This document shows, piece by piece, positions 1 through 64,000 of a DNA stretch of 64,000 bases. The position numbers and the translations under genes are program-made. Position 1 is the first letter of the stretch, and each line of letters begins with the position of its first letter. Under the pieces are notes generated by a model, which made no database searches, was not told the DNA's origin, and saw nothing but the letters and a program-made list of their open reading frames with translations. This DNA is from Luteibacter jiangsuensis (lineage in GTDB: Bacteria; Pseudomonadota; Gammaproteobacteria; Xanthomonadales; Rhodanobacteraceae), in assembly GCF_030812295.1 (NCBI RefSeq), contig NZ_JAUSSK010000001.1, positions 744,001 to 808,000 on the forward strand. Reading direction: 5' to 3'.

Positions 1-414
1 CGCCACATCCCACGGCTCGACCCAAAGCGCCGCGTTGAACGACTTCACCTCGATGCCATCGCCCTCCAGGGCCCGCCTGACCGACTTGTCGCGCTCGATA
101 GCCTTTGGCTCGTACAGCCGGTTGAAGTACACGGCAGCGGCGCCGGTGGCCTCGATGGCGGCACGGAGCCCGTCGATGCTGCGCCCCCTGAGGATCTCGA
201 GCCGGCCACCCTGCCTCGCCAGCGACGCGTCCAGCGCCTCCAGGGAATGATGCAGCCACCAGCGGCTGGCCGCGCCTGGCGCCCATTCCCCCTCTTCCCC
301 CGGGGCATGCACGTATAGGGCAACGACACGTTCGTGCCGCCTGGCGGCCTCGGTGAGCGCGGGATTGTCGGCGAGGCGTAGGTCGCGGCGAAACCAGACG
401 ATGACGGTACTCAT
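1..414 (-). CDS. phrB: Deoxyribodipyrimidine photolyase, N-terminal part (cut by window edge)
   Basis: The protein starts at the ATG at 414-412 and reads MSTVIVWFRRDLRLADNPAL, the typical N-terminus of the DNA photolyase/cryptochrome family, where this segment begins the Rossmann-like antenna-binding domain. The frame is open for 138 codons to the left edge, so the FAD-binding catalytic domain lies outside the window. Photolyases repair cyclobutane pyrimidine dimers using light. Further family-like segments are VVALYVHAPGEE and WWLHHSLEALDASL. The family is clear, but CPD photolyase and cryptochrome-like homologues cannot be told apart from this fragment. Confidence 0.9.
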   Translation of the reverse strand, partial: MSTVIVWFRRDLRLADNPALTEAARRHERVVALYVHAPGEEGEWAPGAASRWWLHHSLEALDASLARQGGRLEILRGRSIDGLRAAIEATGAAAVYFNRLYEPKAIERDKSVRRALEGDGIEVKSFNAALWVEPWDVA

Positions 415-533
415 CGGCGTAGTATCCATGCAACGCGTGAAATGAGAATTGCGCTCGATCTCCGTTCAGTCGACATGCTTAGACTGGTGTCGCTGACGGC
501 CACCTCCCATCCGGTCGTCCCTAAGGAGCTTCC

Positions 534-983
534 ATGAACATCAAGACCGTCCTCGGCCTCCCGCTGGCCGCCCTGCTCGCCAGCGCTGTCGTCGCCCCCG
601 TGTCGGCCGCCACGCTGACGCGCAGCGACGGCATCTATGTGCGCTGCGACCAGTGCGGCGTGGTCCAGAGCATCGAACACAACGTCACCGCCGGCCGCGA
701 CCACGGCACCGCGGGCGCGGTGATCGGCGCCATCGCCGGCGGCGTGCTCGGCAACCAGGTCGGCAAGGGCAAGGGCAAGACCCTCGCCACCGTCGGCGGC
801 GCGGTGGGTGGCGGCTTCGCCGGCAACGCGATCGGCAAGGGCGGCGGCAGCGACAGCTATACCCTGCGCCTGAAGATGGGCACCGGCGGCTACACCAACG
901 TGCAGGTCAAGGACGCTTCGGCGATCCGCGAAGGCGACATCGTGGTCGTCGACGAACAGGGCAACGTCTCGCGCGTGCAGTAA
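534..983 (+). CDS. Glycine-zipper 2TM-domain outer-membrane/periplasmic protein
   Basis: This 149-aa protein has a signal peptide (about residues 1-25, ending VSAA), then a region with two cysteines (CDQCG), and a glycine-zipper segment at about residues 60-105 (AGAVIGAIAGGVLGNQVGKG and VGGGFAGNAIGKGG). That arrangement matches the SlyB/Rickettsia 17-kDa antigen class of envelope proteins. There is no lipobox cysteine at the cleavage site. The C-terminal part (about 110-149) looks like a small beta domain. The ATG at 534 is preceded by AAGGAG with a 5-nt gap, and a strong terminator follows the stop. The exact function is unknown. Confidence 0.8.
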   Translation: MNIKTVLGLPLAALLASAVVAPVSAATLTRSDGIYVRCDQCGVVQSIEHNVTAGRDHGTAGAVIGAIAGGVLGNQVGKGKGKTLATVGGAVGGGFAGNAIGKGGGSDSYTLRLKMGTGGYTNVQVKDASAIREGDIVVVDEQGNVSRVQ

Positions 984-1012
984 GCGCCGCCAGTCACCTG
1001 GTGTAGTGAGAA

Positions 1013-1041
1013 GGCCGGCCCGCAAGGGCCGGCTTTTTTTG
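1013..1041 (+). terminator. Rho-independent terminator after the glycine-zipper gene
   Basis: A GC-rich stem (GCCGGCC and GGGCCGGC around a CGCAA loop) is followed directly by seven to eight T residues on the plus strand. It lies 30 bp after the stop codon at 983 and insulates this gene from the convergent lpxK gene. Confidence 0.85.
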
Positions 1042-1094
1042 GTGGGAGCCCCTGGACTTGGAAAAGCCCCCATCGCCGCTGAAGCGGCTCCCAC
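1041..1094. repeat. REP-like inverted pair (GTGGGAGCC type)
   Basis: A GTGGGAGCC head at 1042 faces an inverted 23-bp unit at 1072-1094 whose reverse complement, GTGGGAGCCGCTTCAGCGGC plus GAT, recurs exactly at 21983-22005. Each unit contains a short internal palindrome (GCCGCTTCAGCGGC). The placement between convergent genes and the paired, inverted arrangement are typical of REP/BIME elements. Confidence 0.75.
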
Positions 1095-1139
1095 AACGGC
1101 TTTCACTCCTGGCCAGGAAACGGAAGAGGTGGACGCCTA

Positions 1140-2120
1140 CTACGTGCGGGTTTGGACCCGTTCCGCCACCGCGTCGTAGAACGACTCCGGCAGCACCGCG
1201 TGCACCGGCACGCGCCACCAGTTGTCGCGCGCGAAGCCACGGCACTTCACGGCATCCTTGTCGGTCATCAGCACAGGACAACCGTCGGCGAAGGTGAAAT
1301 CGTCGCGGGTGAAGGCGTGATGGTCAGCGAAGGGGTGACCATGCACCGCGATGCCTTGCGCGGTGAGGCTGGCGAAGAAGCGCGCGGGATTGCCGATGCC
1401 GGCGACGGCGTGTGCCGGCCGGCCCGCGAAATCCGAGAGCGGCGCGATCAGCGACGATTCGCGCATGTTCACGGCGACGCCACCCTCCAATCGCATCGCG
1501 ATTTCACCGGCCGTGGGCACGCCGCCGTTGACGACGACGAAGTCCACCTCGGCAAGCCGGCGGGACGGTTCGCGCAACGGCCCCGCCGGGAGCAGGTGCC
1601 CGTTACCGAGGCGGCGTTCGCCATCGATGACGCATATCTCGACGTCGCGGCCCAGGCGGTAGTGCTGCAAGCCATCGTCGGCGAGGACCAGGTCGCAGCC
1701 CGCATCGACGAGCAGGCGCGCCGCCTCCGGCCGCTCGCGCCCGATCGCCACCGGCACGCCACTCTGGCGGATGAGGCTGGGCTCATCGCCGACCCGTGCC
1801 GGGTCGTCGTCTCCGGACAATAGATAAGGCCCGCGCTCGCTTCCGCCATACCCGCGACTGACGATTCCCGGCATGAAACCGCGCCGTTCCATCGCCTTGG
1901 CCAGCGCGACGATCAAAGGTGTCTTGCCTGTCCCGCCTACGGTGATGTTACCGACGACGATCACCGGTACCGGCAGGCGGACGATCGCCGAGGGATCGTT
2001 GCGAAAGCGCTCCGCGCGACGGCGCGTCACGTTGCGATAAAGCGCCTCGAAGGGAAGCGTCCACCATGGCGGCGACCCTCCGCCATACCAACGTCGCTGC
2101 AACGACGTACCGAGGCCCAC
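1140..2120 (-). CDS. lpxK: Tetraacyldisaccharide 4'-kinase (lipid A biosynthesis)
   Basis: LpxK phosphorylates the 4' position of the lipid A disaccharide at the inner membrane to give lipid IVA. The 326-aa protein has the family's P-loop-like motif VGNITVGGTGKTPL at about residues 56-69, the SRGYGG motif that follows it, and the DDGLQHYRLGRDVEICVIDG segment at about 148-167. It begins with GTG at 2120, only 4 bp after the msbA stop, so it is the last gene of the exbB-exbD-msbA-lpxK operon. Length and motifs are standard. Confidence 0.96.
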   Translation of the reverse strand: MGLGTSLQRRWYGGGSPPWWTLPFEALYRNVTRRRAERFRNDPSAIVRLPVPVIVVGNITVGGTGKTPLIVALAKAMERRGFMPGIVSRGYGGSERGPYLLSGDDDPARVGDEPSLIRQSGVPVAIGRERPEAARLLVDAGCDLVLADDGLQHYRLGRDVEICVIDGERRLGNGHLLPAGPLREPSRRLAEVDFVVVNGGVPTAGEIAMRLEGGVAVNMRESSLIAPLSDFAGRPAHAVAGIGNPARFFASLTAQGIAVHGHPFADHHAFTRDDFTFADGCPVLMTDKDAVKCRGFARDNWWRVPVHAVLPESFYDAVAERVQTRT

Positions 2121-2124
2121 CCGG

Positions 2125-3900
2125 TCAGCCCGCCGTGACCTGCTCGTGGAACTGCATGCGATGCAGCGCCGCGTACTGGCCGCCCTTGTCGATGAGTTCG
2201 CGATGCGTACCCAGTTCGACGATCCGCCCCTGGTCCATCACGGCGATCTGGTCGGCGTGCTCGATGGTGGACAGGCGGTGGGCGATCACCAGCGTGGTGC
2301 GATCGCGCATCAGCCGGGTCAAGGCGTCCTGGATCAGGCGTTCCGATTCGGTATCGAGGGCGCTCGTGGCTTCGTCGAGCACGAGGATCGGCGCGTTCTT
2401 CAGGATGGCCCGCGCGATGGCGATGCGCTGGCGTTGGCCTCCGGAGAGCGAATTGCCGCCCTGCCCGATCCGGGTGTTCAACCCTTCCGGCAGACGCTCG
2501 ATGAACTCCATCGCGTTGGCGGCCTGTGCCGCGGCGGCGATTTCCGCTTCGGACGCGCCGGCCATCTCGCCGTAGGCGATGTTCGCGGCGACGGTATCGT
2601 CGAACAGCACCACGTGCTGCCCCACCCACGCGATCTGCTTGCGCAGCGACGGGAGCTTGTACTGACGGTAGTCACGGCCGTCGATCAGGATGCGACCATC
2701 GGACGGTTCGTAGAAGCGCGGCAACAGGCTGACGAGGCTCGACTTGCCACTGCCCGAGCGCCCCACCAGCGCCGTGACCGTGCCCGGTGCGCAGGCGAGG
2801 TCGACGCCGCGCAAGGCCACGTGGTTGTTGCGCTCGTAAACGAGCTTGACGTCCTCGAAGCGAATATCGCCCTTCGTACGGACGAGTTCTTCCGTACCGG
2901 TGTCCACCTCGGCGGGCTCGTCGATGATCTCGAAAAGATCCTCCGCGGCGGTGACACCCTTCTGCAGGCTGGCCTGGATGCCCGCAAGACGCTTGAGCGA
3001 CGGCAACATGGCGCCCATGGCCGTGAGCACGGCCGTGAACACGCCGGGCGTGATGCTGTTGAGGACGTGCGGACGCGTACCAAGGAAGACCAGCGTCGCG
3101 AGGGCCACGGCGCCGGTGGTCTGGATCGTCGCGCTCGACATCGCGCTGGTGGACGACACCTTGAGGTTCAATCGGCGCTGCCGCTCGGCGACGTCACCGA
3201 AACGCGCCGTCTCGCGGACTTGGCCGCCATAGATGCGCACTTCGCGATTGGCGGCGACGGCTTCCTCCACCGCGCTGGTCACGGTGCCCATGTTGCCCTG
3301 GATGCGCTTGCTGATCTTTCGATAGCGCCGGCTGATCACGGTGACGATCACGACCACGCAGGGCACCAGCACCAACAAGGCCATGGCCAGATAAGGGCTG
3401 TGGTAGAGCATCACGCAGAGCATGCCGACGACGGTCAGGCCTTCGGTCACGGCGACCTTGAGCGAATCCGCCGACGCCGAGGCAACCTGCTCGCTGGTAT
3501 ACGTGATGCGCGAGATCTGCTGACCAGAGGGCTCGCGCGCGAAGAAGGCGGCCGGCAGGCGCAGGTAGGCGGCGAACACGTCGATGCGGATCGCCTGCAC
3601 CACGTTGCGGCCGACATAAGCGATGCCGTAGTCGGTGGCGTATGAAGCCACGCCGCGAACCAGGAAAATGCCCACGATCCAGATCGGCATCCAGAAGATC
3701 GTGTAGGGGTCCTTCTCGACGAACAGATTGTCGATCAACGGCTTGAGCATGCCGGTGAACACCGACAGGCAGACCGGGTCGATGATCATGCCGACGATCG
3801 CGATGTATCCCGCCGTACGGAACCGCCGGGTATAGCCGAGCAGGCGCTTGTACGTGCGCCAGGTGCGGACGTCCCAGACAGAAACCTTCTGTGTGCTCAC
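2125..3900 (-). CDS. msbA: Lipid A export ABC transporter MsbA (permease-ATPase fusion)
   Basis: This 591-aa half-transporter flips lipid A core across the inner membrane. The N-terminal membrane domain has about six hydrophobic segments (residues 25-310). The ATPase domain carries Walker A VGRSGSGKSS (about 381), signature LSGGQRQRIAIARA (about 488) and Walker B PILVLDEATSALD (about 511), followed by the IAHRLST switch region. The GTG start at 3900-3898 overlaps the exbD stop as GTGA, implying translational coupling. The next gene is lpxK, the classic partner. Confidence 0.96.
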   Translation of the reverse strand: MSTQKVSVWDVRTWRTYKRLLGYTRRFRTAGYIAIVGMIIDPVCLSVFTGMLKPLIDNLFVEKDPYTIFWMPIWIVGIFLVRGVASYATDYGIAYVGRNVVQAIRIDVFAAYLRLPAAFFAREPSGQQISRITYTSEQVASASADSLKVAVTEGLTVVGMLCVMLYHSPYLAMALLVLVPCVVVIVTVISRRYRKISKRIQGNMGTVTSAVEEAVAANREVRIYGGQVRETARFGDVAERQRRLNLKVSSTSAMSSATIQTTGAVALATLVFLGTRPHVLNSITPGVFTAVLTAMGAMLPSLKRLAGIQASLQKGVTAAEDLFEIIDEPAEVDTGTEELVRTKGDIRFEDVKLVYERNNHVALRGVDLACAPGTVTALVGRSGSGKSSLVSLLPRFYEPSDGRILIDGRDYRQYKLPSLRKQIAWVGQHVVLFDDTVAANIAYGEMAGASEAEIAAAAQAANAMEFIERLPEGLNTRIGQGGNSLSGGQRQRIAIARAILKNAPILVLDEATSALDTESERLIQDALTRLMRDRTTLVIAHRLSTIEHADQIAVMDQGRIVELGTHRELIDKGGQYAALHRMQFHEQVTAG

Positions 3901-4325
3901 TTGCTCGCCGCCGCCTCGGCCGGCGTGGTGGCGATCGAGAGCCGGGTGAAGCCGAGCTGGCCCAGCGCGTCCATCGCGCGCACCACGTTCTGGTGCGCCG
4001 TCATCGCGTCGGCGCGGATCACCACCAGCCGGCCGCGATCGGGGCCGGCCACGCGCTCGATGGTGGACTTCAGCGGGTCGATGCCCTCGCCCATCACCTC
4101 GTCGCTACCGACCGAGTAGTGGCCGTCGCGGTCGACCACGAGGGTGAGCGCGTTGTCGGCGGTGTCGCGCGCCTCGCTATCCGCCTTGGGCAGGTCGACC
4201 TTGAGGCGCGAGTGCTCGATGAAGGTCGTGCTGAGCACGAAGAACATCAGCAGGGTGAGCAGGACATCGATCAGCGAGATCACGTTGATCTCGAAGTCGT
4301 CCTCGCGACGGGAACCGATGCGCAT
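3897..4325 (-). CDS. exbD: ExbD/TolR-family protein of the msbA operon
   Basis: The 142-aa protein has a short cytoplasmic N-terminus, one transmembrane helix at about residues 14-36 with the conserved aspartate (FEINVISLIDVLLTLLMFFV), and a periplasmic domain. This is the architecture of ExbD/TolR, the proton-channel partner of ExbB/TolQ. The ATG at 4325 lies 3 bp after the exbB stop, and its stop overlaps the msbA start. In Xanthomonadales this pair is commonly linked to msbA-lpxK. It is distinct from the second ExbB/ExbD set at 62-64 kb. Confidence 0.93.
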   Translation of the reverse strand: MRIGSRREDDFEINVISLIDVLLTLLMFFVLSTTFIEHSRLKVDLPKADSEARDTADNALTLVVDRDGHYSVGSDEVMGEGIDPLKSTIERVAGPDRGRLVVIRADAMTAHQNVVRAMDALGQLGFTRLSIATTPAEAAASK

Positions 4326-4328
4326 GGA

Positions 4329-4991
4329 TCAGCCGGCCTGCGTGGCGGCGGCTTCCGGCGCGGCGGCACGGCGGCGCGGCGGCGCCGGACGCGGGGCCGA
4401 GAGATCGTCCAGCAGTGCCGTGGCTTCCTTTTCCATCTGCACGACATAGCCGCTCACCTTCGAGCGGAAATAACGGTGCAGCACGTACGCGGGAATGGAC
4501 ACCACCAGGCCGAAGGCCGTGCAGATCAGGGCCTCGCCGATGCCGCCGGCCATCTTGGTCGGATCGCCGATCCCGCCCGCCATCACATTGAGGAACATGC
4601 GGATCAGGCCGATCACGGTACCCAGCAAGCCCAGCAGCGGGCCGATCAGGGCGATGGTGCCGAGGGTGTTCAGGTAGCGCTCCATGCGGTGGACCACATG
4701 GCGGCCGGTATCCTCGATGCGTTCCTTGATCAGCTCACGCGGACGGTCGCGCACGGCCAGGGCGCCGGCGAACAACTCGCCCAGCGGCGAACCCTTCTCC
4801 AGAGCGGCGAGGTGTGCGGCGTCGAGCCTGGACGAACGGGCCCATTCGCGAACCTCGGCGCCCAGCCCCGGTGGCAGCACGGCCGCGCGGCGGAGAGCCC
4901 AGAAGCGTTCCAGTACGATCGCCAGCGCCGCCAGCGAGCAGATGAGGATCGGCAGCAATGCCCAGCCGCCAGCCAGAAGGATCTCGAGCAC
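4329..4991 (-). CDS. exbB: MotA/TolQ/ExbB proton channel protein of the msbA operon
   Basis: This 220-aa inner-membrane protein has an N-terminal helix (LAGGWALLPILICSLAALAI), then a cytoplasmic loop, and two further helices that include LGTIALIGPLLGLLGTVIGL and the GEALICTAFGLVVSIPAYV segment typical of the MotA/TolQ/ExbB domain. A GTG at 4991 is the first supported start. The C-terminal 25 residues are Ala/Pro/Arg-rich. It is first in the four-gene run exbB-exbD-msbA-lpxK. A TATGAT sequence at 5025-5030 (minus strand) could be its -10 box, with no clear -35. Confidence 0.93.
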   Translation of the reverse strand: MLEILLAGGWALLPILICSLAALAIVLERFWALRRAAVLPPGLGAEVREWARSSRLDAAHLAALEKGSPLGELFAGALAVRDRPRELIKERIEDTGRHVVHRMERYLNTLGTIALIGPLLGLLGTVIGLIRMFLNVMAGGIGDPTKMAGGIGEALICTAFGLVVSIPAYVLHRYFRSKVSGYVVQMEKEATALLDDLSAPRPAPPRRRAAAPEAAATQAG

Positions 4992-5034
4992 GTGAACCCC
5001 GGGAGTACCAAAAAGTCAGGCGGGCATCATAGCA

Positions 5035-5084
5035 GGGCCCGCGATCCGGACTGAGGCGGCCTTGGCAGTCCGGATCGCGGGCCC
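5035..5084. terminator. Perfect 19-bp inverted repeat between the mannosidase and exbB genes
   Basis: The arms at 5035-5053 and 5066-5084 are exact reverse complements (left arm GGGCCCGCGATCCGGACTG) around a 12-nt loop. The hairpin follows the GH92 stop on the minus strand by 16 bp. There is no long T run, so it may act as a strong hairpin terminator, a processing site or a protein-binding palindrome. Termination of the mannosidase transcript before exbB is the simplest reading. Confidence 0.6.
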
Positions 5085-5100
5085 CTTCGCTATCGCATCC

Positions 5101-8100
5101 TCACGGCGCCAACAGCTCCAGCTCGGCCACGCTACTCGGACCCGCCCCGTCGAAGGTCAGCCGGTACCGGCTGTACGCCGCCGGCTGGGCCACCACGAAG
5201 GCGCGGGTCTGGCGATGCCACGGGAAGCGCTCGTCGTGGCGTTCGTCCAGGGTCGTCCAGTGCTTGCCGTCGGCCGAGCCCTGCAAGGTCCATCGTGACG
5301 GCGCCTCGGCGGACGCGGGCGAGGTCACCGTGTAGACGGTGACGCCCGCCGGCTTGTCCAGGCGGTAGGCGACGACCGCCTTGCCAGCCGGCAACGCGAA
5401 TTCCGTGGACGAGTCGTTGTCCGCCAACGCGGCCAGCTTCGCCTCCCGCTTGCCGCCGAGGGTGACGGCATCGGCGCGCGTCAGATCGCGCAAGGGCGCC
5501 GGCTTCGAGCCTTCCGCTGTGAGCGAAGCGGGCAAGGCGTCGGCACCGGTGCCCCATGTCGAGGGCTTGGGACCCATCTCGAACTCGAGCGTCGCGCCCT
5601 TCGCGAGCAACGCGTGTGGCAAGCTGAGCTTGTTCCACGGCTGGCCGTCGACCTTGAGCGACTGCACGTAACGGTTGGTGTCGCTCACGCCCGGTGCACG
5701 GATATCGATCTTCGCCCCGCCTTCCAGGGTGATGACCATGTGCGGGAAGTGAGGCGCGCCGATCACGTACTCGGGCGTGCCCATGCGCAGGGGGTAGAAG
5801 CCCGCGGCACCGAACAACCACCACGCCGACATCTCGCCGTTGTCCTCGTCACCCGGATAGCCCTGGCCGATCTCGCTGCCCACGTAGAGGCGGGACACCG
5901 CGTCGCGCAACTTGTCCTGTGTCTTCCACGGCTGGCCCGCCTCGTCGTACATCCAGATGATGTGATGCGACGGCTGGTTGGAGTGGCCGTACTGGCCCAT
6001 GCGCACGTCGCGCGCCTCGAGCATCTCGTGGATCACATCGCCGTAATCGCCGACGTCGAATTTGCCAGGCGTGGAGAAGAACTCGTCAAGCTTCGCACCG
6101 AGCGCCTCGCGCCCGCCATGGAGCGCGGCGAGACCGGCACCGTCCTGCGGCGCATGGAAGGCCATGTTCCAGGCATCGGTCTCGGTGTAGTCGCCGCCCC
6201 AACGGATCGGGCTGAAATCCTTCGCATCCCATCGCCACTTGCCGGCGGGATCGCGGGCGACGAAGAAGCCGACGGCGGGATCGAACAGGTTCGCGTAGCC
6301 AAGGGCGCGCGAACGGTACCACACCGCGTCGTCCGCATAGGAGCGGTAGCCGTCGCCGGATGGCGGCGCCTTCGCCAACGCCGCGGCCAGGTTGCCGATG
6401 GCGAAATCGTTGATGTATCCGTCCATCGACCAGGACAGGCCTTCGGCGACCTTATCGTCGGTATAACCGTTGAACAGGGAGCGCTCGATGCCTTTGCGGC
6501 CGGCACCCTTCACATCGCTGACACTGGAGGCGTTGCGGATCGCCGACTGGTAGAACGAGACCACGTCGAAGTTGCGCACGCCCTTCAGCCATGCGTCCGC
6601 GAAGGCGACATCGGAACTGGTGCCGACCATCAGGTCCGCGTAACCCGGCGACGACCAGCGCGCGATCCACCCGCCGTCGCGGTACTGCTGCACGAAGCCA
6701 TCGATCATCCGGCCCGCTTCCGTCGGCGTGAACAGTACGTACGCGGGCCAGGCCGTGCGGTAGGTATCCCAGAAACCGTTGTTCACGTACGGCTGGCCAT
6801 CGACGATACGCGCGCCGGTATGCGTCGGCGTGTTTTCGCCGGCGGGCGCGGAAAACGGGCTCGCGTAGCGCCACACGGGCTTTTCCTTGCTGCCGGTGTT
6901 CTCGTACGCCTGGTTGGGGTAGAGGAACAGGCGGTACAGGTTGGAATAGAGGATGGTGCGCTCGTCGCGTGTCGCACCTTCCACGGCGATCATGCCGAGG
7001 CGTTCGTCCCAGGCTTTGCGGGCGCGTTCGCGGACACTGTCGAAGTCGTCGCCGGCGGCGATTTCCTGGGCGAGATTGGCCTTGGCCTGGTCGATTCCGA
7101 TGAGCGAGGTGGCGATGCGCATCGTCACCGTCCTGCCACCCTTCCTGGCCGTGTCGAAGCCGAACCAGGCCGAGGCGGCGTCGCGCTTCTCGCCGGTCAG
7201 GCGACCGCTCTCCGTCACCGGCTTGTCGAACTCGGCGTAGAAGAACAGGCGGGTGGCCCCCGTGGAAAGGCGGCTCTTCACGTCGGACCAACCCTGGATC
7301 GCCCGGTGTTCCGGATCGAGCGTCACCGCCGCTTGTTCGTTGAGATTGTCGAACACCAGTTGCGAACGTTTCTCCGTGAAGGTGAAACGGAACATGGCGG
7401 CATGATCGGTCGGTGTGATCTCCGTGACCACGCCGTTGTCGAAGCGCACGCGGTAGTAATCCGGATGCGCCACCTCCGCATCGTGGCCGAAGGAAAGCGC
7501 ACGCGTCTCGCGCTTCAATGGGGGCGCGCCGGAAGCCACCTGGGCGGGCATCACCTGGAAGGTCTGCCGTTCGCCCATCCACGGGCTGGGCTCGTGCGAC
7601 AAGCCGAACGCCTCGATACGCGGGCGATTGTCGTCGCCGTTGCGCTCCTGGTACTGGTAGATCCAGTTCGAGCCGGCGTTCGTGGTCGGCGTCCAGAAAT
7701 TGAAACCGTGTGGCATCGCCACGGCGGGGAAGTTGTTGCCGCGAGAGAAATTGGCGTTGGCGTTGGAGCCACGTCGGGTGTCGACATAATCGGTGGGATG
7801 GGAGCTGGCGACATCCTTGACCACGCCGATACGGACATCGTCCACATAACCCTCGAAGGCCTTGCCTGCCGGCGCATCGGCGGTCAAGGCGATCGAACGC
7901 ACGCGGCGCCCCTTGGCCACCGCGCCGAGATCGACGCTCACGTAGTTCCACTGGTCCGGATAGAGCACGCGCCCTTCGCCCTGCCCCTTCGCGGTGGCAG
8001 GCACGCGATGCTGGTCGCGCGCGCCGGTCGCCGATAGCCGCGAACCGTCGTCGAAGACGAGATCCACGCTCACGTAGTTGGCCGGGTTCGCCAGGTCGTC

Positions 8101-8454
8101 CTTGTTGGAACGAGGGAACACCAGCCAGGAGAGCGTCGTGCCGTCGGCCACGCGAAGATCGGTGTCGAACAGCTTCGCGGTGACTGGCGATCCGGTCGAG
8201 GTGCCGGCGTACCGCAGTGAATGGGTGCCGGTGAAGCCGACATTCGCCTTGGCGGTGAGCACCGCCTCGGCGGGCGGCCCTCCCACGATCCGGATATCGA
8301 GGCTGCCCTGGGGGCTAGCGGCGAGCGTGGGATTTCCTTTCTCGAACGAACTGTCGAAGCCCTGGCTAGCCGCAAGGGCTCCCACCGGTACCACCACAGA
8401 CGCCGCCGCCAGGGCGAGCACCGCCCTCCCCCAACCGTGCTTCGATACCGTCAC
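5101..8454 (-). CDS. Secreted GH92 alpha-mannosidase with C-terminal F5/8-type domain
   Basis: GH92 enzymes are calcium-dependent exo-alpha-mannosidases that trim N-glycan or other mannosides. From the chosen GTG the protein is 1117 aa: signal peptide (ends GALAAS), a jelly-roll-like N-terminal domain to about residue 220, the GH92 start DYVDTRRGSNANANFSRG, and catalytic motifs including YGHSNQPSHHIIWMY and PGDEDNGEMSAWW (with the probable catalytic Glu). A discoidin/F5-8-like module ends the protein (VYTVTSPASA to SVAELELLAP). GTG 8454 has GAGGGG 8 nt upstream. An upstream TTG at 8505 would lie above the predicted -10 box and is rejected. It is probably periplasmic or secreted. Confidence 0.92.
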   Translation of the reverse strand: MTVSKHGWGRAVLALAAASVVVPVGALAASQGFDSSFEKGNPTLAASPQGSLDIRIVGGPPAEAVLTAKANVGFTGTHSLRYAGTSTGSPVTAKLFDTDLRVADGTTLSWLVFPRSNKDDLANPANYVSVDLVFDDGSRLSATGARDQHRVPATAKGQGEGRVLYPDQWNYVSVDLGAVAKGRRVRSIALTADAPAGKAFEGYVDDVRIGVVKDVASSHPTDYVDTRRGSNANANFSRGNNFPAVAMPHGFNFWTPTTNAGSNWIYQYQERNGDDNRPRIEAFGLSHEPSPWMGERQTFQVMPAQVASGAPPLKRETRALSFGHDAEVAHPDYYRVRFDNGVVTEITPTDHAAMFRFTFTEKRSQLVFDNLNEQAAVTLDPEHRAIQGWSDVKSRLSTGATRLFFYAEFDKPVTESGRLTGEKRDAASAWFGFDTARKGGRTVTMRIATSLIGIDQAKANLAQEIAAGDDFDSVRERARKAWDERLGMIAVEGATRDERTILYSNLYRLFLYPNQAYENTGSKEKPVWRYASPFSAPAGENTPTHTGARIVDGQPYVNNGFWDTYRTAWPAYVLFTPTEAGRMIDGFVQQYRDGGWIARWSSPGYADLMVGTSSDVAFADAWLKGVRNFDVVSFYQSAIRNASSVSDVKGAGRKGIERSLFNGYTDDKVAEGLSWSMDGYINDFAIGNLAAALAKAPPSGDGYRSYADDAVWYRSRALGYANLFDPAVGFFVARDPAGKWRWDAKDFSPIRWGGDYTETDAWNMAFHAPQDGAGLAALHGGREALGAKLDEFFSTPGKFDVGDYGDVIHEMLEARDVRMGQYGHSNQPSHHIIWMYDEAGQPWKTQDKLRDAVSRLYVGSEIGQGYPGDEDNGEMSAWWLFGAAGFYPLRMGTPEYVIGAPHFPHMVITLEGGAKIDIRAPGVSDTNRYVQSLKVDGQPWNKLSLPHALLAKGATLEFEMGPKPSTWGTGADALPASLTAEGSKPAPLRDLTRADAVTLGGKREAKLAALADNDSSTEFALPAGKAVVAYRLDKPAGVTVYTVTSPASAEAPSRWTLQGSADGKHWTTLDERHDERFPWHRQTRAFVVAQPAAYSRYRLTFDGAGPSSVAELELLAP

Positions 8455-8484
8455 GCGTCGATCCCCTCGTTTGCGGAAGCGGCA

Positions 8485-8513
8485 TTTAAATCGTTCTAAA
8501 TTCAAAATGTCAA
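8485..8513 (-). promoter_or_regulatory. Mannosidase promoter with overlapping LacI-type operator
   Basis: On the minus strand a perfect TTGACA (8513-8508) is followed after 17 nt by TTTAAA (8490-8485, 4 of 6 matches to the -10 consensus). The -10 and spacer are covered by TTTAGAACGATTTAAA (8500-8485), an imperfect palindrome centred on CG, the style of LacI/GalR-family operators. This is an AT-rich island in GC-rich DNA. It predicts repression relieved by a mannose-type sugar. No LacI-type gene is in the window. Confidence 0.6.
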
Positions 8514-8536
8514 ACGGCGGTGCAACACGGAGTGGC

Positions 8537-8563
8537 GAATCAGCCCACCAAGTCCAACCAGCC
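8537..8563. repeat. 27-bp direct repeat, left copy (copy of the 3' end of the 242-aa gene)
   Basis: Matches 10027-10053 in 24 of 27 bases and in the same orientation. Read on the minus strand it encodes GWLDLVG and a TGA stop, exactly as the end of the unknown gene at 10030-10758. Here it has no full gene attached, only a possible 17-codon remnant. The two copies flank the glycosyltransferase gene. Confidence 0.7.
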
Positions 8564-8618
8564 GGTACTCTTTATAAAGCCGGGACCCGGCATGCCGCGC
8601 CGACATTTCGATGCATGG

Positions 8619-9818
8619 TCATTCTGCATTGTCATGCAACCCTCTGGTCAGCCAGGTCCGATTCCCGCCCCTGACCGCGTCTACGAGTCCCATGACGCCG
8701 GGCCACCACAACCAGAGACGGAACGACAGGCCAATGGTGGACGACACTATCGCGTCCCTCCAGTCCTGCGCACACGGATTCGCCGATCGGGCGACATGCA
8801 GCGTCGTCACGAGCAGGTAAAGAGCCGCCTGTATCGCGAGCAGAACGATCGTTTCAAGAGGTATCCAACAGAGCGCAAGAAGATTGAACGGTGCGAATCC
8901 GAGCGTCGCATGCTTGATCACATGCCACCCGAGGAAGGGAAACATAAGGACAGCTGCCCCGGGTGACGCCCGCCAAAGCTCCCCGTATGCTTCGATGTGC
9001 CCACGCGACCAACGTCGCCTTTGGCGGTTCAACCCTTCCACCGACTCGGGACAACGGGTGAGGGCTACGGCCTCCACCACATACCTGGATCCGTAACCGA
9101 ACGCCAATGCTTTCCATGTCCACGCCATGTCCTCCACGGACCATCGCCCCCATCCGCCGATGTGTTCGATGACCGTCCGTCTATGCGCAGAGAAAGCGCC
9201 AGCCATCGTAGGCACGCGGCGGACGTGATTCTGCACCAGCTTCGTCGCACTGAGCGCCCCCGTATATTCCCGATACTGCATCCTCGTTATGGCGGAGGCG
9301 TGTGGATTGCAGGGGACGAGGTAGCCACATGCGACAGCGCACTCGGGATCGGACCACAAACGCTCCACGAGTCTTTGCATTGCTCCGTCGGATGGAATCG
9401 TGTCGCTATCGACGATCACCACCACATCCGTATCGTCGGGAAGACATACGAGTGCCTCGTCCAGCGCCCTGCCTTTGCGCCCCGTATTTCGATCGAGAAC
9501 GACGGATTTCACCGCGTGTTCTCGCGCGCCACCTACCCACGAGACAAGGCACGATTGAATCTGGTTGGTCGAGCCGTCGTCGACAAGGAGGATGTCCATC
9601 CTCCCCGTGTAACGTTGTGTGTCGATGGCCTCCAACGTCCCGAGGAGCCGGCCTATGTCCTCGTTGTAATGGGGAACCATCACGGTAACGTTAGGCATGC
9701 GGTCGGGCGCGGCGATGCCACGCGGCTTGGCTGGCCTGATCAACAGGCCCACCACGAGGACGACCAGCCAGGCAATGCTCATGAGCATCGGCAACAAGAG
9801 AGCCATCACGGCACTCAT
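8619..9818 (-). CDS. Membrane glycosyltransferase, family 2 (processive type)
   Basis: The 399-aa protein has an N-terminal membrane helix (residues 5-27), a GT-A domain beginning PNVTVMVPHYNED, a nucleotide-binding DDGS motif, the metal-binding VIVDSDT motif (about 134), an acceptor-site WSVEDMAWTW, and QRRRWSRG (about 270), which corresponds to the QxxRW of hyaluronan/cellulose/chitin-synthase-like enzymes. C-terminal membrane helices follow. It probably builds or extends a polysaccharide or glycolipid from a nucleotide sugar. Its ATG overlaps the stop of a 19-codon ORF as ATGA. Sugar specificity cannot be read from the sequence. Confidence 0.88.
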   Translation of the reverse strand: MSAVMALLLPMLMSIAWLVVLVVGLLIRPAKPRGIAAPDRMPNVTVMVPHYNEDIGRLLGTLEAIDTQRYTGRMDILLVDDGSTNQIQSCLVSWVGGAREHAVKSVVLDRNTGRKGRALDEALVCLPDDTDVVVIVDSDTIPSDGAMQRLVERLWSDPECAVACGYLVPCNPHASAITRMQYREYTGALSATKLVQNHVRRVPTMAGAFSAHRRTVIEHIGGWGRWSVEDMAWTWKALAFGYGSRYVVEAVALTRCPESVEGLNRQRRRWSRGHIEAYGELWRASPGAAVLMFPFLGWHVIKHATLGFAPFNLLALCWIPLETIVLLAIQAALYLLVTTLHVARSANPCAQDWRDAIVSSTIGLSFRLWLWWPGVMGLVDAVRGGNRTWLTRGLHDNAE

Positions 9819-9874
9819 TGCCGGCCCGGTCCCGTTCCTGCTTGGGAACCGGATGTACCTTCCGTGGTAAACAT
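9815..9874 (-). CDS. 19-aa leader ORF coupled to the glycosyltransferase
   Basis: A short ORF (MFTTEGTSGSQAGTGPGRQ) begins at an ATG preceded by AAAGGAGAAGG with ideal spacing, the best ribosome-binding site in this block. Its TGA overlaps the glycosyltransferase ATG as ATGA. The downstream gene has only a weak site of its own, so the leader probably delivers ribosomes by translational coupling. The Gly/Thr/Ser-rich peptide shows no recognised domain. It may have no function beyond translation. Confidence 0.5.
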   Translation of the reverse strand: MFTTEGTSGSQAGTGPGRQ

Positions 9875-10026
9875 GGCCTTCTCCTTTGTACTGGCCCGTC
9901 TCCGCAGGCTAGCACCCGAACCAGGCATCGTTGGATAGGTGCCCCTGAATTCCACACGCCTTCGCGGCTCCGTTTCGGCAGCCATGCCAGAAGTCATTGG
10001 TTTTGGAGTACATGCACGACCTGAAT

Positions 10027-10053
10027 GGATCAGCCAACCAGGTCCAACCAGCC
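10027..10053. repeat. 27-bp direct repeat, right copy (3' end of the 242-aa gene)
   Basis: This copy forms the authentic 3' end of the gene at 10030-10758, encoding GWLDLVG and the stop. The partner is at 8537-8563. The pair brackets a segment of about 1.46 kb containing the 19-aa ORF and the glycosyltransferase. Confidence 0.7.
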
Positions 10054-10758
10054 AAACATCGAGGCTCCTTCGATGGAGCGAACGACCTCCAGGCCTCCCG
10101 ACGAAGTCGACCGGTACTGGATGATGTCCTTCTCGATGTACTTTTCCATGTAGATGCCCGTGCGGTCGAAGCGGTTGAGCTCCCCGAGTTCCGGACGAAG
10201 ACGATGTGAATCGATGTCTCGCTGCAACGATATGAAGCGGGTAGTTCTTCCCACTGAACCGGCTAGGCCGGAATAGTCGCGATTCCAACCATTGTCGCCG
10301 TACCCATCGTCGATACGGCGAAACACGCCCTGCTCGTCCCAGTTGCCACGCTCCGTATCGAATGTCCTGACCACCTGCTCGTTGAAGCCCGCAGCCATAC
10401 GCACAAGTTCACGATCGCCGTTCAACGACTCTTCCAACCAAACGATGGATCGTTCGTCGAGCGTGCTGTCGACCACTTTCAGACGGCCTTCGTCATGGAT
10501 GACATCGTAGTTGCCGTCGACGATATCCGAGCGGATCGTTCGCATCGTGTCGAGCAGACCATTCAACCGGTTCGCGAAGCATTCGAAATCGACACCTAGC
10601 TGTTGGTAATTTCGCATGACGGGGTCCCGGCACGGTGCCGGGCCAGTACGTATGGCTGACGGGCCTTCAGCCTTGCCGGCCGCCAAGGATCGTGATGAGT
10701 CGCCTCCAACGATTCGTTGTAACCCGGCTTGCTGCAAGCTTGCGGGGGACACGATCAT
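10030..10758 (-). CDS. Unrecognised 242-aa protein of the accessory block
   Basis: I do not recognise a family. The protein is acidic, has no signal peptide or membrane helix, and is rich in charged residues and aromatics (for example RGNWDEQGVFRRIDDGYGD and YMEKYIEKDIIQYRS). The ATG at 10758 overlaps the stop of the upstream secreted-protein gene as ATGA and has GGGGGA upstream, so I chose it. A second in-frame ATG at 10617 (MRNYQQLG) is possible, because the first 47 residues look low-complexity. Its last seven residues are duplicated at 8537-8563. An enzyme, effector or regulator role is open. Confidence 0.6.
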   Translation of the reverse strand: MIVSPASLQQAGLQRIVGGDSSRSLAAGKAEGPSAIRTGPAPCRDPVMRNYQQLGVDFECFANRLNGLLDTMRTIRSDIVDGNYDVIHDEGRLKVVDSTLDERSIVWLEESLNGDRELVRMAAGFNEQVVRTFDTERGNWDEQGVFRRIDDGYGDNGWNRDYSGLAGSVGRTTRFISLQRDIDSHRLRPELGELNRFDRTGIYMEKYIEKDIIQYRSTSSGGLEVVRSIEGASMFGWLDLVG

Positions 10759-11270
10759 GGCCGCGTCCCCCGATAAACTTCCCTACACACATGGACGAAA
10801 GACGCTGTTTCGAATCTCCCCTCGGCAGTGACACGAATTTGTGCCGAAGGAACATAAGTGATATCCCAGTACTCGGGGCGATTGGATGTGCGATGTACTC
10901 GGACGGGCCCTGCGATTCCAGCTCCCCTACAGGCGCCCATGGGCAGACGTACACGTCCTTGCCCAAGCCCGTTGGATACGGTGGTGGCTCGCCCAACCAT
11001 GGGCGCACCGTTCAGGCTGTTGCCGTCATATGCCTCGACGGTGAATGAGACGCCTGGTAAAGCAACCGGTCGGCCCACCCCATCGAATAGGGCGACCGAC
11101 ACTTCGACCTCCCGCGCCGCGTTCGCACCGCCCGGGGCTAGATGAGTAATACGTTCATTGCTATCGAACCCGGTAATTTGCGGCTTCAGTTGATCCTCGG
11201 TTGCAGAGGCGTCGCCGAGTGCACAGATCGCGCCTAGAGCAATGACGATAATTCGGTGGGCATGATTCAT
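10755..11270 (-). CDS. Unrecognised exported 171-aa protein
   Basis: A signal peptide at residues 1-24 (MNHAHRIIVIALGAICALGD) is followed by a probable all-beta region containing VEVSVALFDGVGRPVALPGV and a later pair of cysteines (GACRG and VCREV). The pattern of a polymer-like or immunoglobulin-like beta domain is only an impression; no family is recognised. It is the first gene of a coupled pair, its TGA overlapping the next ATG. The block lies between comEC and the mannosidase and looks acquired relative to its neighbours. Confidence 0.6.
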   Translation of the reverse strand: MNHAHRIIVIALGAICALGDASATEDQLKPQITGFDSNERITHLAPGGANAAREVEVSVALFDGVGRPVALPGVSFTVEAYDGNSLNGAPMVGRATTVSNGLGQGRVRLPMGACRGAGIAGPVRVHRTSNRPEYWDITYVPSAQIRVTAEGRFETASFVHVCREVYRGTRP

Positions 11271-11385
11271 TCGAGGACTCGCTCATGAGTGGATCCTTGA
11301 ACCTAAGTGTTGCTGGGGCGACGATCTGCCAGTGGCGGCCATCGCTTCGCGTAAGTCGACATGGGCGACGTGTCGGATCGCTCCC

Positions 11386-13689
11386 TCACTCATGCCAGTA
11401 CCGACGCCTCGGCCGTCGCCACTCCCTTTCCACATAGGGACGTGCATTCGCGGGAAAATCGATACGGATCGCACCGCTGCGGTTCGTCACATAGACCTCG
11501 ATGCCCATGCCGGCATGCCGGTCGACGATCGATGGATGGGGATGCCCGAAACGGTTGCGCCAGCCCGCCGAGGCGATGGCGAGCGTGGGTCGCACCGCGC
11601 GCAACCAGGCGGTGTCGGATGAATGACGGCTTCCGTGATGAGCGATGGTGGTCACCGTCGGTAAGGGCGATGCCAGCGATGCCGCCGCCATGAGCCGTTC
11701 GGCCTTGTTACCCAGGTCGCCGGTGAGAAGCAGACGGCCACCCTCGCCTTCCACGGCGAGCACGCACGAGCGGTCGTTACCGCTCGTCTTCCCGATCTTC
11801 TGCGCCGGCACCTCGATGAAGCGAAACGTCACACCGTCCCACGACCATGCCGTACCGGGCAGGCATCGCATCGCTTCGAAGCGGAGCCGCCCAGGCTCCC
11901 CGGACAGGCGCGCCGCCTGCGGGTAACGTCCCACGACGGATGCGGCACCGCCCGCATGGTCGCTATCGCCATGGCTTATCACGAGGGAGTCCACGGGCCC
12001 GATGCCGAGCGCCGTGACGGACGGCAGGACGATGCCCGCGCCGGCGTCCTGGCCGCTGGCATACGCCGGCCCCGCGTCGTAGACCAGCGTATGCGACCGC
12101 GTTCTTACCAACACCGAGAGCCCCTGCCCCACGTCCAGCACCCAAGCGCGGAACGCGCCATGTGCCGGCAGGTCACGTGGCGGCAGGGCCAGGGGCAAGA
12201 ACAGCAAGGCGCCATAACTTCGCAATGGCACGCCACGCGGAGCGAACAGCCATGCCGCGCCACAGGTCGCCAGGATCATCGGCAGCGCTCCGCTTTCGGC
12301 GACGCTTACGCGTGCACCCGGCCAATCGGCCATCGTGGCGAGCAGACGCCATAGCCACGAAAGCAGCGACGAGGCTGGCACAAGGAGCACCCCGGAAAGC
12401 GCAGGCCATGCGAGCACGACGCAGCCGCAGAGAACCAGCGGCACGACGAGGAAACTGACCAGGGGCGCGGCGATGAGATTCGCCGCGAAGCCCACCAACG
12501 AGGCGCTTCCGAACCACCATAGCGACATCGGTAGCAAGGCGATGCTCATGGCCGCCTGCGCCTGCAACAAGGCGCCGAGCCAACCACGCCATCCCGTCGC
12601 ACGAGGCGTCACGCACAGCATGAGAAAACCCACCCCGCCGAAAGACAGCCAGAACCCCGGGGCGAGCACAGCGAGGGGGTCGACGACCAGGACGGCGAGC
12701 AACGCGAGGGCGAGGAGCGAGGCTCCGCCCGCGCGCCGTCGCCCGAGTCCAGCCAGTACGACGACGGCGATCATCAGCAGGGTCCGGACTGTCGGCAGGC
12801 CAAGTCCGGCAAGGACGCCATACGCCCCCGCGACGAAGAGGCCTGCGAACGCTTGCGCCAACTGTCGCGGCAGGGTCAGGGCAAGCCAAGGCAAACAGGC
12901 ATACAGCAGGCGCGCCGACAACACGCCGCCACCCGCCGCGACACCGACATGGAATCCGGAAATCGCGATGAGGTGCGATACGCCCGTCGCCCGCGCGATA
13001 TCCCAATCCGCGGCGTCGAGACCACGGGTATCGCCGATCGCCAACGCTTTGAGGATGCGGGCGTCGTGGACACCGACCCGTGCATCGAGCGCCTCGCCGA
13101 TGCGGTCTCGCCAGGCGTCGATACAGATCGGGGAGGAAAGCCGCGTGTTCCCTGGCCCTGCGCGGACATAGCCGGTGGCGACGAGGCGCCGCTGCAATGC
13201 GCCGCGCTCCGTGTCGCCGCCACCCGGGTTGAGCGAGCCCCGCGGCCGGCGCAGGCGCACCGTAAGGCGCCAACGCTCGCAAGGCTTCGGTGGCGCCACC
13301 GCGCGGTACCAGGTGAGGCGCACGCGTCCTCGCGGTGCGTCGGCGCCGCCGCCTTTATCCGGCGCGAAGACGAACGATGTGTCGGCACCGATACGGCGCG
13401 GCAAGTCCACGACATGGCCGGTGACGGTGACATCCTCGCCATCGCGCGAGGCCGCCCAGCGCGCATCCATGGCGAGGGCGCCATGAATGGCGGACCAGGC
13501 GGCGAACATCAGCAGGACGGCGGGGAGCCGAATCCATGCGTTGCCCGCACGCAGGAAGACGCCAAGCGCGAGCACGCCCATGAGGGCCGACAGTTTCCAT
13601 GGTGGAAGCCATGCCAGTCCTTGCACGGCCGTACAGCCGATGGCGGCGGCCACGGCTAGCGTGACGATGGAAATAGGAGAGCGGAGCAC
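11386..13689 (-). CDS. comEC: ComEC/Rec2 DNA uptake channel protein
   Basis: The 767-aa protein transports single-stranded DNA across the inner membrane during natural transformation. It shows an N-terminal membrane region with a DUF4131-like segment (about 1-200), a Competence domain with many helices (GVSHLIAISGFHVGVAAG at about 238), and a C-terminal metallo-beta-lactamase-like domain with SHGDSDHAGG (about 558), LLLTGDLGNKAE and IAHHGSRHSSD. The start is GTG at 13689. In related genomes comEC usually lies next to exbB-exbD-msbA-lpxK; here about 6.4 kb separates them. Confidence 0.95.
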   Translation of the reverse strand: MLRSPISIVTLAVAAAIGCTAVQGLAWLPPWKLSALMGVLALGVFLRAGNAWIRLPAVLLMFAAWSAIHGALAMDARWAASRDGEDVTVTGHVVDLPRRIGADTSFVFAPDKGGGADAPRGRVRLTWYRAVAPPKPCERWRLTVRLRRPRGSLNPGGGDTERGALQRRLVATGYVRAGPGNTRLSSPICIDAWRDRIGEALDARVGVHDARILKALAIGDTRGLDAADWDIARATGVSHLIAISGFHVGVAAGGGVLSARLLYACLPWLALTLPRQLAQAFAGLFVAGAYGVLAGLGLPTVRTLLMIAVVVLAGLGRRRAGGASLLALALLAVLVVDPLAVLAPGFWLSFGGVGFLMLCVTPRATGWRGWLGALLQAQAAMSIALLPMSLWWFGSASLVGFAANLIAAPLVSFLVVPLVLCGCVVLAWPALSGVLLVPASSLLSWLWRLLATMADWPGARVSVAESGALPMILATCGAAWLFAPRGVPLRSYGALLFLPLALPPRDLPAHGAFRAWVLDVGQGLSVLVRTRSHTLVYDAGPAYASGQDAGAGIVLPSVTALGIGPVDSLVISHGDSDHAGGAASVVGRYPQAARLSGEPGRLRFEAMRCLPGTAWSWDGVTFRFIEVPAQKIGKTSGNDRSCVLAVEGEGGRLLLTGDLGNKAERLMAAASLASPLPTVTTIAHHGSRHSSDTAWLRAVRPTLAIASAGWRNRFGHPHPSIVDRHAGMGIEVYVTNRSGAIRIDFPANARPYVEREWRRPRRRYWHE

Positions 13690-13792
13690 GGCCGGTCGCC
13701 TGCACGGAATCGGCCTTCAGGCTAGGGGGTTACGGGGTTCGTGCGGGCCGGCCCGGCATGTGGGGATGGGATGTGGCGTGGGGCGAGGTTTT

Positions 13793-13816
13793 ATCGCCGA
13801 CAGGGTCGGCTCCCAC
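13793..13816. repeat. REP-like unit
   Basis: A 24-bp copy whose reverse complement is GTGGGAGCCGACCCTGTCGG followed by CGAT, identical to the unit at 21953-21976. It lies between comEC and the lipoprotein gene, 24 bp beyond the end of the latter. Confidence 0.7.
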
Positions 13817-13839
13817 CGAGCCGCGAACGCGGCTTTGCG

Positions 13840-14505
13840 TTAGTCGGTGTCGCTGCGGAAGCGGCTGCGGTCGCGGCCGGTGCCTGCCTGCCGGACCGGG
13901 GGTGCGCTACGCGGTGCCGATGACGGAGGTGCGCGGTGAATGCCATCGACGCGATTTCCACCGCCTTGCCAGCCGCCGGGGCGGTTACCCATCTGACCGT
14001 CTCCCCGTGGCGGACGGTTCCCCGTTTGGCTATCGCCTCTCGGGGGGCGGTTGCCACCCTGCCAGCCGCCACCACGCGGTCCGCGATCGCCGTCGTTGTC
14101 ACGGGGGCGATCGTTTCCACGCCAGCCACCCGGTGGGCGGTTGTTGCCCTGCCAACCACCCGGCGGACGATGGTCGCCGTCGGGGCGCCCGTTCCAGTCG
14201 CCGCGCGGTGGGGGACGTCCGTGCCAGTCGCGGTCGCGCCGGTAGTACCGGCGATCGTAGTCGCGGTCGTACCAGACCGTGCCGACGGTGACGCCGGAGT
14301 AGCAGCAACCGGGGCCATAGCCGCCGCCGTAATAACCGTAGCCAGGGTCATAGACACCCGGAGAAACCACCGTCGTCGTCTCTTCGCCGTAGTACGCGTC
14401 GGCGCCCGAGCCGTTACGGACATAGCCGTAGTCCGGATCGTAGTAACAACCCGCGAGTGGCAGGCAGGCCGCTAGTGCGAGGATCAGCGAATGCGCACGA
14501 CGCAT
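13840..14505 (-). CDS. Tyr/Gly/Arg-rich outer-membrane lipoprotein (hypothetical)
   Basis: The chosen ATG at 14505 has GGAG 7 nt upstream and begins MRRAHSLILALAACLPLAGC, a clear lipoprotein signal with lipobox LAGC. An in-frame ATG at 14598 is disfavoured because it lies above the signal peptide. The mature part has a Tyr/Gly-rich stretch with a CC pair (about 45-85), then a basic, Pro/Arg/Asn-rich repeat region with repeated NRPP and GGWQGG units (about 100-190). The low-complexity basic tail could bind nucleic acid or cell-wall polymers, but function is unknown. Confidence 0.75.
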   Translation of the reverse strand: MRRAHSLILALAACLPLAGCYYDPDYGYVRNGSGADAYYGEETTTVVSPGVYDPGYGYYGGGYGPGCCYSGVTVGTVWYDRDYDRRYYRRDRDWHGRPPPRGDWNGRPDGDHRPPGGWQGNNRPPGGWRGNDRPRDNDGDRGPRGGGWQGGNRPPRGDSQTGNRPPRGDGQMGNRPGGWQGGGNRVDGIHRAPPSSAPRSAPPVRQAGTGRDRSRFRSDTD

Positions 14506-14554
14506 GGAGGTTCTCCGAGGGACGGCTCGACACTGCGCTCGCGCGATTGAACGG

Positions 14555-14594
14555 TCGCTAAAAAGAAAAGGCCGCGCGAGGCGGCCCTTTCCTT
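14555..14594 (-). terminator. Rho-independent terminator after the H1-like gene
   Basis: On the minus strand GGCCGCC and GCGGCC flank a short loop and are followed by a T-rich tail (TTTTCTTTTT). It lies just downstream of the stop at 14612 and upstream of the lipoprotein gene. Confidence 0.8.
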
Positions 14595-14611
14595 TCATTC
14601 AGCTTTCACGC

Positions 14612-15553
14612 TCAGCCTTTGTTCTTCTGCTGATCGCCGCGTTCGTGGGAAGCGTTAGCGTGGCTCGCTTCGGGCGACGGAGCCTTCGGCGCCGGATTGG
14701 GTTCGTCGCCCGGCTGGATGTTCGGCGCGCCCGCCGCGTGCTGATCGCCCGTCGGCCAGTTCGGCGGCTGGCGGTCACGTTCACGCTTCGCGTCGAGCAA
14801 GGCCTGGATGTGCGCCACCGCCTCTTCCTGGCTGATGTGCTGGACCGGCGCGTCGGTTGCTTCGGGTGCCTGTGCCGCGGGGGCCGGTTTCGGACGCGGC
14901 TTGGCTGCCGGCTTCGGTTTCGCCTTCACCGGCGCGGCCGCGTGTGTGGGTGCCTGAGCGGTGGTGGCCCTGCCGCGCGGCGTCTTGCTCGCCGTGGTGC
15001 GCGATGGCGAGGCCTGCCCTGTCGAGCGGGCGGGTGCCTTGCGCGCCGACGTCTTTCGACTGACCGTCTTGGGTGCGGCGGACTTGCTGGCGGCAGTCTT
15101 CCGGGTCGCCGCCTTCACCGCGCCGCTGCGTGCCGGCGACTTCCGGGCCGTCGTCTTCGTGCCGGTTTTCTTCGCCGCCTTACGGGTCGCGGACTTGCGC
15201 GCCGGCGACTTCGCGGCGGCCTTCTTCACGGCGGTCTTGCGCGCGGGCGACTTCCGGGTGGCGACCTTCCGCGCGGAGGTTTTCTTCGCGGCTTTCTTGG
15301 CCGCGACCTTGCGCGCTGGCGCCTTCTTCGCCGCCGACTTGCGTGCCGATGTCTTCTTCGCCGGTGCCTTCTTCGCGGAAGCCTTCTTTACGGAAGCCTT
15401 TTTCGCTGCCGGACGTGCGGCCTTGCGGGCGGTCTTCTTCACGGCGGCGCGGACGCCTGCCTTCTTCGCGACGGTCTTACGGGTAGCCGTCTTCTTCGTA
15501 GCCGTCTTCTTGGCCGCGGATTTCTTCGCGGCGGACTTTCGGGTCGTAGCCAT
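14612..15553 (-). CDS. Histone H1-like Lys/Ala-rich nucleoid protein
   Basis: The ATG at 15553 follows AGGAGGA with good spacing and gives a 313-aa protein. Residues 1 to about 190 are a tandem array of short KKAxAKK/RKxxAKK units such as AAKKSAAKKTATKKTATRK, like the C-terminal tail of eukaryotic histone H1 and bacterial H1 homologues (AlgP, Hc1-like). A Pro/Ala linker follows, then a distinct acidic-amphipathic segment (HISQEEAVAHIQALLDAKRE at about 235) and an Asn/Pro-rich tail. It probably binds DNA. The repeats make its length prone to change by slippage or recombination. Confidence 0.85.
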   Translation of the reverse strand: MATTRKSAAKKSAAKKTATKKTATRKTVAKKAGVRAAVKKTARKAARPAAKKASVKKASAKKAPAKKTSARKSAAKKAPARKVAAKKAAKKTSARKVATRKSPARKTAVKKAAAKSPARKSATRKAAKKTGTKTTARKSPARSGAVKAATRKTAASKSAAPKTVSRKTSARKAPARSTGQASPSRTTASKTPRGRATTAQAPTHAAAPVKAKPKPAAKPRPKPAPAAQAPEATDAPVQHISQEEAVAHIQALLDAKRERDRQPPNWPTGDQHAAGAPNIQPGDEPNPAPKAPSPEASHANASHERGDQQKNKG

Positions 15554-15722
15554 GCGTTCATTCCTCCTGCGGTAGTAGCCGACGCGAACCACCCCACCGG
15601 GGAAACCCGCGTGCATGCCGGACGACGTCGTTGCGATCAGGTTTTCGTTCCGGTCGGTCGCATGATGTAACAGCCGTCGTCCGAAGTCACATGAATCTAT
15701 CGGAAGAGTTCAGGTTCGCGCA

Positions 15723-16325
15723 TCACAACCTCGGTTGCGTCAGCGATGCGATGAAGCTGAGCAACGCCGCCGGCTTCAACGCCACGGTGAAGATCACGCC
15801 ATACAGCGCACCCCACAGGTGCGCGCTGTGGTTCACGTTGTCCCCGCCGCGCTTGTCCATGTAGATCGAATAGGCGACGAACAACACACCGTAGAGGATC
15901 GCCGGCATCGGTACGACGATGAGGTAGATCCGCGACCAGGGCGCCAGCAGGATGAAGGCGAAGAGGATGGCCGAGACGGCACCCGAGGCGCCCAGGCTGC
16001 GATACGCCGCGTTCTGCCGGTTCGCCATGTACGAAGGCAGGATCGAGAAGACCAGGGCGCCGATATAGAAGGTGAGGAACCCCAGCGGCCCCATGGCGGC
16101 GGCGAAGAACTGTTCCATGATGCGTCCCGCGAAATACAGCGAGATCATGTTGAAGAACAGGTGGCCGCCATCCGCGTGCACCAGGCCATAGGTGACGAGC
16201 CGGTAGTACTCGCGGCTGCGGCTGAGGGCCGGTGGCCAGAGGATCAGGTCGTCCAGCAGGCGCTGGTTGCGGAAAGCGACGATCGAGACCACACAGGTCG
16301 CGAGGATGATGAGCAGCGTGATCAT
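15723..16325 (-). CDS. Rhomboid-family intramembrane serine protease
   Basis: The 200-aa membrane protein from ATG 16325 carries rhomboid landmarks: HLFFNM in helix 2 (about 55), the catalytic serine motif SLGASGAVSAI (about 109), and the catalytic histidine in NHSAHLWGALYG (about 166). Six hydrophobic helices are visible. Rhomboids cut membrane-anchored substrates within the bilayer. The frame is open far upstream across the PhzF gene on the other strand, but that extension is antisense and lacks membrane character, so the short form was chosen. It is divergent from the PhzF-like gene. Confidence 0.9.
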   Translation of the reverse strand: MITLLIILATCVVSIVAFRNQRLLDDLILWPPALSRSREYYRLVTYGLVHADGGHLFFNMISLYFAGRIMEQFFAAAMGPLGFLTFYIGALVFSILPSYMANRQNAAYRSLGASGAVSAILFAFILLAPWSRIYLIVVPMPAILYGVLFVAYSIYMDKRGGDNVNHSAHLWGALYGVIFTVALKPAALLSFIASLTQPRL

Positions 16326-16466
16326 GCCTTGAAACAGCGTCCTTACGCGTCGAGCCAGCGCGCATCTTGGCGGTATCCCGCGCGGATGTCGAATGCCGCC
16401 GCACCTCCCGTTCGGGCTTTGGACGGCTATCATGACGGTTCCCCTCCGTTTCCACGGCCCCACCGC

Positions 16467-17342
16467 ATGCCTTCCATCCGTTACAAGCAGCTCGACGTCT
16501 TCGCCGCCCGTCATGGCGGTGGCAACCCGCTCGGCGTCGTGATCGACGCGGAAGACTGGTCGGACCGCCGCATGCAACGCTTCGCCCACTGGACGAACCT
16601 GGTCGAAACCACGTTCCTGATGCCGGCGCGTGCCGAAGGTGCCGGCTACCGCGCCCGGATCTTCACCCCGACCAAGGAAATCCCCTTCGCCGGCCACCCC
16701 ACCATCGGCAGCGCGCACGCCGCGCTCGATGCGGGATTGGTCATGCCGGATGCCGCCGGCATCATCTGGCAGGAATGCGGTGCCGGCGTCCTGCCCATCC
16801 GCGTGGAAGGCCACGGCCAGCAACGCGAATTGTTCGTGCAATCGCCAAAGGCACGCATCGTCGGCGACGCCTCGTGCGGTGGCGAGACCTTGTCGGCCGT
16901 GCTCTACGGCGTGAAGCCAGGCGCCCTGCCCCCGGCCTGCGTCGAAGGCGGCCGCCGCTGGTGGGTGGCCGAGTTCGCCGACGAGGCCGAACTGCGTGGC
17001 TGGCGCCCCGACCACGCCGCCATCCGCGCGCTGGCCCTGGCCACCGACACGCTCGGGCTTTGCGTTTTCGCGCGCTCGGTCGAAGGGCTGGCCGTGCGCG
17101 CCTTTCCCGCAGGCGTGGGTATCGTCGAGGATCCGGCCTCCGGCGCGGCGAATGGCCTGATCGCCGCCTACGTGGCCGCGCGCGACACGACCGGCTCGCT
17201 CGCCAAGGGTTATGTCGTGAGCCAGGGCCGCGAGGTGGGGCATGACGCGCGCATCATCATCCGCATCGACGGCGACGCGGTGTGGGTCGGCGGGCGCACC
17301 AACACCATCATCGATGGCCACGTGGACTGGCAGGACCTCTGA
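16467..17342 (+). CDS. PhzF-family isomerase/epimerase-like protein
   Basis: The 291-aa protein has the PhzF fold signature: an N-terminal [20 protein letters not shown] with the conserved [23 protein letters not shown] in the first half, and [15 protein letters not shown] in the second half mirroring it. Members act on small molecules by acid-base isomerisation, as PhzF does on a phenazine precursor, but no phenazine genes are nearby. The ATG at 16467 gives the family's usual N-terminus. The next gene follows after 2 bp, suggesting a two-gene unit. Confidence 0.9.
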
Positions 17343-17344
17343 CC

Positions 17345-17803
17345 ATGCGGATCTGGGTCGACGCGGACGCTTGCCCGAACGTCATCAAGGACATCCTGTT
17401 CCGTGCCGCCGAGCGCGAGCAGGTCGAGGTGACACTGGTGGCGAACCAATGGATCCGGACACCGGCCTCGCGTTTCGTCCGTTCGATCCAGGTACCGGGC
17501 GGGTTCGATGTCGCCGACGACGAGATCGTGCGCCGCGTCGAGCCAGGGGATCTCGTGGTCACGCAGGATATTCCGCTCGCCTCCTTCGCCATCGAGAAAG
17601 GCGCGCTGGCATTGCACCCGCGCGGCGAGATGTTCACTCGGGACACCATCGCTGCTCGGCTGTCGATGCGCAATTTCATGGAGGAACTGCGTGGCGCCGG
17701 CGTGGACACCGGCGGCCCCGCCGTGATGCATCAGCGCGATCGCCAGGCCTTCGCCAACGAGCTGGACAAATGGCTTGCGCGGCGCCGCTCAGCGCTTCGC
17801 TAG
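17345..17803 (+). CDS. YaiI/YqxD (UPF0178) family protein
   Basis: The 152-aa protein begins [20 protein letters not shown], the hallmark of the UPF0178 family, which has a PIN/NYN-like fold with conserved aspartates. TQDIPLAS and [10 protein letters not shown] are also typical, as is MRNFMEELR. The biochemical role is not established, although the fold suggests a metal-dependent nuclease. It starts 2 bp after the PhzF-like stop and is probably co-transcribed. Confidence 0.92.
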
Positions 17804-17819
17804 AACCTTACCGCGTGGG

Positions 17820-17903
17820 GTGGGAGCCCCTACCCTGTCGGCGATGGATGCTTGCCGTGACCCGGCCCGCTGCCGCGGGATCGCCGACTGGGTCGGCTCC
17901 CAC
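17820..17903. repeat. REP-like inverted pair
   Basis: A forward GTGGGAGCC...CCCTGTCGGCGAT unit (17820-17845) faces an inverted GATCGCCGACTGGGTCGGCT unit ending CCCAC (17879-17903). The pair sits between the convergent YaiI-like and amidinotransferase-like genes, the usual place for such elements. Confidence 0.75.
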
Positions 17904-17943
17904 CAAGCTCCACTCCCACCAAGCCCCACCGCCAGGCGAAACA

Positions 17944-18801
17944 TCACGCCCCCGTCGCCTCATCCAGCTTCAAGGTCAGGCACTTCGCCGCCCCGCCGGA
18001 CTTCATGAACTCGTCCAGGGCCACCTCGATCACCATGAAACCCGCGCCCTCCAACCGGGAGCGCAAATCGGCGCTGGCGCGGTTGAGGATCACCACGCGG
18101 CCTAGGTTCACCGCGTTGCAGGCGAAATCGAGGGCGTCGTGCTCATGCACCGCGATGCGCTGGCCGGGCGGCACGTGTTGCTCGATCAGCGCCAAGGCCG
18201 CCGCATCGAATGCCGCGGGGAAGTACAGCGTGTAGCCATCGGCCAGGGGACAAAAGCAGGTATCGAGGTGATAGAAGCGCGGGTCGGCGAGCTTCAGCGA
18301 CAACACTTCGACGTCGAGCAAGCGTGCCAGCGCGGGTGCGGCCGCGACATCCGAGCGATGGCCGTGGCCCATCCAGAGGCGACGGGCGACGCCGCGGTCG
18401 AACAAGGCGTCACCGGCACCTTCGAAGAACACGCCCCCCGGCAATTCCACGATGTCGAAGCCGTGGCGTTCGAACCAGGCCCGATCGTACGGCTCCTCAC
18501 CCTGGCGCTCCGCATAACGGAAGTGGCTGGGCACGAAGGTGTTGCCGAAGACCAGGCCCGCGTTGGCGGTGAACGTCATGTCCGGCCACCCCTCGGCCGG
18601 CGGTTGCTGGACCACGTCGGCATGGCGGGAAATCGTGTCGCGGAGGGCGTCCCACTGGCGCTGGGAGCGCTCCAGGGTGGTGTCGTGGACGTGGCCGGTC
18701 ATCCACGGATTGATGACGTAGCTGACCTCGAAGAACGTAGGTGCGCACATCAATATCCGGGGGACGGTGCGCTCGATCATCGGGGACATCGTTTCTGCCA
18801 T
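17944..18801 (-). CDS. Amidinotransferase-fold hydrolase (arginine deiminase/DDAH-like)
   Basis: The 285-aa protein belongs to the guanidino-group modifying superfamily. Visible motifs are ILMCAPTFFEVSYVINPWM near the N-terminus, the substrate Asp region MTFTANAGLVFGN (about 74), FEGAGDALF, the catalytic His in FYHLDTCFCPL (about 180) and the catalytic Cys in SGGAAKCLTLKL near the C-terminus. Members hydrolyse arginine or methylarginines; the substrate here is not predictable. The ATG at 18801 lies inside a 13-bp inverted repeat. ATGs at 18789 and 18780 are alternative starts. Confidence 0.85.
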   Translation of the reverse strand: MAETMSPMIERTVPRILMCAPTFFEVSYVINPWMTGHVHDTTLERSQRQWDALRDTISRHADVVQQPPAEGWPDMTFTANAGLVFGNTFVPSHFRYAERQGEEPYDRAWFERHGFDIVELPGGVFFEGAGDALFDRGVARRLWMGHGHRSDVAAAPALARLLDVEVLSLKLADPRFYHLDTCFCPLADGYTLYFPAAFDAAALALIEQHVPPGQRIAVHEHDALDFACNAVNLGRVVILNRASADLRSRLEGAGFMVIEVALDEFMKSGGAAKCLTLKLDEATGA

Positions 18802-18851
18802 GGACGGTGCACGCCTGTATGGGGGAACGAGGCCCCATCATGGCAGAAACG
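18790..18851 (-). promoter_or_regulatory. 13-bp inverted repeat burying the amidinotransferase start codon
   Basis: CGTTTCTGCCATG (18790-18802) and its exact reverse complement at 18839-18851 are separated by 36 bp. In the minus-strand mRNA the downstream arm contains the AUG and first codons, so pairing would hide the start. Between the arms ATGGGG and CCCCAT can form a nested stem. It could be a translation-control hairpin or a terminator for the upstream 93-aa gene, which ends at 18864. No U-tract is seen. Confidence 0.5.
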
Positions 18852-18863
18852 CGCGCCGGCTCG

Positions 18864-19145
18864 TCAGTGCAGCCTGGCGCAGATGCGGGTGACCGTGTCG
18901 GCGGAAAAATGCAGTTCCTTCAAGGCCTCCTGGAGCGATTCGAGCGAATTCGCCTCGCTTTCCACCTGCTCGCCCACGCTGCTCGGGGAGACGTGGACGA
19001 AGGTCTTGCCGTCCTGGTAGGCGATGCCCTCGTCATGGACGTTCTGCTTGGTAAGGACCTTGTAGGTTCCGTCGCCGGATTCTCTCACCGTGATCGAGCG
19101 GCCTTCGTGCTGGCCCTCGTACACCGTCTTCCAGGTTGCCGACAT
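18864..19145 (-). CDS. Hypothetical 93-aa cytoplasmic protein
   Basis: The protein begins MSATWKTVYEGQHEGRSI and ends with a predicted helical segment (SLESLQEALKELHFSADTVT). No signal peptide or membrane helix is present. The ATG at 19145 was chosen because upstream in-frame ATGs (19154, 19169) are not better supported; GGATGGATG precedes it. I do not recognise a named family. A small beta-sheet N-terminal half and helical C-terminus are suggested by the sequence. Confidence 0.6.
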   Translation of the reverse strand: MSATWKTVYEGQHEGRSITVRESGDGTYKVLTKQNVHDEGIAYQDGKTFVHVSPSSVGEQVESEANSLESLQEALKELHFSADTVTRICARLH

Positions 19146-19244
19146 GACATCCATCCGTAAGCCGCACAACAGCGTGCGGGACCGATTGTCGCGGACCCGC
19201 CGGGCTAGCGATTGTGAAGACGTGCGTAAAAGCGGTCTAACGCT

Positions 19245-20126
19245 TCAATCCTTCAGGTGCGCCCGGGCCGCGGCGATACGCGCCATGCCCGCCCAGTCGA
19301 GATCGCCGTCGCCCGCGCCCAGGGCTTCCAGCATCGCGTCGTGCATGACGCTTGCGAACGGCATGGGCACGCGCTCCGCCTCCGCCGCCGCGCGGGCCAG
19401 GCCGATATCCTTGAAGCCCAGGCTCATCTTGAAGCCGGCGGGCGTGTATTTCTGTTCCGCGATCATCCCGCCGTAGATCTTGTAGATCGGCGCGGCGAAC
19501 AAGGTGCTGGACATCACCTCGAGGAAGTCCTTCGCCGTCACGCCGTGGGCGCGGGTGAGCGTGGTGGCCTCGGCCATGCTCTCGATCGCCGCGCCGATCA
19601 GGAAGTTGCCACCGATCTTGACGATGGTGGCGCGCACCGGATCGTCCCCCATCGGCCAGACCTTCTGGCCCAGCAGGTCGAGCAGGGCCGAAACCTTCGC
19701 GATCGCCTCGGGCTTGCCGGCGGCCACGATATTCAGCCCGCCCGCCGCGGCGACCGCGGGCCGGCCAAAGACCGGGGCGGCCACGTAGCCGAGGCCACGT
19801 GACTCGTGCACCTCGGCGAGCTCGCGCGCCAGTGCGACGGAGATGGTGGCGTGGTTCACGTGCACGGCGCCCTGGGTCAACGCGTCGAGCACCCCACCGT
19901 GCAGGATCACCTCGCGCACGGCGGCGTCGTTCGCCAACATGCTGTGCAGCACCTCGACGCCCGCGGCGGCCCCGGCCGGCGTGGCGGCCACCTTCGCGCC
20001 CTGCTCCGCCAGCGGCGCGGCCGCTTCCGGGGAGCGGTTCCACACCGTCACCTCGTGCCCCGCCTTGATCAGGTTGCCGGCCATGCCGGCGCCCATGCTG
20101 CCCAGACCGATGAAACCGATACGCAT
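19245..20126 (-). CDS. NAD(P)-dependent beta-hydroxyacid dehydrogenase (3-hydroxyisobutyrate dehydrogenase-like)
   Basis: The 293-aa protein starts MRIGFIGLGSMGAGMAGNLI, the Rossmann GxGxxG motif with the family signature, followed by VTVWNRSP. The substrate motif appears as VHVNHATISVALARELAE (usually DxST; here NHAT), and the catalytic lysine lies in VKIGGNFLIG (about 170). The family includes 3-hydroxyisobutyrate, tartronate semialdehyde and succinic semialdehyde reductases. ATG 20126 has GGAG 7 nt upstream. It lies 14 bp after the HI0933-like gene and is probably co-transcribed with it. Confidence 0.88.
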   Translation of the reverse strand: MRIGFIGLGSMGAGMAGNLIKAGHEVTVWNRSPEAAAPLAEQGAKVAATPAGAAAGVEVLHSMLANDAAVREVILHGGVLDALTQGAVHVNHATISVALARELAEVHESRGLGYVAAPVFGRPAVAAAGGLNIVAAGKPEAIAKVSALLDLLGQKVWPMGDDPVRATIVKIGGNFLIGAAIESMAEATTLTRAHGVTAKDFLEVMSSTLFAAPIYKIYGGMIAEQKYTPAGFKMSLGFKDIGLARAAAEAERVPMPFASVMHDAMLEALGAGDGDLDWAGMARIAAARAHLKD

Positions 20127-20140
20127 GTTCTTGCTCCGTG

Positions 20141-21319
20141 TCAGACGGCCAGGCCGGCGGCATGGCCGGAGGCCCAGGCCCATTGGAAGTTGTAGCCACC
20201 GAGGTGGCCGGTGACGTCGAGTACCTCGCCCACGAAGTAGAGCCCGGCGTGGCGGCGGGACATCATCGTGCTCGACGAGACCTCGTCGGTGTCCACACCG
20301 CCGAGGGTCACTTCGGCGGTGCGATAGCCTTCGGTGCCGCTCGCCACGAGCGGCCAGTCGGCCAACTGTGCGCCCATCTCGTTCAATTCGGCGTCACGAA
20401 ACTGGCGCATCGGCCGGTTGGGCAGCCATACCTCGCAAAGGCGTTCGGCGAGGCGCCGCGGCAGCAGGCTCGAAAGCACCGTCTTCAGTTCCGCCGCGGG
20501 ACGTTCGGCACGGCCTTCCCGCAGGGCCTGCGCCGCGTCGAGGCCTGGCATGAGGTCGATGCGCAAGTCCGTGCCGGGCTCCCAGTACGACGATATCTGC
20601 AGAATGGCCGGACCACTGATGCCCCTGTGCGTGAAGAGCATGGCATCGCGGAAGGCGGTGCCATTGGCGCGGGCCTCCACGGGCAAGGCCACGCCCGCCA
20701 ATCCCTCGAAGCGCTCCTGGTGCTTGCCGCTCAGCGTGAGCGGCACCAGGCCGGCGCGCAGTGGCAGCACCGCATGGCCGAACTGTTTCGCCACCTCGTA
20801 GCCGAAGCCGGTGGCACCGAGGCTGGGAATCGACAGGCCACCGGTGGCGACCACCAGCGATTCGGCGCGCACGTGCCCCAACGGCGTTTCGCAGGCGAAA
20901 CCGCCGGCGGTGGCGGCGCGCAGCCGCGAAACGGCACAGCTGGTCTCCACGCGGACACCCACCGCTGCGCATTCATCGAGCAGCATGCGCACGATCTGCT
21001 TGGACGATTCGTCGCAGAACAGCTGGCCCGGCGATTTCTCGTGCCACGCGATACGGTGCCGGTCCACCATGGCGATGAAATCCCACGGGGTGTAGCGCGC
21101 CAGCGCCGACTTGCAGAAATGGGGGTTGGCCGAGAGAAAATTGGCCGGCGTGGTGGCCGTATGGGTGAAATTGCAGCGGCCGCCGCCGGACATCAGGATC
21201 TTCTTGCCGGCACGGTTGGCATGGTCGAGCACGAGTACGCGCCGCCCACGGGCACCCGCGACGATGGCCGTCATCAGGCCCGCCGCGCCCGCCCCGACGA
21301 CGAGAACGTCGTATTCCAT
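20141..21319 (-). CDS. HI0933/YhiN-family FAD-dependent oxidoreductase
   Basis: The 392-aa flavoprotein begins MEYDVLVVGAGAAGLMTAIV (FAD-binding GxGxxG) and has the family's GKKILMSGGGRCNFTH motif (about 39), ATGGLSIPSLGATGFGY (about 145) and a C-terminal GLYFVGEVLDVTGHLGGYN (about 360). The function of this family is still unclear. The start at 21319 gives the usual N-terminus; the open frame upstream runs antisense through yajQ and was rejected. It is divergent from yajQ. Confidence 0.9.
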   Translation of the reverse strand: MEYDVLVVGAGAAGLMTAIVAGARGRRVLVLDHANRAGKKILMSGGGRCNFTHTATTPANFLSANPHFCKSALARYTPWDFIAMVDRHRIAWHEKSPGQLFCDESSKQIVRMLLDECAAVGVRVETSCAVSRLRAATAGGFACETPLGHVRAESLVVATGGLSIPSLGATGFGYEVAKQFGHAVLPLRAGLVPLTLSGKHQERFEGLAGVALPVEARANGTAFRDAMLFTHRGISGPAILQISSYWEPGTDLRIDLMPGLDAAQALREGRAERPAAELKTVLSSLLPRRLAERLCEVWLPNRPMRQFRDAELNEMGAQLADWPLVASGTEGYRTAEVTLGGVDTDEVSSSTMMSRRHAGLYFVGEVLDVTGHLGGYNFQWAWASGHAAGLAV

Positions 21320-21400
21320 GCTTCGCATCCGCCGCGCAAACGCACATGGTAACGCCCTCGCGTAAACTTGGTCATCGCTCCCCTCGACAAGGACCCACCC

Positions 21401-21883
21401 ATGCCCTCCTTCGACATCGTCTCGGAAGTCGACACCCACGAGCTCACCAATGCCGTGGACCAGGCCAATCGCGAGGTCTCCACGCGCTTCGACCTGCGCG
21501 GCACGTCTGCCAAGTTCGAGCTCGACGAGAACGTCATCACGCAGAAGGCCGACAACGAGTTCCAACTGGGCCAGCTCACGGACATCCTTCGCGCCCGCCT
21601 CTCGGCCCGTGGCATCGACGTGCGCGCGATGGACGCGGGCAAGGTCGAGACGAACCTGGCCGAGGCGCGGCAGAAGGTCACGATCAAGCAGGGCATCGAA
21701 CAACCGGTGGCGAAGAAGATCGTCGCGAAGATCAAGGAGGCCAAGCTGAAGGTGGAAGCCCAGATCAACGGGGAGAAGATCCGCGTCACCGGGAAGAAGC
21801 GTGACGACCTGCAGAACGCCATCGCGATGCTGCGCAAAGCGGATGTCGAGGTGCCGTTGCAGTTCGAGAATTTCAGGGACTGA
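21401..21883 (+). CDS. yajQ: YajQ-family nucleotide (c-di-GMP) binding protein
   Basis: The 160-aa protein MPSFDIVSEVDTHELTNAVD matches YajQ (UPF0234) over its full length, with a duplicated ferredoxin-like fold. A Xanthomonas campestris homologue (XC_3703) binds cyclic di-GMP and affects virulence gene expression, which is established knowledge and not shown here. Conserved segments include STRFDLRGT and KKRDDLQNAIAMLR. AAGGA precedes the ATG by 7 nt. It lies beside a run of c-di-GMP enzymes. Confidence 0.94.
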   Translation: MPSFDIVSEVDTHELTNAVDQANREVSTRFDLRGTSAKFELDENVITQKADNEFQLGQLTDILRARLSARGIDVRAMDAGKVETNLAEARQKVTIKQGIEQPVAKKIVAKIKEAKLKVEAQINGEKIRVTGKKRDDLQNAIAMLRKADVEVPLQFENFRD

Positions 21884-21907
21884 GGGGCCGGGCCGCGCTG
21901 CCGCGCG

Positions 21908-22005
21908 GATCGCCGGCAGGGTCGGCTCCCACATCAAGGCTGCGGTACCCCGGTGGGAGCCGACCCTGTCGGCGATGCTCTGGTGGGAGCCGCTTCAGCG
22001 GCGAT
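21908..22005. repeat. Cluster of three REP-like units
   Basis: Three units lie together between yajQ and the convergent diguanylate cyclase gene: an inverted unit at 21908-21932, a forward unit at 21953-21976 (GTGGGAGCCGACCCTGTCGG plus CGAT), and a forward variant at 21983-22005 with a different inner palindrome. The last reaches the TGA of the cyclase gene. Two spacer types of the same element therefore coexist. Confidence 0.8.
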
Positions 22006-25000
22006 CACAACCCCGCGATGCGGCTACGGTTGCGCCCTTCGTTCTTCGCCTCGTACAGGGCCTCGTCCGCCCGCCCCAGCAACGAATTCAGTGATTCCGG
22101 CGCGCGCCACATCGCCACGCCCGCGCTCACGGTGATCCGGATACGGTAGTCGCCGTGCGCGATCACCATCGCACCGAGCGCGTGGCGCACGCGCTCGGTG
22201 ATATCCAGCGCATGCTCCGCCAGCGCGCCGGGCAGGCAGAGGATGAACTCCTCGCCCCCGAAGCGCCCGGCGAGATCGTCCGCGCGGCACATCGACGAGA
22301 TCACCCGCATGGTTTCGCGGATGACCGTATCGCCCGCCAGGTGCCCATAGGTATCGTTCACCGCCTTGAACTCATCGATATCGATGAGCACGAGGCTGAA
22401 GGGAATGCCGTCGTTGGCCGCCCCCTGGCGCACTCGCTCGGCTTGCTCGAGGAAGCGGCGGCGGTTGAGCGAGCCGGTGAGTTCGTCGGTACCGGCGAGA
22501 TGATCGAGCCGCTCGTTGGCCGCCTTCAGGTCGCGCGTACGTGCGTCGACCTGCGCCTGCAACAGCTGCGCGCGCCTGCGCAGATACAACGTGCGCAGGT
22601 ACACCAGTCCGAAGAACGCCAGCACGCCCAGCGCGATGCCGGCCAACAAGGTCCATGGGCTCTCGTACCAGCGCGGCGTCACCGTCACGCGGACCGAGGT
22701 CTCGACCGTCCGCGCATCGAGGCCTCGCATCGTGGCGCGCAGGCGCAAGGTGTACGTGCCGCTGGCGAGGTTGGTGTAGATCGCACTGGGCGGAATGCCA
22801 CGCGGCACTTCGTTCCAGGCCTGGTCCGCCTCGTCCATGCGATACGCGTAGTGGGTCTCCAGCGGCGCCCTGAAATCGAGCAGGGCGAAGTCCACGCGCA
22901 TGTTGCGTCCGTCACCGTCCAGGACAACGCGGCCGCCCTCGCCAGGCACCTTGTCCAGCGGTAACGGCTTCTCGTTGACCGAGACCTGGGTGATGGCGAG
23001 GCGCGGCGGCGCCACCGAGGGCGCCACCCAATACGGCCGCACCACGGTCAGGCCGCCCAGGCCACCGAACATCAGTTCGCCACCGGGCGCTTCCGCGGCC
23101 GCGCGATGGATGTAGCTGGGAATGCGCAGGCCATCACGGATACCGAGGTCGGCGACGCGATGGCTCGCGGAATCGATCATCGCCACGCCATTGGCCATCG
23201 AGGCCCAGACGCGGTCGTCGTGGTCGACCAGCAAGGCGTTGATCTTGGTGTTGGACAAGCCCTCGCGCGCGGCGATCACGCCGAAGCGGAAGGGTCCGCG
23301 CGGCTTGAACGCATCGAGGTAGGCGATACCGCCGAACGTGCCCAGCCAGAGCCGGCCGTGCGAATCGAAGGCCATCGAACCGGTGTAGTCCTGCGGCAGG
23401 CTGGCCGGATCGGCCGGATCGTGGCGCAGGTTCACGAAGCCCTTCTCACCGTCGTAGGCGATGCTGATGCCGCTGATCGTGGCGAACCACCATGCATCCG
23501 GCATGCGCACGATGAAGCGCACCTGGTCGCCCACGAGGCTTTTCGGGTCGGCGTCGTCGTGACGCATCTGCTCGAGCGTGCCGTGCACCGTGTCGTAGCG
23601 GAACAGGCCGTCGTAGCCGCCGATCAGGATGTCGTCGCCATCGCGCTGCATCGACAGGATCAGGCGCCCGTCGAGGTTCGGAATCATCGAACTCTTCAGC
23701 TCGAACGTGTCGGGATCGATCCGCGAGATGCCTTGCGCACCCGCCCAGATCGAGCCGTCGGGCGCCACCACGAAGGCCTGCACGTCGCGTTCGGCCTGTT
23801 CGCCACCCAGTTGCAGGTGGTGCATGCTGCCCTTGCCGAGGTCGAGCACGTCGATGCGGCCCATGCCGAGCCCGAGCCATACACGTCCACGAGGGTCCAC
23901 GAACACCGAATGCACGTTGGCATTGGACAGCGTGTGCGTCTCCAGCGGCGAAGGCAGCACCGAGAACACCTTGCGCCCGTTCGGATCGTAGTGCGCCGCG
24001 CCGAGTTCCGTCGCCACCCAGATGTTGCCCGAGGTGTCCTGGAAGATGTCGCGCGTGATGTCGCCGGGCAGCGACGACGGCATCGCGGCGTCGTGGCTGA
24101 GCGTGCGCAGGCGCCCGGTGTTGAAGTCGTAGGTGACCACGCCCGCACCGTCGGTGGCGGCCCAGAGCACGCCTTGCGGTGTCTCGTGCAAGGCGCGCAC
24201 GGTGCGGCGGTGGGCCAGCCCGCCCTTGCCGGAGAAGCCCGGCACGAGGTGCCCCTGCCCCTTTGCGTCGATGTAGATCGCGCCGGACTGTCCGGTGCCG
24301 ATCCACAAACGGCCACGGCTGTCCTGCATCAGCGCCCAGACCTGGTCGTGGAGGATCTCGTCGACCGCGGGATCGTTGGAGCGCACGCGTGCGAAGTGTC
24401 CCCCGGGGCGGCGCATGAACAGGCCGTTGTCCGCACCTGCCCAGATATTTCCGGCCTTGTCCTCGGCGACCACGAAGGTGCGCGGCAGCATGTCCTTCGC
24501 ATCACCCGGGGTCACCGACTCGTGGGTGATCCGGCCACTGGCGAGATCGAGCCGGTCCACACCGCCTTCCGTGGCGACCAGGAACTCGCCGCGCTCGCGT
24601 GCACGCGCGATGGCGAACACCTTGCCGCTGGACGTGCCGCCCGGCCCGACCGGGTACACGTGGAAACGCATCGTGGAGGGATCGAAGCGGACGAGGCCGC
24701 CGGCATTCGTACCGATAAGCAAGCCGCCGTCGTCGAGGGGCATGAGCGCGCGCACGTACGAATCGGGCAGCACGGCGCCGGCGTACGAATCGGGCTCCTG
24801 GCCGAACACCTGCATGCGATAGCCGTCGTACCGCACCAGGCCGCCAAAGGTACCTATCCAGATGAGCCCGCGGGTGTCCTGCACGATCGCCGTGGTGGTG
24901 GAATGCGGCAGGCCATCGGTGACGCCCACCGTATCGAACCAGACCGATTCGTAGACCGCCCATGGATCCACGCCCACGCTGGGCGCGACCTGGGCCGGCG

Positions 25001-25097
25001 CCGCCGTGGCCAAGCAGCACAGCGCCGCCGCGAGGACGATCAGACAGGCTCGAAGGCGCGGGAAACGAGCAGGCCGCATCGGGCGGTCAGCCAGCAT
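22005..25097 (-). CDS. Periplasmic-sensor diguanylate cyclase (two-component-propeller, Y_Y_Y, GGDEF)
   Basis: The 1030-aa protein has a signal peptide (ends ATAAPAQ), a large periplasmic sensor of about fourteen Reg_prop beta-propeller blades (for example AIVQDTRGLIWIGTFGGLVR), a Y_Y_Y domain (HYAYRMDEADQAWNEVP at about 750), one membrane helix (WTLLAGIALGVLAFFGLVYL at about 815), a coiled coil and a GGDEF domain with the active-site motif RFGGEEFILCLPG (about 965). It should make c-di-GMP in response to a periplasmic ligand. The ATG at 25097 overlaps the upstream gene's end by 11 bp; ATG 25079 is an alternative. Confidence 0.93.
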   Translation of the reverse strand: MLADRPMRPARFPRLRACLIVLAAALCCLATAAPAQVAPSVGVDPWAVYESVWFDTVGVTDGLPHSTTTAIVQDTRGLIWIGTFGGLVRYDGYRMQVFGQEPDSYAGAVLPDSYVRALMPLDDGGLLIGTNAGGLVRFDPSTMRFHVYPVGPGGTSSGKVFAIARARERGEFLVATEGGVDRLDLASGRITHESVTPGDAKDMLPRTFVVAEDKAGNIWAGADNGLFMRRPGGHFARVRSNDPAVDEILHDQVWALMQDSRGRLWIGTGQSGAIYIDAKGQGHLVPGFSGKGGLAHRRTVRALHETPQGVLWAATDGAGVVTYDFNTGRLRTLSHDAAMPSSLPGDITRDIFQDTSGNIWVATELGAAHYDPNGRKVFSVLPSPLETHTLSNANVHSVFVDPRGRVWLGLGMGRIDVLDLGKGSMHHLQLGGEQAERDVQAFVVAPDGSIWAGAQGISRIDPDTFELKSSMIPNLDGRLILSMQRDGDDILIGGYDGLFRYDTVHGTLEQMRHDDADPKSLVGDQVRFIVRMPDAWWFATISGISIAYDGEKGFVNLRHDPADPASLPQDYTGSMAFDSHGRLWLGTFGGIAYLDAFKPRGPFRFGVIAAREGLSNTKINALLVDHDDRVWASMANGVAMIDSASHRVADLGIRDGLRIPSYIHRAAAEAPGGELMFGGLGGLTVVRPYWVAPSVAPPRLAITQVSVNEKPLPLDKVPGEGGRVVLDGDGRNMRVDFALLDFRAPLETHYAYRMDEADQAWNEVPRGIPPSAIYTNLASGTYTLRLRATMRGLDARTVETSVRVTVTPRWYESPWTLLAGIALGVLAFFGLVYLRTLYLRRRAQLLQAQVDARTRDLKAANERLDHLAGTDELTGSLNRRRFLEQAERVRQGAANDGIPFSLVLIDIDEFKAVNDTYGHLAGDTVIRETMRVISSMCRADDLAGRFGGEEFILCLPGALAEHALDITERVRHALGAMVIAHGDYRIRITVSAGVAMWRAPESLNSLLGRADEALYEAKNEGRNRSRIAGL

Positions 25098-26637
25098 AGG
25101 CCACGGTCGGATCGAGGTAACGGCTGAAGGCGGCGCCGGTCATCGGCCGGGCGAAGAAGTAGCCCTGCCCGATGTCGCAGCCGAGGTCGCGCAGCCAGTG
25201 CGCCTGCGCCTCGGTTTCCACGCCCTCGGCGATCGTACGCATGTTCAGTTTCTTGGCGAGGCCGACGATGGCCTCGGTGATTTCACGGTCGGCCAGGTTC
25301 AGCGTGCTGCCACGCACGAACGACTGGTCGATCTTGATCGTGCCCACCGGCAGTTCGCGAAGATGGCTCAGGTTCCAGTAGCCGGCGCCGAAGTCGTCGA
25401 TCAACAGGTCGAAGCCGTGCGAGCGAAGCTTCACCAACTGGCGCATGGTTTCTTCGGGCTGGCGCATCGCGGTGGATTCGGTGAGCTCGAAGCGTATCCG
25501 CATCGGGTCGACCCCGTACGAGCGCACCGCGCGATGCAAGGTGTCGACGAACGCGGGCCGGGTGAGTTCCTGCATCGACAGGTTGATCGCCACGTAGTCG
25601 ACCTGGATACCGGCGGCGTCCCAGGTCTTCAACTGGCCGAGCACCTCGCGCAACACGTATTCACCCAGGGCATGGATGAGGCCGGAGCGCTCGGCGATCG
25701 CCACGAAGACGGTCGGCGGCACGTCGCCGCGCGACGGATGGCGCCAGCGGGCCAGTGCTTCCACACCGGCCAGGGTGCCGTCGCGCAGGTTGCGCTTGGG
25801 CTGGTATTCGACGGCGAGTTCGCCCCCCTGCAAGGCTTCGCGCAACTCCACCGTGAGGGCCAGGCGTTCACGCGCCTGCTCGAGCATGCCCTCCTCGTAG
25901 AAACGGAAATCGGCCTTGCCGGTTTCCTTCACCGCGTACATCGCGGCATCGGCGTTACGGATCAGCGCGGATGCCACGTCGCCGTCCTGCGGAGCCACGG
26001 CCACGCCGATGCTCGGGCTCACCGCCACGAGCTGGCCGGCCACGTTCACCGGCTTGGACACCAGATCGAGCACCTTGCGACAGACCCGGATCAGGTTTTC
26101 CATGCCGCCATACGCCTGTACCACCACCACGAACTCGTCGCCGCCGAAACGGGATACCGTATCGCGTTCGCGTACGCTGCTGCGCAGGGAGGTGGCAACG
26201 GCGCGCAGGAAGGTATCGCCCGCCTCGTGCCCCAGGGTGTCGTTGATGGCCTTGAAGCCGTCGAGGTCGATGAACATCACCGCCAGGGAACCCGACCGCG
26301 GGGCGGCCAGCGCCTGTTCGAGTTCGCGCATGAGGTAGGCGCGGTTGGGCAGGCCGGTCAGGGTGTCGTGATAGGCATGGAAGGCCAGCGCCCGGCTCGC
26401 CTGCTCCCGGGGGTCCTCGAGCTTCGCGTGGAGGTGCCGCCGCTGGCGGACCAGCCAGGCGATGGCCAACGCGGCCAGGGCGCACACGACGATGAGCGCC
26501 ACCATCCAGCCGAGCCCGGCGCCGACCGTGCCGAACGTGTCGCAGCGGGAGACCTCGCCGGTCCCGGTTACGGACCAGCGGGCGCACTTCGATGCGGCAA
26601 GATGGATGCCGTCCTCGACGCTACGATGTGTCAGCAC
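25087..26637 (-). CDS. Membrane-bound GGDEF-EAL c-di-GMP protein
   Basis: From GTG 26637 the protein is 516 aa: one N-terminal membrane helix (GWMVALIVVCALAALAIAWL), a GGDEF domain with intact SRFGGDEFVVVV, and an EAL domain with VEALARWRHP, INLSMQEL, IRFELTES, LLIDDFGAGYWNLSHL and AEGVET, so both active sites look largely conserved. I chose this GTG because it has GGAG 6 nt upstream, overlaps the end of a short upstream ORF, and the sequence above it is Arg-rich and unlike coding sequence. An ATG at 26763 is the alternative. It overlaps the next cyclase gene. Confidence 0.88.
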   Translation of the reverse strand: MLTHRSVEDGIHLAASKCARWSVTGTGEVSRCDTFGTVGAGLGWMVALIVVCALAALAIAWLVRQRRHLHAKLEDPREQASRALAFHAYHDTLTGLPNRAYLMRELEQALAAPRSGSLAVMFIDLDGFKAINDTLGHEAGDTFLRAVATSLRSSVRERDTVSRFGGDEFVVVVQAYGGMENLIRVCRKVLDLVSKPVNVAGQLVAVSPSIGVAVAPQDGDVASALIRNADAAMYAVKETGKADFRFYEEGMLEQARERLALTVELREALQGGELAVEYQPKRNLRDGTLAGVEALARWRHPSRGDVPPTVFVAIAERSGLIHALGEYVLREVLGQLKTWDAAGIQVDYVAINLSMQELTRPAFVDTLHRAVRSYGVDPMRIRFELTESTAMRQPEETMRQLVKLRSHGFDLLIDDFGAGYWNLSHLRELPVGTIKIDQSFVRGSTLNLADREITEAIVGLAKKLNMRTIAEGVETEAQAHWLRDLGCDIGQGYFFARPMTGAAFSRYLDPTVAYAG

Positions 26638-26816
26638 ACCACGCTCCGGTCCTGCTTCCGGGACATGTCGCCGGCCAGCGTGCCTGGCTGCCAGCCTGCG
26701 GGTTCGACCCAATTCACGAATGCGGCGCGGTGGGGCCCGGGGAAAGGCCACGCACGAAGCCACTTGTCCCCTGAATTAACGGCCACCACCGCCCCCGACT
26801 TTAGCGTTACATGCAT
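26631..26816 (-). CDS. Possible small protein coupled to the GGDEF-EAL gene
   Basis: A 61-codon ORF (MHVTLKSGAVVAVNSGDKWL at the start, ending SVVC) has balanced amino-acid content, unlike the Arg-rich alternative frame. Its TGA at 26633-26631 overlaps the GTG proposed as the start of the GGDEF-EAL gene. An in-frame GTG at 26867 could extend it to 78 aa. No good ribosome-binding site is visible and no family is recognised, so it remains tentative. Confidence 0.35.
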   Translation of the reverse strand: MHVTLKSGAVVAVNSGDKWLRAWPFPGPHRAAFVNWVEPAGWQPGTLAGDMSRKQDRSVVC

Positions 26817-26890
26817 CGCATGATGCTGGGTCGGCGGAAAAACGCAAATCCGCCGATCGGCACTCACGGGCCCGGCCGGGCCCCGGCGTC

Positions 26891-28945
26891 CTACTTGTCT
26901 CCCACCGACAGGTGGCGGTCGAACCAGGCCAGGGCACGGGCGAGCACGTCGCGACGGCTGGCGTCGCGGGCAAAGCCGTGGCCTTCGCCCGGATAGACCA
27001 CCAGGGACGTCGGCACGCCCTGGGCACGCAACGCGTGCCAGAACTCGAACGACTGGGGCGCCGGCGTTTCCGCGTCACGCTCACCCACGACCACGAGGGT
27101 CGGGGTCTTCACCTGCTTGATGAAGTTGATCGCGGAACTCTTCGCGTACACACCCGGATCGTCATAGACAGAGGCACCGAAGAAAGGCTTCATCCACTGG
27201 TCGATCAGGTTCTGGCCGTAATAGCTCTGCCAGTTGGAGATGCCGGCGCCGGCGACCGCGGCGCGGAAGCGCTGCGTCTGGGTCACGCCGAACATCGTCA
27301 TGAAGCCGCCGTAGCTCCAGCCGGTGAGGCCCAGCCGCCGGTCGTCCACCGGGTGGCTCTTCTCGATCGCATCGACGCCGGCCAGCGCGTCGCGCAGGTC
27401 GCCATAGCCGAAATCCTTGCGGTTGGCCTGCACGAACGCCTCGCCCTGCCCATAGCTGCCGCGGGGATTGGGCATGAACACGAAGTAGCCCAGCGCCGAG
27501 AGCGGTGCCCCGCCGTAACCCACGCCCGGCCAGCGCGGCGTCACCGCGGCCGCTGGGCCACCGTGGATCGAGACGATCATGCCGTAGCGCTTCTTCGGGT
27601 CGTAGTTGGCCGGATACAGCAACCAGCCCTGTACGTCATGACCTTCGTTCTTCCAGGCGATCGATTCAGCCTTTCCCCAGGAAGGTTTCAGCGCGGCGTT
27701 GAACGTGGTGACCGCCTTGGGCGCCGACTGCCCGTCGAGGCTGGCGACCTGCACTTCGAAGGCCTTCTCGAACGAGCTGGCGACGAAGGCGGCCTTGCTC
27801 GCGTCGGCGCTCAGCGAGAGCGACATCGACAGGCGCCCGTCGCCGATCGTCATCGGCAGTTCGAACACGGTGGTGGACGTGGCGGGGCCGCTGACGGGCA
27901 CCGCGTAGCTCGACACCCGGCTCGCGCCAGCGGCATGTTCGCCGACCAGCAGGCGATCGGGCGCGGTCCATGCCAGCCACGCCGGAGTGGTCGCCACCCC
28001 GGGCGTCACGTCGACCGGTTCGGCGCCGCCCGCGGCCGGCACCATCCAGATGTCACCGCCGGTCGATCCCTGGTCGCTCATCAGGCCGCCGATGAAGGCG
28101 ACCCGCGACCCGTCCGGAGAGAAACGCGGCACGGCCACCTGCAAATCCTTGAGCGGACCGGAAAGCGCCACCGTATCCACGAGGGTGACCGCCCGCGCGC
28201 CGGGGGTGACCGGTTGCGCATAGAGCTTCGCCACCCACCAGTTGTTGTCGCCGGGCGGTGGCGCCGCCACGTAGGCGATCCGGCTGCTGTCTGCCGAAAA
28301 CGCGAATTCGTAGACGTGGAGGCCTGCCGGTGTCAGCGTGTGGATGGCACCCCCGCTGGCGTCGACGCTCGCTACCTGCTGTACCTCGATGCCTTCCACG
28401 CCCACCTCGCCCAACTGCGGCTTGGCGGCAGCGGTGGCGCTGGCGCGGCGGGTGGCGTTCGGGACGTAGAGGAACGCCAGGGCCTTGCCGTCGGGACGCC
28501 ATTCCAGGCCATCGATGTAGCCGGTGAGATGGGTGATCCGCCGCGGTGGCGCCTTCCTGGCGATGTCCACCACGTAGATATCCTTCTGCTTGCCCTCCTC
28601 CACGCCCGGCGCCTTGCCGGCGCAGTCGGAAAGGAAAGCAAGATGTTGCGAATCCGCTGCCCACGCGGCGGAGATTTCGCTGCAGCCTTTGCTCGCCGTG
28701 ACGCGGTGGGCGTTGCGCCCATCGGCATCGGCCACCTCGAGCACCGGCTTGCCGTCGGTCTTCACCGTCCAGGCGAGATGCTTCGCATCCGGCGACAAGG
28801 CCACGGATTCAATGGTGCGCACCTTGCCCAAGGCATCGAGGATCGCGGCGATGCGCGGGTCGTCCGCGGTTTTCGCGGGTGTGTCGGCAAAGGCGTGGCC
28901 CGCGCAGGCGAGCGCGACGGCGGCGGCGATCCACTTCGTACGCAT
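26891..28945 (-). CDS. Secreted S9-family prolyl oligopeptidase-like peptidase
   Basis: The 684-aa protein has a signal peptide (MRTKWIAAAVALACAGHAFA), an N-terminal beta-propeller that gates the active site (TolB/WD-like blades such as VALSPDAKHLAWTV and PRFSPDGSRVAFIG), and a C-terminal alpha/beta-hydrolase domain. The catalytic triad is visible as Ser in GLTGWSYGGFMT (about 540), Asp in VVGERDAETP (about 636) and His in YPGEGHGFAR (about 665). It should be a periplasmic dipeptidyl- or acylaminoacyl-peptidase. Confidence 0.92.
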   Translation of the reverse strand: MRTKWIAAAVALACAGHAFADTPAKTADDPRIAAILDALGKVRTIESVALSPDAKHLAWTVKTDGKPVLEVADADGRNAHRVTASKGCSEISAAWAADSQHLAFLSDCAGKAPGVEEGKQKDIYVVDIARKAPPRRITHLTGYIDGLEWRPDGKALAFLYVPNATRRASATAAAKPQLGEVGVEGIEVQQVASVDASGGAIHTLTPAGLHVYEFAFSADSSRIAYVAAPPPGDNNWWVAKLYAQPVTPGARAVTLVDTVALSGPLKDLQVAVPRFSPDGSRVAFIGGLMSDQGSTGGDIWMVPAAGGAEPVDVTPGVATTPAWLAWTAPDRLLVGEHAAGASRVSSYAVPVSGPATSTTVFELPMTIGDGRLSMSLSLSADASKAAFVASSFEKAFEVQVASLDGQSAPKAVTTFNAALKPSWGKAESIAWKNEGHDVQGWLLYPANYDPKKRYGMIVSIHGGPAAAVTPRWPGVGYGGAPLSALGYFVFMPNPRGSYGQGEAFVQANRKDFGYGDLRDALAGVDAIEKSHPVDDRRLGLTGWSYGGFMTMFGVTQTQRFRAAVAGAGISNWQSYYGQNLIDQWMKPFFGASVYDDPGVYAKSSAINFIKQVKTPTLVVVGERDAETPAPQSFEFWHALRAQGVPTSLVVYPGEGHGFARDASRRDVLARALAWFDRHLSVGDK

Positions 28946-29015
28946 GGGTGACCCTGGATGTGTGGGAACGCAAAAGCTAACACGTCGCTGAACGAACCCG
29001 CGAGGCTTCTTGTCG

Positions 29016-29306
29016 TCAGGCCAACAGGTGCCCGTACTCCGGGTTTCGTTCGAACCACGTCGCCGCGTAGCCGCACGCGGGAACGATCTTCCAACCGTTC
29101 GCCTCCGCGACCTGCACGGCGAAGCGGGTGAGCAGCGCGGCGATGCCTCGGCCGCCCACGGGGGACGGTACGCCGGTATGGGTGATGGTCATCGTCTTGC
29201 CGCTGAGCCGGTACTCGAGTTCGCAGGTGTGGCCATCGACCACGACGAGAAACACCTGGTTGGCGCTGTCGTGGACGATCTCCAGCGGTTTGGCGGTATC
29301 GCTCAT
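29016..29306 (-). CDS. Small GNAT-like N-acetyltransferase (YjdJ/COG2388 type)
   Basis: The 96-aa protein begins MSDTAKPLEIVHDSANQVFL with AGGAGAG before the ATG at 29306. It has the compact GNAT core: a strand GKTMTITHTGVPSPVGGRGI containing the acetyl-CoA loop, then LLTRFAVQVAEANGWKIVPA and CGYAATWFERNPEY. This matches the small stand-alone GNAT domain of the YjdJ/human GTNA type. The acceptor substrate is unknown. It is divergent from corA. Confidence 0.85.
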   Translation of the reverse strand: MSDTAKPLEIVHDSANQVFLVVVDGHTCELEYRLSGKTMTITHTGVPSPVGGRGIAALLTRFAVQVAEANGWKIVPACGYAATWFERNPEYGHLLA

Positions 29307-29423
29307 CGGTATCTCTCCTGGTCCGGCGGTCAGCATCGCTACCGCCAAGCATGCGCGCGTTCGGCCATGCATGTCATCACCGGCGTAGACTCCTCCCAGC
29401 CCAATCCAAGGACACCCGCGCAC

Positions 29424-30386
29424 GTGCTGATCATCCACGAACATGGGAAGTACACCGATCCCGTCCGCTGGACAGCGGGCATGACCAAACCCGGCGCCCC
29501 CATCTGGGTGGATCTGCTCGACCCAAACGACGACGAACGACGTTGCGCCAGCGAGATCACCGGCCTGCGCATCCCCCAACGAAACGACGTGGTGAACCTG
29601 GCGCTGTCCAGCCGCATCCGCACCGACGACGGGGCGATGTATCTGTCCATCCCCTATTTCGCCGATTCGCCCGACAACCATCATCCCGCGCCCGTGGGCA
29701 TCGTGGTCACCGGCCATGTACTGATGACCTTGCGTTTCGAGGACTCGCCCGCGTTCAAGCTGGCCAGCGACAGCTGCCAGGAACACCGCTGGGAATCCAG
29801 CGCCGATGTCCTGGCGACCTTGATCGAGGCGATCGTCAACCTGGCGGCCAAACGCATGGAAGACGTGTCCGCCGACCTGAAGAAACTCTCCGACCGGATA
29901 TTCACGGCGCAGCGTATCGGCACGCCCGCATTGCGTAACTGCATGCTGGAGGTCGGCCGCCTCGAAGGCGAGCAGGCGCGCAATCGTTCCTCGATGCTGG
30001 GCGTGCAGCGGATCGTATCGTTCGTGCGCGCGAAGAAGCCGGAGTGGATGTCCGACGACGTCGAGGTTCGCCTGCGCGTCGTGGAGCACGACCTGCGCAC
30101 GCTCGACGAGTTCGACGACCAACTCACCAACAAGCTGCAGTTCCTGCTCGACGCCAGCCTCGGCTTCATCAGCACCGACCAGAACCACGTGATGAAGGTG
30201 TTGACCGTCACCTCGGTGGCCACCATCCCGCCGGTGATCCTCGCCGGCGTATGGGGCATGAACTTCAAGAAGATGCCCGAACTGGACTGGACCTTCGGCT
30301 ACCCCATGGCCCTGGGCGCGATCGCGGTCAGCATCCTCTTGCCAGTCCTGTTCTTCAAATGGCGCGGCTGGCTGGAAGGCGACTGA
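29424..30386 (+). CDS. corA: CorA-family divalent cation transporter
   Basis: The 320-aa protein has a cytoplasmic alpha/beta and long-helix domain, then two C-terminal membrane helices, the first ending with the signature GVWGMNFKKMPELDW (GMN motif, about 287). This is the CorA/ZntB architecture for Mg2+/Co2+ or Zn2+ passage. The start is GTG 29424 with AAGGA about 10 nt upstream; no ATG gives the usual N-terminus MLIIHEHGKY. Separating CorA from ZntB would need fuller comparison. Confidence 0.9.
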   Translation: MLIIHEHGKYTDPVRWTAGMTKPGAPIWVDLLDPNDDERRCASEITGLRIPQRNDVVNLALSSRIRTDDGAMYLSIPYFADSPDNHHPAPVGIVVTGHVLMTLRFEDSPAFKLASDSCQEHRWESSADVLATLIEAIVNLAAKRMEDVSADLKKLSDRIFTAQRIGTPALRNCMLEVGRLEGEQARNRSSMLGVQRIVSFVRAKKPEWMSDDVEVRLRVVEHDLRTLDEFDDQLTNKLQFLLDASLGFISTDQNHVMKVLTVTSVATIPPVILAGVWGMNFKKMPELDWTFGYPMALGAIAVSILLPVLFFKWRGWLEGD

Positions 30387-30596
30387 CTAGCGCAACGATT
30401 CACGTTTGTGAAGACCTGAAATCGATGACTGCGTCACGATTTTCGACATCCACCCTCGTTTTGCCCTAAAGTCGGCGGCTTTCCAGCCGCTAACTCCTTT
30501 AGGAAGTCGCCGGCTGGGATTCCGGTTCGACGCACACATGGGGCCGCCTGGCGTGCCCCACTCGGGGGAGGGAGTGTCGGTGCAAGTCTGTCATCC

Positions 30597-31703
30597 ATGT
30601 CGCGACGATTCGGTCGCGCGGAAACCACGCGCATGAAGGCGCCGTGGCACAGCCCTGCTGGCGCCCCGCCCGAGTCGCGCCTGCTCGCTTCGGTGGCGGA
30701 ATTCACCCACCACCGCGATATCGACGCGCTGGACCACAGCGTGGTGCTGTCGCTGGCCGAACTCATCGCCGTCAACAGCGTCACCCTGTGCAAGCGGGGT
30801 GAAAGCCCGCAGCATCCCGTGGATTCGATCGTCGTATGTTCGCGCAAGCCAGGCGGCGGCTTCGTGATCGAGGCGCTCGATCCGACGCGGGAGGGCGACC
30901 CCCTCGACACCCTCGTCTGCGCCATGGAGACACTCGAGGCGATCAGCGACATCACCGACGACGGCAACAGCCGGCTGGTCGTCCCCATCCATCGCGAACA
31001 CGCCGCCATCGGCGCACTGATGCTCGAGGCCCCGGATTCCCTCGACAACGTTCGCTCGATGGTCGAAGGCTTCGCGCGCATCTATTGCAATTACATCGCC
31101 CTGCTCAACGAGAGCGAGCGCGACAAGCTCACCGGGCTGTACAACCGGCGCAGCTTCGAGCAACGCCTGCAGCGCCTGCTCACCCTTCAACGCCAGAAAG
31201 CGCGTGGCGCGGCGCAGGACGGGGAAGATAAACGCCGGCCGGTCGAGGAGCCCTCCCAGCTCTACCTGGCGATCCTCGATATCGACCATTTCAAGCGGAT
31301 CAACGACACCTACGGCCATGTCTATGGCGACGAGGTGATCCTCCTGCTGGCCCAGCACATGCGCGCGAGCTTTCGCCAGAGCGACGTGCTGTTCCGCTTC
31401 GGCGGCGAGGAATTCGTGATCCTGCTCGCGGCGCAGGACGAAACCGCCGTCCACCTCGTCCTCGACCGGTTCCGCCAGTTCGTCGCCGACCACGCGTTCC
31501 CGCAGGTGGGCCACGTCACCGTCAGCATCGGCTATGCGCGCATCACCGAGAACGATTACCCGGAAATCGTGCTCGACCGCGCGGACAAGGCGCTGTACTT
31601 CGCCAAGCAGAACGGCCGCGACAGCGTGCACGGCTACGAGTCGCTCACCCGCCGGGGCGAACTGGCAACGCCGGTGTCATTGGGCAGCATCGACCTCTTT
31701 TGA
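30597..31703 (+). CDS. Soluble GAF-like/GGDEF diguanylate cyclase
   Basis: The 368-aa protein lacks a signal peptide. Residues about 30-180 look like a GAF-type sensor domain (SVVLSLAELIAVNSVTLCKR and RLVVPIHREHAAIGALMLEA), and the GGDEF domain follows with KLTGLYNRRSF, LAILDIDHFKRINDTYGH and intact RFGGEEFVILL. It should be an active cyclase. ATG 30597 was used; ATG 30633 (MKAPWHSP) is possible. The 200-bp leader before it holds small hairpins but no recognised riboswitch. Confidence 0.9.
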   Translation: MSRRFGRAETTRMKAPWHSPAGAPPESRLLASVAEFTHHRDIDALDHSVVLSLAELIAVNSVTLCKRGESPQHPVDSIVVCSRKPGGGFVIEALDPTREGDPLDTLVCAMETLEAISDITDDGNSRLVVPIHREHAAIGALMLEAPDSLDNVRSMVEGFARIYCNYIALLNESERDKLTGLYNRRSFEQRLQRLLTLQRQKARGAAQDGEDKRRPVEEPSQLYLAILDIDHFKRINDTYGHVYGDEVILLLAQHMRASFRQSDVLFRFGGEEFVILLAAQDETAVHLVLDRFRQFVADHAFPQVGHVTVSIGYARITENDYPEIVLDRADKALYFAKQNGRDSVHGYESLTRRGELATPVSLGSIDLF

Positions 31704-32191
31704 GCCTTCTGTGGGCGGGCTCGGCTTCGCCCTCGCGTTGGGTTTGTGCGTCGCGGGGGAGCTGCCGGGCGCCACCCTCGGCGCGACGGTAGTCGCCGTC
31801 CCTTGGGAAGGGATGCCGCTGCGCGGCCATGTTCGATGGCTGCGCCCCGGCGGGCTCGCACGGTCGGGCGGGGGTTTCCGATTCGCCCTCCGTGGCTCAG
31901 CGGAAACGATCGGCCGTCCTGGCCGATCCCCTACGGGCCTTGTCCGCCCGTCCGTCCTCGGTTCCTAATGTCGCGCCGAGGGTGGCGCCCGGCAGCTCTC
32001 TGGACACTGGGGTGGGTTGGAGGAAAGAGCAAAGAGCACCGCTCGCCGTGCCGTTCGCCGTTTGCCGGAATCCGGGTGGGGGCTCACACGGAACGACATC
32101 CAGCAAGTGAGCGGCGTTGCTTTTGTCGCACGCCCCCCTCACGGCTCTGCCCCACCCCAACCGCGAGGGCGAAGCCGAGCCGGGCGAACAC
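31704..32191. repeat. 488-bp gene-free element of nested inverted repeats
   Basis: This segment exactly fills the gap between two convergent stop codons. An inner perfect 29-bp inverted repeat (31759-31787 and 31970-31998) is separated by 182 bp. An outer 25-bp arm (31718-31742) pairs with 32156-32181 with one bulged base. Between the inner arms are hairpins: TCCCTT/AAGGGA (31799-31813), GTTTCCG/CGGAAAC (31874-31907) and GATCGGCC/GGCCGATC around GTCCT (31908-31928). No convincing gene is present. A MITE-like or palindromic repeat, a structured RNA or a compound terminator are all possible. Confidence 0.7.
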
Positions 32192-32815
32192 CTAAGAAAT
32201 GTTCTTCCGCACCCCATATCGCCTACTAGCCGCCTTACCCTCAGGCCGGACGCGAAAAGCCAGGCTGATCCGTGGCCCTACCTTGCCGCGCATCTTCGGG
32301 ATGCCGTGGTCGTAATGGAATTGCGTGGCGTAGCTCATCGTGAGCACGCTGCCCGGTTCCATGTCGATGTCGAAGCCGCGCCGGGGTGCGTCGCGTTCGC
32401 GCAGGGTCATGCGCCGCGTGGCGCCCAGGGAAAGCAAGGCGATGGGCTGCCCCTCCGCCAGTTCCTCGATGTGATCGTTATGCGGCGCCACGCTGTCGCG
32501 GCCGTCGCGGTAGAGGTTCAGGCCCACCGAGGTGAAGCGAACGCCCGTGAGCGCGATCACCTCGAGCGCCGCCTCGCCGACGATGGCCGGCAAGGCGGGG
32601 TCGTCCAGTGCGTAATGCTGAAGCAGCCGCGGCACGTCCACGTCGCGGCCGTACATCGCACGCCGCTGTGCTTCCCAGGGGATGTCCGCCAGGAGGCTGG
32701 CGAACCAGCCGGCGGCACGCCCGGGGGAAATCACGCCGGGCTCATACACGAACCGCCCGTGCTCGTCATCGACGATCACGAGCGGTTCGGGGGCGAAGAG
32801 ACCGCCTTGGGACAT
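32192..32815 (-). CDS. AlkB-like 2-oxoglutarate/Fe(II) dioxygenase
   Basis: The 207-aa protein fits the AlkB/ALKBH2-3-like family, which repairs alkylated bases oxidatively. It shows FTSVGLNLYRDGRDSVAPHN followed by DH (the metal-binding HxD, about 135), the second metal His in FHYDHGIPK, and the 2-oxoglutarate-binding RISLAFR near the C-terminus. ATG 32815 has AAGGA just upstream; an in-frame extension to 32905 runs antisense over the sodC 3' end and was rejected. It starts 8 bp after the sodC stop. Confidence 0.88.
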   Translation of the reverse strand: MSQGGLFAPEPLVIVDDEHGRFVYEPGVISPGRAAGWFASLLADIPWEAQRRAMYGRDVDVPRLLQHYALDDPALPAIVGEAALEVIALTGVRFTSVGLNLYRDGRDSVAPHNDHIEELAEGQPIALLSLGATRRMTLRERDAPRRGFDIDMEPGSVLTMSYATQFHYDHGIPKMRGKVGPRISLAFRVRPEGKAASRRYGVRKNIS

Positions 32816-32822
32816 GGTTTCC

Positions 32823-33353
32823 TTACTTGACGACACCGCAGGCGATGCGCGCGCCACCGCCACCCAGCGGGGCGGGCTGGTCGGAATAGTTGTCGCCACC
32901 GGCATGGATCATCAGGGCATGGCCCTTCAGCGTCGCGAGCTTGGTCAGGCGCGGCGCGGTCACGGCCGTGGTGTCGGTGCCATCGGCACCCACGGTGATC
33001 TTGGGCAGGTCGCCCTCGTGGCCCATGGACGACTCCGGCCCCTCGTGCTTGCCGGTGTGTTGCGGGTCGTAATGGCCGCCGGCCGCCAGTGCCGCGCCCT
33101 TCTTCCCGTCCTTCTCGCCGGGATCGCAGCTGGGCTTCTCGTGCAGGTGGAAGCCGTGCTCGCCCGGCGGCAAGCCTTTGAGATCGGGAGTGAAGACCAG
33201 GCCACCGGCACCTTCGGTGATCGTGACCTTGCCGACCGAGGCACCCGTGCCGTCGGCGGTGACGAGGGTCATGGGCACCACGACGCTCTTGTCGGCGGCC
33301 TGGGCGGCCACGCACACGCACAACCCAGCCACGGCGATGGCGATTCGTTTCAT
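32823..33353 (-). CDS. sodC: Periplasmic Cu/Zn superoxide dismutase
   Basis: The 176-aa protein has a signal peptide ([20 protein letters not shown]) and SodC motifs: [15 protein letters not shown] (copper ligands), [15 protein letters not shown] (zinc region), MGHEGDLP, and [16 protein letters not shown] with the last copper His, ending [10 protein letters not shown] with the disulphide Cys. It converts periplasmic superoxide to peroxide. The AlkB-like gene follows after 7 bp, so damage defence and repair appear co-transcribed. Confidence 0.95.
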
Positions 33354-33446
33354 CTCTGTATTCCTATGAGGGCGAGGTAACCCGGGGATACTGCACCCGA
33401 TGTGGAGGGAGCGTCCATAACGAAACCGCCGAGGGTCGGGGGCGGT

Positions 33447-34145
33447 TCAGCCGAAGATTCTTGCCGTGTCTTCCACCGTCAGCAGGCGCCATTCGCCGGA
33501 AGACAGGCCATCCAGCGACAGGCTACCGAGTGCGATACGTTCCAGTGTCACCACGTGGTTGCCCACGGCGGCGAACATGCGGCGCGCCTGGTGATAACGC
33601 CCTTCGGTCAGCGTGAGGCGCGCATGGCGCGGGCCGAGCACCTCCAGCGCCGCGGGCTCCAGCGGTTCGGTCTCGCCCTCCAGCATCAGGGTGCCGGCGG
33701 CGAAGATCGCGGCCTCGTCGCCGCGCAGGTCCTCGGCCAGGGTCGCCTCGTACACCTTCGCCACCGCGGCCTTCGGCGAGATGATCCGGTGCAGGAGCTG
33801 CCCGTCGTCGGTGAACAGGAGCAGCCCCGACGTATCGCGATCCAGCCGGCCCACGGTCGACAGCACCGGATTGCGCAAGGCGAAACGCGGCGGCAGGAGG
33901 TCGTAGACCAGCCTGCCCACATCCTTGCGCGAGCAGGTGTAGCCGGTTGGCTTGTTGAGCATCAGCAACATGCCCTGCGGCGGATCCAGCGGCTCTCCCT
34001 CGAAGCGCACCTCGGCGTGCTCGACCTTGTCGTCCGCATACAGCACCTCGCCCGCCGCATCCGTGACCAGCCCCTCGCGGAACATGGCCGCGACCTGCTT
34101 CCGGCTGCCATAGCCGAGATTCGCCAGGAGGCGTACGAGTTTCAT
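33447..34145 (-). CDS. rsuA: 16S rRNA pseudouridine synthase RsuA-like
   Basis: The 232-aa protein has an N-terminal S4-like RNA-binding part (MKLVRLLANLGYGSRKQVAA) and the RsuA/RluB catalytic domain with the key Asp in VGRLDRDTSGLLLFT (about 100). KVYEATL and EGRYHQARRMFAAVGN are typical. RsuA forms pseudouridine 516 of 16S rRNA. Its ATG overlaps the stop of the RsmC-like gene as ATGA, so the two rRNA-modification genes are translationally coupled. Confidence 0.93.
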   Translation of the reverse strand: MKLVRLLANLGYGSRKQVAAMFREGLVTDAAGEVLYADDKVEHAEVRFEGEPLDPPQGMLLMLNKPTGYTCSRKDVGRLVYDLLPPRFALRNPVLSTVGRLDRDTSGLLLFTDDGQLLHRIISPKAAVAKVYEATLAEDLRGDEAAIFAAGTLMLEGETEPLEPAALEVLGPRHARLTLTEGRYHQARRMFAAVGNHVVTLERIALGSLSLDGLSSGEWRLLTVEDTARIFG

Positions 34146-35200
34146 CGGCGGGGGTCCTTTGCTTCGATGACCTTGAAGCCGTCGCGTTCGACGACGGTGC
34201 GCACACTGGCGAAGCTGGCGTCGAGCGCCGCCTCGTAGGCCAGGTGCCGATTGGCGACCATCCAGAAGCGGCCGTGCGCCACGAGGCCCTTCGCGGCGGC
34301 GGCGATGAAGGCACGGCCCAGTTGCGGATCGTCGGCGCGCCCCTGGTGGAATGGAGGGTTGGACACGATGGCGTCGTATCCGGCGTCGATACCGTGGGTG
34401 ACATCGTGCCAGCGCACGTTGCCGGCGATGACGCGGCCGGAGCGGGCGATGGTATCCGCGAGATTGCGCCGGGCGGGCTCCAGCGCACGTGCCTCGGCCT
34501 CGTAGAGATCCACGGCCGAGACCGCCGCGCAGCGCTCGACGACCTCGCAAGCGAGATAACCGAAGCCGGCACCGAGGTCGGCCACGCGGCCGGAAAGGTC
34601 GGACGGAAGGACGCTCGCCAGCAAGGCCGACGCGGTGTCGATGCGATCCCATGCGAACAGGCCGCGACGGCTCACGAAGCGCCCGCTTTCTATCGGCTGC
34701 GGCGCGTCGAGTGCGAGCCAGTCGGCGTGCAGCGCCGGATCGGCCACGGCACCGGGACGTGTCCAGAACACACGGCATTTGTGCTTGGACAACTCGCCCA
34801 CGCCGCCGGCCAACAGGGCGAGATCCGCCTGGGCGGTCCTGGCGCCTTCCGCGTTCGGCACGCTGGCGACGACGATGCCGCCGGAGCCAGCCAGCGACAA
34901 GGCCCGTGCGAACAAGGCACGCGATTCCTCGCGCTGGCGGGTCGGCAGCACCATCACCACGCCGAAATTTCCCTCGGGAACCTCAGGCGACACCTCGAAG
35001 CCCGACCGCGCCAGGGCATCGGCGGCCGGCTTGAACGATTGCTGCAAGATCCAGCCCGGTCGCCGGCGTTCGCGCAGGGCGAAGCCGTCGCGCGCACGCA
35101 GCATCAGCAGCCTGCCATCGGCCGGAAAGGCCAACACGCCCGTCGCGAAGGGCACGAACAAGGCGTCGAGGGCGGCGTCGGAAGCGGAACCGGCGGACAA
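34142..35200 (-). CDS. rsmC: RsmC-like 16S rRNA guanine-N2 methyltransferase
   Basis: The 352-aa protein has two tandem methyltransferase-like domains. The second carries VADLGAGFGYLACEVVER (SAM motif I, about 206) and the catalytic SNPPFHQG (about 281), as in RsmC/RlmG enzymes. RsmC methylates G1207 of 16S rRNA. A TTG at 35200 is the best start, with GAGG 9 nt upstream; no ATG or GTG gives a full N-terminal domain. The stop overlaps rsuA. RsmC is favoured over RlmG because of the rsuA partner, which is inference. Confidence 0.88.
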   Translation of the reverse strand: MSAGSASDAALDALFVPFATGVLAFPADGRLLMLRARDGFALRERRRPGWILQQSFKPAADALARSGFEVSPEVPEGNFGVVMVLPTRQREESRALFARALSLAGSGGIVVASVPNAEGARTAQADLALLAGGVGELSKHKCRVFWTRPGAVADPALHADWLALDAPQPIESGRFVSRRGLFAWDRIDTASALLASVLPSDLSGRVADLGAGFGYLACEVVERCAAVSAVDLYEAEARALEPARRNLADTIARSGRVIAGNVRWHDVTHGIDAGYDAIVSNPPFHQGRADDPQLGRAFIAAAAKGLVAHGRFWMVANRHLAYEAALDASFASVRTVVERDGFKVIEAKDPRR

Positions 35201-35253
35201 CGCGATGGACCTCGACGGCGTGAAGGAACCGGCGATTCTAGCCCAGCGGCTGC

Positions 35254-36807
35254 TCAGCTGCTGCAGGAGAGCATCGAACAGCCCACGCGTTCACGCGCCC
35301 AATCCGGCCGGCGCCCGGCAAGGTGCTCCCTGCCCGGCTGCTCGTCATAGGGCCGGCGCAGCGCGTCGAGCAACTCGTGGATGCCGCCATCGTCGCCCTG
35401 CTCCGCGCGGTCGATCGCCTGTTGGGCGAGGTAATTGCGCAGCACGTAGCGCGGATTGCTCGCATGCATCAGGGCCAGCCGCTCCGTGTCGGGCGACTCG
35501 CCCTCGCGCACACGGGTGGCATAGCGCCGCAGCCACGCCTGCAAGGCGTCGTCGATCGCGGCACGCTTCGCCTCGTCGTAGAACGCCGCCCCCAAGCTGC
35601 CCACCCGGGGGGTGGCGAGATCCAGCGCCGCGAGGTCGCGGTAGAAGATCGTCATGTCCATCTCCCCGGCCAGCAACAAGCCGCGCAGGTCGGCCACCAA
35701 TGCCTCGTCGCCTTCGCGCGCGTTGACGAGGCCCAGCTTCGCGGCCGAGAAGGCGGCGTCGGTGGCTTCGAAGGTTTCCACATAACGGTCCAGCCCCGCC
35801 TGCAACGCTTCCACGCCCGCGAACAGCGGCGACAAGGCCTGGGCGAGCCGTTGCAGGTTCCAGTAGGCCACCTGGGGTTGCTGGCCGAAGCGATAGCGAC
35901 GATGCGCGCGATCGGTGGTGTTCGGTGTCCAGTCCGGATCGAAATTGTCGACCCAGCCATACGGGCCATAATCGATGGTGAGGCCGAGAATCGACATGTT
36001 GTCGGTGTTCATCACGCCGTGTACGAAACCCACGCGCATCCAGTGCGCCATGAGCCGCGCGGTACGCTCGCATACCTCCACGAAAAAGGCGGCGTGACCC
36101 TGCTCGCCGGGAAGGCCGGCGAACGCCGGGTAATGCGTGGCGAGGGTGAAGTCGGTCAACCGGCGCAGCAGGGCGATATCGCCGCGCGAGGACGGCAGCT
36201 CATACGATCCGAAGCGCAAGAACGAAGGGGCCACGCGGCAGACGATCGCGCCCGGCTCCGGTGCCGGGTGGCCGTCGTACATCACATCGCGCACCACGGC
36301 CTCGCCCGTGGCCACGAGCGACAGCGCCCGCGTGGTCGGCACGCCCAGGTGGTGCATCGCCTCGCTGCAGAGGAATTCGCGGATGGAGGATCGCAGCACC
36401 GCGCGTCCATCGGCACCGCGCGAGTACGGTGTCCGGCCGGCACCCTTCAGTTGCAGCTCCTGGCGTCCGTGCCGCTCCGTCAGCACTTCGCCGAGGCCGA
36501 TCGCCCGGCCATCGCCGAGTTGCCCGGCCCAATGGCCGAACTGGTGGCCACCGTAGGCCATCGCATAGCCGGTCATTCCGGGCCAACGGGCATTCCCCGC
36601 GAAGACCTCGGCAAAACCGGGGGCCTCGGCCGGGATGCCCAGCATGCCGGCGACGTCGTGCGCTACCGCGACCGTCCGCGGCGCCGGCACGGGCGTCGGA
36701 TCGACCCAGGAGAACGCGGCGCCGGCCACCTGCCGGGGCAGGTTCGACGTGTCGGAATCGGCCGGCAACTCATGGACGAAGGCGTTGTCGAAGCGGAGGT
36801 CTGTCAT
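35254..36807 (-). CDS. selO: SelO/YdiU-family protein AMPylase
   Basis: The 517-aa pseudokinase-fold enzyme transfers AMP from ATP to protein side chains and is linked to redox stress. Motifs visible are [20 protein letters not shown], the ATP-binding Lys in [13 protein letters not shown] (about 121), the catalytic Asp in [14 protein letters not shown] and the metal Asp in [13 protein letters not shown]. The C-terminus reads CSMLSCSS; the last Cys occupies the position that is selenocysteine in some family members. Start and length are standard. Confidence 0.95.
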
Positions 36808-36941
36808 CGGGGGAACCGGCTGGCGCGTTGTGACCGATATTCGGGCGATCGTGACGCATGCAAGCCTGCCGCCACGTCTACGGAGTAGGAAACCGCCAAC
36901 TCGTGCACACTAGCGCCCCCGATCACCCTGCTCCGGACCCC

Positions 36942-37574
36942 ATGCGCCCCTTCCGCTCCCTGGCCACCCTGCTCGCCGTGACGCTGGTCTATCCCGCCAG
37001 CGGCGAGCCGGTGAGCGTGCCGCGCAGCGACAAGACGCTGGTGGAGATCATCAACGCGACGATGGGCACCCTGCCCAACGCGATGGACTCGTTATCGAGC
37101 AAGGTGCCGGGCGGCCTGCACCCGACGGCCGACGCCCCGCCGCAGATCGTCCGCAGCATGCCCTTCGTCACCCGCGACGGGTATCGCGTCAGCGCGTTCG
37201 AAGCCCGTGGCTTCGACGAGGGCGGCGACGTCCCCATGGTGCGCTTCACCTCGATCCAGCTGGAACAGCGGCCCTGCTTCCAGCGCGGCGACGTGGACGA
37301 CAGGTTCCACGCACCGGCTTCCGACACCCACCTGCCCAACGCGCCTTCCATGTTGCCCAACCGGTATCTGGTGATGCAGATGCCATGGGGCCGCTTGTCG
37401 TTCGGAACCTCGCAGGAAAGCGGTGGCTGCGTGATCGCCATCGTCGGCGATGCCACCGGCGGCGGCGTCGGAACGCGCATGCCCCTGCCCTTGCCGCAAC
37501 CCACGACGATGCCGGGCATGCCCGACCTGCGCCGGACCTGGCCCATGCCGGCCGGCGCCTATCCGGCGGAGTAA
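36942..37574 (+). CDS. Hypothetical exported 210-aa protein
   Basis: The protein from ATG 36942 has a short signal peptide (MRPFRSLATLLAVTLVYPAS) and a mature part with two cysteines (RPCFQRGD and SGGCVIAIV), consistent with one disulphide. The tail is Pro/Met-rich. No family is recognised. Upstream in-frame ATG 36858 lacks signal character. Its 3' end overlaps the convergent GGDEF-EAL gene by 16 bp. Confidence 0.65.
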   Translation: MRPFRSLATLLAVTLVYPASGEPVSVPRSDKTLVEIINATMGTLPNAMDSLSSKVPGGLHPTADAPPQIVRSMPFVTRDGYRVSAFEARGFDEGGDVPMVRFTSIQLEQRPCFQRGDVDDRFHAPASDTHLPNAPSMLPNRYLVMQMPWGRLSFGTSQESGGCVIAIVGDATGGGVGTRMPLPLPQPTTMPGMPDLRRTWPMPAGAYPAE

Positions 37575-39259
37575 TCCGGCAGGGGCGCCGGGTAACCACC
37601 GATGACCCCCGCGATGCCCTCCTCGGGCACGCCAGCGGAAAACAGGTAGCCTTGAAGTTCGTCACAGCCCGCTTCGCGCAGGAAGGCCCGCTGCTGTTCC
37701 GTTTCCACGCCTTCGGCCACAACGGACAGGCCGAGCGCCGCGGCGAGGTTGGACACGGCGCGGACGATGGCCGCGGAATCGTCGGCCATCGGCGCCATCT
37801 GTACGAAGGAGCGGTCGATCTTCACCTTGTCGACGTCGAGGTCCTTCAACAAGGTAAGGCTGGAATACCCGGTGCCGAAATCGTCGAGCGATATCCGTAC
37901 GCCCTCGCTCCGCAACCGTTTCAGCTGGCATACCGTGACATCGTCGGCGTTGACGATGGCCGTCTCCGTGATCTCCAGCTCCAACCGGCGCGGCGCCAGT
38001 CTCGTTTCCTCGAGGACGCGCAAGACGGTATCGGCGAAGCGGCCGTCGCGCAGTTGCACGGCACTCACGTTCACCGCCACGAAGATGTCGGCTATCGGGG
38101 CCACGCGGGCGCAGGCGGTGCGCAGCACCCACTCGCCGAGGAAGCCGATCAGGCCGGTTTCCTCGGCCACGGCGATGAACTGCACCGGCGGCACGTCGCC
38201 GAGGCGGGGATGCCGCCAGCGAGCCAGGGCCTCCAGTCCGATCACCTCACCGTCGCGTGCCCGGACCAGTGGCTGGTAGTGGCAGTCCAGCCCCGCTGCG
38301 TTGCGCAGGGTCTCTCGAAGCGCCATCTCGATCTCGCGGCGATGCGCGAGCGCCACGTCCAGTTCGTCGGTATAGATCACGTAACGGTTGCGGCCCTTCT
38401 TGGCTTCGTAAAGGGCACTGTCGGCCTTGCGCGCCATCTCTCCCGCGGCCACCGCTTCCGCCCCGATCGGGGCGATGCCGATGGAGGTGCCGATCAGGGA
38501 GGCATTCGCGGGCACGTCGAAGGGAAGGCTCGCAAGCATGAGGATGTTGGACGCCAGGGCTTCGACATCGAGGTCGCCGTCGTCCTCGACCAGCACCGCG
38601 AACTCGTCGCCGCCGATACGCGCCACGGTGTCGTTCGGACCGAGCAGGCCACGCAGGCGGGAAGCGAACTGCACAAGCAGTTCGTCGCCAGCGAGATGGC
38701 CGTAGGTATCGTTGACCTTCTTGAACCCGTCCAGGTCGAGGTACAAGAGCGTCGCCTTGCCGGCGCCGCTCGCCGCCCGCGCGATGGCGGCATCCAGCTT
38801 GGTGAACAGTGCGGTGCGATTGGCCAGGCCGGTCAGCGCGTCGTGGCAGGCCAGCCAACGTATCTGCGCCTCGGACTCGCGCAGCTCGGTGATGTCGGTC
38901 ACCGAGGCGAGCACGTGGGGCGCGCCTTCCAGCTCGATGCAGGTCTTTCGCGTGAGCAGGGTGCGGACACGGCCTTGCGGATCAGTCACCGTTTCCTCGG
39001 TTTCCACGACTTCATGGGTGCGCAAAACGGCATCGTCGCCCGCCGCGAAGCGCGCCGCCTGCTCGGGCGGGAACAACTCCTCGTCGCTTTTGCCCACGAT
39101 ATCGTCGGCACGTACCCCCATGTATTCGCAGCCCATCCGGTTCACGAATACCCAGCGGTGCATGGCATCGCGCACGAACATGGCCGTGGGCATCATTTCC
39201 AGCACTTTGGACCACCCGGCCAACCCTCCGATCACCGGACTCTCCCCTCTCGCTTCCAC
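37559..39259 (-). CDS. PAS-GGDEF-EAL c-di-GMP signalling protein
   Basis: The 566-aa soluble protein has a PAS domain with PAC tail (VLEMMPTAMFVRDAMHRWVF to VTDITELRESEAQIRWLACH), a GGDEF domain with ARIGGDEFAVLVED, and an EAL domain with LEALARWRHP, VNVSAVQL, LEITETAI, DDFGTGYSSL and AEGVETEQQ, all with standard catalytic residues. It may both make and degrade c-di-GMP. The start is GTG 39259; the N-terminus before the PAS core is short. It lies next to the secretion cluster, downstream of gspD in the same direction with a 60-bp gap. Confidence 0.92.
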   Translation of the reverse strand: MEARGESPVIGGLAGWSKVLEMMPTAMFVRDAMHRWVFVNRMGCEYMGVRADDIVGKSDEELFPPEQAARFAAGDDAVLRTHEVVETEETVTDPQGRVRTLLTRKTCIELEGAPHVLASVTDITELRESEAQIRWLACHDALTGLANRTALFTKLDAAIARAASGAGKATLLYLDLDGFKKVNDTYGHLAGDELLVQFASRLRGLLGPNDTVARIGGDEFAVLVEDDGDLDVEALASNILMLASLPFDVPANASLIGTSIGIAPIGAEAVAAGEMARKADSALYEAKKGRNRYVIYTDELDVALAHRREIEMALRETLRNAAGLDCHYQPLVRARDGEVIGLEALARWRHPRLGDVPPVQFIAVAEETGLIGFLGEWVLRTACARVAPIADIFVAVNVSAVQLRDGRFADTVLRVLEETRLAPRRLELEITETAIVNADDVTVCQLKRLRSEGVRISLDDFGTGYSSLTLLKDLDVDKVKIDRSFVQMAPMADDSAAIVRAVSNLAAALGLSVVAEGVETEQQRAFLREAGCDELQGYLFSAGVPEEGIAGVIGGYPAPLPDYSAG

Positions 39260-39319
39260 CCGGGCAATCTGCGACCGCCTGTGTGAGCGCCGCGTGTGCG
39301 GGACGCCTTGCCACCGCCC

Positions 39320-41602
39320 CTAGGGCGCCCCGTTCAGTGGCCGCAGCGACTCGAACTTCCGCTGGTACTCGTCCGTCACCTGCTTGGCTTCCTCCCCGTT
39401 GCTGATCACCCTGGGCGTGATCAGCACGATCAGCTCCGTACGGTTGCGCCCGCGGTTGGTGGAACCGAACAAGCGACCGAAAACGGGGATACGGTTCAGC
39501 CCGGGGATGCCCGTGTCCGTGGTGCTGTCGTCTTCCTTGATCAGGCCGCCGAGCAACACCGTCTGGCCGCTCTGCACGGCCACCTGGGTGGCGACCTCGC
39601 GTTGCTGGATCGGGAAGTTGCCCGTGGTCGTATCTTTCGCGCCCGCCGCGCTGACCACCTGGCTCACGTTGAGGTACACCAGCCCGCCGGGATTCACACG
39701 CGGGCGCACGTTGAGGATCACGCCGGTGTCCTTGTATTCCACCTGGCCGATCGTGTTGTCCGTATTGGCGTTGGTGTTGACGAAGGTCTGCGTGATCGGG
39801 ATCTGGTCGCCGACCTGGATGTGCGCCTTCTGGTTGTTCAGCACCACCAATGACGGCGCGGAGAGGATCTTGGTGTTGCCGCTGGTCTCCATCGCGCGCA
39901 GCGCGACGGAGAGGTTGTTGTTGACGAAGGAGTAGAAGAAGCTGTCGGTGCTGGGGTTGTAGACGTTGCCGCCGTTGCCCAGCGCCCACTGCTGTTTGTT
40001 GCCGGGCTGTCCCACCGAACCGTTGGTGCCGCCGACCAGGCCTTCCAGGTACCACTGCACGCCGAACTGGAAGTTGCCCGTCAGCGTTACCTCGAGGATG
40101 CGCGTCTCGATCTGCACCTGCAAAGGGACGCTGTCCAGCCGCTTGATCGCCTGCTCGATCTCCGTCCACTGCGACGGCCGGCAGCGCACCATCACCTGGT
40201 TGTTCGCATCCACCGAGGTGATGCGCACGCCTTCGTCCGTGGTCGTCGACGCATGGCGGCCGCCGCCATTGTCGCCGGCATCGGTGGAGTCTCCACCACC
40301 GAGACCGCCAAGGCCACCGCCGGTTGCCGTGCCGGTGGTTCCGCCGGTGGAAGCGTTGAAACCGGTCGACGTCGACAAGCCCGACGACGTGCCCGATGAC
40401 GACGAAGTGCCCGCGTTGCCGAACGCGCCCGTGGTGCTGCCGAGGCCCGAGCCGCCACGATTGCCGAGGTCGCTGTCGCCGCCGAGGGTGCCGGAACTGA
40501 GCCCCGGCCCGACCTTGCCGCCGCGATCGCTCGATTTTCCTCCGCCCGAGCCGCCGCCATAGATGTCGGACAGGTAGTCGGCCATGTCCGCCGCCTGCAC
40601 GTTACGCACGTCATAGACATACAGCTGCGGCTCGTTGCCGCCGCCGCGATCGATGCGCTCGATCCACGTTTTCACTTCGTCGAGGTAACGCGGTTGCGGG
40701 CTGATCACCACGAGGGAATTCGTCCGCTCGATGGGAATGAAGCGCAGCAGGCCCGCCATGGGCGTGTTGCCCTTCTCACCGAAAAGGCTGTCGAGCTGCG
40801 GCGTCAGTTCCTTCACCTGGGCACGCTGCAAGGCGAACACGCCCACCGACATGCCGCGCAGCCAATCCACGTCGAAGGTCTGCACCGTGCGCTGGTAGTT
40901 CTCCAGTTCGGTCGGCGTGCCGGCCATCACCAGCACGTTGCGCGTGGGGTCGGCCAGCAAGGTGGCATCGGGTCGCGCGAAGGGCTTGATCAGTTTCTGC
41001 ATCTCGGTGGCCGAGATGAAACGCAGCGGAAACAGGCGCGCCTGCAGGCCGCCCGGCGGTGCCTTCGCGCCCATGCTCGGCACGAGGTTGCCCGCCACGG
41101 CGTCCTTCGACGGCATGACCACGTAGCGGTCGCCGTTCCGCACCAGTGCGTTCCCGGTCCACGACAGCAAGGTCTCGAGGATGGGAAGCGCCTGGTCGGT
41201 GGTGACCGGCTGCGAGGTCGAAAAAGAAATGTTGCCTTGCACACCCGGCACGATCGAATAGTTCTCGTGCAGGAGGTCGCCCACGATGGCCTTCACCACC
41301 GACTCGACCGGCTGGTTCTCGAAATTGAAGGTCACCGTGCCCGCACCCGCCGTCACCGGCTTCGGCTTGGGCAGGCCCACCGCTTTCACGAATTCACCCG
41401 TGCCCGTGGTGATGTCGGGCTGCGTGACCACGGGGATTTGCGGATTGGACGTGCCCACCGTCAACGGCTTGGGCACCGGCTTCTCCGTGCCGGCCAGCGC
41501 TTCCCGCTGGAGCGATCCATCGTCGCGTGGCTGCGGCAGCGTCGAGCATCCGGCAAGCGCTACCGCCAGCGCCGTGGCGCCGATCGTAAGAAAGCGTGTC
41601 AT
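39320..41602 (-). CDS. gspD: Type II secretion system secretin GspD
   Basis: The 760-aa outer-membrane secretin has a lipoprotein signal (ALAVALAGCSTLPQP), N0-N3 ring domains (from about residue 88, VTFNFENQPVESVVKAIVGD, on through FIPIERTNSLVVISPQPRYL), and the secretin core (VQIETRILEVTLTGNFQFGV to RTELIVLITPRVI). A Gly/Ser/Thr-rich low-complexity insert of about 100 residues sits in the N3 domain (about 350-455). The lipobox suggests outer-membrane targeting without a separate GspS pilotin. It follows gspK by 90 bp, with no gspL, gspM or gspN between. Confidence 0.95.
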   Translation of the reverse strand: MTRFLTIGATALAVALAGCSTLPQPRDDGSLQREALAGTEKPVPKPLTVGTSNPQIPVVTQPDITTGTGEFVKAVGLPKPKPVTAGAGTVTFNFENQPVESVVKAIVGDLLHENYSIVPGVQGNISFSTSQPVTTDQALPILETLLSWTGNALVRNGDRYVVMPSKDAVAGNLVPSMGAKAPPGGLQARLFPLRFISATEMQKLIKPFARPDATLLADPTRNVLVMAGTPTELENYQRTVQTFDVDWLRGMSVGVFALQRAQVKELTPQLDSLFGEKGNTPMAGLLRFIPIERTNSLVVISPQPRYLDEVKTWIERIDRGGGNEPQLYVYDVRNVQAADMADYLSDIYGGGSGGGKSSDRGGKVGPGLSSGTLGGDSDLGNRGGSGLGSTTGAFGNAGTSSSSGTSSGLSTSTGFNASTGGTTGTATGGGLGGLGGGDSTDAGDNGGGRHASTTTDEGVRITSVDANNQVMVRCRPSQWTEIEQAIKRLDSVPLQVQIETRILEVTLTGNFQFGVQWYLEGLVGGTNGSVGQPGNKQQWALGNGGNVYNPSTDSFFYSFVNNNLSVALRAMETSGNTKILSAPSLVVLNNQKAHIQVGDQIPITQTFVNTNANTDNTIGQVEYKDTGVILNVRPRVNPGGLVYLNVSQVVSAAGAKDTTTGNFPIQQREVATQVAVQSGQTVLLGGLIKEDDSTTDTGIPGLNRIPVFGRLFGSTNRGRNRTELIVLITPRVISNGEEAKQVTDEYQRKFESLRPLNGAP

Positions 41603-41692
41603 GCAAGAACCATCATGGTTATCGAGGCCTGCGAGAGTGGCGGGTGCGTGTTGCCGTGCCGTGACGTGGCAGGAGTATGCCGCAGGAATCCC

Positions 41693-42562
41693 CTACAGGT
41701 TCTTTTCGGACGAACGCTCCGCCCAACGCACGATGCGATATGGCCGCGGGTTCCCGGGTTCGCTATGCATGATGAGGGTGACATCGAGTGTCAGAGTCGG
41801 CCCTTCGGCCAATCGCGCCCGCGATGTGATACTGACGATCCCGCTGAAACCCTTCGCCGCGTTGCCCGAACCCGTCCCGGGAAGCATCGGCAACGCGGAA
41901 GCACCCGGCGGTAACGCTCTCACCTGATCGACGTAAGATCTTGCGGCCTCCGGCCCCGCGCCCGTCACCGCGGCGACGACCACCGGGGCGGCGTGGGCGA
42001 GATTCGGTGGGTCGGCGGTCCACAACGTCAGGAACGGAACGATCCTCTCGACGGCATCGACGCTGATCCCAGGCACCCGGTAGAGTTCGTCGATGCTGCT
42101 GAACCCGCCTTTCGCAAGCAACAACGACGCTTGCATATGTCCTCGCGTTCCCCAACGGGCGATGGCCGCTTGAAACCTCGGTACCAGCGACGCATCCACG
42201 CCCGAAGCCGCCAGTAGCCGTCCGATGAGTTCAGGCGAAGCCGTGTTGAGGTTGACCTTGCCGTCCTCGTCGCCGATATCCAGTTGCACGTCGGCACGAC
42301 CCAACCGAAAGCCATAAGCACGACCGTCCGCGATCCAGCGCTGCGTGTCTTCCCGCGCGTTCAACATGAACACGGCGTGTTCGATGCCCGCCTCCGCCGC
42401 ATAGAACGCTTCCAGCCGCAGGGACTGTCCACGCGCCTGGGTGCTCTCCACCCGGGCACTCGTCGCCAGTGCCCCGAGGGTGATCGCCGCCAACGTGCAA
42501 CCCCAAAGGACCACCAGCAAGGCAACACCGCGTTGCTTCATGGTCCAGGGAAAGGTTTTCAT
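41693..42562 (-). CDS. gspK: Type II secretion pseudopilin GspK
   Basis: The 289-aa protein has a prepilin leader ending KQRG before VALLVVLWGCTLAAITLG, lacking the usual Glu5 just as GspK proteins do, and the expanded GspK globular domain with LNTASPELIGRLLAAS and FSSIDELYRVPGISVDAVER (helix-hairpin-helix-like). GspK caps the pseudopilus with GspI and GspJ. ATG 42562 overlaps the gspJ stop as ATGA; ATG 42541 is possible. Confidence 0.93.
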   Translation of the reverse strand: MKTFPWTMKQRGVALLVVLWGCTLAAITLGALATSARVESTQARGQSLRLEAFYAAEAGIEHAVFMLNAREDTQRWIADGRAYGFRLGRADVQLDIGDEDGKVNLNTASPELIGRLLAASGVDASLVPRFQAAIARWGTRGHMQASLLLAKGGFSSIDELYRVPGISVDAVERIVPFLTLWTADPPNLAHAAPVVVAAVTGAGPEAARSYVDQVRALPPGASALPMLPGTGSGNAAKGFSGIVSITSRARLAEGPTLTLDVTLIMHSEPGNPRPYRIVRWAERSSEKNL

Positions 42563-43221
42563 CGCGTCCCATCCATCGACGTCAATCGCGCCATGGCTTC
42601 GCGTGCATCGACCGCGGCGGGGTCCATCCGCAAGGGGACGGCGATCGTCGGCCACTTCACGCCGCCGGCCAGGGTCAGTTCGAGGCCGATCATGGAAGGC
42701 AGGCGGTCGCCATACGGCCATGTGTCCCGCCATGGCACCGGATTGCCCTCGTCATCGACGCCGCTATAGACGAAGCGCCCGGACGACACATGATCGACCA
42801 GGACTTCCGGCTGCGAAGGGACGACCTGTGCGGCATCACGCGATGCCAACGGTGCGAACTCGGCCTGTAACTTCAAGTCGCGATCGCGTCCGACCAATGC
42901 CAGGCGCTGGAGCTGAAGACCGCTCTTCGCCAGATAGCCCGGCCCCGGAGCAACGAAGGTGACCTCACCGGCCGTCCCACGGACCACGATGGGGTGCTTG
43001 TCGGCACGCAACGCCCAAGGGTACGCCAAGGCGGTGGACAACGCCCGTCGCACATACATCTGCGCGGCCCTGACCTGGTCGAGCCGTTCGGTCACCGCCA
43101 TGCCGGCACGCGTGGATTGCGTCATCGTCTGCAGCGCCGCCGTCACGCCCAGCAGCAGCAACGCCAAGAGGGCGAGCGCCGCGAGTGTTTCCATGAGACT
43201 GAAACCCACCTGACGCTTCAC
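42559..43221 (-). CDS. gspJ: Type II secretion pseudopilin GspJ
   Basis: The 220-aa protein begins VKRQVGFSLMETLAALALLA: the prepilin peptidase site is G before FSLME, with the conserved Glu5, followed by the N-terminal hydrophobic helix and a larger C-terminal domain (TGRF-like VSSGRFVYSGVDDEG and GLELTLAGGVKWP). The GTG start at 43221 overlaps the gspI stop as GTGA. GspJ is part of the I-J-K tip complex that engages substrate. Confidence 0.9.
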   Translation of the reverse strand: MKRQVGFSLMETLAALALLALLLLGVTAALQTMTQSTRAGMAVTERLDQVRAAQMYVRRALSTALAYPWALRADKHPIVVRGTAGEVTFVAPGPGYLAKSGLQLQRLALVGRDRDLKLQAEFAPLASRDAAQVVPSQPEVLVDHVSSGRFVYSGVDDEGNPVPWRDTWPYGDRLPSMIGLELTLAGGVKWPTIAVPLRMDPAAVDAREAMARLTSMDGTR

Positions 43222-43652
43222 GAGTCCCCCGAGGCATACACGGAAACCTTGGGCACGCGCGGCTTCTCGGACACGGTGCGCAGGGTCTCGAAACGGGAGG
43301 ACAGGGTTCTCCCGCCCACATCCCACTCGACCGTCAATTCGATCCTGTACAGATGCATCGGAGCCAGGGTGGCGACGGTTGCCGTATCCGCCGGCGTGCT
43401 CACTTTCATCGTCCAGCGATAGGTATCGTCGAACCGCCCCGTATGCACGCCCTCCGACGGAAAGTCGGCGACGAAGGTGCGATCGAGCAGGCCATTGGCC
43501 CAGAGCGATGCCTGAGTGTAATCCGCCGCGCGTGCGTTCAGGGCGACGGACGAGCCAGTGGCGCGCATGAGCGCACCGAAACACAAGGCCAGCAGGACCA
43601 AAGCCGCCAGCGTCTCGAGCAGGCTGAAACCTTCGCTTCGCGCACCGCGCAT
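43218..43652 (-). CDS. gspI: Type II secretion pseudopilin GspI
   Basis: The 144-aa minor pseudopilin has a short basic leader (MRGARSEG), cleavage before FSLLETLAALVLLALCFGAL, and a small C-terminal domain with YRIELTVEWDVGGRTLSSRF. ATG 43652 is preceded by AAGGAGGGG at ideal spacing, so it is preferred over the in-frame ATG at 43673. It begins the tightly overlapping I-J-K set. There is no gspG or gspH upstream; the next upstream gene encodes a YVTN propeller. Confidence 0.9.
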   Translation of the reverse strand: MRGARSEGFSLLETLAALVLLALCFGALMRATGSSVALNARAADYTQASLWANGLLDRTFVADFPSEGVHTGRFDDTYRWTMKVSTPADTATVATLAPMHLYRIELTVEWDVGGRTLSSRFETLRTVSEKPRVPKVSVYASGDS

Positions 43653-43704
43653 GCGTCCCCTCCTTAGTGCCACCGAGCATGCGATCGGAAGGTTTCGGAC
43701 CGAT

Positions 43705-43732
43705 GACGGCCATCCCTTCCGGGATGGCCGTC
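43705..43732 (-). terminator. Perfect 12-bp hairpin after the YVTN gene
   Basis: GACGGCCATCCC and its exact complement enclose a tetraloop that is GGAA (GNRA type) on the minus strand. It lies 16 bp beyond the YVTN gene stop and about 50 bp before gspI. No T-run follows, so it may attenuate or stabilise RNA between the propeller gene and gspIJK and not fully stop transcription. Confidence 0.55.
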
Positions 43733-43747
43733 TATCGCCTTGCTACA

Positions 43748-44755
43748 TCACCACTGCGGCTGGGTAGCCACCGCGGCGGGAACGCTACCGACGTTCACCG
43801 TGGCGATCACCTTGTTGGTGAACGGGTTGATGACGGAAACCGTATTGGATCCGGCGTTGGCCACGTACACGCGACCGGTACTGTCGCTCGCCGCCACCGA
43901 CTGCGGCGTATTGCCCACCGGCACCGTCGCTATCACGCTCTTGTTGAGCGGGTTGATCACGGAAACGGTATTGTCGACCGAATTGGATACGTACACCGGG
44001 ATACCGATGGGGCTCGTGGCAACGCCCTCGGCGCCATTGCCAGCCGTCAGCGTGGCGGTCACCTTGTTGGTGAACGCATCGATCACGGACACGTTGTTCG
44101 AACCCGCGTTGGTCACATACACGCGGGCACCCAAGGGGCCGACTCCCAAGCCGGACGGCGTGTTTCCCACCGGCACCGTCGCGATCACCTCGTTCGTACG
44201 CGAGTTGATCACCGACACGGTGTTGTCACCGGTATTTCCCGTGTACACGCGGGCACCATTGGGGCTGACCGCGATGCTGAACGGTGCATTCCCGACCGGA
44301 ACCGTGGCGACGACGGTGTTGGTCGCCGTATCGATCACGGAAACGGTGTTCTCGTTCGCATTGGCCACGTACACGTCGGACCCATCCGGGCTGACCGCCA
44401 CGGCCACGGGCGTGTTCTGCACCGCCACCATGGCGGTCACGGCGTTCGTGGCCGCGTCGATCACCGATACGGTGTTGTCGAGGGCATTGGCTACATACAC
44501 GCCGGAACCATTGGGGCTGACGGCGATGCCGAGCGGATTGGCGCCCACCGGCACCGTCGCGGTCACGGTATTGGTCACCGTATCGATCACGGAAACGGTG
44601 TTGTCGATTTCGTTCGCCACGTAGGCGTTCTTGTTATGGGCCGACGCAGGCAATGCCATTCCCGCCATCAGCAAGGGAATGGCGCAGCGGGCCGCGGGGG
44701 CGAGCCAGCGCTTCGTGGCCTGGCGGTTCTTGATCGTCGATCGTCCGGTCGTCAT
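43748..44755 (-). CDS. Exported seven-bladed YVTN beta-propeller protein
   Basis: From ATG 44755 (GAGG 7 nt upstream) the 335-aa protein has a long twin-basic signal region ending PASAH, then seven consecutive repeats of exactly 42 residues with the core VYVANxxDNTVSVIDxxTN and VPVGNTP. Seven blades close a full propeller. YVTN propellers occur in surface and binding proteins of many bacteria. It sits between the PstS-like gene and gspIJK, so it is a candidate substrate or partner of this secretion system, which is inference from position. Confidence 0.88.
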   Translation of the reverse strand: MTTGRSTIKNRQATKRWLAPAARCAIPLLMAGMALPASAHNKNAYVANEIDNTVSVIDTVTNTVTATVPVGANPLGIAVSPNGSGVYVANALDNTVSVIDAATNAVTAMVAVQNTPVAVAVSPDGSDVYVANANENTVSVIDTATNTVVATVPVGNAPFSIAVSPNGARVYTGNTGDNTVSVINSRTNEVIATVPVGNTPSGLGVGPLGARVYVTNAGSNNVSVIDAFTNKVTATLTAGNGAEGVATSPIGIPVYVSNSVDNTVSVINPLNKSVIATVPVGNTPQSVAASDSTGRVYVANAGSNTVSVINPFTNKVIATVNVGSVPAAVATQPQW

Positions 44756-44789
44756 GGGATACCTCGATAATGGATTTATGGGCGCCATA

Positions 44790-44818
44790 AGGAAGGGGTC
44801 CTAAGACCCCTTCCCCGT
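44790..44818 (-). terminator. Hairpin after the PstS-like gene
   Basis: On the minus strand GGGGAAGGGGTC pairs imperfectly with GACCCCTTCC around TTAG, followed by TTATG. It lies about 30 bp after the PstS-like stop and upstream of the YVTN gene. The weak T-tail suggests partial termination. Confidence 0.5.
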
Positions 44819-44847
44819 TTCATCCTTGAAAAACCGCCAGTGACTGA

Positions 44848-46185
44848 TCAGATGTTGACGCAGGAATCGACCTTGGCCTGGGTCAACGTAGCCGACGACA
44901 GGAACGCATAGCCCGTGTTCGCACCGATGGTGGTCACGCCGTCCGTGGTGTGATCGGCGTACGCCGAACCGACGAGGCCGCGCACGGCGCCGACGTCGGT
45001 CGAGGTGTTGCCCTTGTTGTTGGCGATCAGGTACGACACGGCCATGATCGGATAACGCGAGGTGATGTTGGCGTAGCCGGCCGGGTCGACCAGGAGCATG
45101 CAACCGGTCTGGCCGAACGGGGTAAGCGCCGCCGTCACCGGACGACCGGTGGTGGCGTTCACGCCGTTGAGGACGCGGTCCGAACTGACCAGGACGGCCA
45201 GCGAAGCCGGGAAGTCGGCATACGGGTCCTTGCCACCGACCGTGGCGTACTTGACGTGCGGCGCGGTGGAAGCGGCGGCCTTCAGGTTGGCCGATTCGGC
45301 GTAGCCGATCGTACCGTCGGAGCTCTCCACGGCGCTGACGACGGCCGGATTGCCGCTGCCGCCCACCCATCCCGCCGGAATGGTCGGCTGGTACTGGCTG
45401 ATCGCCGTGGTGAACGACTGGTCGGCAATGAAGTGCTGCGAGGCCGTGCCCGCGCAGGCGGCGGCCATGTGGTTGGCCAGCGAGAAGCTGGTACCGCTAC
45501 CGTCGGAGCGGAACGCGACCTTGATCGTCGACGTGTCGCTCGCGTTGCCCGTCAGCGCCGACCACTGCGTGATCGAACCGTTGAACACGCCGCAGACCTG
45601 CGCGGAGGTGAGGTTCAGCGGGGTCGACAGGCTGTCCTTGCGATAGATCACCGCGATCGAACCCGCCACCGCCGGGAACTGCACCGGCTCGCCGTACTGC
45701 GTCTTCTTGCCACCCGTGACGTCGAACCAGTTGTACTCGGTGGCGGACATCGGAGCATCGCTACCCGCGAAGTGCGGATTCACCAGGATGCTGGAAGGCG
45801 CACCGAAACCAATGGTCGTGCCATCGCAAGCACCGATGGCCGTGAGGTGGTTCGTACCGTCGGAGTTGTCGAAGACCTTCTTGCCGTTACCGCTGCCGGT
45901 CTGGCAGTAGGACACTTTGTTGCCGGTACGTGCGGCCCAGGCGCCAAACAGCGAGGTGCTGCTGACAGCGGCGACGCCCGAGGTCGGGAACGCGGTGTTG
46001 GCCGACTGCTTAAGAGCGGGATTGAGGAAATTGAAGCCGACGTAACCACCGGCCGGCAGTGTCGCACCGCCGCCGAAGGTGTCCGTGCTCATCGCCGTGC
46101 CGGCGGCCGAAAGGCCGAGGACCAGCATGACGGCGCCCGTAACAAGCTTGGTGCGGGTGTTCCCCTTAGCATTACGCTTGAACAT
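44848..46185 (-). CDS. PstS/DING-like periplasmic or secreted phosphate-binding protein
   Basis: From ATG 46185 (AGGGG 8 nt upstream) the 445-aa protein has a signal peptide ending SAAGTAMS, then a PBP-like domain. FGGGATLPAGGY near the N-terminus, VAFRSDGSGTSFSLANHM (the phosphate-loop region with R, S, D, G, S, G, T) and SSDGTIGYAESANLK resemble PstS-family binding proteins. Four or five cysteines are present, unusual for periplasmic PstS but common in exported relatives. No pstCAB genes follow, so it is not an ordinary transporter component. DING-type proteins are linked to T2SS export in pseudomonads. Confidence 0.82.
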   Translation of the reverse strand: MFKRNAKGNTRTKLVTGAVMLVLGLSAAGTAMSTDTFGGGATLPAGGYVGFNFLNPALKQSANTAFPTSGVAAVSSTSLFGAWAARTGNKVSYCQTGSGNGKKVFDNSDGTNHLTAIGACDGTTIGFGAPSSILVNPHFAGSDAPMSATEYNWFDVTGGKKTQYGEPVQFPAVAGSIAVIYRKDSLSTPLNLTSAQVCGVFNGSITQWSALTGNASDTSTIKVAFRSDGSGTSFSLANHMAAACAGTASQHFIADQSFTTAISQYQPTIPAGWVGGSGNPAVVSAVESSDGTIGYAESANLKAAASTAPHVKYATVGGKDPYADFPASLAVLVSSDRVLNGVNATTGRPVTAALTPFGQTGCMLLVDPAGYANITSRYPIMAVSYLIANNKGNTSTDVGAVRGLVGSAYADHTTDGVTTIGANTGYAFLSSATLTQAKVDSCVNI

Positions 46186-46228
46186 GGTATTACCCCTAGT
46201 CGATGAACCTCCATGTGGAGGCATATCG

Positions 46229-46349
46229 ATTATTGGGTGGAGAGTTGTCCCTGTAATGACGTGGCGATGTCGCGATACATGCCAACACGATGACAACGTT
46301 AACGCCAGCTTCAACGTATGGATAATGACAAGCGAGATGACAGTGACAG
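46229..46349 (-). promoter_or_regulatory. Candidate Pho-box region upstream of the PstS-like gene
   Basis: Minus-strand direct repeats CTGTCAC, CTGTCAT and TTGTCAT lie at 46349-46325, and another TTGTCAT at 46296-46290. PhoB boxes consist of CTGTCAT-like 7-mers separated by about 4 bp; here spacing is irregular (5 bp for one pair). An AATAAT that could serve as a -10 box is at 46234-46229. The position before a PstS-like gene supports phosphate control, but the distance to the possible -10 is longer than in classical sites. Confidence 0.4.
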
Positions 46350-46395
46350 CGATGAAGGCGCGTGGGTGACGAATGTCTACCCACGCGCAAGTTCG

Positions 46396-49300
46396 TTATC
46401 GCAAGCGGCTGCGTTCGCTATCGGTGAGACCATCTCCAGCACCTTTACGCACGACCTGCACGGGACTGTCGGGATCGTATCCGTTACCGCCGACAGGCGA
46501 CACACTGGCACCGCTGTTTGCACCGATCACCTGCACGGAAATGATCGAAGGTAAGCGGTCGCGCGAGTCGGCCTGTTGCTGTCGCGCCACGTCCTCGGCC
46601 GCCTTCGTCGCTGCACTGGCTGCGGAACTGGCCGCGTTCAACGCACCGACATTGACACTCTGAACGACCGGCAAGCCGACTGAATCGCCCTTCACCTGCA
46701 CGTTATCGGCATTGGCCACGTGTGCCGCGGCGATCACGAGATTGCCCGATACACGGATACCCGCATCGCCGGCATCCACCGTGCCGCGTGGGGCCATCAG
46801 GTAAACCGAACCCTCGGGCGCATCCGGAACGGTTTGCAGTGTCGCGATGCCAGCACCGGCCACCTGCCCGGACGGGTCCTGCAGGCACCACGCGTCCACC
46901 GTGCAGAGGTAGCGAACCGGAGGAATTTCACTGTTGGTCTTGGCACCCTTACCCGCGTTGATATCGCCGTTCGAACTCCACATCACCACGTCGCCGCCCT
47001 GCTCGGTGAAGATGCGGCTCTGCGCAAGGAGCGTGCTGCGATCGGTGAAGATCGAGATGTCGCCTTGCTGCAGGGTCAGGATGCCTTGGGTATTCGGACC
47101 GGCCAGTACCTTGCCGTTCGGGCCCACCACGACCGGTGGCGCCGAAGCGCTTCCGAGCAGCGCCTGGCCACCGGGAGCCACGATCGATATATCGCCACCA
47201 CGTTGTGTCTGGATCGTGCTTCCGCGGATATCGAGGTCACCGGTGGATATCGTGTTCGCCGCACCGTTCGTTCCACCTTCCATGCCATTGGCCGTATATC
47301 CCAACGAGGCCGGGAACAAGGTGTTGAGCGCGTCGTAACCACGTGAGTACATGCCGGCGAACGTGCTGCCCTCGTCGCCGTAGTCCTTGCCGACTTGCTT
47401 AAGGATACGGAAGAGTGTCTGCTGGACGAAGATGGCTTTCGCCTCGTCAGGCAACTGCTGGAATCGCTGCCACGCCTGTTCGACGGTGTAGCCACCGGAG
47501 GTCGGAAGCCCCGCGTCGTAGCCTTCCACGAAGGAAACCAAGGACCTCGATTCGTCATCCAAACCGCCGGGTTTCTTCGCGGACGGGTCGACATAGCGTG
47601 CAATGAACGCGGCTTGATCCGTGCCATTCGCTACGCCATACGAGACCACGATCGAGGCACCATCCCGCGTGAGGTTAGGATTGTAGATATTCCCCACGGC
47701 GTCAATGCCGGTGACGTTGCTAGATGATCCCGGCAGCTGCAATCGATTGATGTAGCGGTCTTGCACAAAGCTCGGCAGACCGAAAAATTCGGTCTGCGAC
47801 GCGAGTCGACCGATATCGCGGCCAGCTTTCACGTAGAGGTAGCCGGGCCCGGCTTGAACCAGAACGGGAAATACCCTCGCCGGAGAAAGGCTGACATCGA
47901 CATCCGCCGTCGTCAGCGGTGTGTCGTAGATATCTCGTCCTGCTGCGATGGTGGAAATGTCGGAAGCTTGCAACTGCTGACCCATGTATGCGAGATCGAC
48001 GATATCGCGTCCGGCCTGAACTCGGGTTTCCTTTGACGTCGTAAGAAGCATGCCGGCAAAACCACCTCCCGATCCGTTGACGATGTCGCCCTCCAATGCA
48101 TACATCCGAACCGGTTGCGTGTCGTCGGCGTGCCAGGGCTGCGCGGCGTGGATGTAGCTCTGGGTTTCCGGTGAACTCAGCAATTGGACGCCAAGATACC
48201 CGTTCGTCCGAACCTGCGCTGCCGCCGACGTGCTTGAATCTACGAGCGACGCCAGGTTCAGAGGCGATGCCATGGACGACAGGGGAGCGTCGATGAGGCC
48301 CCAGGAGTAACGCCATCCAAGCCCCGTAACGGGAAGGTCCACACGTATCGAATCTTTTGCGAGGAGACCGAGATTGCCATCCGTGGAAGGGAAAAGCTCA
48401 CCGGATGCCTTGAGGTCAAGGCTGCCGTTCGCTGCGATCAGATTTACCGTCGCGGGCAGGATGTCACCTGCCGTATCAGCGGTCGAGCTGTTGAGGCTAC
48501 TGATGCCGGCAACCATCAACTGCAAAGGTGCAGTGAGATCGCCATAGGTGAGGTCGCCGCCATAGGCACTGACGTCGATCCTGGACGAACCCGAATACGA
48601 CTGGCCGTCAGCATGGTGCGCCGGTGCCAGTTCGTTCACGGCCGCCGAGTCGAGCCAGGAGGGATTGAATATCCCACCCAGGCTGACGGACCCACCTGCC
48701 TGCACGTCCAGTTGGCTGTCCTGCAACGCGATGAGCGTCGACACGGGCATGGTGCTTCGGCTGCCATCCGGCGCCGTGTAGTTCACTGAAAAATCGGCAC
48801 CGATGCGGCCGTCGGCCTGGATACTGCCCTGCCCCTTCGCAACGAAATAGCTACCGCTGAGGATGTCGCCACCCGCATGCACGGCAAGGTCGCCGCCGCC
48901 ATGGGTTTGCAGCGAGCGGCTGCCGTCACCGGCTGTCGCTATCGTCCAGGTCGTCGGCAAGGACACCGAGAGCTGGCGGATGTCACCACCAGCCGACACG
49001 TCGACATCTCCGCCCGCGCTCATGACACCTTGGCTAAACGCACCGAAGTTGATCGACGATCGCGTCTCGGAGTTCGTCGTCTGCATCCACGGCCACCAGT
49101 ACTGCGCGGTGGATGCACCCGCGGTCCCGGTCAGCGACCCGTCGGTGTCGACGGTGTCCTGTAAACCGACGATGTCACCACCTGCATGCAGCCCGATACG
49201 ACCCGCGTTGACCGGGTTGACCGCGCCGGACAGCACGAGTTCGGGTGTCGCCGAGTCGGTGAGGTTGCCATTGGTGGAGGGCCTGAGGATGGATGCGCCC

Positions 49301-52300
49301 GTGTCGGTCTGGGTGCCGTCGGCCGCCTCGCCCGCGGTGTACACCGCGGCCGGCGCCTTCGCATCGTCCCATCGCACATCGCTCGCCGCGACGATATCGA
49401 TATCGCCCGTTCCGGTACGGACCAGCGTGGGTGCGGCGAGAACCTTGCCGGTGATGGGGTCGTGATACTCCGTGTGGCCGCCGAGGTGAAGGCTCGCGAC
49501 AGCACCCGCCATCGTCGCCAGCGGATCCGACGACCCGAGGTCCGCACCCGCGACGAAACGATACGAACTGCTCGATCCACCAGTGAGGCTGGCACTGAGC
49601 AACGGCAACGGGTTGGTGCCTACGGCATGTGGCGAGGGGCTGTTGTCTACCGGTGCGCTTGTATTGATCGGATCCAGCGTCGTCGGTGGCGCAACCAGTC
49701 CCTGGAAATTGTCGGGCACGCCCAGCGAACCGAGATAGTCCGAGGCGGTGATCGCTTGGGGAAGGTACGCCTTGTACGCAGCCAGGTAACCCACGTAACT
49801 GTTCATGTTGGTGGGCGGTGCCGGTGGCGCGGGCGGATTCGTCACCGGCACGAGGATGCCGTAGCCAAGACCGAGACCGGTAAGGATGACGTCCGCCGGA
49901 TGATACGGATCGAAGCCAGGAATCGCGGAGGACAGGTAGGTCGCGTATGCCACGTACTGCCCGTAGTACTCGGCGATCGCCACGGGATCGCCCGAGGTGA
50001 GTTCCACGGGCGGCGTGGCCAGAGGGCTTCCATCGAAGGCGTTGGGCGTTCCGTCGATGCCATTGCCGAGGTCGAGCACCGTGGTCCACGCCGCGCTTGC
50101 CGCCGCCCAGTCCGCCATGTCAGGCGTGGCGCCGGCACCACCGCCGGCATTGCCGTCCTGGAAGAACCCATCGGTGACGCTGGCGTAAACATTCACATCG
50201 CCCGCCGCACGCAGGCTCAGGACCGGCGCCTGTCCTTGGTAACGATAGACGAGGTCGAGGTCGCCGTTGGCGTCGCGCTTGCCCGCACCCAGGTTCCATG
50301 GCGTGAGCACGTCGATGGTTCCCGCGTTCCCGTTGTCGTCGCCGGCACGCAACTCGATGCCTGGCCTGACATGCAACCCGGGGGCGGCGGAAAGACGCGA
50401 TTCGAAGGTAAAGCCAGGGGATTGCACGAAACCCATGAGCGTGCCCGCACCCTGCGCCTCGTCCCCGCCGGCATAGCCATAGAACGTGGCGTGATCCGTA
50501 TTGATGGCGGCGGGCGTGAAGGTATAGCGCGAGAGGAAATCCATGACCTGGGCGAAATCGGACGGATCGGGACCCGTCACCGTGCCGCCGTTGCTGTCCG
50601 TGAAAACACCGTCCACGAGTACCGCCTTCCCCGTGGCCGGATCGACGCGGAACCAGCCCGAGGGATCGACCAGGCCATCGAAGTGCTTAGTGGGATCGAC
50701 CGCCGCATCGCGCGTATCCCAGATGGCGTAGGCCTCCAGCGTCGTATCGCGCGTATGGGCGAAGCTCGCACTTCCGGCGATATCGACCGGCGTATCGCCG
50801 TCGGAGAGGAGCGGTGCCCGCAGATAGAGACGGCCATTCGCCGTGTCGCCACCTTGCTCGATGCGCGCGCCGGCGCCGATCCGGATATGTCCGGCATCGG
50901 CGGCATCGACGTTCTGGTAGCCATATTGACCATTCAGCGATCCATTCCCCGTGCCGGAGGTTCCTATCTGGATATCGCCGCCGTGCCGTCCTTGCGCCGA
51001 GGCATGGGTGTCGAGGACACCGTCGATATCCACGCCTCGTGCACCGAAGAGGTCGATGGACCCGCCAAACGTACCCGATGCATCGATGGTTCCACCGATA
51101 CCGATGCTGCCGCCATCGGCCGTAAGGTCGACGAGATGGGCACGAAGTGTCTGTCCCGCGGCGAGCGCGAGATCGCCCTCGCGTGTGTGCACCGATACGC
51201 CACCATCCACGCCACCCGCGGCCATCGCCCCGGCCAGCGAGCCCAGGTCGAACGCACCGGCGGAATCGATGGACATCGTGGCGCCCAGGTAACCGGCAGC
51301 CGCGGCCCCTCTCAGGCTACCCGAGAGAGCGACCACCCCGGATTCCGCGCGAAGGTCGAGCCTGCCTCCGTTGCCGCCCTTGATACCGCCACGCAGGTCG
51401 ATGTCCGCACCCGTGTCCACCCGGATATCGCCCTGGTCCGCACGCATCGCGAGTGAGCCTCCCGGCACGTTCACCGTCGTGTCGTTGAATGGCAACGACA
51501 GGCCGGAGAGGTCGATGACCGCTCCGTCATTCACGTGGATATCGCCCGTGGTGGCGTGGAGGCTGAGCTTTCCGCCGCGTGCCGCCACACGCGTTCCCAC
51601 GTCGATCGCCGCCGCTTCGATCTCCAGCGTGCCCGCCGCCGCCTCGGCGTCGCCAACGTCACCCTGCGCGGGCCCCGTCAGCTGGAAGGTTCCCTGACCC
51701 ATCCAATGCGCGGCGGCGCCGTTGTCCACCGACACCAACGGGGTGATGGCGGCAAAGTCAGCCGTGCCTGTGTTCAGGGTGCCGGTGCCCGAGGCGAACA
51801 TGCCGCTGCTGGCATGAACGTCGATGTCGGCCAATCCCCCCAGGGAGAGGTCGCCATGACCCGTATGAAGATCGCCTGTGTCGATGCGGAGGTGGCCACC
51901 GCCCGCTCCCACGGTTCCCGGTAACGTGCCCGTATCGTTTTCCAGCACGATGCTCTCGGCACCGAGGACGGCCTGTCCACCGTCACTGACGATTTCCGGC
52001 GTGCTGAGGGTCAACGCATGCGAAACGCCGAGGGCGACATCGCCAACGAGGTCGATGCCCGACCGGCCGCGCAACACCGTCATATCGGTACCAGCGAGCT
52101 GGGCGAGGATATGCGGGCCGATGAGAAGACGGCCTGCCTGGTCCTGCGTGGACGGGTCACGACCCGAAAGCGCGATACGCCCGGCCGTGACGTCGATGGA
52201 TGGCGCACCCAGGGTCGCCTTGTCCGCGATCGATGTGAGGCCGGTCGCGTCCATGCTGATCGACTGTCCCGATACCAGCGACGCACCGTCGCCTATCGTC

Positions 52301-55300
52301 AGGTTGCCACCCGGCGCACCCGCCGCGCCGTCGAGCCCGGTGACGTTGCGCCGGATGATCGGTGCGGCATCCGTTCCCGACACGCGCACCAGGGCGCCAT
52401 CGCCGCTCGTCGCCGCGGAACCGTCCGCCGCCAGGTTACCCATCAACAGCGCGGGAGACGGCGCGTCCGTCGATGCGTTGGCCCGAAGCGAGCTTCCCGC
52501 ATCGAGCGTCACGTTGTCCGTCGCGGCGAGAATGACCTCGGAACCCTGCAACGCGTGCGCCGCGTCGTTGGAAAGAAGCACGTCGCTCGCGATGACGGCC
52601 ACCCGGTCGCCATCGGACTCGCGGCTGCGCTTGCCACCGATCAGCAGGCTACCCGCTCCCAACTGGGACAAGTCGTCGGCATCGACGTGCAGATAACCAT
52701 CGCGGGCCACGCCTGCGCCACCCACAACCTGGATGGCATCCCCTGCGATGTCCACCTGGGAACCGCGTCCGCCCGTCGCGGGAGCCGCGTCCAGCGTGGC
52801 ACCCAGGGTCAGTGACGATGTCGCCGCCAATGTCAGGCGACCGGCATCCGCGCCGAGCTGCGGTGCGACATCGCCCGCACGGGCCGCGGCATCGGCGAAG
52901 AACGTGTCCGCCGAAGTCAGCGAGTATTCCGAGTACTGGCCCCAGACCTTCGCGGACTGCACGAGGAAACTGCTCGAACGCGCGTCGCGTGCGCCGGTGA
53001 GCGTATCGGTGAAATAGCCCGACGCGACCACGGTGCCATCGGGCGCCGTCGCCGCGCGTCCGATGACGGGATCGGACACGCTCGTGTTCTGCACGACGCG
53101 GAACGCGCCGGGCAAGGTCGCATAACGGGCCGGAAGCAAGGTGTAGACGCCGTCCGGCAGGCCGGGCATGCCGGAAAGGTAGACGCCCTGCCCCACGGCC
53201 GGACCCGCGCCCGTGCCATTCTCGAGCGCGAGGTCACGCGCTGACAACGGTGCGTGATAGCCGGGAACGATGGCGTAGACGGCACGGCCGTCGCCGTACA
53301 GCGGAACCTGGGTGCCCTGCGTGGACTGGCTGAAATCCGTCTGGTACTGAGAAAGCACGTCGCGCGAGCCACCGGTACCCGGCACCCACTCGCTGGCCTG
53401 CACATGGCCGCCACCGGACAGGTCCACGCGCGCTCCGCCGTCCACCGCCACGTTGTCGCCGGCGATGGAGATGGACTTCTCCGGCGGCGCGGTGAGCAGC
53501 CGGTCCGCGAGCGCGTTGGGCACGTCGTAATGCCAGTCCTTGCCATCGACCGTGCTGCCATACGGCACGACGGCGCCATCGAGCGACACCGACGTCACGC
53601 TGCCCGGGGCGAGGTGAACCTGCCCGGTCACGCCGAGCGGGACCGAGGCGTCGAGTCCGAGCGCGGCGAGCGTCGCGGCGGGATCGTCCGTGCCCAACGC
53701 CAGCGATCCGGAGGGGACCCACAGCGTTCCCTGCTGTTCGATGGTGTCGGCCCCCACTGCCAGCACGCCGCCGGCGGAAAGCGGCGTCGTGCCATCGGTC
53801 GAGGATGCCTGATGGAACGTGATGGTCGTCTTCGCGGACGGGTTGGTCGCGTCGACGAGGAAATGGTAATCGGTGGCGGGATAGACACGCGTGCCGGTGA
53901 AGTCGAGGTCACCCGTGCTGTAGAGCCAGCCTGCTTCGGTACCCGAGAGCGGATTGATGAAACGAACGTCACCGCTGGAGTTGAACGACGCGTTTCCGAT
54001 GCCGGAAAGCGAGACGCGCCCGCCGATATCGATGAAATCCGCGTTGACCGTGAGGCTTCCATCGCCGGCGGCCGCGCTCGGTCGGGAGAGCGTTTCCATC
54101 CCGAGAAGCGACACATACGGCGCCGAAAAGGTCACGTTGCCGCCATCAGTGACGACTGTGGCAGCGGAAGGTACGGCCCGCGCGTCCGCCCCGGCGGTCG
54201 TCAACGTGCTCGCCTGCACCTGGATGCTACGGGACGCCTGAAGGGCGACGTCGCCCGCGAAAACCACACTGGCAGGCTTGACCGTCGTGTCATGGTCGAC
54301 GAACGAACGGCCGATCAGCACGTCGTCGAGACCGGCGCCTTCCAGCCTGTCGATGGCGAACCGCAGGTTGCCGTCGTCTGGCGAACCCGGATCTTTCAGG
54401 GCCAGTGGATCGACGTCGACAGGAGCGAACCAGCCGCTTTGCTGGATGAACAGAGGCACGTTCTGCCCCGGCGCGAACTCCGCCGGATAGCGTGCGGCGA
54501 GGCTGAACCGTCCGCCTCGTGCCGCGCCCGCGCCGCCGTGTCCGTCGATCGACGCGTCGAAGAAAAGGCCCTTCGCCGCTTCGAGATTGAACGATCCGCC
54601 ATCGCTCCATACCGGCGTGGCCTGATATACCGTCGATGCCACGCCATTACGCCGTCCATCGGCGGGCAGGTCGAAGGTATCGTTGGCGCCCGAAAAATCG
54701 ACGGCCGCGCCGCGCGCCGCGACGACATAGGCGTCGGACTGCATTTCGATGTCGCCACCGCCAAGCACGACGCCGGTTCGCTGCGCCGCCGGCGTGGCTC
54801 CCTGCCCGGGAAGAGCTGGCGCGGTCGGGTCCAGCAACGACACGCCACTCGCATCGATGACGCTATCGGCACCGAGCCATACACCGCGTCCCTCCGACAC
54901 CACGTGCGCTCCGTCACCCAGATTGTGCAGCCGGATGTCGCCACCCCTGGCAGCCAGCGTGCCGTCGACGACCACCTTGCCGACGCCGTCCAGTGCGATG
55001 GTATCGCCAGCACCGACGTCGACCCGCGCGCCATCTCCGATGACGACGGAGCCGGTGTAGTCCGCGTACTTCCTGATGGCGCCGGGATTCGGGGCCTGCC
55101 ACTTCAGGTAGAGGCCGGCCTGAAGCGAAATGCCATCACCGTCCCGCCGATGCAGATAATTGTCGTAAGCACCGACCTCGCCGATGCCGACGGCCCCGTC
55201 GCCGCCCGACTGCAGCAGCGATGTCCGGCTGCCGAGAGTGAGAAGCGCGGAACGGTCCGCCACCATGTAGGCGGGCCGCACGTCCAGGGAAGTGCCCGGC

Positions 55301-58300
55301 GCGACGACGACATCCGTGTCGGCAACGAGGTTGTAGCCCGAGAAACCCAGTCCACGGAAGAATGCCGGGTCGAGATAGAGCGTCCACGCACCATCGTCAT
55401 CCTGCGGGGCCCCACCCACTTGGATTCGAGGCGCGTGCAAGGTGAGCGTCCCGCCGCCGGAGAATCCGCCGCCAACGAGGGTTCCGTCCAGCGAGATGGT
55501 GCCGCCCAGGAGATCGGCGGGGGCCGCCGTGATGCCGTACGTATTCAAGCCGTCATCGGTATGCGTCGCCACCGTGACGTCGCCGCCCCGTCCGGCCGGC
55601 AGGTCCCCGTCCATGGCCAGGCGCCCGTCGACACCGACATACCCGCCGCCGGAGACGTCGATGACGCTGCCGCGTTCCACCGTGATGTCCGGCGTGATAT
55701 CCGTGGAGAGCTCTCCACCCTTCCATGCCGACAACGTCACCGACCCACCGTCGATGAACGCCCGGCCCTCGATTTCGTCCGCGGGGCGGCCCGTGTCGTT
55801 CACCCAGAGCCCGCTCGTGTCCAGGCGCCCGCCACTGCCCACGGTGATGAAGGTGGGAAGATTGTCCGCCTTTATCCCTGCCTGCCCGCGCGATCCGAGG
55901 GTGATGCTGCCGCCGTGGGTGACGATCGTTCCCTGGATATCGACGCTCGTACCGGCGATGTCGACCTCGCCACCATCGGCGAGATGCAGGGTGGAGCCTT
56001 CCTTCAACAGCACCGTACCCGGGGTGCTCAGCTTGAGCCGGCGGAAGCCCGCATTGTCGATCATCGCGGTTGAAAGCCGGAGCCAGTAGGACGGGTTGTC
56101 CGGATCGTTGGGGTCGCCGTCCCGTGCAGGAAGCTTGCTGTCCTCGTCGAAGTCGGGAACGAAGGCCTGGATCGGTTGCCGCCGGTCTTCGATCAGGTAA
56201 TTTATCGATACCGACTGGCCGATGTTGGCGTTCTCACTCATCGATGCAAGATCGCGAGAACGGATGTCTAGGGTACCCGCCAGTGGTTCGGAGCCATTGG
56301 CGACCTGCTCACGGCCTGCATAGACGTGCGCACTGACATCGCCGTCGATGATGAACTGGTAAGCCTGCCCGTTATCCGCACTCAGCCCAAAGGAAAGCGT
56401 ACCCGCGTCGCCTCCCTTGATGAAGCCGGGGTCCCAGCGCTTCATGTTCGCCAGCAAAGGGCTGGACACGAAGGTTTCAGTCACGCCCCAGCGGGCGTGT
56501 ACGCTGTCGTAGACACCGGCGAACCCCGCGTACTGCACATCGGGATCGGCGGCGGCGATGTCGTAGATGAGCCCGTTGGCCCCCTGCAGCCGTGGCGTCT
56601 GCACGTAGCCCGGCAGGTAGTTGATGAAACCGCCTTCCAGCCGAAGCTGCGCGCCGGTGCGAATGACGGCATTGTTCTGGAAGGCTATCGTGCCCGCATT
56701 GATCATCAGCTGCTGGATGTCGCGTGGCACGTTGCTGACGTAACCCGCCACGTTCAGCACCGGGCTTCCTACCCAATCCAGACCATCCGCTCGCGTACCG
56801 CTGCGCGACGTATCGACCGTCACGTCCTTCGCCGTATAGAGGAAGCTGTTCCGAAGCAGAGGTGAATTGGCCAGTTCGTTCAGGCCGATACGCGGAATGG
56901 TCACCAGCAACGCCGACATCGGCAAGGTGACGTTGGCAAGCCCCGATACGTCGATGATTGCGCCATCGTCGATATAGGCGTCGCGTGAGAACGTCACGTG
57001 GCCGGCAGGCACTTCCATCAACGCGCCGCTGCGCATGACGGCCTTGAGGCCCACGTCCACACGGCTGGTTACGAAGGCATCGTCGGCCGATGACGAAGAA
57101 GTCGTCGTTTCGCCGTCCTTCTCTGGCAAGACCGTCGTGACCGAGCGGCTACCGAACACGAGAGGCCCGGAGGCGCCATTTAAGCCAACGAAGGAAACGC
57201 TACCGGGATGGCTCAGGCTGGTGGAAGTCACCAGCACGCCGTCCTGTTCCATCGTGTTGCCGAACCATTGGATGCTGCCCCGCCGCGCCTGCACGAGCCC
57301 CGTGTTGGTCACGCCCTGAAGCGGTTCCGACAAGAGGCCGATCACCGGAGCAACCGCCAAGGCACCCGTGGCCGAACTCGCCTGGGCGGCAAGACCCGGG
57401 ACGGCGGCGAATATCGCTTGGCCGTCGTCGGCCGTCACCCGGCCCCCTTGCTGGATCGCGGGTGCGGCGACGATAACGAAGCCATCCTTCGTCGCATTCA
57501 AGGACGCGCCGTTCTCGATCGCGATCACACCCCGCGGATCTTCTGTGCGACCGTAAACAGCCGCGCTTACCAGGAACCCGGTAACCGAACCCTGATCGCC
57601 GAGGATGTTCTCGTTATCCTGCGTAGCGCCAATGCCGCTCTTCAAAAAGAACGCATTGCTCTTACTGACATCGGTACTGAACAGATCCAGCGAACTGGCG
57701 ATCAGCGAATGCGTATCCACCTGCGCACCGCCGCCAAAGATCATGCCGTTACGGTTGAGCAAGTAAACCGTACCCTCCGCCTTTATCTGCCCGAGGATCT
57801 CGCTCGGCTTCCCCGACGGATCGTTGACACGGTTCAGCGCGATCCACTGGTTGCTGCCGTCCGTCCGCGTACCGCCCGTCTGGTCGAAATGCACGGTCGT
57901 GTGGCGGCCTACGTTGAACGTCTCCCAGGTCATGATGGCCTTGGGCGCGTTCTGCTTGATCTGCACCGTGGTCTGCCCGCTCGCGACGGACTGCGTCGGC
58001 GCGTTGGCGTTCTGCCACAGCGAGGGGTCCGTGCCGGCGTGGCTATCGACCTGCAGGCCACCCTTGCCCAGACCGTCGGGCACGTTGGAGGCCAGCGCCT
58101 GGGCGGCGGCCTGGGCGCTCTTCTGCGCACTCATCTGCGCGGCCACGGCCTGCGCGGCGGCATCGAGGTTGGCGATCGACTGCTGCACGCGTTGCTGCAG
58201 CATCACGTTGCCGGGCGTGAAGACGTTGCCTCCGTTACCCGCCGCGCCACCGCCCTGCGAAGGCGTGGCCGGCTGCGTGGCACCCGGCTGCTTGGTGGCG

Positions 58301-58461
58301 AACCATCCGGGGCTGAACGCAGGCGGCGTCGCCGCATGCGCGGCGCCACCGAACAACGCCAGCGCGATGAACTGGCACATCGCTCGCCGGCGCAAGGCCG
58401 GGCGTGGCTTGACCGAGCTCGGGTGACGGGTGTCGCTGGGGGTCTTCGTACGAACGATCAT
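46396..58461 (-). CDS. Giant haemagglutinin-family exoprotein (TPS domain, 4021 aa)
   Basis: The largest gene in the window. An extended signal region (about 1-44, ending GGAAHAA) is followed by a Gln/Ala-rich linker, then a TPS/haemagglutination-activity domain at about 140-340 (MTWETFNVGRHTTVHFDQ, QIKAEGTVYLLNRNGMIFGG and THSLIASSLDL; NRNG replaces the usual NPNG). More than 3000 residues of right-handed beta-helix-type repeats follow. The C-terminus (GKGAKTNSEIPP, GAGIATLQTVPDAPEGSVYL, TVDAGDAGIRVSGNLVIAAA) resembles the DUF3739-type end of this family. No TpsB gene is in the window. The ATG overlaps the upstream stop as ATGA. It is probably a surface adhesin or scaffold. Confidence 0.92.
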   Translation of the reverse strand: MIVRTKTPSDTRHPSSVKPRPALRRRAMCQFIALALFGGAAHAATPPAFSPGWFATKQPGATQPATPSQGGGAAGNGGNVFTPGNVMLQQRVQQSIANLDAAAQAVAAQMSAQKSAQAAAQALASNVPDGLGKGGLQVDSHAGTDPSLWQNANAPTQSVASGQTTVQIKQNAPKAIMTWETFNVGRHTTVHFDQTGGTRTDGSNQWIALNRVNDPSGKPSEILGQIKAEGTVYLLNRNGMIFGGGAQVDTHSLIASSLDLFSTDVSKSNAFFLKSGIGATQDNENILGDQGSVTGFLVSAAVYGRTEDPRGVIAIENGASLNATKDGFVIVAAPAIQQGGRVTADDGQAIFAAVPGLAAQASSATGALAVAPVIGLLSEPLQGVTNTGLVQARRGSIQWFGNTMEQDGVLVTSTSLSHPGSVSFVGLNGASGPLVFGSRSVTTVLPEKDGETTTSSSSADDAFVTSRVDVGLKAVMRSGALMEVPAGHVTFSRDAYIDDGAIIDVSGLANVTLPMSALLVTIPRIGLNELANSPLLRNSFLYTAKDVTVDTSRSGTRADGLDWVGSPVLNVAGYVSNVPRDIQQLMINAGTIAFQNNAVIRTGAQLRLEGGFINYLPGYVQTPRLQGANGLIYDIAAADPDVQYAGFAGVYDSVHARWGVTETFVSSPLLANMKRWDPGFIKGGDAGTLSFGLSADNGQAYQFIIDGDVSAHVYAGREQVANGSEPLAGTLDIRSRDLASMSENANIGQSVSINYLIEDRRQPIQAFVPDFDEDSKLPARDGDPNDPDNPSYWLRLSTAMIDNAGFRRLKLSTPGTVLLKEGSTLHLADGGEVDIAGTSVDIQGTIVTHGGSITLGSRGQAGIKADNLPTFITVGSGGRLDTSGLWVNDTGRPADEIEGRAFIDGGSVTLSAWKGGELSTDITPDITVERGSVIDVSGGGYVGVDGRLAMDGDLPAGRGGDVTVATHTDDGLNTYGITAAPADLLGGTISLDGTLVGGGFSGGGTLTLHAPRIQVGGAPQDDDGAWTLYLDPAFFRGLGFSGYNLVADTDVVVAPGTSLDVRPAYMVADRSALLTLGSRTSLLQSGGDGAVGIGEVGAYDNYLHRRDGDGISLQAGLYLKWQAPNPGAIRKYADYTGSVVIGDGARVDVGAGDTIALDGVGKVVVDGTLAARGGDIRLHNLGDGAHVVSEGRGVWLGADSVIDASGVSLLDPTAPALPGQGATPAAQRTGVVLGGGDIEMQSDAYVVAARGAAVDFSGANDTFDLPADGRRNGVASTVYQATPVWSDGGSFNLEAAKGLFFDASIDGHGGAGAARGGRFSLAARYPAEFAPGQNVPLFIQQSGWFAPVDVDPLALKDPGSPDDGNLRFAIDRLEGAGLDDVLIGRSFVDHDTTVKPASVVFAGDVALQASRSIQVQASTLTTAGADARAVPSAATVVTDGGNVTFSAPYVSLLGMETLSRPSAAAGDGSLTVNADFIDIGGRVSLSGIGNASFNSSGDVRFINPLSGTEAGWLYSTGDLDFTGTRVYPATDYHFLVDATNPSAKTTITFHQASSTDGTTPLSAGGVLAVGADTIEQQGTLWVPSGSLALGTDDPAATLAALGLDASVPLGVTGQVHLAPGSVTSVSLDGAVVPYGSTVDGKDWHYDVPNALADRLLTAPPEKSISIAGDNVAVDGGARVDLSGGGHVQASEWVPGTGGSRDVLSQYQTDFSQSTQGTQVPLYGDGRAVYAIVPGYHAPLSARDLALENGTGAGPAVGQGVYLSGMPGLPDGVYTLLPARYATLPGAFRVVQNTSVSDPVIGRAATAPDGTVVASGYFTDTLTGARDARSSSFLVQSAKVWGQYSEYSLTSADTFFADAAARAGDVAPQLGADAGRLTLAATSSLTLGATLDAAPATGGRGSQVDIAGDAIQVVGGAGVARDGYLHVDADDLSQLGAGSLLIGGKRSRESDGDRVAVIASDVLLSNDAAHALQGSEVILAATDNVTLDAGSSLRANASTDAPSPALLMGNLAADGSAATSGDGALVRVSGTDAAPIIRRNVTGLDGAAGAPGGNLTIGDGASLVSGQSISMDATGLTSIADKATLGAPSIDVTAGRIALSGRDPSTQDQAGRLLIGPHILAQLAGTDMTVLRGRSGIDLVGDVALGVSHALTLSTPEIVSDGGQAVLGAESIVLENDTGTLPGTVGAGGGHLRIDTGDLHTGHGDLSLGGLADIDVHASSGMFASGTGTLNTGTADFAAITPLVSVDNGAAAHWMGQGTFQLTGPAQGDVGDAEAAAGTLEIEAAAIDVGTRVAARGGKLSLHATTGDIHVNDGAVIDLSGLSLPFNDTTVNVPGGSLAMRADQGDIRVDTGADIDLRGGIKGGNGGRLDLRAESGVVALSGSLRGAAAAGYLGATMSIDSAGAFDLGSLAGAMAAGGVDGGVSVHTREGDLALAAGQTLRAHLVDLTADGGSIGIGGTIDASGTFGGSIDLFGARGVDIDGVLDTHASAQGRHGGDIQIGTSGTGNGSLNGQYGYQNVDAADAGHIRIGAGARIEQGGDTANGRLYLRAPLLSDGDTPVDIAGSASFAHTRDTTLEAYAIWDTRDAAVDPTKHFDGLVDPSGWFRVDPATGKAVLVDGVFTDSNGGTVTGPDPSDFAQVMDFLSRYTFTPAAINTDHATFYGYAGGDEAQGAGTLMGFVQSPGFTFESRLSAAPGLHVRPGIELRAGDDNGNAGTIDVLTPWNLGAGKRDANGDLDLVYRYQGQAPVLSLRAAGDVNVYASVTDGFFQDGNAGGGAGATPDMADWAAASAAWTTVLDLGNGIDGTPNAFDGSPLATPPVELTSGDPVAIAEYYGQYVAYATYLSSAIPGFDPYHPADVILTGLGLGYGILVPVTNPPAPPAPPTNMNSYVGYLAAYKAYLPQAITASDYLGSLGVPDNFQGLVAPPTTLDPINTSAPVDNSPSPHAVGTNPLPLLSASLTGGSSSSYRFVAGADLGSSDPLATMAGAVASLHLGGHTEYHDPITGKVLAAPTLVRTGTGDIDIVAASDVRWDDAKAPAAVYTAGEAADGTQTDTGASILRPSTNGNLTDSATPELVLSGAVNPVNAGRIGLHAGGDIVGLQDTVDTDGSLTGTAGASTAQYWWPWMQTTNSETRSSINFGAFSQGVMSAGGDVDVSAGGDIRQLSVSLPTTWTIATAGDGSRSLQTHGGGDLAVHAGGDILSGSYFVAKGQGSIQADGRIGADFSVNYTAPDGSRSTMPVSTLIALQDSQLDVQAGGSVSLGGIFNPSWLDSAAVNELAPAHHADGQSYSGSSRIDVSAYGGDLTYGDLTAPLQLMVAGISSLNSSTADTAGDILPATVNLIAANGSLDLKASGELFPSTDGNLGLLAKDSIRVDLPVTGLGWRYSWGLIDAPLSSMASPLNLASLVDSSTSAAAQVRTNGYLGVQLLSSPETQSYIHAAQPWHADDTQPVRMYALEGDIVNGSGGGFAGMLLTTSKETRVQAGRDIVDLAYMGQQLQASDISTIAAGRDIYDTPLTTADVDVSLSPARVFPVLVQAGPGYLYVKAGRDIGRLASQTEFFGLPSFVQDRYINRLQLPGSSSNVTGIDAVGNIYNPNLTRDGASIVVSYGVANGTDQAAFIARYVDPSAKKPGGLDDESRSLVSFVEGYDAGLPTSGGYTVEQAWQRFQQLPDEAKAIFVQQTLFRILKQVGKDYGDEGSTFAGMYSRGYDALNTLFPASLGYTANGMEGGTNGAANTISTGDLDIRGSTIQTQRGGDISIVAPGGQALLGSASAPPVVVGPNGKVLAGPNTQGILTLQQGDISIFTDRSTLLAQSRIFTEQGGDVVMWSSNGDINAGKGAKTNSEIPPVRYLCTVDAWCLQDPSGQVAGAGIATLQTVPDAPEGSVYLMAPRGTVDAGDAGIRVSGNLVIAAAHVANADNVQVKGDSVGLPVVQSVNVGALNAASSAASAATKAAEDVARQQQADSRDRLPSIISVQVIGANSGASVSPVGGNGYDPDSPVQVVRKGAGDGLTDSERSRLR

Positions 58462-58934
58462 GAGAAATCACCGGTCATCGTCGCCACTTCATCATTGAGT
58501 TCAGGCAGCGCGGCGAGCTCTTTCAGCTCTTCGTCGCTGAGTTCGCGCAGCACCGACCGGATCGCCAGGCGGCGTCCGTCGTGCAGCCACGCGTTGAGCA
58601 CGCTGGCGATCGCACGGATCGTCGGCAGCGCGGTGTCGTCCAGTTGCGGCTTGCGGTGGCGCAATCGATCCTCCACCGCGTAACGCACGCGCGATCCGAG
58701 GAACGCCGAGGATTCGCGCAACAGCTTTTCAAGCGCTTCGCGAGAGCAGCGGTCCATCAACACGTCCGCCGCCCTGCCCTGCCGGGCCGCATAGAGCTGC
58801 CGCAGCATTTCTGCGAGCGCGTGCATGCAGTTCATGCCACATGCCCGCGCATCCACCTCGGCGCGGGCACGAGACAGACGCGGCCGCGGCGCGCGATATT
58901 CAGGAAGCGACGAAAGCTCATGATCGGGATACAT
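58458..58934 (-). CDS. Unrecognised 158-aa protein coupled to the giant exoprotein
   Basis: A soluble, helix-rich protein without signal peptide, starting MYPDHELSSLPEYRAPRPRL; GAGG lies 7 nt before the ATG. Central segment MNCMHALAEMLRQLYAARQG and the C-terminal LSDEELKELAALPELNDEVA look alpha-helical, and three cysteines occur. Its TGA overlaps the exoprotein ATG, so the two are made together. No family is recognised. A cytoplasmic chaperone or regulator for the exoprotein is a reasonable guess from position only. Confidence 0.7.
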   Translation of the reverse strand: MYPDHELSSLPEYRAPRPRLSRARAEVDARACGMNCMHALAEMLRQLYAARQGRAADVLMDRCSREALEKLLRESSAFLGSRVRYAVEDRLRHRKPQLDDTALPTIRAIASVLNAWLHDGRRLAIRSVLRELSDEELKELAALPELNDEVATMTGDFS

Positions 58935-58955
58935 GGACTGCCTCGCGATGCGGTG

Positions 58956-59582
58956 TCATTGCGTCGCCGACACCTGGCCGGCACGGGGATCGAAACGCTG
59001 CTCGTAGAGCCTGTCGCCGAACGACTGTGCCGCCGTCTCGAGCTTCACCCGTGACTTCGCCGCGAACGGCTGCCGGGAACCGACGATGTCGCCCATGCCG
59101 ATGTTCTCGTAGGCCGCGATCACTTCCTGGCCCACACGGTACATCTGCACGTTACGGGCGGTGCAGGCATCCACCTGACCCTTTGCCGTATCGAGTTCCC
59201 TGGCGAGCCGCGCGCGCTCGGCTTCCGCCGTGCGCAGCGCGACCGCGGACGCGTCCATGTCTGCCTTGCCTCGTTGCAGGCTGGCCTCCGCCGCCTCGCG
59301 ACGCTGCCGCTCCGCGGCCAATGCGCGGCTCGCTTCCGGCGACACGGCCGACGAAGACTTCGCCCCCGCGCGCGCCGTCTCGGCTTCCTTCTTCGCGTCG
59401 TCGCGCTCCTTCTCCAGTGCGGCCTTCTCGGCGGCCCACTGCGATTGCTGCGCCTGGAGCTCCTGCAATTGCGTGCGCGTCTCGCGCAGCTGGTCGCGCA
59501 TCCGGCTTTCCAGGCTGGCGGTCTGTGCGAATGCCTGTGGCAGCACGGCGAACAGCGCGATGGCGATGAGGGTGCGTTTCAT
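58956..59582 (-). CDS. Periplasmic coiled-coil protein of the exoprotein cluster
   Basis: The 208-aa protein has a signal peptide (MKRTLIAIALFAVLPQAFAQ), a long coiled coil (about 25-140, for example LQELQAQQSQWAAEKAALEK) and a compact C-terminal segment (TARNVQMYRVGQEVIAAYEN and IGSRQ-like VGSRQPFAAKSRVKLE). AAGGAGGCGAC gives a strong ribosome-binding site. It lies 9 bp after the porin stop. The shape suits a periplasmic spacer or adaptor between inner- and outer-membrane parts, which is inference. Confidence 0.75.
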   Translation of the reverse strand: MKRTLIAIALFAVLPQAFAQTASLESRMRDQLRETRTQLQELQAQQSQWAAEKAALEKERDDAKKEAETARAGAKSSSAVSPEASRALAAERQRREAAEASLQRGKADMDASAVALRTAEAERARLARELDTAKGQVDACTARNVQMYRVGQEVIAAYENIGMGDIVGSRQPFAAKSRVKLETAAQSFGDRLYEQRFDPRAGQVSATQ

Positions 59583-59591
59583 GTCGCCTCC

Positions 59592-61298
59592 TTAGAACCG
59601 TGCGTTCATATCGAGCTGGAAGACGTCGATCGACAGTGGCGGACCGAAGACTTCCTTCGCGTTGAAGTAACGCAAGCTCAGCCAGGAATACTTCGACATG
59701 CCGTAGCTTCCGGTAAGCACGAAGCCTTTCGCGTTCGTGCCACCCAAATGGAAATCGGCATCGGCCAGGCCATCGAGCGTCGCGTCCGGTTGCAGGTACT
59801 TGTAAGCGAGGCTGACGTTCCAGTCCCTGGCGGCCGCTGGGATCACATCGCCCAGGGTGGCGCGGACCATCCAGCCCACCGGCCCGCTCTTGTAGGAACT
59901 CTCGCTGAAATCGCCTGCACCGAAATTGTTGACCAGGCGGTTCAGTCCCACGCTGGGGCGGAATGCATCGGCTCGGTGATAAGCCATGTTGCGGATGTAG
60001 TCCGCCTCCAGGCGCAGCGGCGTAGCGGCGACCTTCATATCCAGCTGCGTGTTCACGTCGGCCACGTGGTAGTCGTGCACCAGGCCGACGAACTGGGGCT
60101 GCGCATAGTTGCTGGGCGAGTTCGGATCCGGCACGATGTCGCGGATAAGGAACAGCGAATTGCCCTTCTGCATGAAGGCCGACCGGGTGGCATCGGTATC
60201 GCAGAAGTTCACGCCGAGATAGATCGAGCACGGCGACGACAGTTCACCGCGCATGTGGTCGAAGCGGTAATAGGCGAGCGCCAGCTTCCACTGCGTATCC
60301 TCGCTGAACCGCCACGTGCCACCCAGCTGCGCGCCCGTCATCCATTTGTCGCGGCTCGGGCTCTTGATGCCCTGCTGCGAGGGAAAGTCGTCCGCCTGAT
60401 ACTCGATCGGGAACATGCCCACATTGGCGAACGCACCTATTTCCTCGGTCACCGGTACGTTGAACTTACCGACGATGCCGTCGAAATTCAGGTCGTTGGA
60501 GTAAACCAGGTCCGTGCTCATGAAGGGGTTCGGCATACGTCCGCCGATGACCTTCGCCCAATCGGTTGGATTCCAGGCCAGCCAGGCCTGGTCGAGCCAG
60601 ATATCCTTCTTGGACAGGCCGCCCCCGAGGGTTCCGGTGGTGGAAACCGGGTTGTTGTCGTCACCCGTGGCGATGCGGATGCCAGCGGTCACGTTCTCGC
60701 CCAGGTCCACATTGACGCCGAGGCGTGCGCGGATGCGCAACGAGTTGGTTCGGTTCTCGCGTGTGTTGAGCAGCGGCGGCGGATTGGTGCCGTTGAGGTC
60801 GTAGGGACCGGTACGGTTCAACCTCGCGAAGTCCACGACCGGATAGGCATTGCCCTTGTCGTAGTAGTGAAACTCGTCGCGCACGCGCATGTCGCCGGAC
60901 CAGCCAATCCGGTCGAGCCATTCCGGGAGCTTGCCGGGCTCGGCCCAATGCTCCGTCCTGGCCTGCGCGACCACCTCCTGGCGCAGTTCGTCCTTGATCT
61001 GGTTACGCACCACTTCCGGCACGTAGGTGACACGCACCTGCCCTGGCGTGGCCGGCGCGGCATTGGCCGTACCCGCCAGCTTCTGCGCCTGGGCGGCTTC
61101 GGCGTTCGCCTGCGCGATGAGACCGTCCGCATCCGACTGCGTCAGCACACCGCGCTTCACCAGCAGGCGGACGAGGTTGATCGTGGCGTTGTCCGAGGGC
61201 GCGCTTTGCGCATGCGCCGAGCCTGCGAAGATCGCCAGGCCGATGGCGGCGGCCAAGATGGCGCGCGCGGGGCGATGGCGGGCCTTTCCGATGATCAT
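59592..61298 (-). CDS. Putative outer-membrane porin of the exoprotein cluster
   Basis: From ATG 61298 (GGAG 7 nt upstream) the 568-aa protein has a signal peptide (ends AGSAHAQ), a short helical periplasmic N-terminal part (LLVKRGVLTQSDADGLIAQA, seen in the 'putative porin' family), a linker, and a beta-barrel with alternating aromatic strands and terminal Phe (FQLDMNARF). An in-frame ATG at 61331 overlaps the tonB-like stop as ATGA but has no ribosome-binding site. It could be a solute porin energised or gated by the adjacent Ton-like genes. Confidence 0.85.
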   Translation of the reverse strand: MIIGKARHRPARAILAAAIGLAIFAGSAHAQSAPSDNATINLVRLLVKRGVLTQSDADGLIAQANAEAAQAQKLAGTANAAPATPGQVRVTYVPEVVRNQIKDELRQEVVAQARTEHWAEPGKLPEWLDRIGWSGDMRVRDEFHYYDKGNAYPVVDFARLNRTGPYDLNGTNPPPLLNTRENRTNSLRIRARLGVNVDLGENVTAGIRIATGDDNNPVSTTGTLGGGLSKKDIWLDQAWLAWNPTDWAKVIGGRMPNPFMSTDLVYSNDLNFDGIVGKFNVPVTEEIGAFANVGMFPIEYQADDFPSQQGIKSPSRDKWMTGAQLGGTWRFSEDTQWKLALAYYRFDHMRGELSSPCSIYLGVNFCDTDATRSAFMQKGNSLFLIRDIVPDPNSPSNYAQPQFVGLVHDYHVADVNTQLDMKVAATPLRLEADYIRNMAYHRADAFRPSVGLNRLVNNFGAGDFSESSYKSGPVGWMVRATLGDVIPAAARDWNVSLAYKYLQPDATLDGLADADFHLGGTNAKGFVLTGSYGMSKYSWLSLRYFNAKEVFGPPLSIDVFQLDMNARF

Positions 61299-61327
61299 GC
61301 GAACTCTCCGGGTGGTATTGACGGTGC

Positions 61328-62011
61328 TCATGCGGGACGCTTCCCGCGGATGGCCACGCGCAAGGGGAAATGCAGGGACGAGGGTGGCGCCACGTCGATA
61401 CGCGGCATCGCGCGCAAGGCGTCGAGCAAGGCCTCGTCCGTTTTCGTGTTGCCGCTGGAACCGACCAGTTCGGCGCGGGTGAGGCGTCCACCGGCATCGA
61501 GCCAGATGTCGGCGCGCACGTCGAACACGAGGCGGTTGACCCGTTCGTCGCGCTGCACCGCCTGCTGGATCGCATAACCCAGGTATTGGTCGTAGCTGCC
61601 GGTGCCCGTGCCGGTGCCGCCACCGGACCCGACCATACCGCCGCCGTCGCCCGCACCGATGTTGAAGGCGTCGGTGCCGGCCTGGGCATCGCCATTGATC
61701 GTCACGTTCTTGGCGACGTCATCGCTCGGCTTGGGTGCGTCCACCGGCTTCTCCGGCTGATCCTGCGGCTTGTCGTCGACGGGCTTCATCTCGTCTTCGA
61801 GCTTCTTCGGTTCCGGCGGTTTTTCCTTCGGCGGCGGAGGCGGCGGGGGCAAGGGCGTGATCGTGGCGATGCGCGGCGCCTCGCGCCGCACGCCGACGCT
61901 GCTGGACGCGAAATGCCAGACCAGCGCGCCGAGCAGAAGGACGGCCACCACGCCCACCGCGGGTCCGATCCAGCGGCGGCGTTGGCGACGATGTGACGGG
62001 TACGGGGTCAC
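61328..62011 (-). CDS. TonB-like energy transducer of the exoprotein cluster
   Basis: The 227-aa protein has one N-terminal membrane helix (WIGPAVGVVAVLLLGALVWHF), a Pro/Lys/Glu-rich periplasmic spacer (LPPPPPPPKEKPPEPKKLED), a Gly-rich hinge, and a TonB-type C-terminal domain (FDVRADIWLDAGGRLTRAEL to DALRAMPRI). It starts at GTG 62011 with GAGGGGA upstream, 4 bp after exbD, and is followed by the porin gene. It should transmit proton-motive energy from the adjacent ExbB/ExbD pair to an outer-membrane partner. Confidence 0.88.
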   Translation of the reverse strand: MTPYPSHRRQRRRWIGPAVGVVAVLLLGALVWHFASSSVGVRREAPRIATITPLPPPPPPPKEKPPEPKKLEDEMKPVDDKPQDQPEKPVDAPKPSDDVAKNVTINGDAQAGTDAFNIGAGDGGGMVGSGGGTGTGTGSYDQYLGYAIQQAVQRDERVNRLVFDVRADIWLDAGGRLTRAELVGSSGNTKTDEALLDALRAMPRIDVAPPSSLHFPLRVAIRGKRPA

Positions 62012-62015
62012 GCGC

Positions 62016-62423
62016 TCATCCCCTCGGCGACTTGCCGGTGACCAAGCCGACCTGCGGCAGGTCCACGCGACGCAGCAGATCGAGGATGTCCATCACCTTC
62101 TGGTACTGGACCGTGGCATCGCCCTTCACCACCACCGGGAAATCCGGCGTGATCGCCTTCAGCGAACGCAGGCGCTGCTCCAGTTCGGCGAGCGTCACCG
62201 GATAGGCATCGAGGAAGATCTGGCCCGTGTCGGAAATGGTGATGGCCTTGGTCTGCGGCTTGGCCATGCTCACCGCCGCGCTGGCCTTGGGCAGGTTCAC
62301 CTTGATGCCCTGCACCGACGCGGTGGTCATGATGATGAAGATGACGAGCAACACGTACGCCAGGTCGAGCATCGGCGTGATGTTGATGTCGTCGTACGGC
62401 TTATCGTCGTCTTGCGCGCGCAT
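62016..62423 (-). CDS. exbD: ExbD-like protein of the exoprotein cluster
   Basis: The 135-aa protein has the ExbD layout: short N-terminus (MRAQDDDKPYDDINITPMLD), a single membrane helix with the conserved Asp (LDLAYVLLVIFIIMTTASVQ) and a periplasmic domain (GDATVQYQKVMDILDLLRRV). It lies 10 bp after the DUF2341-LamG-ExbB gene and 4 bp before the tonB-like gene. It is the second ExbD in the window and is clearly different from the one at 3897-4325. Confidence 0.92.
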   Translation of the reverse strand: MRAQDDDKPYDDINITPMLDLAYVLLVIFIIMTTASVQGIKVNLPKASAAVSMAKPQTKAITISDTGQIFLDAYPVTLAELEQRLRSLKAITPDFPVVVKGDATVQYQKVMDILDLLRRVDLPQVGLVTGKSPRG

Positions 62424-62433
62424 GATCCGATCC

Positions 62434-64000
62434 TCAGGCCGCGACGGCCGACGGTTGGTTGACGCGCTGCTGTTCGGCGAGGCGCGTCACGAACTCGTCC
62501 ACGAACACCTGCATGTTCGCGGTGACGTTCTTGTTGCGGATCAGCAGATAGTTGTAGCCGAACAGTGCCGGGATCGCGACGAACAGACCGGCCACCGTGG
62601 CGAGCAGCGCCGCGGCGATACCCGGGGCGATGGCGTTGACGTTGACGTCGCCCGCCGCGGCGATCGCCGCGAAGGTGATCATCACGCCGACCACGGTGCC
62701 GAGCAGGCCAAGGAAGGGGCCGCCGGAGATCGCGATGGTAAGCAACACCATCGACCGGGACAGGGCCTGGTTCTCGCGCACCAGGACCGAATCCATGGTG
62801 GCGCGGATCGCCTCGATGGACTCCGAAGCGATGTGGTCCTGGCCGTCTTCATCGCGGCGGTTCCACACTTCGGCGGCGCCGACCTTGTAGAGACGATAGA
62901 GCGAGGCGTCCTGCAACCTCGACGCGGTGGCATCGCGCGACAGCGCGAGGATGTTACGGCCTTGCTGGCGGAAGGCGTCGAGGAAATCCTCGTTGGCGCG
63001 GGTCACCTTGTTGACGTACGCCGCACGCTGCCACATGACCACCCAGGAGATCGCTGCCATGACGAGCAGGATGCCGATCACCACCCAGGCATCGGCAGTC
63101 ACGGACTTGACGATGATGCCGAAGTAGCCGAAGCCCACGCCGGACTGTTTCTCGTCGGCGCCGTAAGCGAGCAACTTGGATTCCGCGCCCTGGGTCTGCG
63201 CATCGACCGCGATGACCACCGCCGGGCGGGCGATACGCGACAGGCGCACTTCGTCCATCAGGCCCGTGAATGGCAGGAAGGATTCGGCCTGGCCCGCGAT
63301 GTCGCCACCGAGGGTGGCCTGGCTGGTCATCGCGGGGAGCTTCGTCTCCAGCTTCGCGTAAGGCTTGCCGTCGACGTACAGTTCGATATCGCCGCCCGTG
63401 GCGGTGACGGCGACATGCGCCCATGTGGCGGCCTTGAGCGGTTCGCCGGCGGCGCTGGTGGTGTCGTTCACCTGGACGAAGGGCACACCGTTGTCGAGCC
63501 CGACCAGCAGCTTCTGCTCGCCCTGGCGGCGCGCGTAGACCAACGTACGCCCCGCAGGCAACGCGTCGGGCTTGATCCATGCGCTGAACGTGAAGCTGCC
63601 GCCCTCGGCGACATTCATCGAGACACTGCCCGGCAGGGTGACGATCTTCGAGCCGTCGAAACGCGCGGCCTTGCCGATGATGCCGTCGGCGGCGAGGATG
63701 TCGTTGCCCACGGCGTTGTTGGCGTAAGCGGTGGCGTCCTGTGGCGGTGTACCCGAGGCTTCCTCGAAGTGATAGACGGCGGCGTAGTCGGCGTCGAACA
63801 CCGCGCCGGCCTTCTCGGCGCCCTGCGCCTTGGGATTGCCGTAGTACATCCACACCTGCTGCTGGCTGTCCGCGCCGAGCTGCGGCACGTCCACCCAGAC
63901 CAGGGCCACGCCCAGCACCGGGTCGAAGCTCTCGATCTGGTAGTTCAGCGGGGTCTTGTCGTCGGCTGCGACGAAGCGGACGTCGGCACCCGTCTCGGAC
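62434..64000 (-). CDS. DUF2341-LamG-ExbB fusion protein (N-terminus beyond window edge)
   Basis: The visible part (about 521 residues) begins in a DUF2341-like domain (VRFVAADDKTPLNYQIESFD), continues through a LamG/concanavalin-like jelly roll (VYHFEEASGTPPQDATAYAN, GSFTFSAWIKPDALPAGRTL, ATWAHVAVTATGGDIELYVD, FTGLMDEVRLSRIARPA), a membrane helix (AWVVIGILLVMAAISWVVMW), a cytoplasmic loop and the MotA/TolQ/ExbB domain (GGPFLGLLGTVVGVMITFAA and GIAAALLATVAGLFVAIPAL). The result is an ExbB proton channel carrying a large periplasmic glycan-binding-like head. The frame is open to the right edge. It heads the exbD-tonB-porin run. Confidence 0.93.
   Translation of the reverse strand, partial: SETGADVRFVAADDKTPLNYQIESFDPVLGVALVWVDVPQLGADSQQQVWMYYGNPKAQGAEKAGAVFDADYAAVYHFEEASGTPPQDATAYANNAVGNDILAADGIIGKAARFDGSKIVTLPGSVSMNVAEGGSFTFSAWIKPDALPAGRTLVYARRQGEQKLLVGLDNGVPFVQVNDTTSAAGEPLKAATWAHVAVTATGGDIELYVDGKPYAKLETKLPAMTSQATLGGDIAGQAESFLPFTGLMDEVRLSRIARPAVVIAVDAQTQGAESKLLAYGADEKQSGVGFGYFGIIVKSVTADAWVVIGILLVMAAISWVVMWQRAAYVNKVTRANEDFLDAFRQQGRNILALSRDATASRLQDASLYRLYKVGAAEVWNRRDEDGQDHIASESIEAIRATMDSVLVRENQALSRSMVLLTIAISGGPFLGLLGTVVGVMITFAAIAAAGDVNVNAIAPGIAAALLATVAGLFVAIPALFGYNYLLIRNKNVTANMQVFVDEFVTRLAEQQRVNQPSAVAA

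Follow-up and report, generated by a model that had tools for sequence, protein, structure and literature searches.

The closest described counterparts of the gene cluster analyzed here are two Pseudomonas loci. The PUMA3/sigma-VreI locus of P. aeruginosa (PA0674-PA0701) comprises, according to the available portions of its publications, the regulators VreA (STN plus TolA/TonB-like domain), VreI and VreR, the two-partner secretion proteins PdtA and PdtB as TpsA and TpsB, an ExbB2-ExbD2-TonB4 set, the putative porin PA0696, PA0697, and T2SS genes (PMC2729926, PMC4971064, PMC7035377); the text available describes its motor as 'still uncharacterized'. A complete adjacent Hxc-type T2SS appears in the accessible sections as a Pseudomonas trait, which they do not state for all published PUMA3-type homologues. 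In P. fluorescens SBW25, the psp-hxc locus places a PstS-like protein next to an 11-gene T2SS cluster and a 4083-aa haemagglutinin, and secretion of Psp is mainly Hxc-dependent, as far as the consulted part of the report goes (PMC2225411). T2SS subunits outside the main locus can form a functional hybrid T2SS, as the excerpted account of XphA/XqhA (GspC/GspD) in P. aeruginosa describes (PMC6567927).

By domain content and gene order, the cluster in the window, a 64,000-nucleotide stretch of the Luteibacter jiangsuensis genome, appears to be the Luteibacter version of this known, poorly understood Pseudomonas locus type. A VreA-like protein, adjacent ECF sigma factor and FecR genes, a TpsA/TpsB pair and ExbB-ExbD-TonB-porin in order are all present, and a PstS-like protein stands, as in SBW25, near T2SS genes and a giant exoprotein. 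The statement of the earlier note that no described system has this combination thus falls, since the PUMA3 and psp-hxc loci together hold nearly all of its parts. Differences remain with respect to the available Pseudomonas descriptions: Luteibacter has gspIJK and a resident gspD instead of the complete adjacent Hxc-type system of PUMA3 or the 11-gene cluster of SBW25, thus tip subunits only; its PstS-like and YVTN proteins stand where PAO1 has lapA; and counterparts of phdA and PA0698-PA0701 were not recognized among the Luteibacter frames by frame annotation. In contrast to the GspC/GspD paralogs XphA/XqhA, the Luteibacter subunits are GspI/J/K, and they are linked to candidate cargo. While the locus type itself is known, new here are the co-occurrence and synteny of the motor set, a two-class cassette, and gspD as a resident of the site. 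The features are as follows:

62434..64000 (frame to 64293), minus strand: ExbB-type proton channel with signal peptide, DUF2341 and LamG-like periplasmic domain (Pfam MotA_ExbB, DUF2341, Laminin_G_3)
62016..62423, minus strand: ExbD (Pfam ExbD, E 3e-28)
61328..62011, minus strand: TonB-like protein (TonB_2 21.9 bits against a cut-off of 22; tonB_Cterm just under cut-off; syntenic with TonB in relatives)
59592..61331, minus strand: Porin_5 porin (Pfam, E 2e-176)
58956..59582, minus strand: exported coiled-coil hairpin protein, cc (HMM synteny; structure model)
58458..58934, minus strand: 158-aa protein, p158 (lineage-specific distribution)
46396..58461, minus strand: TpsA exoprotein, 4021 aa (Pfam: TPS domain 144-354, DUF3739 3822-3932)
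44848..46185, minus strand: PstS-like phosphate-binding-fold protein (Pfam PBP_like_2; signal peptide by eye; start by reading)
43748..44788, minus strand: YVTN beta-propeller protein (TIGR02276 repeats; signal peptide by eye)
43218..43673, minus strand: accessory GspI minor pseudopilin (50% to main GspI; N_methyl motif just under cut-off)
42559..43221, minus strand: accessory GspJ minor pseudopilin (PRK08808 E 1e-25, under cut-off; 42% to main GspJ)
41693..42562, minus strand: accessory GspK minor pseudopilin (NF037980 E 1e-13, under cut-off; 35% to main GspK)
39320..41602, minus strand: GspD secretin (TIGR02517 above cut-off)
37559..39259, minus strand: GGDEF-EAL enzyme (NCBIfam; flanking resident gene)

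The frame list and the Pfam/NCBIfam matches bear out the close, same-strand series that had been proposed: all named genes are intact frames on the minus strand in the order first listed, and the ATGA/GTGA-type overlaps noted earlier measure 4 bp each at tonB/porin, p158/tpsA, gspI/J and gspJ/K (gspJ and gspK starts assigned by reading). The limits of the series had to be redrawn at both ends. ExbB, taken as its first gene, is interrupted by the window end, and its start is overlapped by tpsB, with vreR, vreI, vreA and a second gspD upstream; the TpsB transporter, FecR-type anti-sigma factor, ECF sigma factor and VreA-like protein lie 0.2-4.2 kb beyond the window edge. The idea of a locus without a TPS transporter was dropped, since tpsB ends 247 bp past that edge. 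The c-di-GMP enzyme, assigned to 39320..64000, lies outside this interval. Because tpsA and the likely pstS start stand ~210 bp apart, 'one operon' is not established for the series.

The ExbB fusion has two threonines, T533 and T566, that are invariant in 12/12 rows of alignment A1 and that we take to be the pore threonines; ExbD carries MLDLAYVLLVIFII with the membrane aspartate, and the set thus combines both signatures of a Ton/ExbBD motor. For DUF2341 accompanying ExbB, the literature text available describes domains of unknown function. The porin differs from TonB-dependent transporters, which have a plug in a 22-strand barrel: its AlphaFold2 model (pLDDT 79.6, pTM 0.70) predicts a barrel of ~16 strands with N-terminal periplasmic helices, and neither the model nor Pfam (Porin_5 only) contains a plug domain. 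Its fold neighbors in Foldseek were MOMP, OmpM1, OprB and AlgE, with no TonB-dependent receptor among the 50 PDB matches listed; a search for a sequence relative of solved structure found none. OmpM, the outer-membrane attachment porin of Veillonella with a periplasmic stalk, was among the best fold matches (TM 0.7 by target, 0.42 by query); unlike OmpM, the window porin has no SLH domain by Pfam and instead a conserved Y-x-P motif, with Y103 and P105 invariant in 45 alignment rows. These alignment invariants were used in place of a motif regex that proved over-strict, counting 52/86 and missing clear HVTYVPE forms. The coiled-coil protein, modeled as two helices (15-76 and 82-159; pLDDT 82, pTM 0.49), has no Pfam match and its model no PDB match; it is the counterpart of PA0697, matched by position alone.

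Two-partner secretion is represented as in FhaB/FhaC and CdiA/CdiB, by a TPS-domain exoprotein and a TpsB of type Vb with POTRA and ShlB-type barrel, whose best solved relatives are CdiB and FhaC; in contrast to these systems, Luteibacter-type loci add the motor, the porin and the coiled-coil protein as constant partners. FhaC has an H1 plug helix; in the TpsB of the window locus ~6 residues lie between the signal peptide (placed by eye) and POTRA, and therefore there is no space for a helix of this type. The two other TpsB proteins of the same genome differ from the locus TpsB at this stretch, and in Bradyrhizobium-type relatives POTRA is preceded by a longer stretch rich in Ala and Pro.

The earlier note had called for cross-genus synteny, and the motor-TpsB-porin order does span many genera. 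When 398 Pseudomonadota genomes were sampled, the DUF3739 exoprotein, Porin_5 and the ExbB fusion were each confined to the identical 14 genomes (Fisher 4e-26 for a two-way table, a value too small as the genomes are related). A draw of 274 genomes from the class, using one ExbB protein as query at E 1e-60, gave 15 genomes with both the ExbB fusion and DUF3739, one with ExbB only, four with DUF3739 only and 254 with neither (P 3e-20, again too small for related genomes), so that 5/20 positive genomes had a single partner at the thresholds used. Later alignment of the four DUF3739-only genomes recovered the ExbB fusion as a single frame in G218 and in pieces spread over two contigs in G249; G347 (64% complete) and G370 (DUF3739 under cut-off) had generic ExbB only. 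Gene order was read from the best 80 of 567 relatives, retrieved via ExbB, which is thus present by construction; at least three of these loci (L065, L067, L133) appear to coincide with contigs of G135, G039 and G169. After exclusion of 21 loci under 21 kb, the order TpsB-ExbB(DUF2341)-ExbD-TonB-porin-coiled coil was found in 56/59, and exbD and the porin in all 59. As locus flanks extend at most 10 kb, absences of tpsA, T2SS, pstS and vre genes make their presence counts lower bounds; vreA was detected in at least 29/59 and vreR in at least 39/59 long loci, the tonB and vreA HMMs matching each other's proteins, and the Pfam check of T2SS matches covered two loci (L075, L092). The 158-aa gene, which the proposed synteny search included, falls outside that order: it was found in 9/150 genomes of the order Xanthomonadales and 3/64 genera, and its product is at most a facultative part. 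No publication stating the co-occurrence of DUF3739, Porin_5 and DUF2341-ExbB was found in open-licence literature, represented mostly by titles and abstract openings.

Among the regulators, the VreA-like protein (238 aa; STN E 3e-7) has no receptor barrel and a C-terminus that is TonB/TolA-like by eye and by the HMM cross-matches; the sigma gene encodes Sigma70_r2/r4 and the adjacent anti-sigma gene FecR plus DUF4880. Classical pho boxes in 80 kb were none above background (33 vs. 44-56 in four shuffles); TGTCA half-sites before vreA were in excess in 5/5 genomes, a post hoc observation, and before pstS there were four here vs. one to two in four other genomes.

Within the better conserved frame of Luteibacter loci, tpsA-pstS-gspIJK comes in two classes and appears to behave as an exchangeable cassette. 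Identities of tpsA and gspI/J/K are 33-51% between classes vs. 54-82% within them; frame genes are 73-95% identical to those of G095, G130 and G135 (VreA 60-65%). For the G135 pstS, 42% was taken from another comparison, the pairwise one having given 22 aligned residues. The YVTN gene is confined to class A, being found in G095, and has no match in the G130, G135, G115 and G039 stretches. In tree tests with a cassette set excluding pstS and YVTN, the 11-gene frame and the main gspIJKD preferred another tree over that of the cassette (AU for the latter 0.046 and 0.003). For the main gspEFGH the cassette tree was the best tree (AU 0.739); none of five single frame genes tried rejected it (AU 0.10-0.67), and vreR preferred it. 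Since gspEFGH and the single frame genes do not reject the cassette tree, exchange is backed by the main gspIJKD and, barely, by the concatenated frame.

The window GspI/J/K are weakly recognized by the curated models, under their cut-offs, whereas comparison with the genome's main T2SS identifies them clearly; of this main system the search covered gspE-K and gspD, which lie on contig C4. A complete T2SS joins ATPase, platform, major pseudopilin and secretin; the window has I, J, K and D only, its frames gave no match to the main GspE, F, G and H models, and none of the seven T2SSE matches in the genome lies on this contig. A self-sufficient exporter made of these genes, as had been implied, is thus not supported; the suggested export of companion proteins retains partial support from gspIJK changing class along with tpsA and pstS, whose PstS-like product has its nearest solved chains in 5j1d and 5jk4. 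It is possible, if rather doubtful, that gspIJK are functionless, decaying leftovers of a duplicated T2SS: they diverge faster than the main copies, stand without E, F, G and H, and in G115 none are seen, a gspE fragment directly adjoining pstS. Against this, all three frames are open in the 4/4 Luteibacter loci read that carry them, the window copies retain prepilin motifs, and the two classes change with tpsA and pstS.

Membership of gspD in such a unit is not supported. In the Luteibacter genome G090, which has no cluster at this site, no Porin_5 and no 158-aa gene, a single gspD is flanked by the GGDEF-EAL gene on one side and the 6-phosphogluconate dehydrogenase gene on the other; gspD is therefore a resident gene of the insertion site, and gspIJK-D as one unit was rejected. 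The GGDEF-EAL enzyme, which adjoins gspD in G090 too, is likewise a site resident outside the system. The second gspD, at the other cluster end, is 86% identical and 29 kb away start to start; because recombination between these repeats would leave a G090-like arrangement, cluster gain and loss are indistinguishable.

The likeliest reading is a secretion locus of the phosphate-starvation type whose Ton motor works in displaying the giant exoprotein. The VreA-VreI-VreR-like regulators would switch the locus on, with phosphate limitation as the presumed signal; TpsB, as its family suggests, would export the 4021-aa DUF3739 TpsA to the surface; and the proton-driven motor may act via TonB on the periplasmic part of the porin or on the TpsB/TpsA end, finishing, fixing or moving the exoprotein at the surface. 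The cassette (tpsA, the PstS-like gene, sometimes YVTN, and gspI-J-K) would add its own tip subunits to the chromosomal T2SS core, and this hybrid may secrete the PstS-like phosphate scavenger; gspD and the c-di-GMP enzyme are resident genes at the site. That motor, porin, coiled-coil protein and TPS pair form one obligate trans-envelope system within a PUMA3/sigma-VreI-type locus, joined by an exchangeable cargo cassette using the chromosomal T2SS core, is on balance probable. Considerably more tentative is the stronger version, a two-partner secretion driven by proton-motive force, in which DUF3739 display needs ExbB(DUF2341)-ExbD-TonB via the plug-less porin and the hairpin, and T2SS tips are traded as cartridges with their cargo, re-aiming the shared core. 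The earlier proposal that the Ton-like complex energizes or gates exoprotein display thus gains a genomic tie between motor and exoprotein, the same 14/398 genomes, while its mechanical step stays conjectural. Contact between TonB and this plug-less porin, whose fold neighbors are ordinary porins, is therefore a guess.

The same porin bears on the opposite direction of transport, in which the exoprotein would capture a ligand such as organic phosphate at the surface and pass it to the porin while TonB drives import. The phosphate-starvation setting of relatives and the HxuABC precedent, in which Haemophilus HxuA frees haem for the TonB-dependent HxuC (both from partial accounts), would fit, as does a porin within the locus; the plug-less model and the lack of a TonB-dependent receptor among the 50 PDB matches listed make uptake unlikely. 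A signaling role, in which the Ton complex would work for the VreA-type protein (STN plus TonB/TolA-like domain) and report the export state of the exoprotein to the sigma factor, draws on the upstream VreA-like gene and on the usual involvement of a TonB-dependent receptor in cell-surface signaling, as the available text has it; it appears improbable, given vreA and vreR in at least 29 and 39 of the 59 long loci (from the best 80 of 567 relatives) vs. exbD and porin in all of them. Slightly less probable again are co-regulated neighbors without a joint machine, for which the several promoters of the P. aeruginosa locus, according to the accessible literature, and the gap before pstS could be cited; yet the three families share identical genome sets (14/398), and co-regulation alone is insufficient to explain obligate co-presence. 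In G032, G537 and G672, moreover, exoprotein and ExbB fusion lie on separate contigs, which speaks against mere neighborhood and may be due to assembly.

For the preferred reading, motor-served exoprotein display, the regular pairing of motor and giant exoprotein in the sampled genomes provides a testable case. T2SS tip genes that switch class with their putative cargo constitute a natural experiment on T2SS specificity. Reviews, in the passages available, describe type V secretion as powered by no energy source, which counts against a motor-driven step; motor-dependent exoprotein display, if true, would break this rule, or alternatively the Ton motor may have a new job, such as the anchoring, movement or readout of an adhesin at the surface.

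Every gene listed in the earlier note is there, on the minus strand and with its frame intact, and the motor residues are seen to be intact in the sequence; the nearest named relatives of this ExbB among the matches listed are Luteibacter records (87% and 84%). The window covers 744001-808000 of contig C1 in a 4.32-Mb genome; the gene series runs on beyond the window end at position 64000, and the whole cluster is bracketed by two gspD copies as direct repeats, ~29 kb from start to start:

39320-41602, minus strand: gspD, window copy
Outward from 64000, in order: rest of exbB, tpsB, FecR-type anti-sigma, ECF sigma, STN-domain protein, second gspD
L011 (a contig stretch) 8788-11154, other end of the cluster: gspD, second copy

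The tpsB product carries POTRA and ShlB domains, and the C-terminus of the STN-domain protein is TonB-like, as judged by eye. The gspD copies share 86% protein and ~90% DNA identity; homologous recombination between them could delete or amplify the entire 29-kb cluster. Elsewhere in the window, strong opposed AT skews (+0.25, then -0.23) at 12001-16000 overlie a lysine/alanine-rich histone H1-like frame with AAKKTATKK repeats (e.g., 14612-15616, minus strand).

The claim that this combination was undescribed falls, since published descriptions of the PUMA3/sigma-VreI and SBW25 psp loci already cover it piece by piece. The Pseudomonas aeruginosa locus comprises vreA-vreI-vreR, the hxc type II secretion system (T2SS), pdtA, pdtB, exbB2, exbD2, tonB4, the putative porin gene PA0696 and PA0697 (PMC2729926, PMC4971064, PMC7035377), and its Ton system is termed "still uncharacterized"; according to the 2009 paper among these, TPS, ExbBD and PA0696 homologues accompany the PUMA3 counterparts of P. 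fluorescens, P. entomophila, B. vietnamiensis, R. palustris and Janthinobacterium. In SBW25, a PstS-like gene separates the 11-gene Hxc T2SS cluster from one encoding a 4083-aa haemagglutinin, and Hxc is given as the main secretion route of the PstS-like protein, Psp (PMC2225411). The Luteibacter locus has the same gene set as P. aeruginosa PUMA3, as matched by domain and order; it is a known kind of locus in a variant form. In three Bradyrhizobium and Rhodopseudomonas loci (L103, L111, L125), VreA-VreI-VreR-like sets flank the motor block on both sides, in agreement with the repeated PUMA3 clusters published for R. palustris.

Twelve aligned ExbB fusions retrieved at least 567 relatives from the genome_contigs collection; the best 80 loci, which were read, come from Gamma-, Beta- and Alphaproteobacteria, Verrucomicrobiota and one Anaeromyxobacter bin. 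The 59 of these loci that span at least 21 kb were scanned with HMMs built on the window genes. The tpsB gene immediately precedes the fusion in 57 of the 59, followed downstream, in order, by exbD, tonB and porin (59/59 each) and the coiled-coil gene (58/59); 56 loci keep all five partners in order, and L133, L137 and L139 do not. Because flanks were 10 kb, counts anywhere in these loci are lower bounds: vreA in at least 29, vreI 34, vreR 39, tpsA 33, one or more T2SS genes 22 and a PstS-like gene 3; the tonB and vreA HMMs match each other's targets. The 158-aa gene, found in 9 of 150 genomes of the order, lies outside the conserved core. Two contigs of one Magnetospirillum fulvum strain (L114, L115) carry nearly identical motor-tpsA loci whose genes differ slightly in length, which may reflect duplication or the assembly; in a class relative, a fusion match interrupted by one in-frame TAA (G298:C7:13456-15207) is perhaps a broken copy, and a second, open fusion lies on C3.

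In a phylum draw (398 genomes, 213 genera; ExbB fusion and Porin_5 thresholds each E 1e-60), the fusion, DUF3739 and Porin_5 occurred in the identical 14 genomes of 12 genera. A class draw of 274 genomes gave fusion plus DUF3739 in 15, fusion only in 1, DUF3739 only in 4 and neither in 254; alignment searches of the four found a fusion in one, fusion parts on two contigs in another, and generic ExbB only in a 64% complete genome and in one with a sub-cut-off DUF3739. Full-length Porin_5 was present in 15/15 further ExbB-positive class genomes and in five of seven others, the negative pair being G090, with an empty site, and G110, checked for Porin_5 alone. Fisher values (4e-26 and 3e-20, respectively) are a guide only, because genomes are related and the draws overlap (at least the window's own genome, G000, and G255 are in both). 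The window genome has two more TpsB genes; the 19-kb stretches around them gave no tblastn match to ExbB, ExbD, porin, coiled-coil protein or TpsA.

Co-occurrence and order thus strongly back the earlier proposal that the Ton-like motor acts in displaying the giant protein, at the level of comparative data. Uptake through the porin would be a less likely alternative role. In the porin model (pLDDT 79.6, pTM 0.70), 16 long strands are preceded by N-terminal helices within residues 23-126, some parts of which have low confidence, with a conserved Y-x-P stretch (103-105, model and alignment) immediately before helix 106-126; its PDB neighbours are MOMP, OmpM1, OprB, AlgE and other porins at low query-normalised TM (up to 0.42), and the 50 rows listed contain no TonB-dependent receptor. 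Signalling through VreA, whose gene was detected within the 10-kb flanks in fewer loci than the core partners, seems less likely still. For the coiled-coil protein, the model shows two long helices (15-76, 82-159; pTM just 0.49) and has no PDB match. FhaC has a plug helix; the window TpsB, with POTRA from residue 38, ~6 residues past the signal peptide by eye (81 and 64 in the two other TpsB), has no space for one. In Bradyrhizobium-type relatives the Ala/Pro-rich stretch ahead of POTRA is longer, so the reading is limited to the window TpsB.

In G090, of the same genus and without detectable Porin_5, gspD lies directly between the GGDEF-EAL and 6-phosphogluconate dehydrogenase genes, the cluster's two flanks in the window genome; gspD and the GGDEF-EAL gene are therefore residents of the insertion site. 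gspD stands at both cluster ends in G000 and G135 and at the upstream end only in G095 and G130. Gene-by-gene comparison of G000 with these three Luteibacter-group relatives gave 73-95% identity for VreR, VreI, TpsB, ExbB, ExbD, TonB, porin, coiled-coil protein, 158-aa protein, GspD and the GGDEF-EAL enzyme, and 60-65% for VreA. TpsA, GspI, GspJ and GspK share 54-64% with G095 and 33-51% with G130 and G135, which share 71-82% with each other; the PstS-like protein shares 57, 43 and 42% with G095, G130 and G135. Among the loci compared, the YVTN gene was found only in G000 and G095, in the latter between gspK and the GGDEF-EAL gene. For the main T2SS, encoded elsewhere, identities are 95-97% (GspE), 75-85% (GspI/J/K) and 69-70% (GspD).

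In quartet tests of these four genomes, the cassette (tpsA, gspI, gspJ, gspK) favours ((G000,G095),(G130,G135)) by 1837 log units. This topology is not the one preferred by the 11-gene frame (AU 0.046), and it is rejected by main gspIJKD (AU 0.003). It is, however, the best tree for main gspEFGH (AU 0.739), and five frame genes taken singly all fail to reject it (AU 0.10-0.67). With moderate support, two old cassette types would have been exchanged between strains; alternatively, the cassette may evolve faster within one shared tree. Of the GspIJK-D unit envisaged earlier, gspIJK stands as an exchangeable part; gspD, a resident, drops out.

Observed gene content, order, co-occurrence, cassette pattern and intact motor residues frame a mechanism in which TpsB would export TpsA, motor force would reach the porin, TpsB or the DUF3739 end, accessory gspIJK would join the main T2SS, and phosphate limitation may be the signal. 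TGTCA half-sites before vreA number 2-4 in 300 bp (0.2-0.4 expected) in 5/5 genomes, a post hoc excess; before pstS there are 4 in G000 and 1-2 in other genomes, an inconsistent excess, and no true pho box rose above background. Beside the main T2SS genes, a 1187-aa frame with VAIGANSWALG repeats (L013:11088-14651, contig C4) looks like a YadA-type trimeric autotransporter by eye; a lone GspE-like ATPase (L014:9028-10845, contig C2), 43% identical to the main GspE and close to an AAA protein that by eye is ExeA-like, has counterparts (42-43%) in 7/7 genomes searched.

In G115, a related genome, a gspE fragment comes after pstS at a contig end and gspHIJK...D open another contig; the stretches read showed no accessory gspIJK, and no further main-type GspE was found at E 1e-60. 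This suggests that an entire T2SS may follow pstS across an assembly gap, resembling SBW25, where psp borders on the Hxc cluster. Substrate recognition is regarded as depending critically on the pseudopilus tip, XcpUVWX (HIJK) (PMC6211770); tip genes travelling with the PstS-like gene, the accessory gspIJK, are therefore best read as a putative cartridge of the PstS-like protein.
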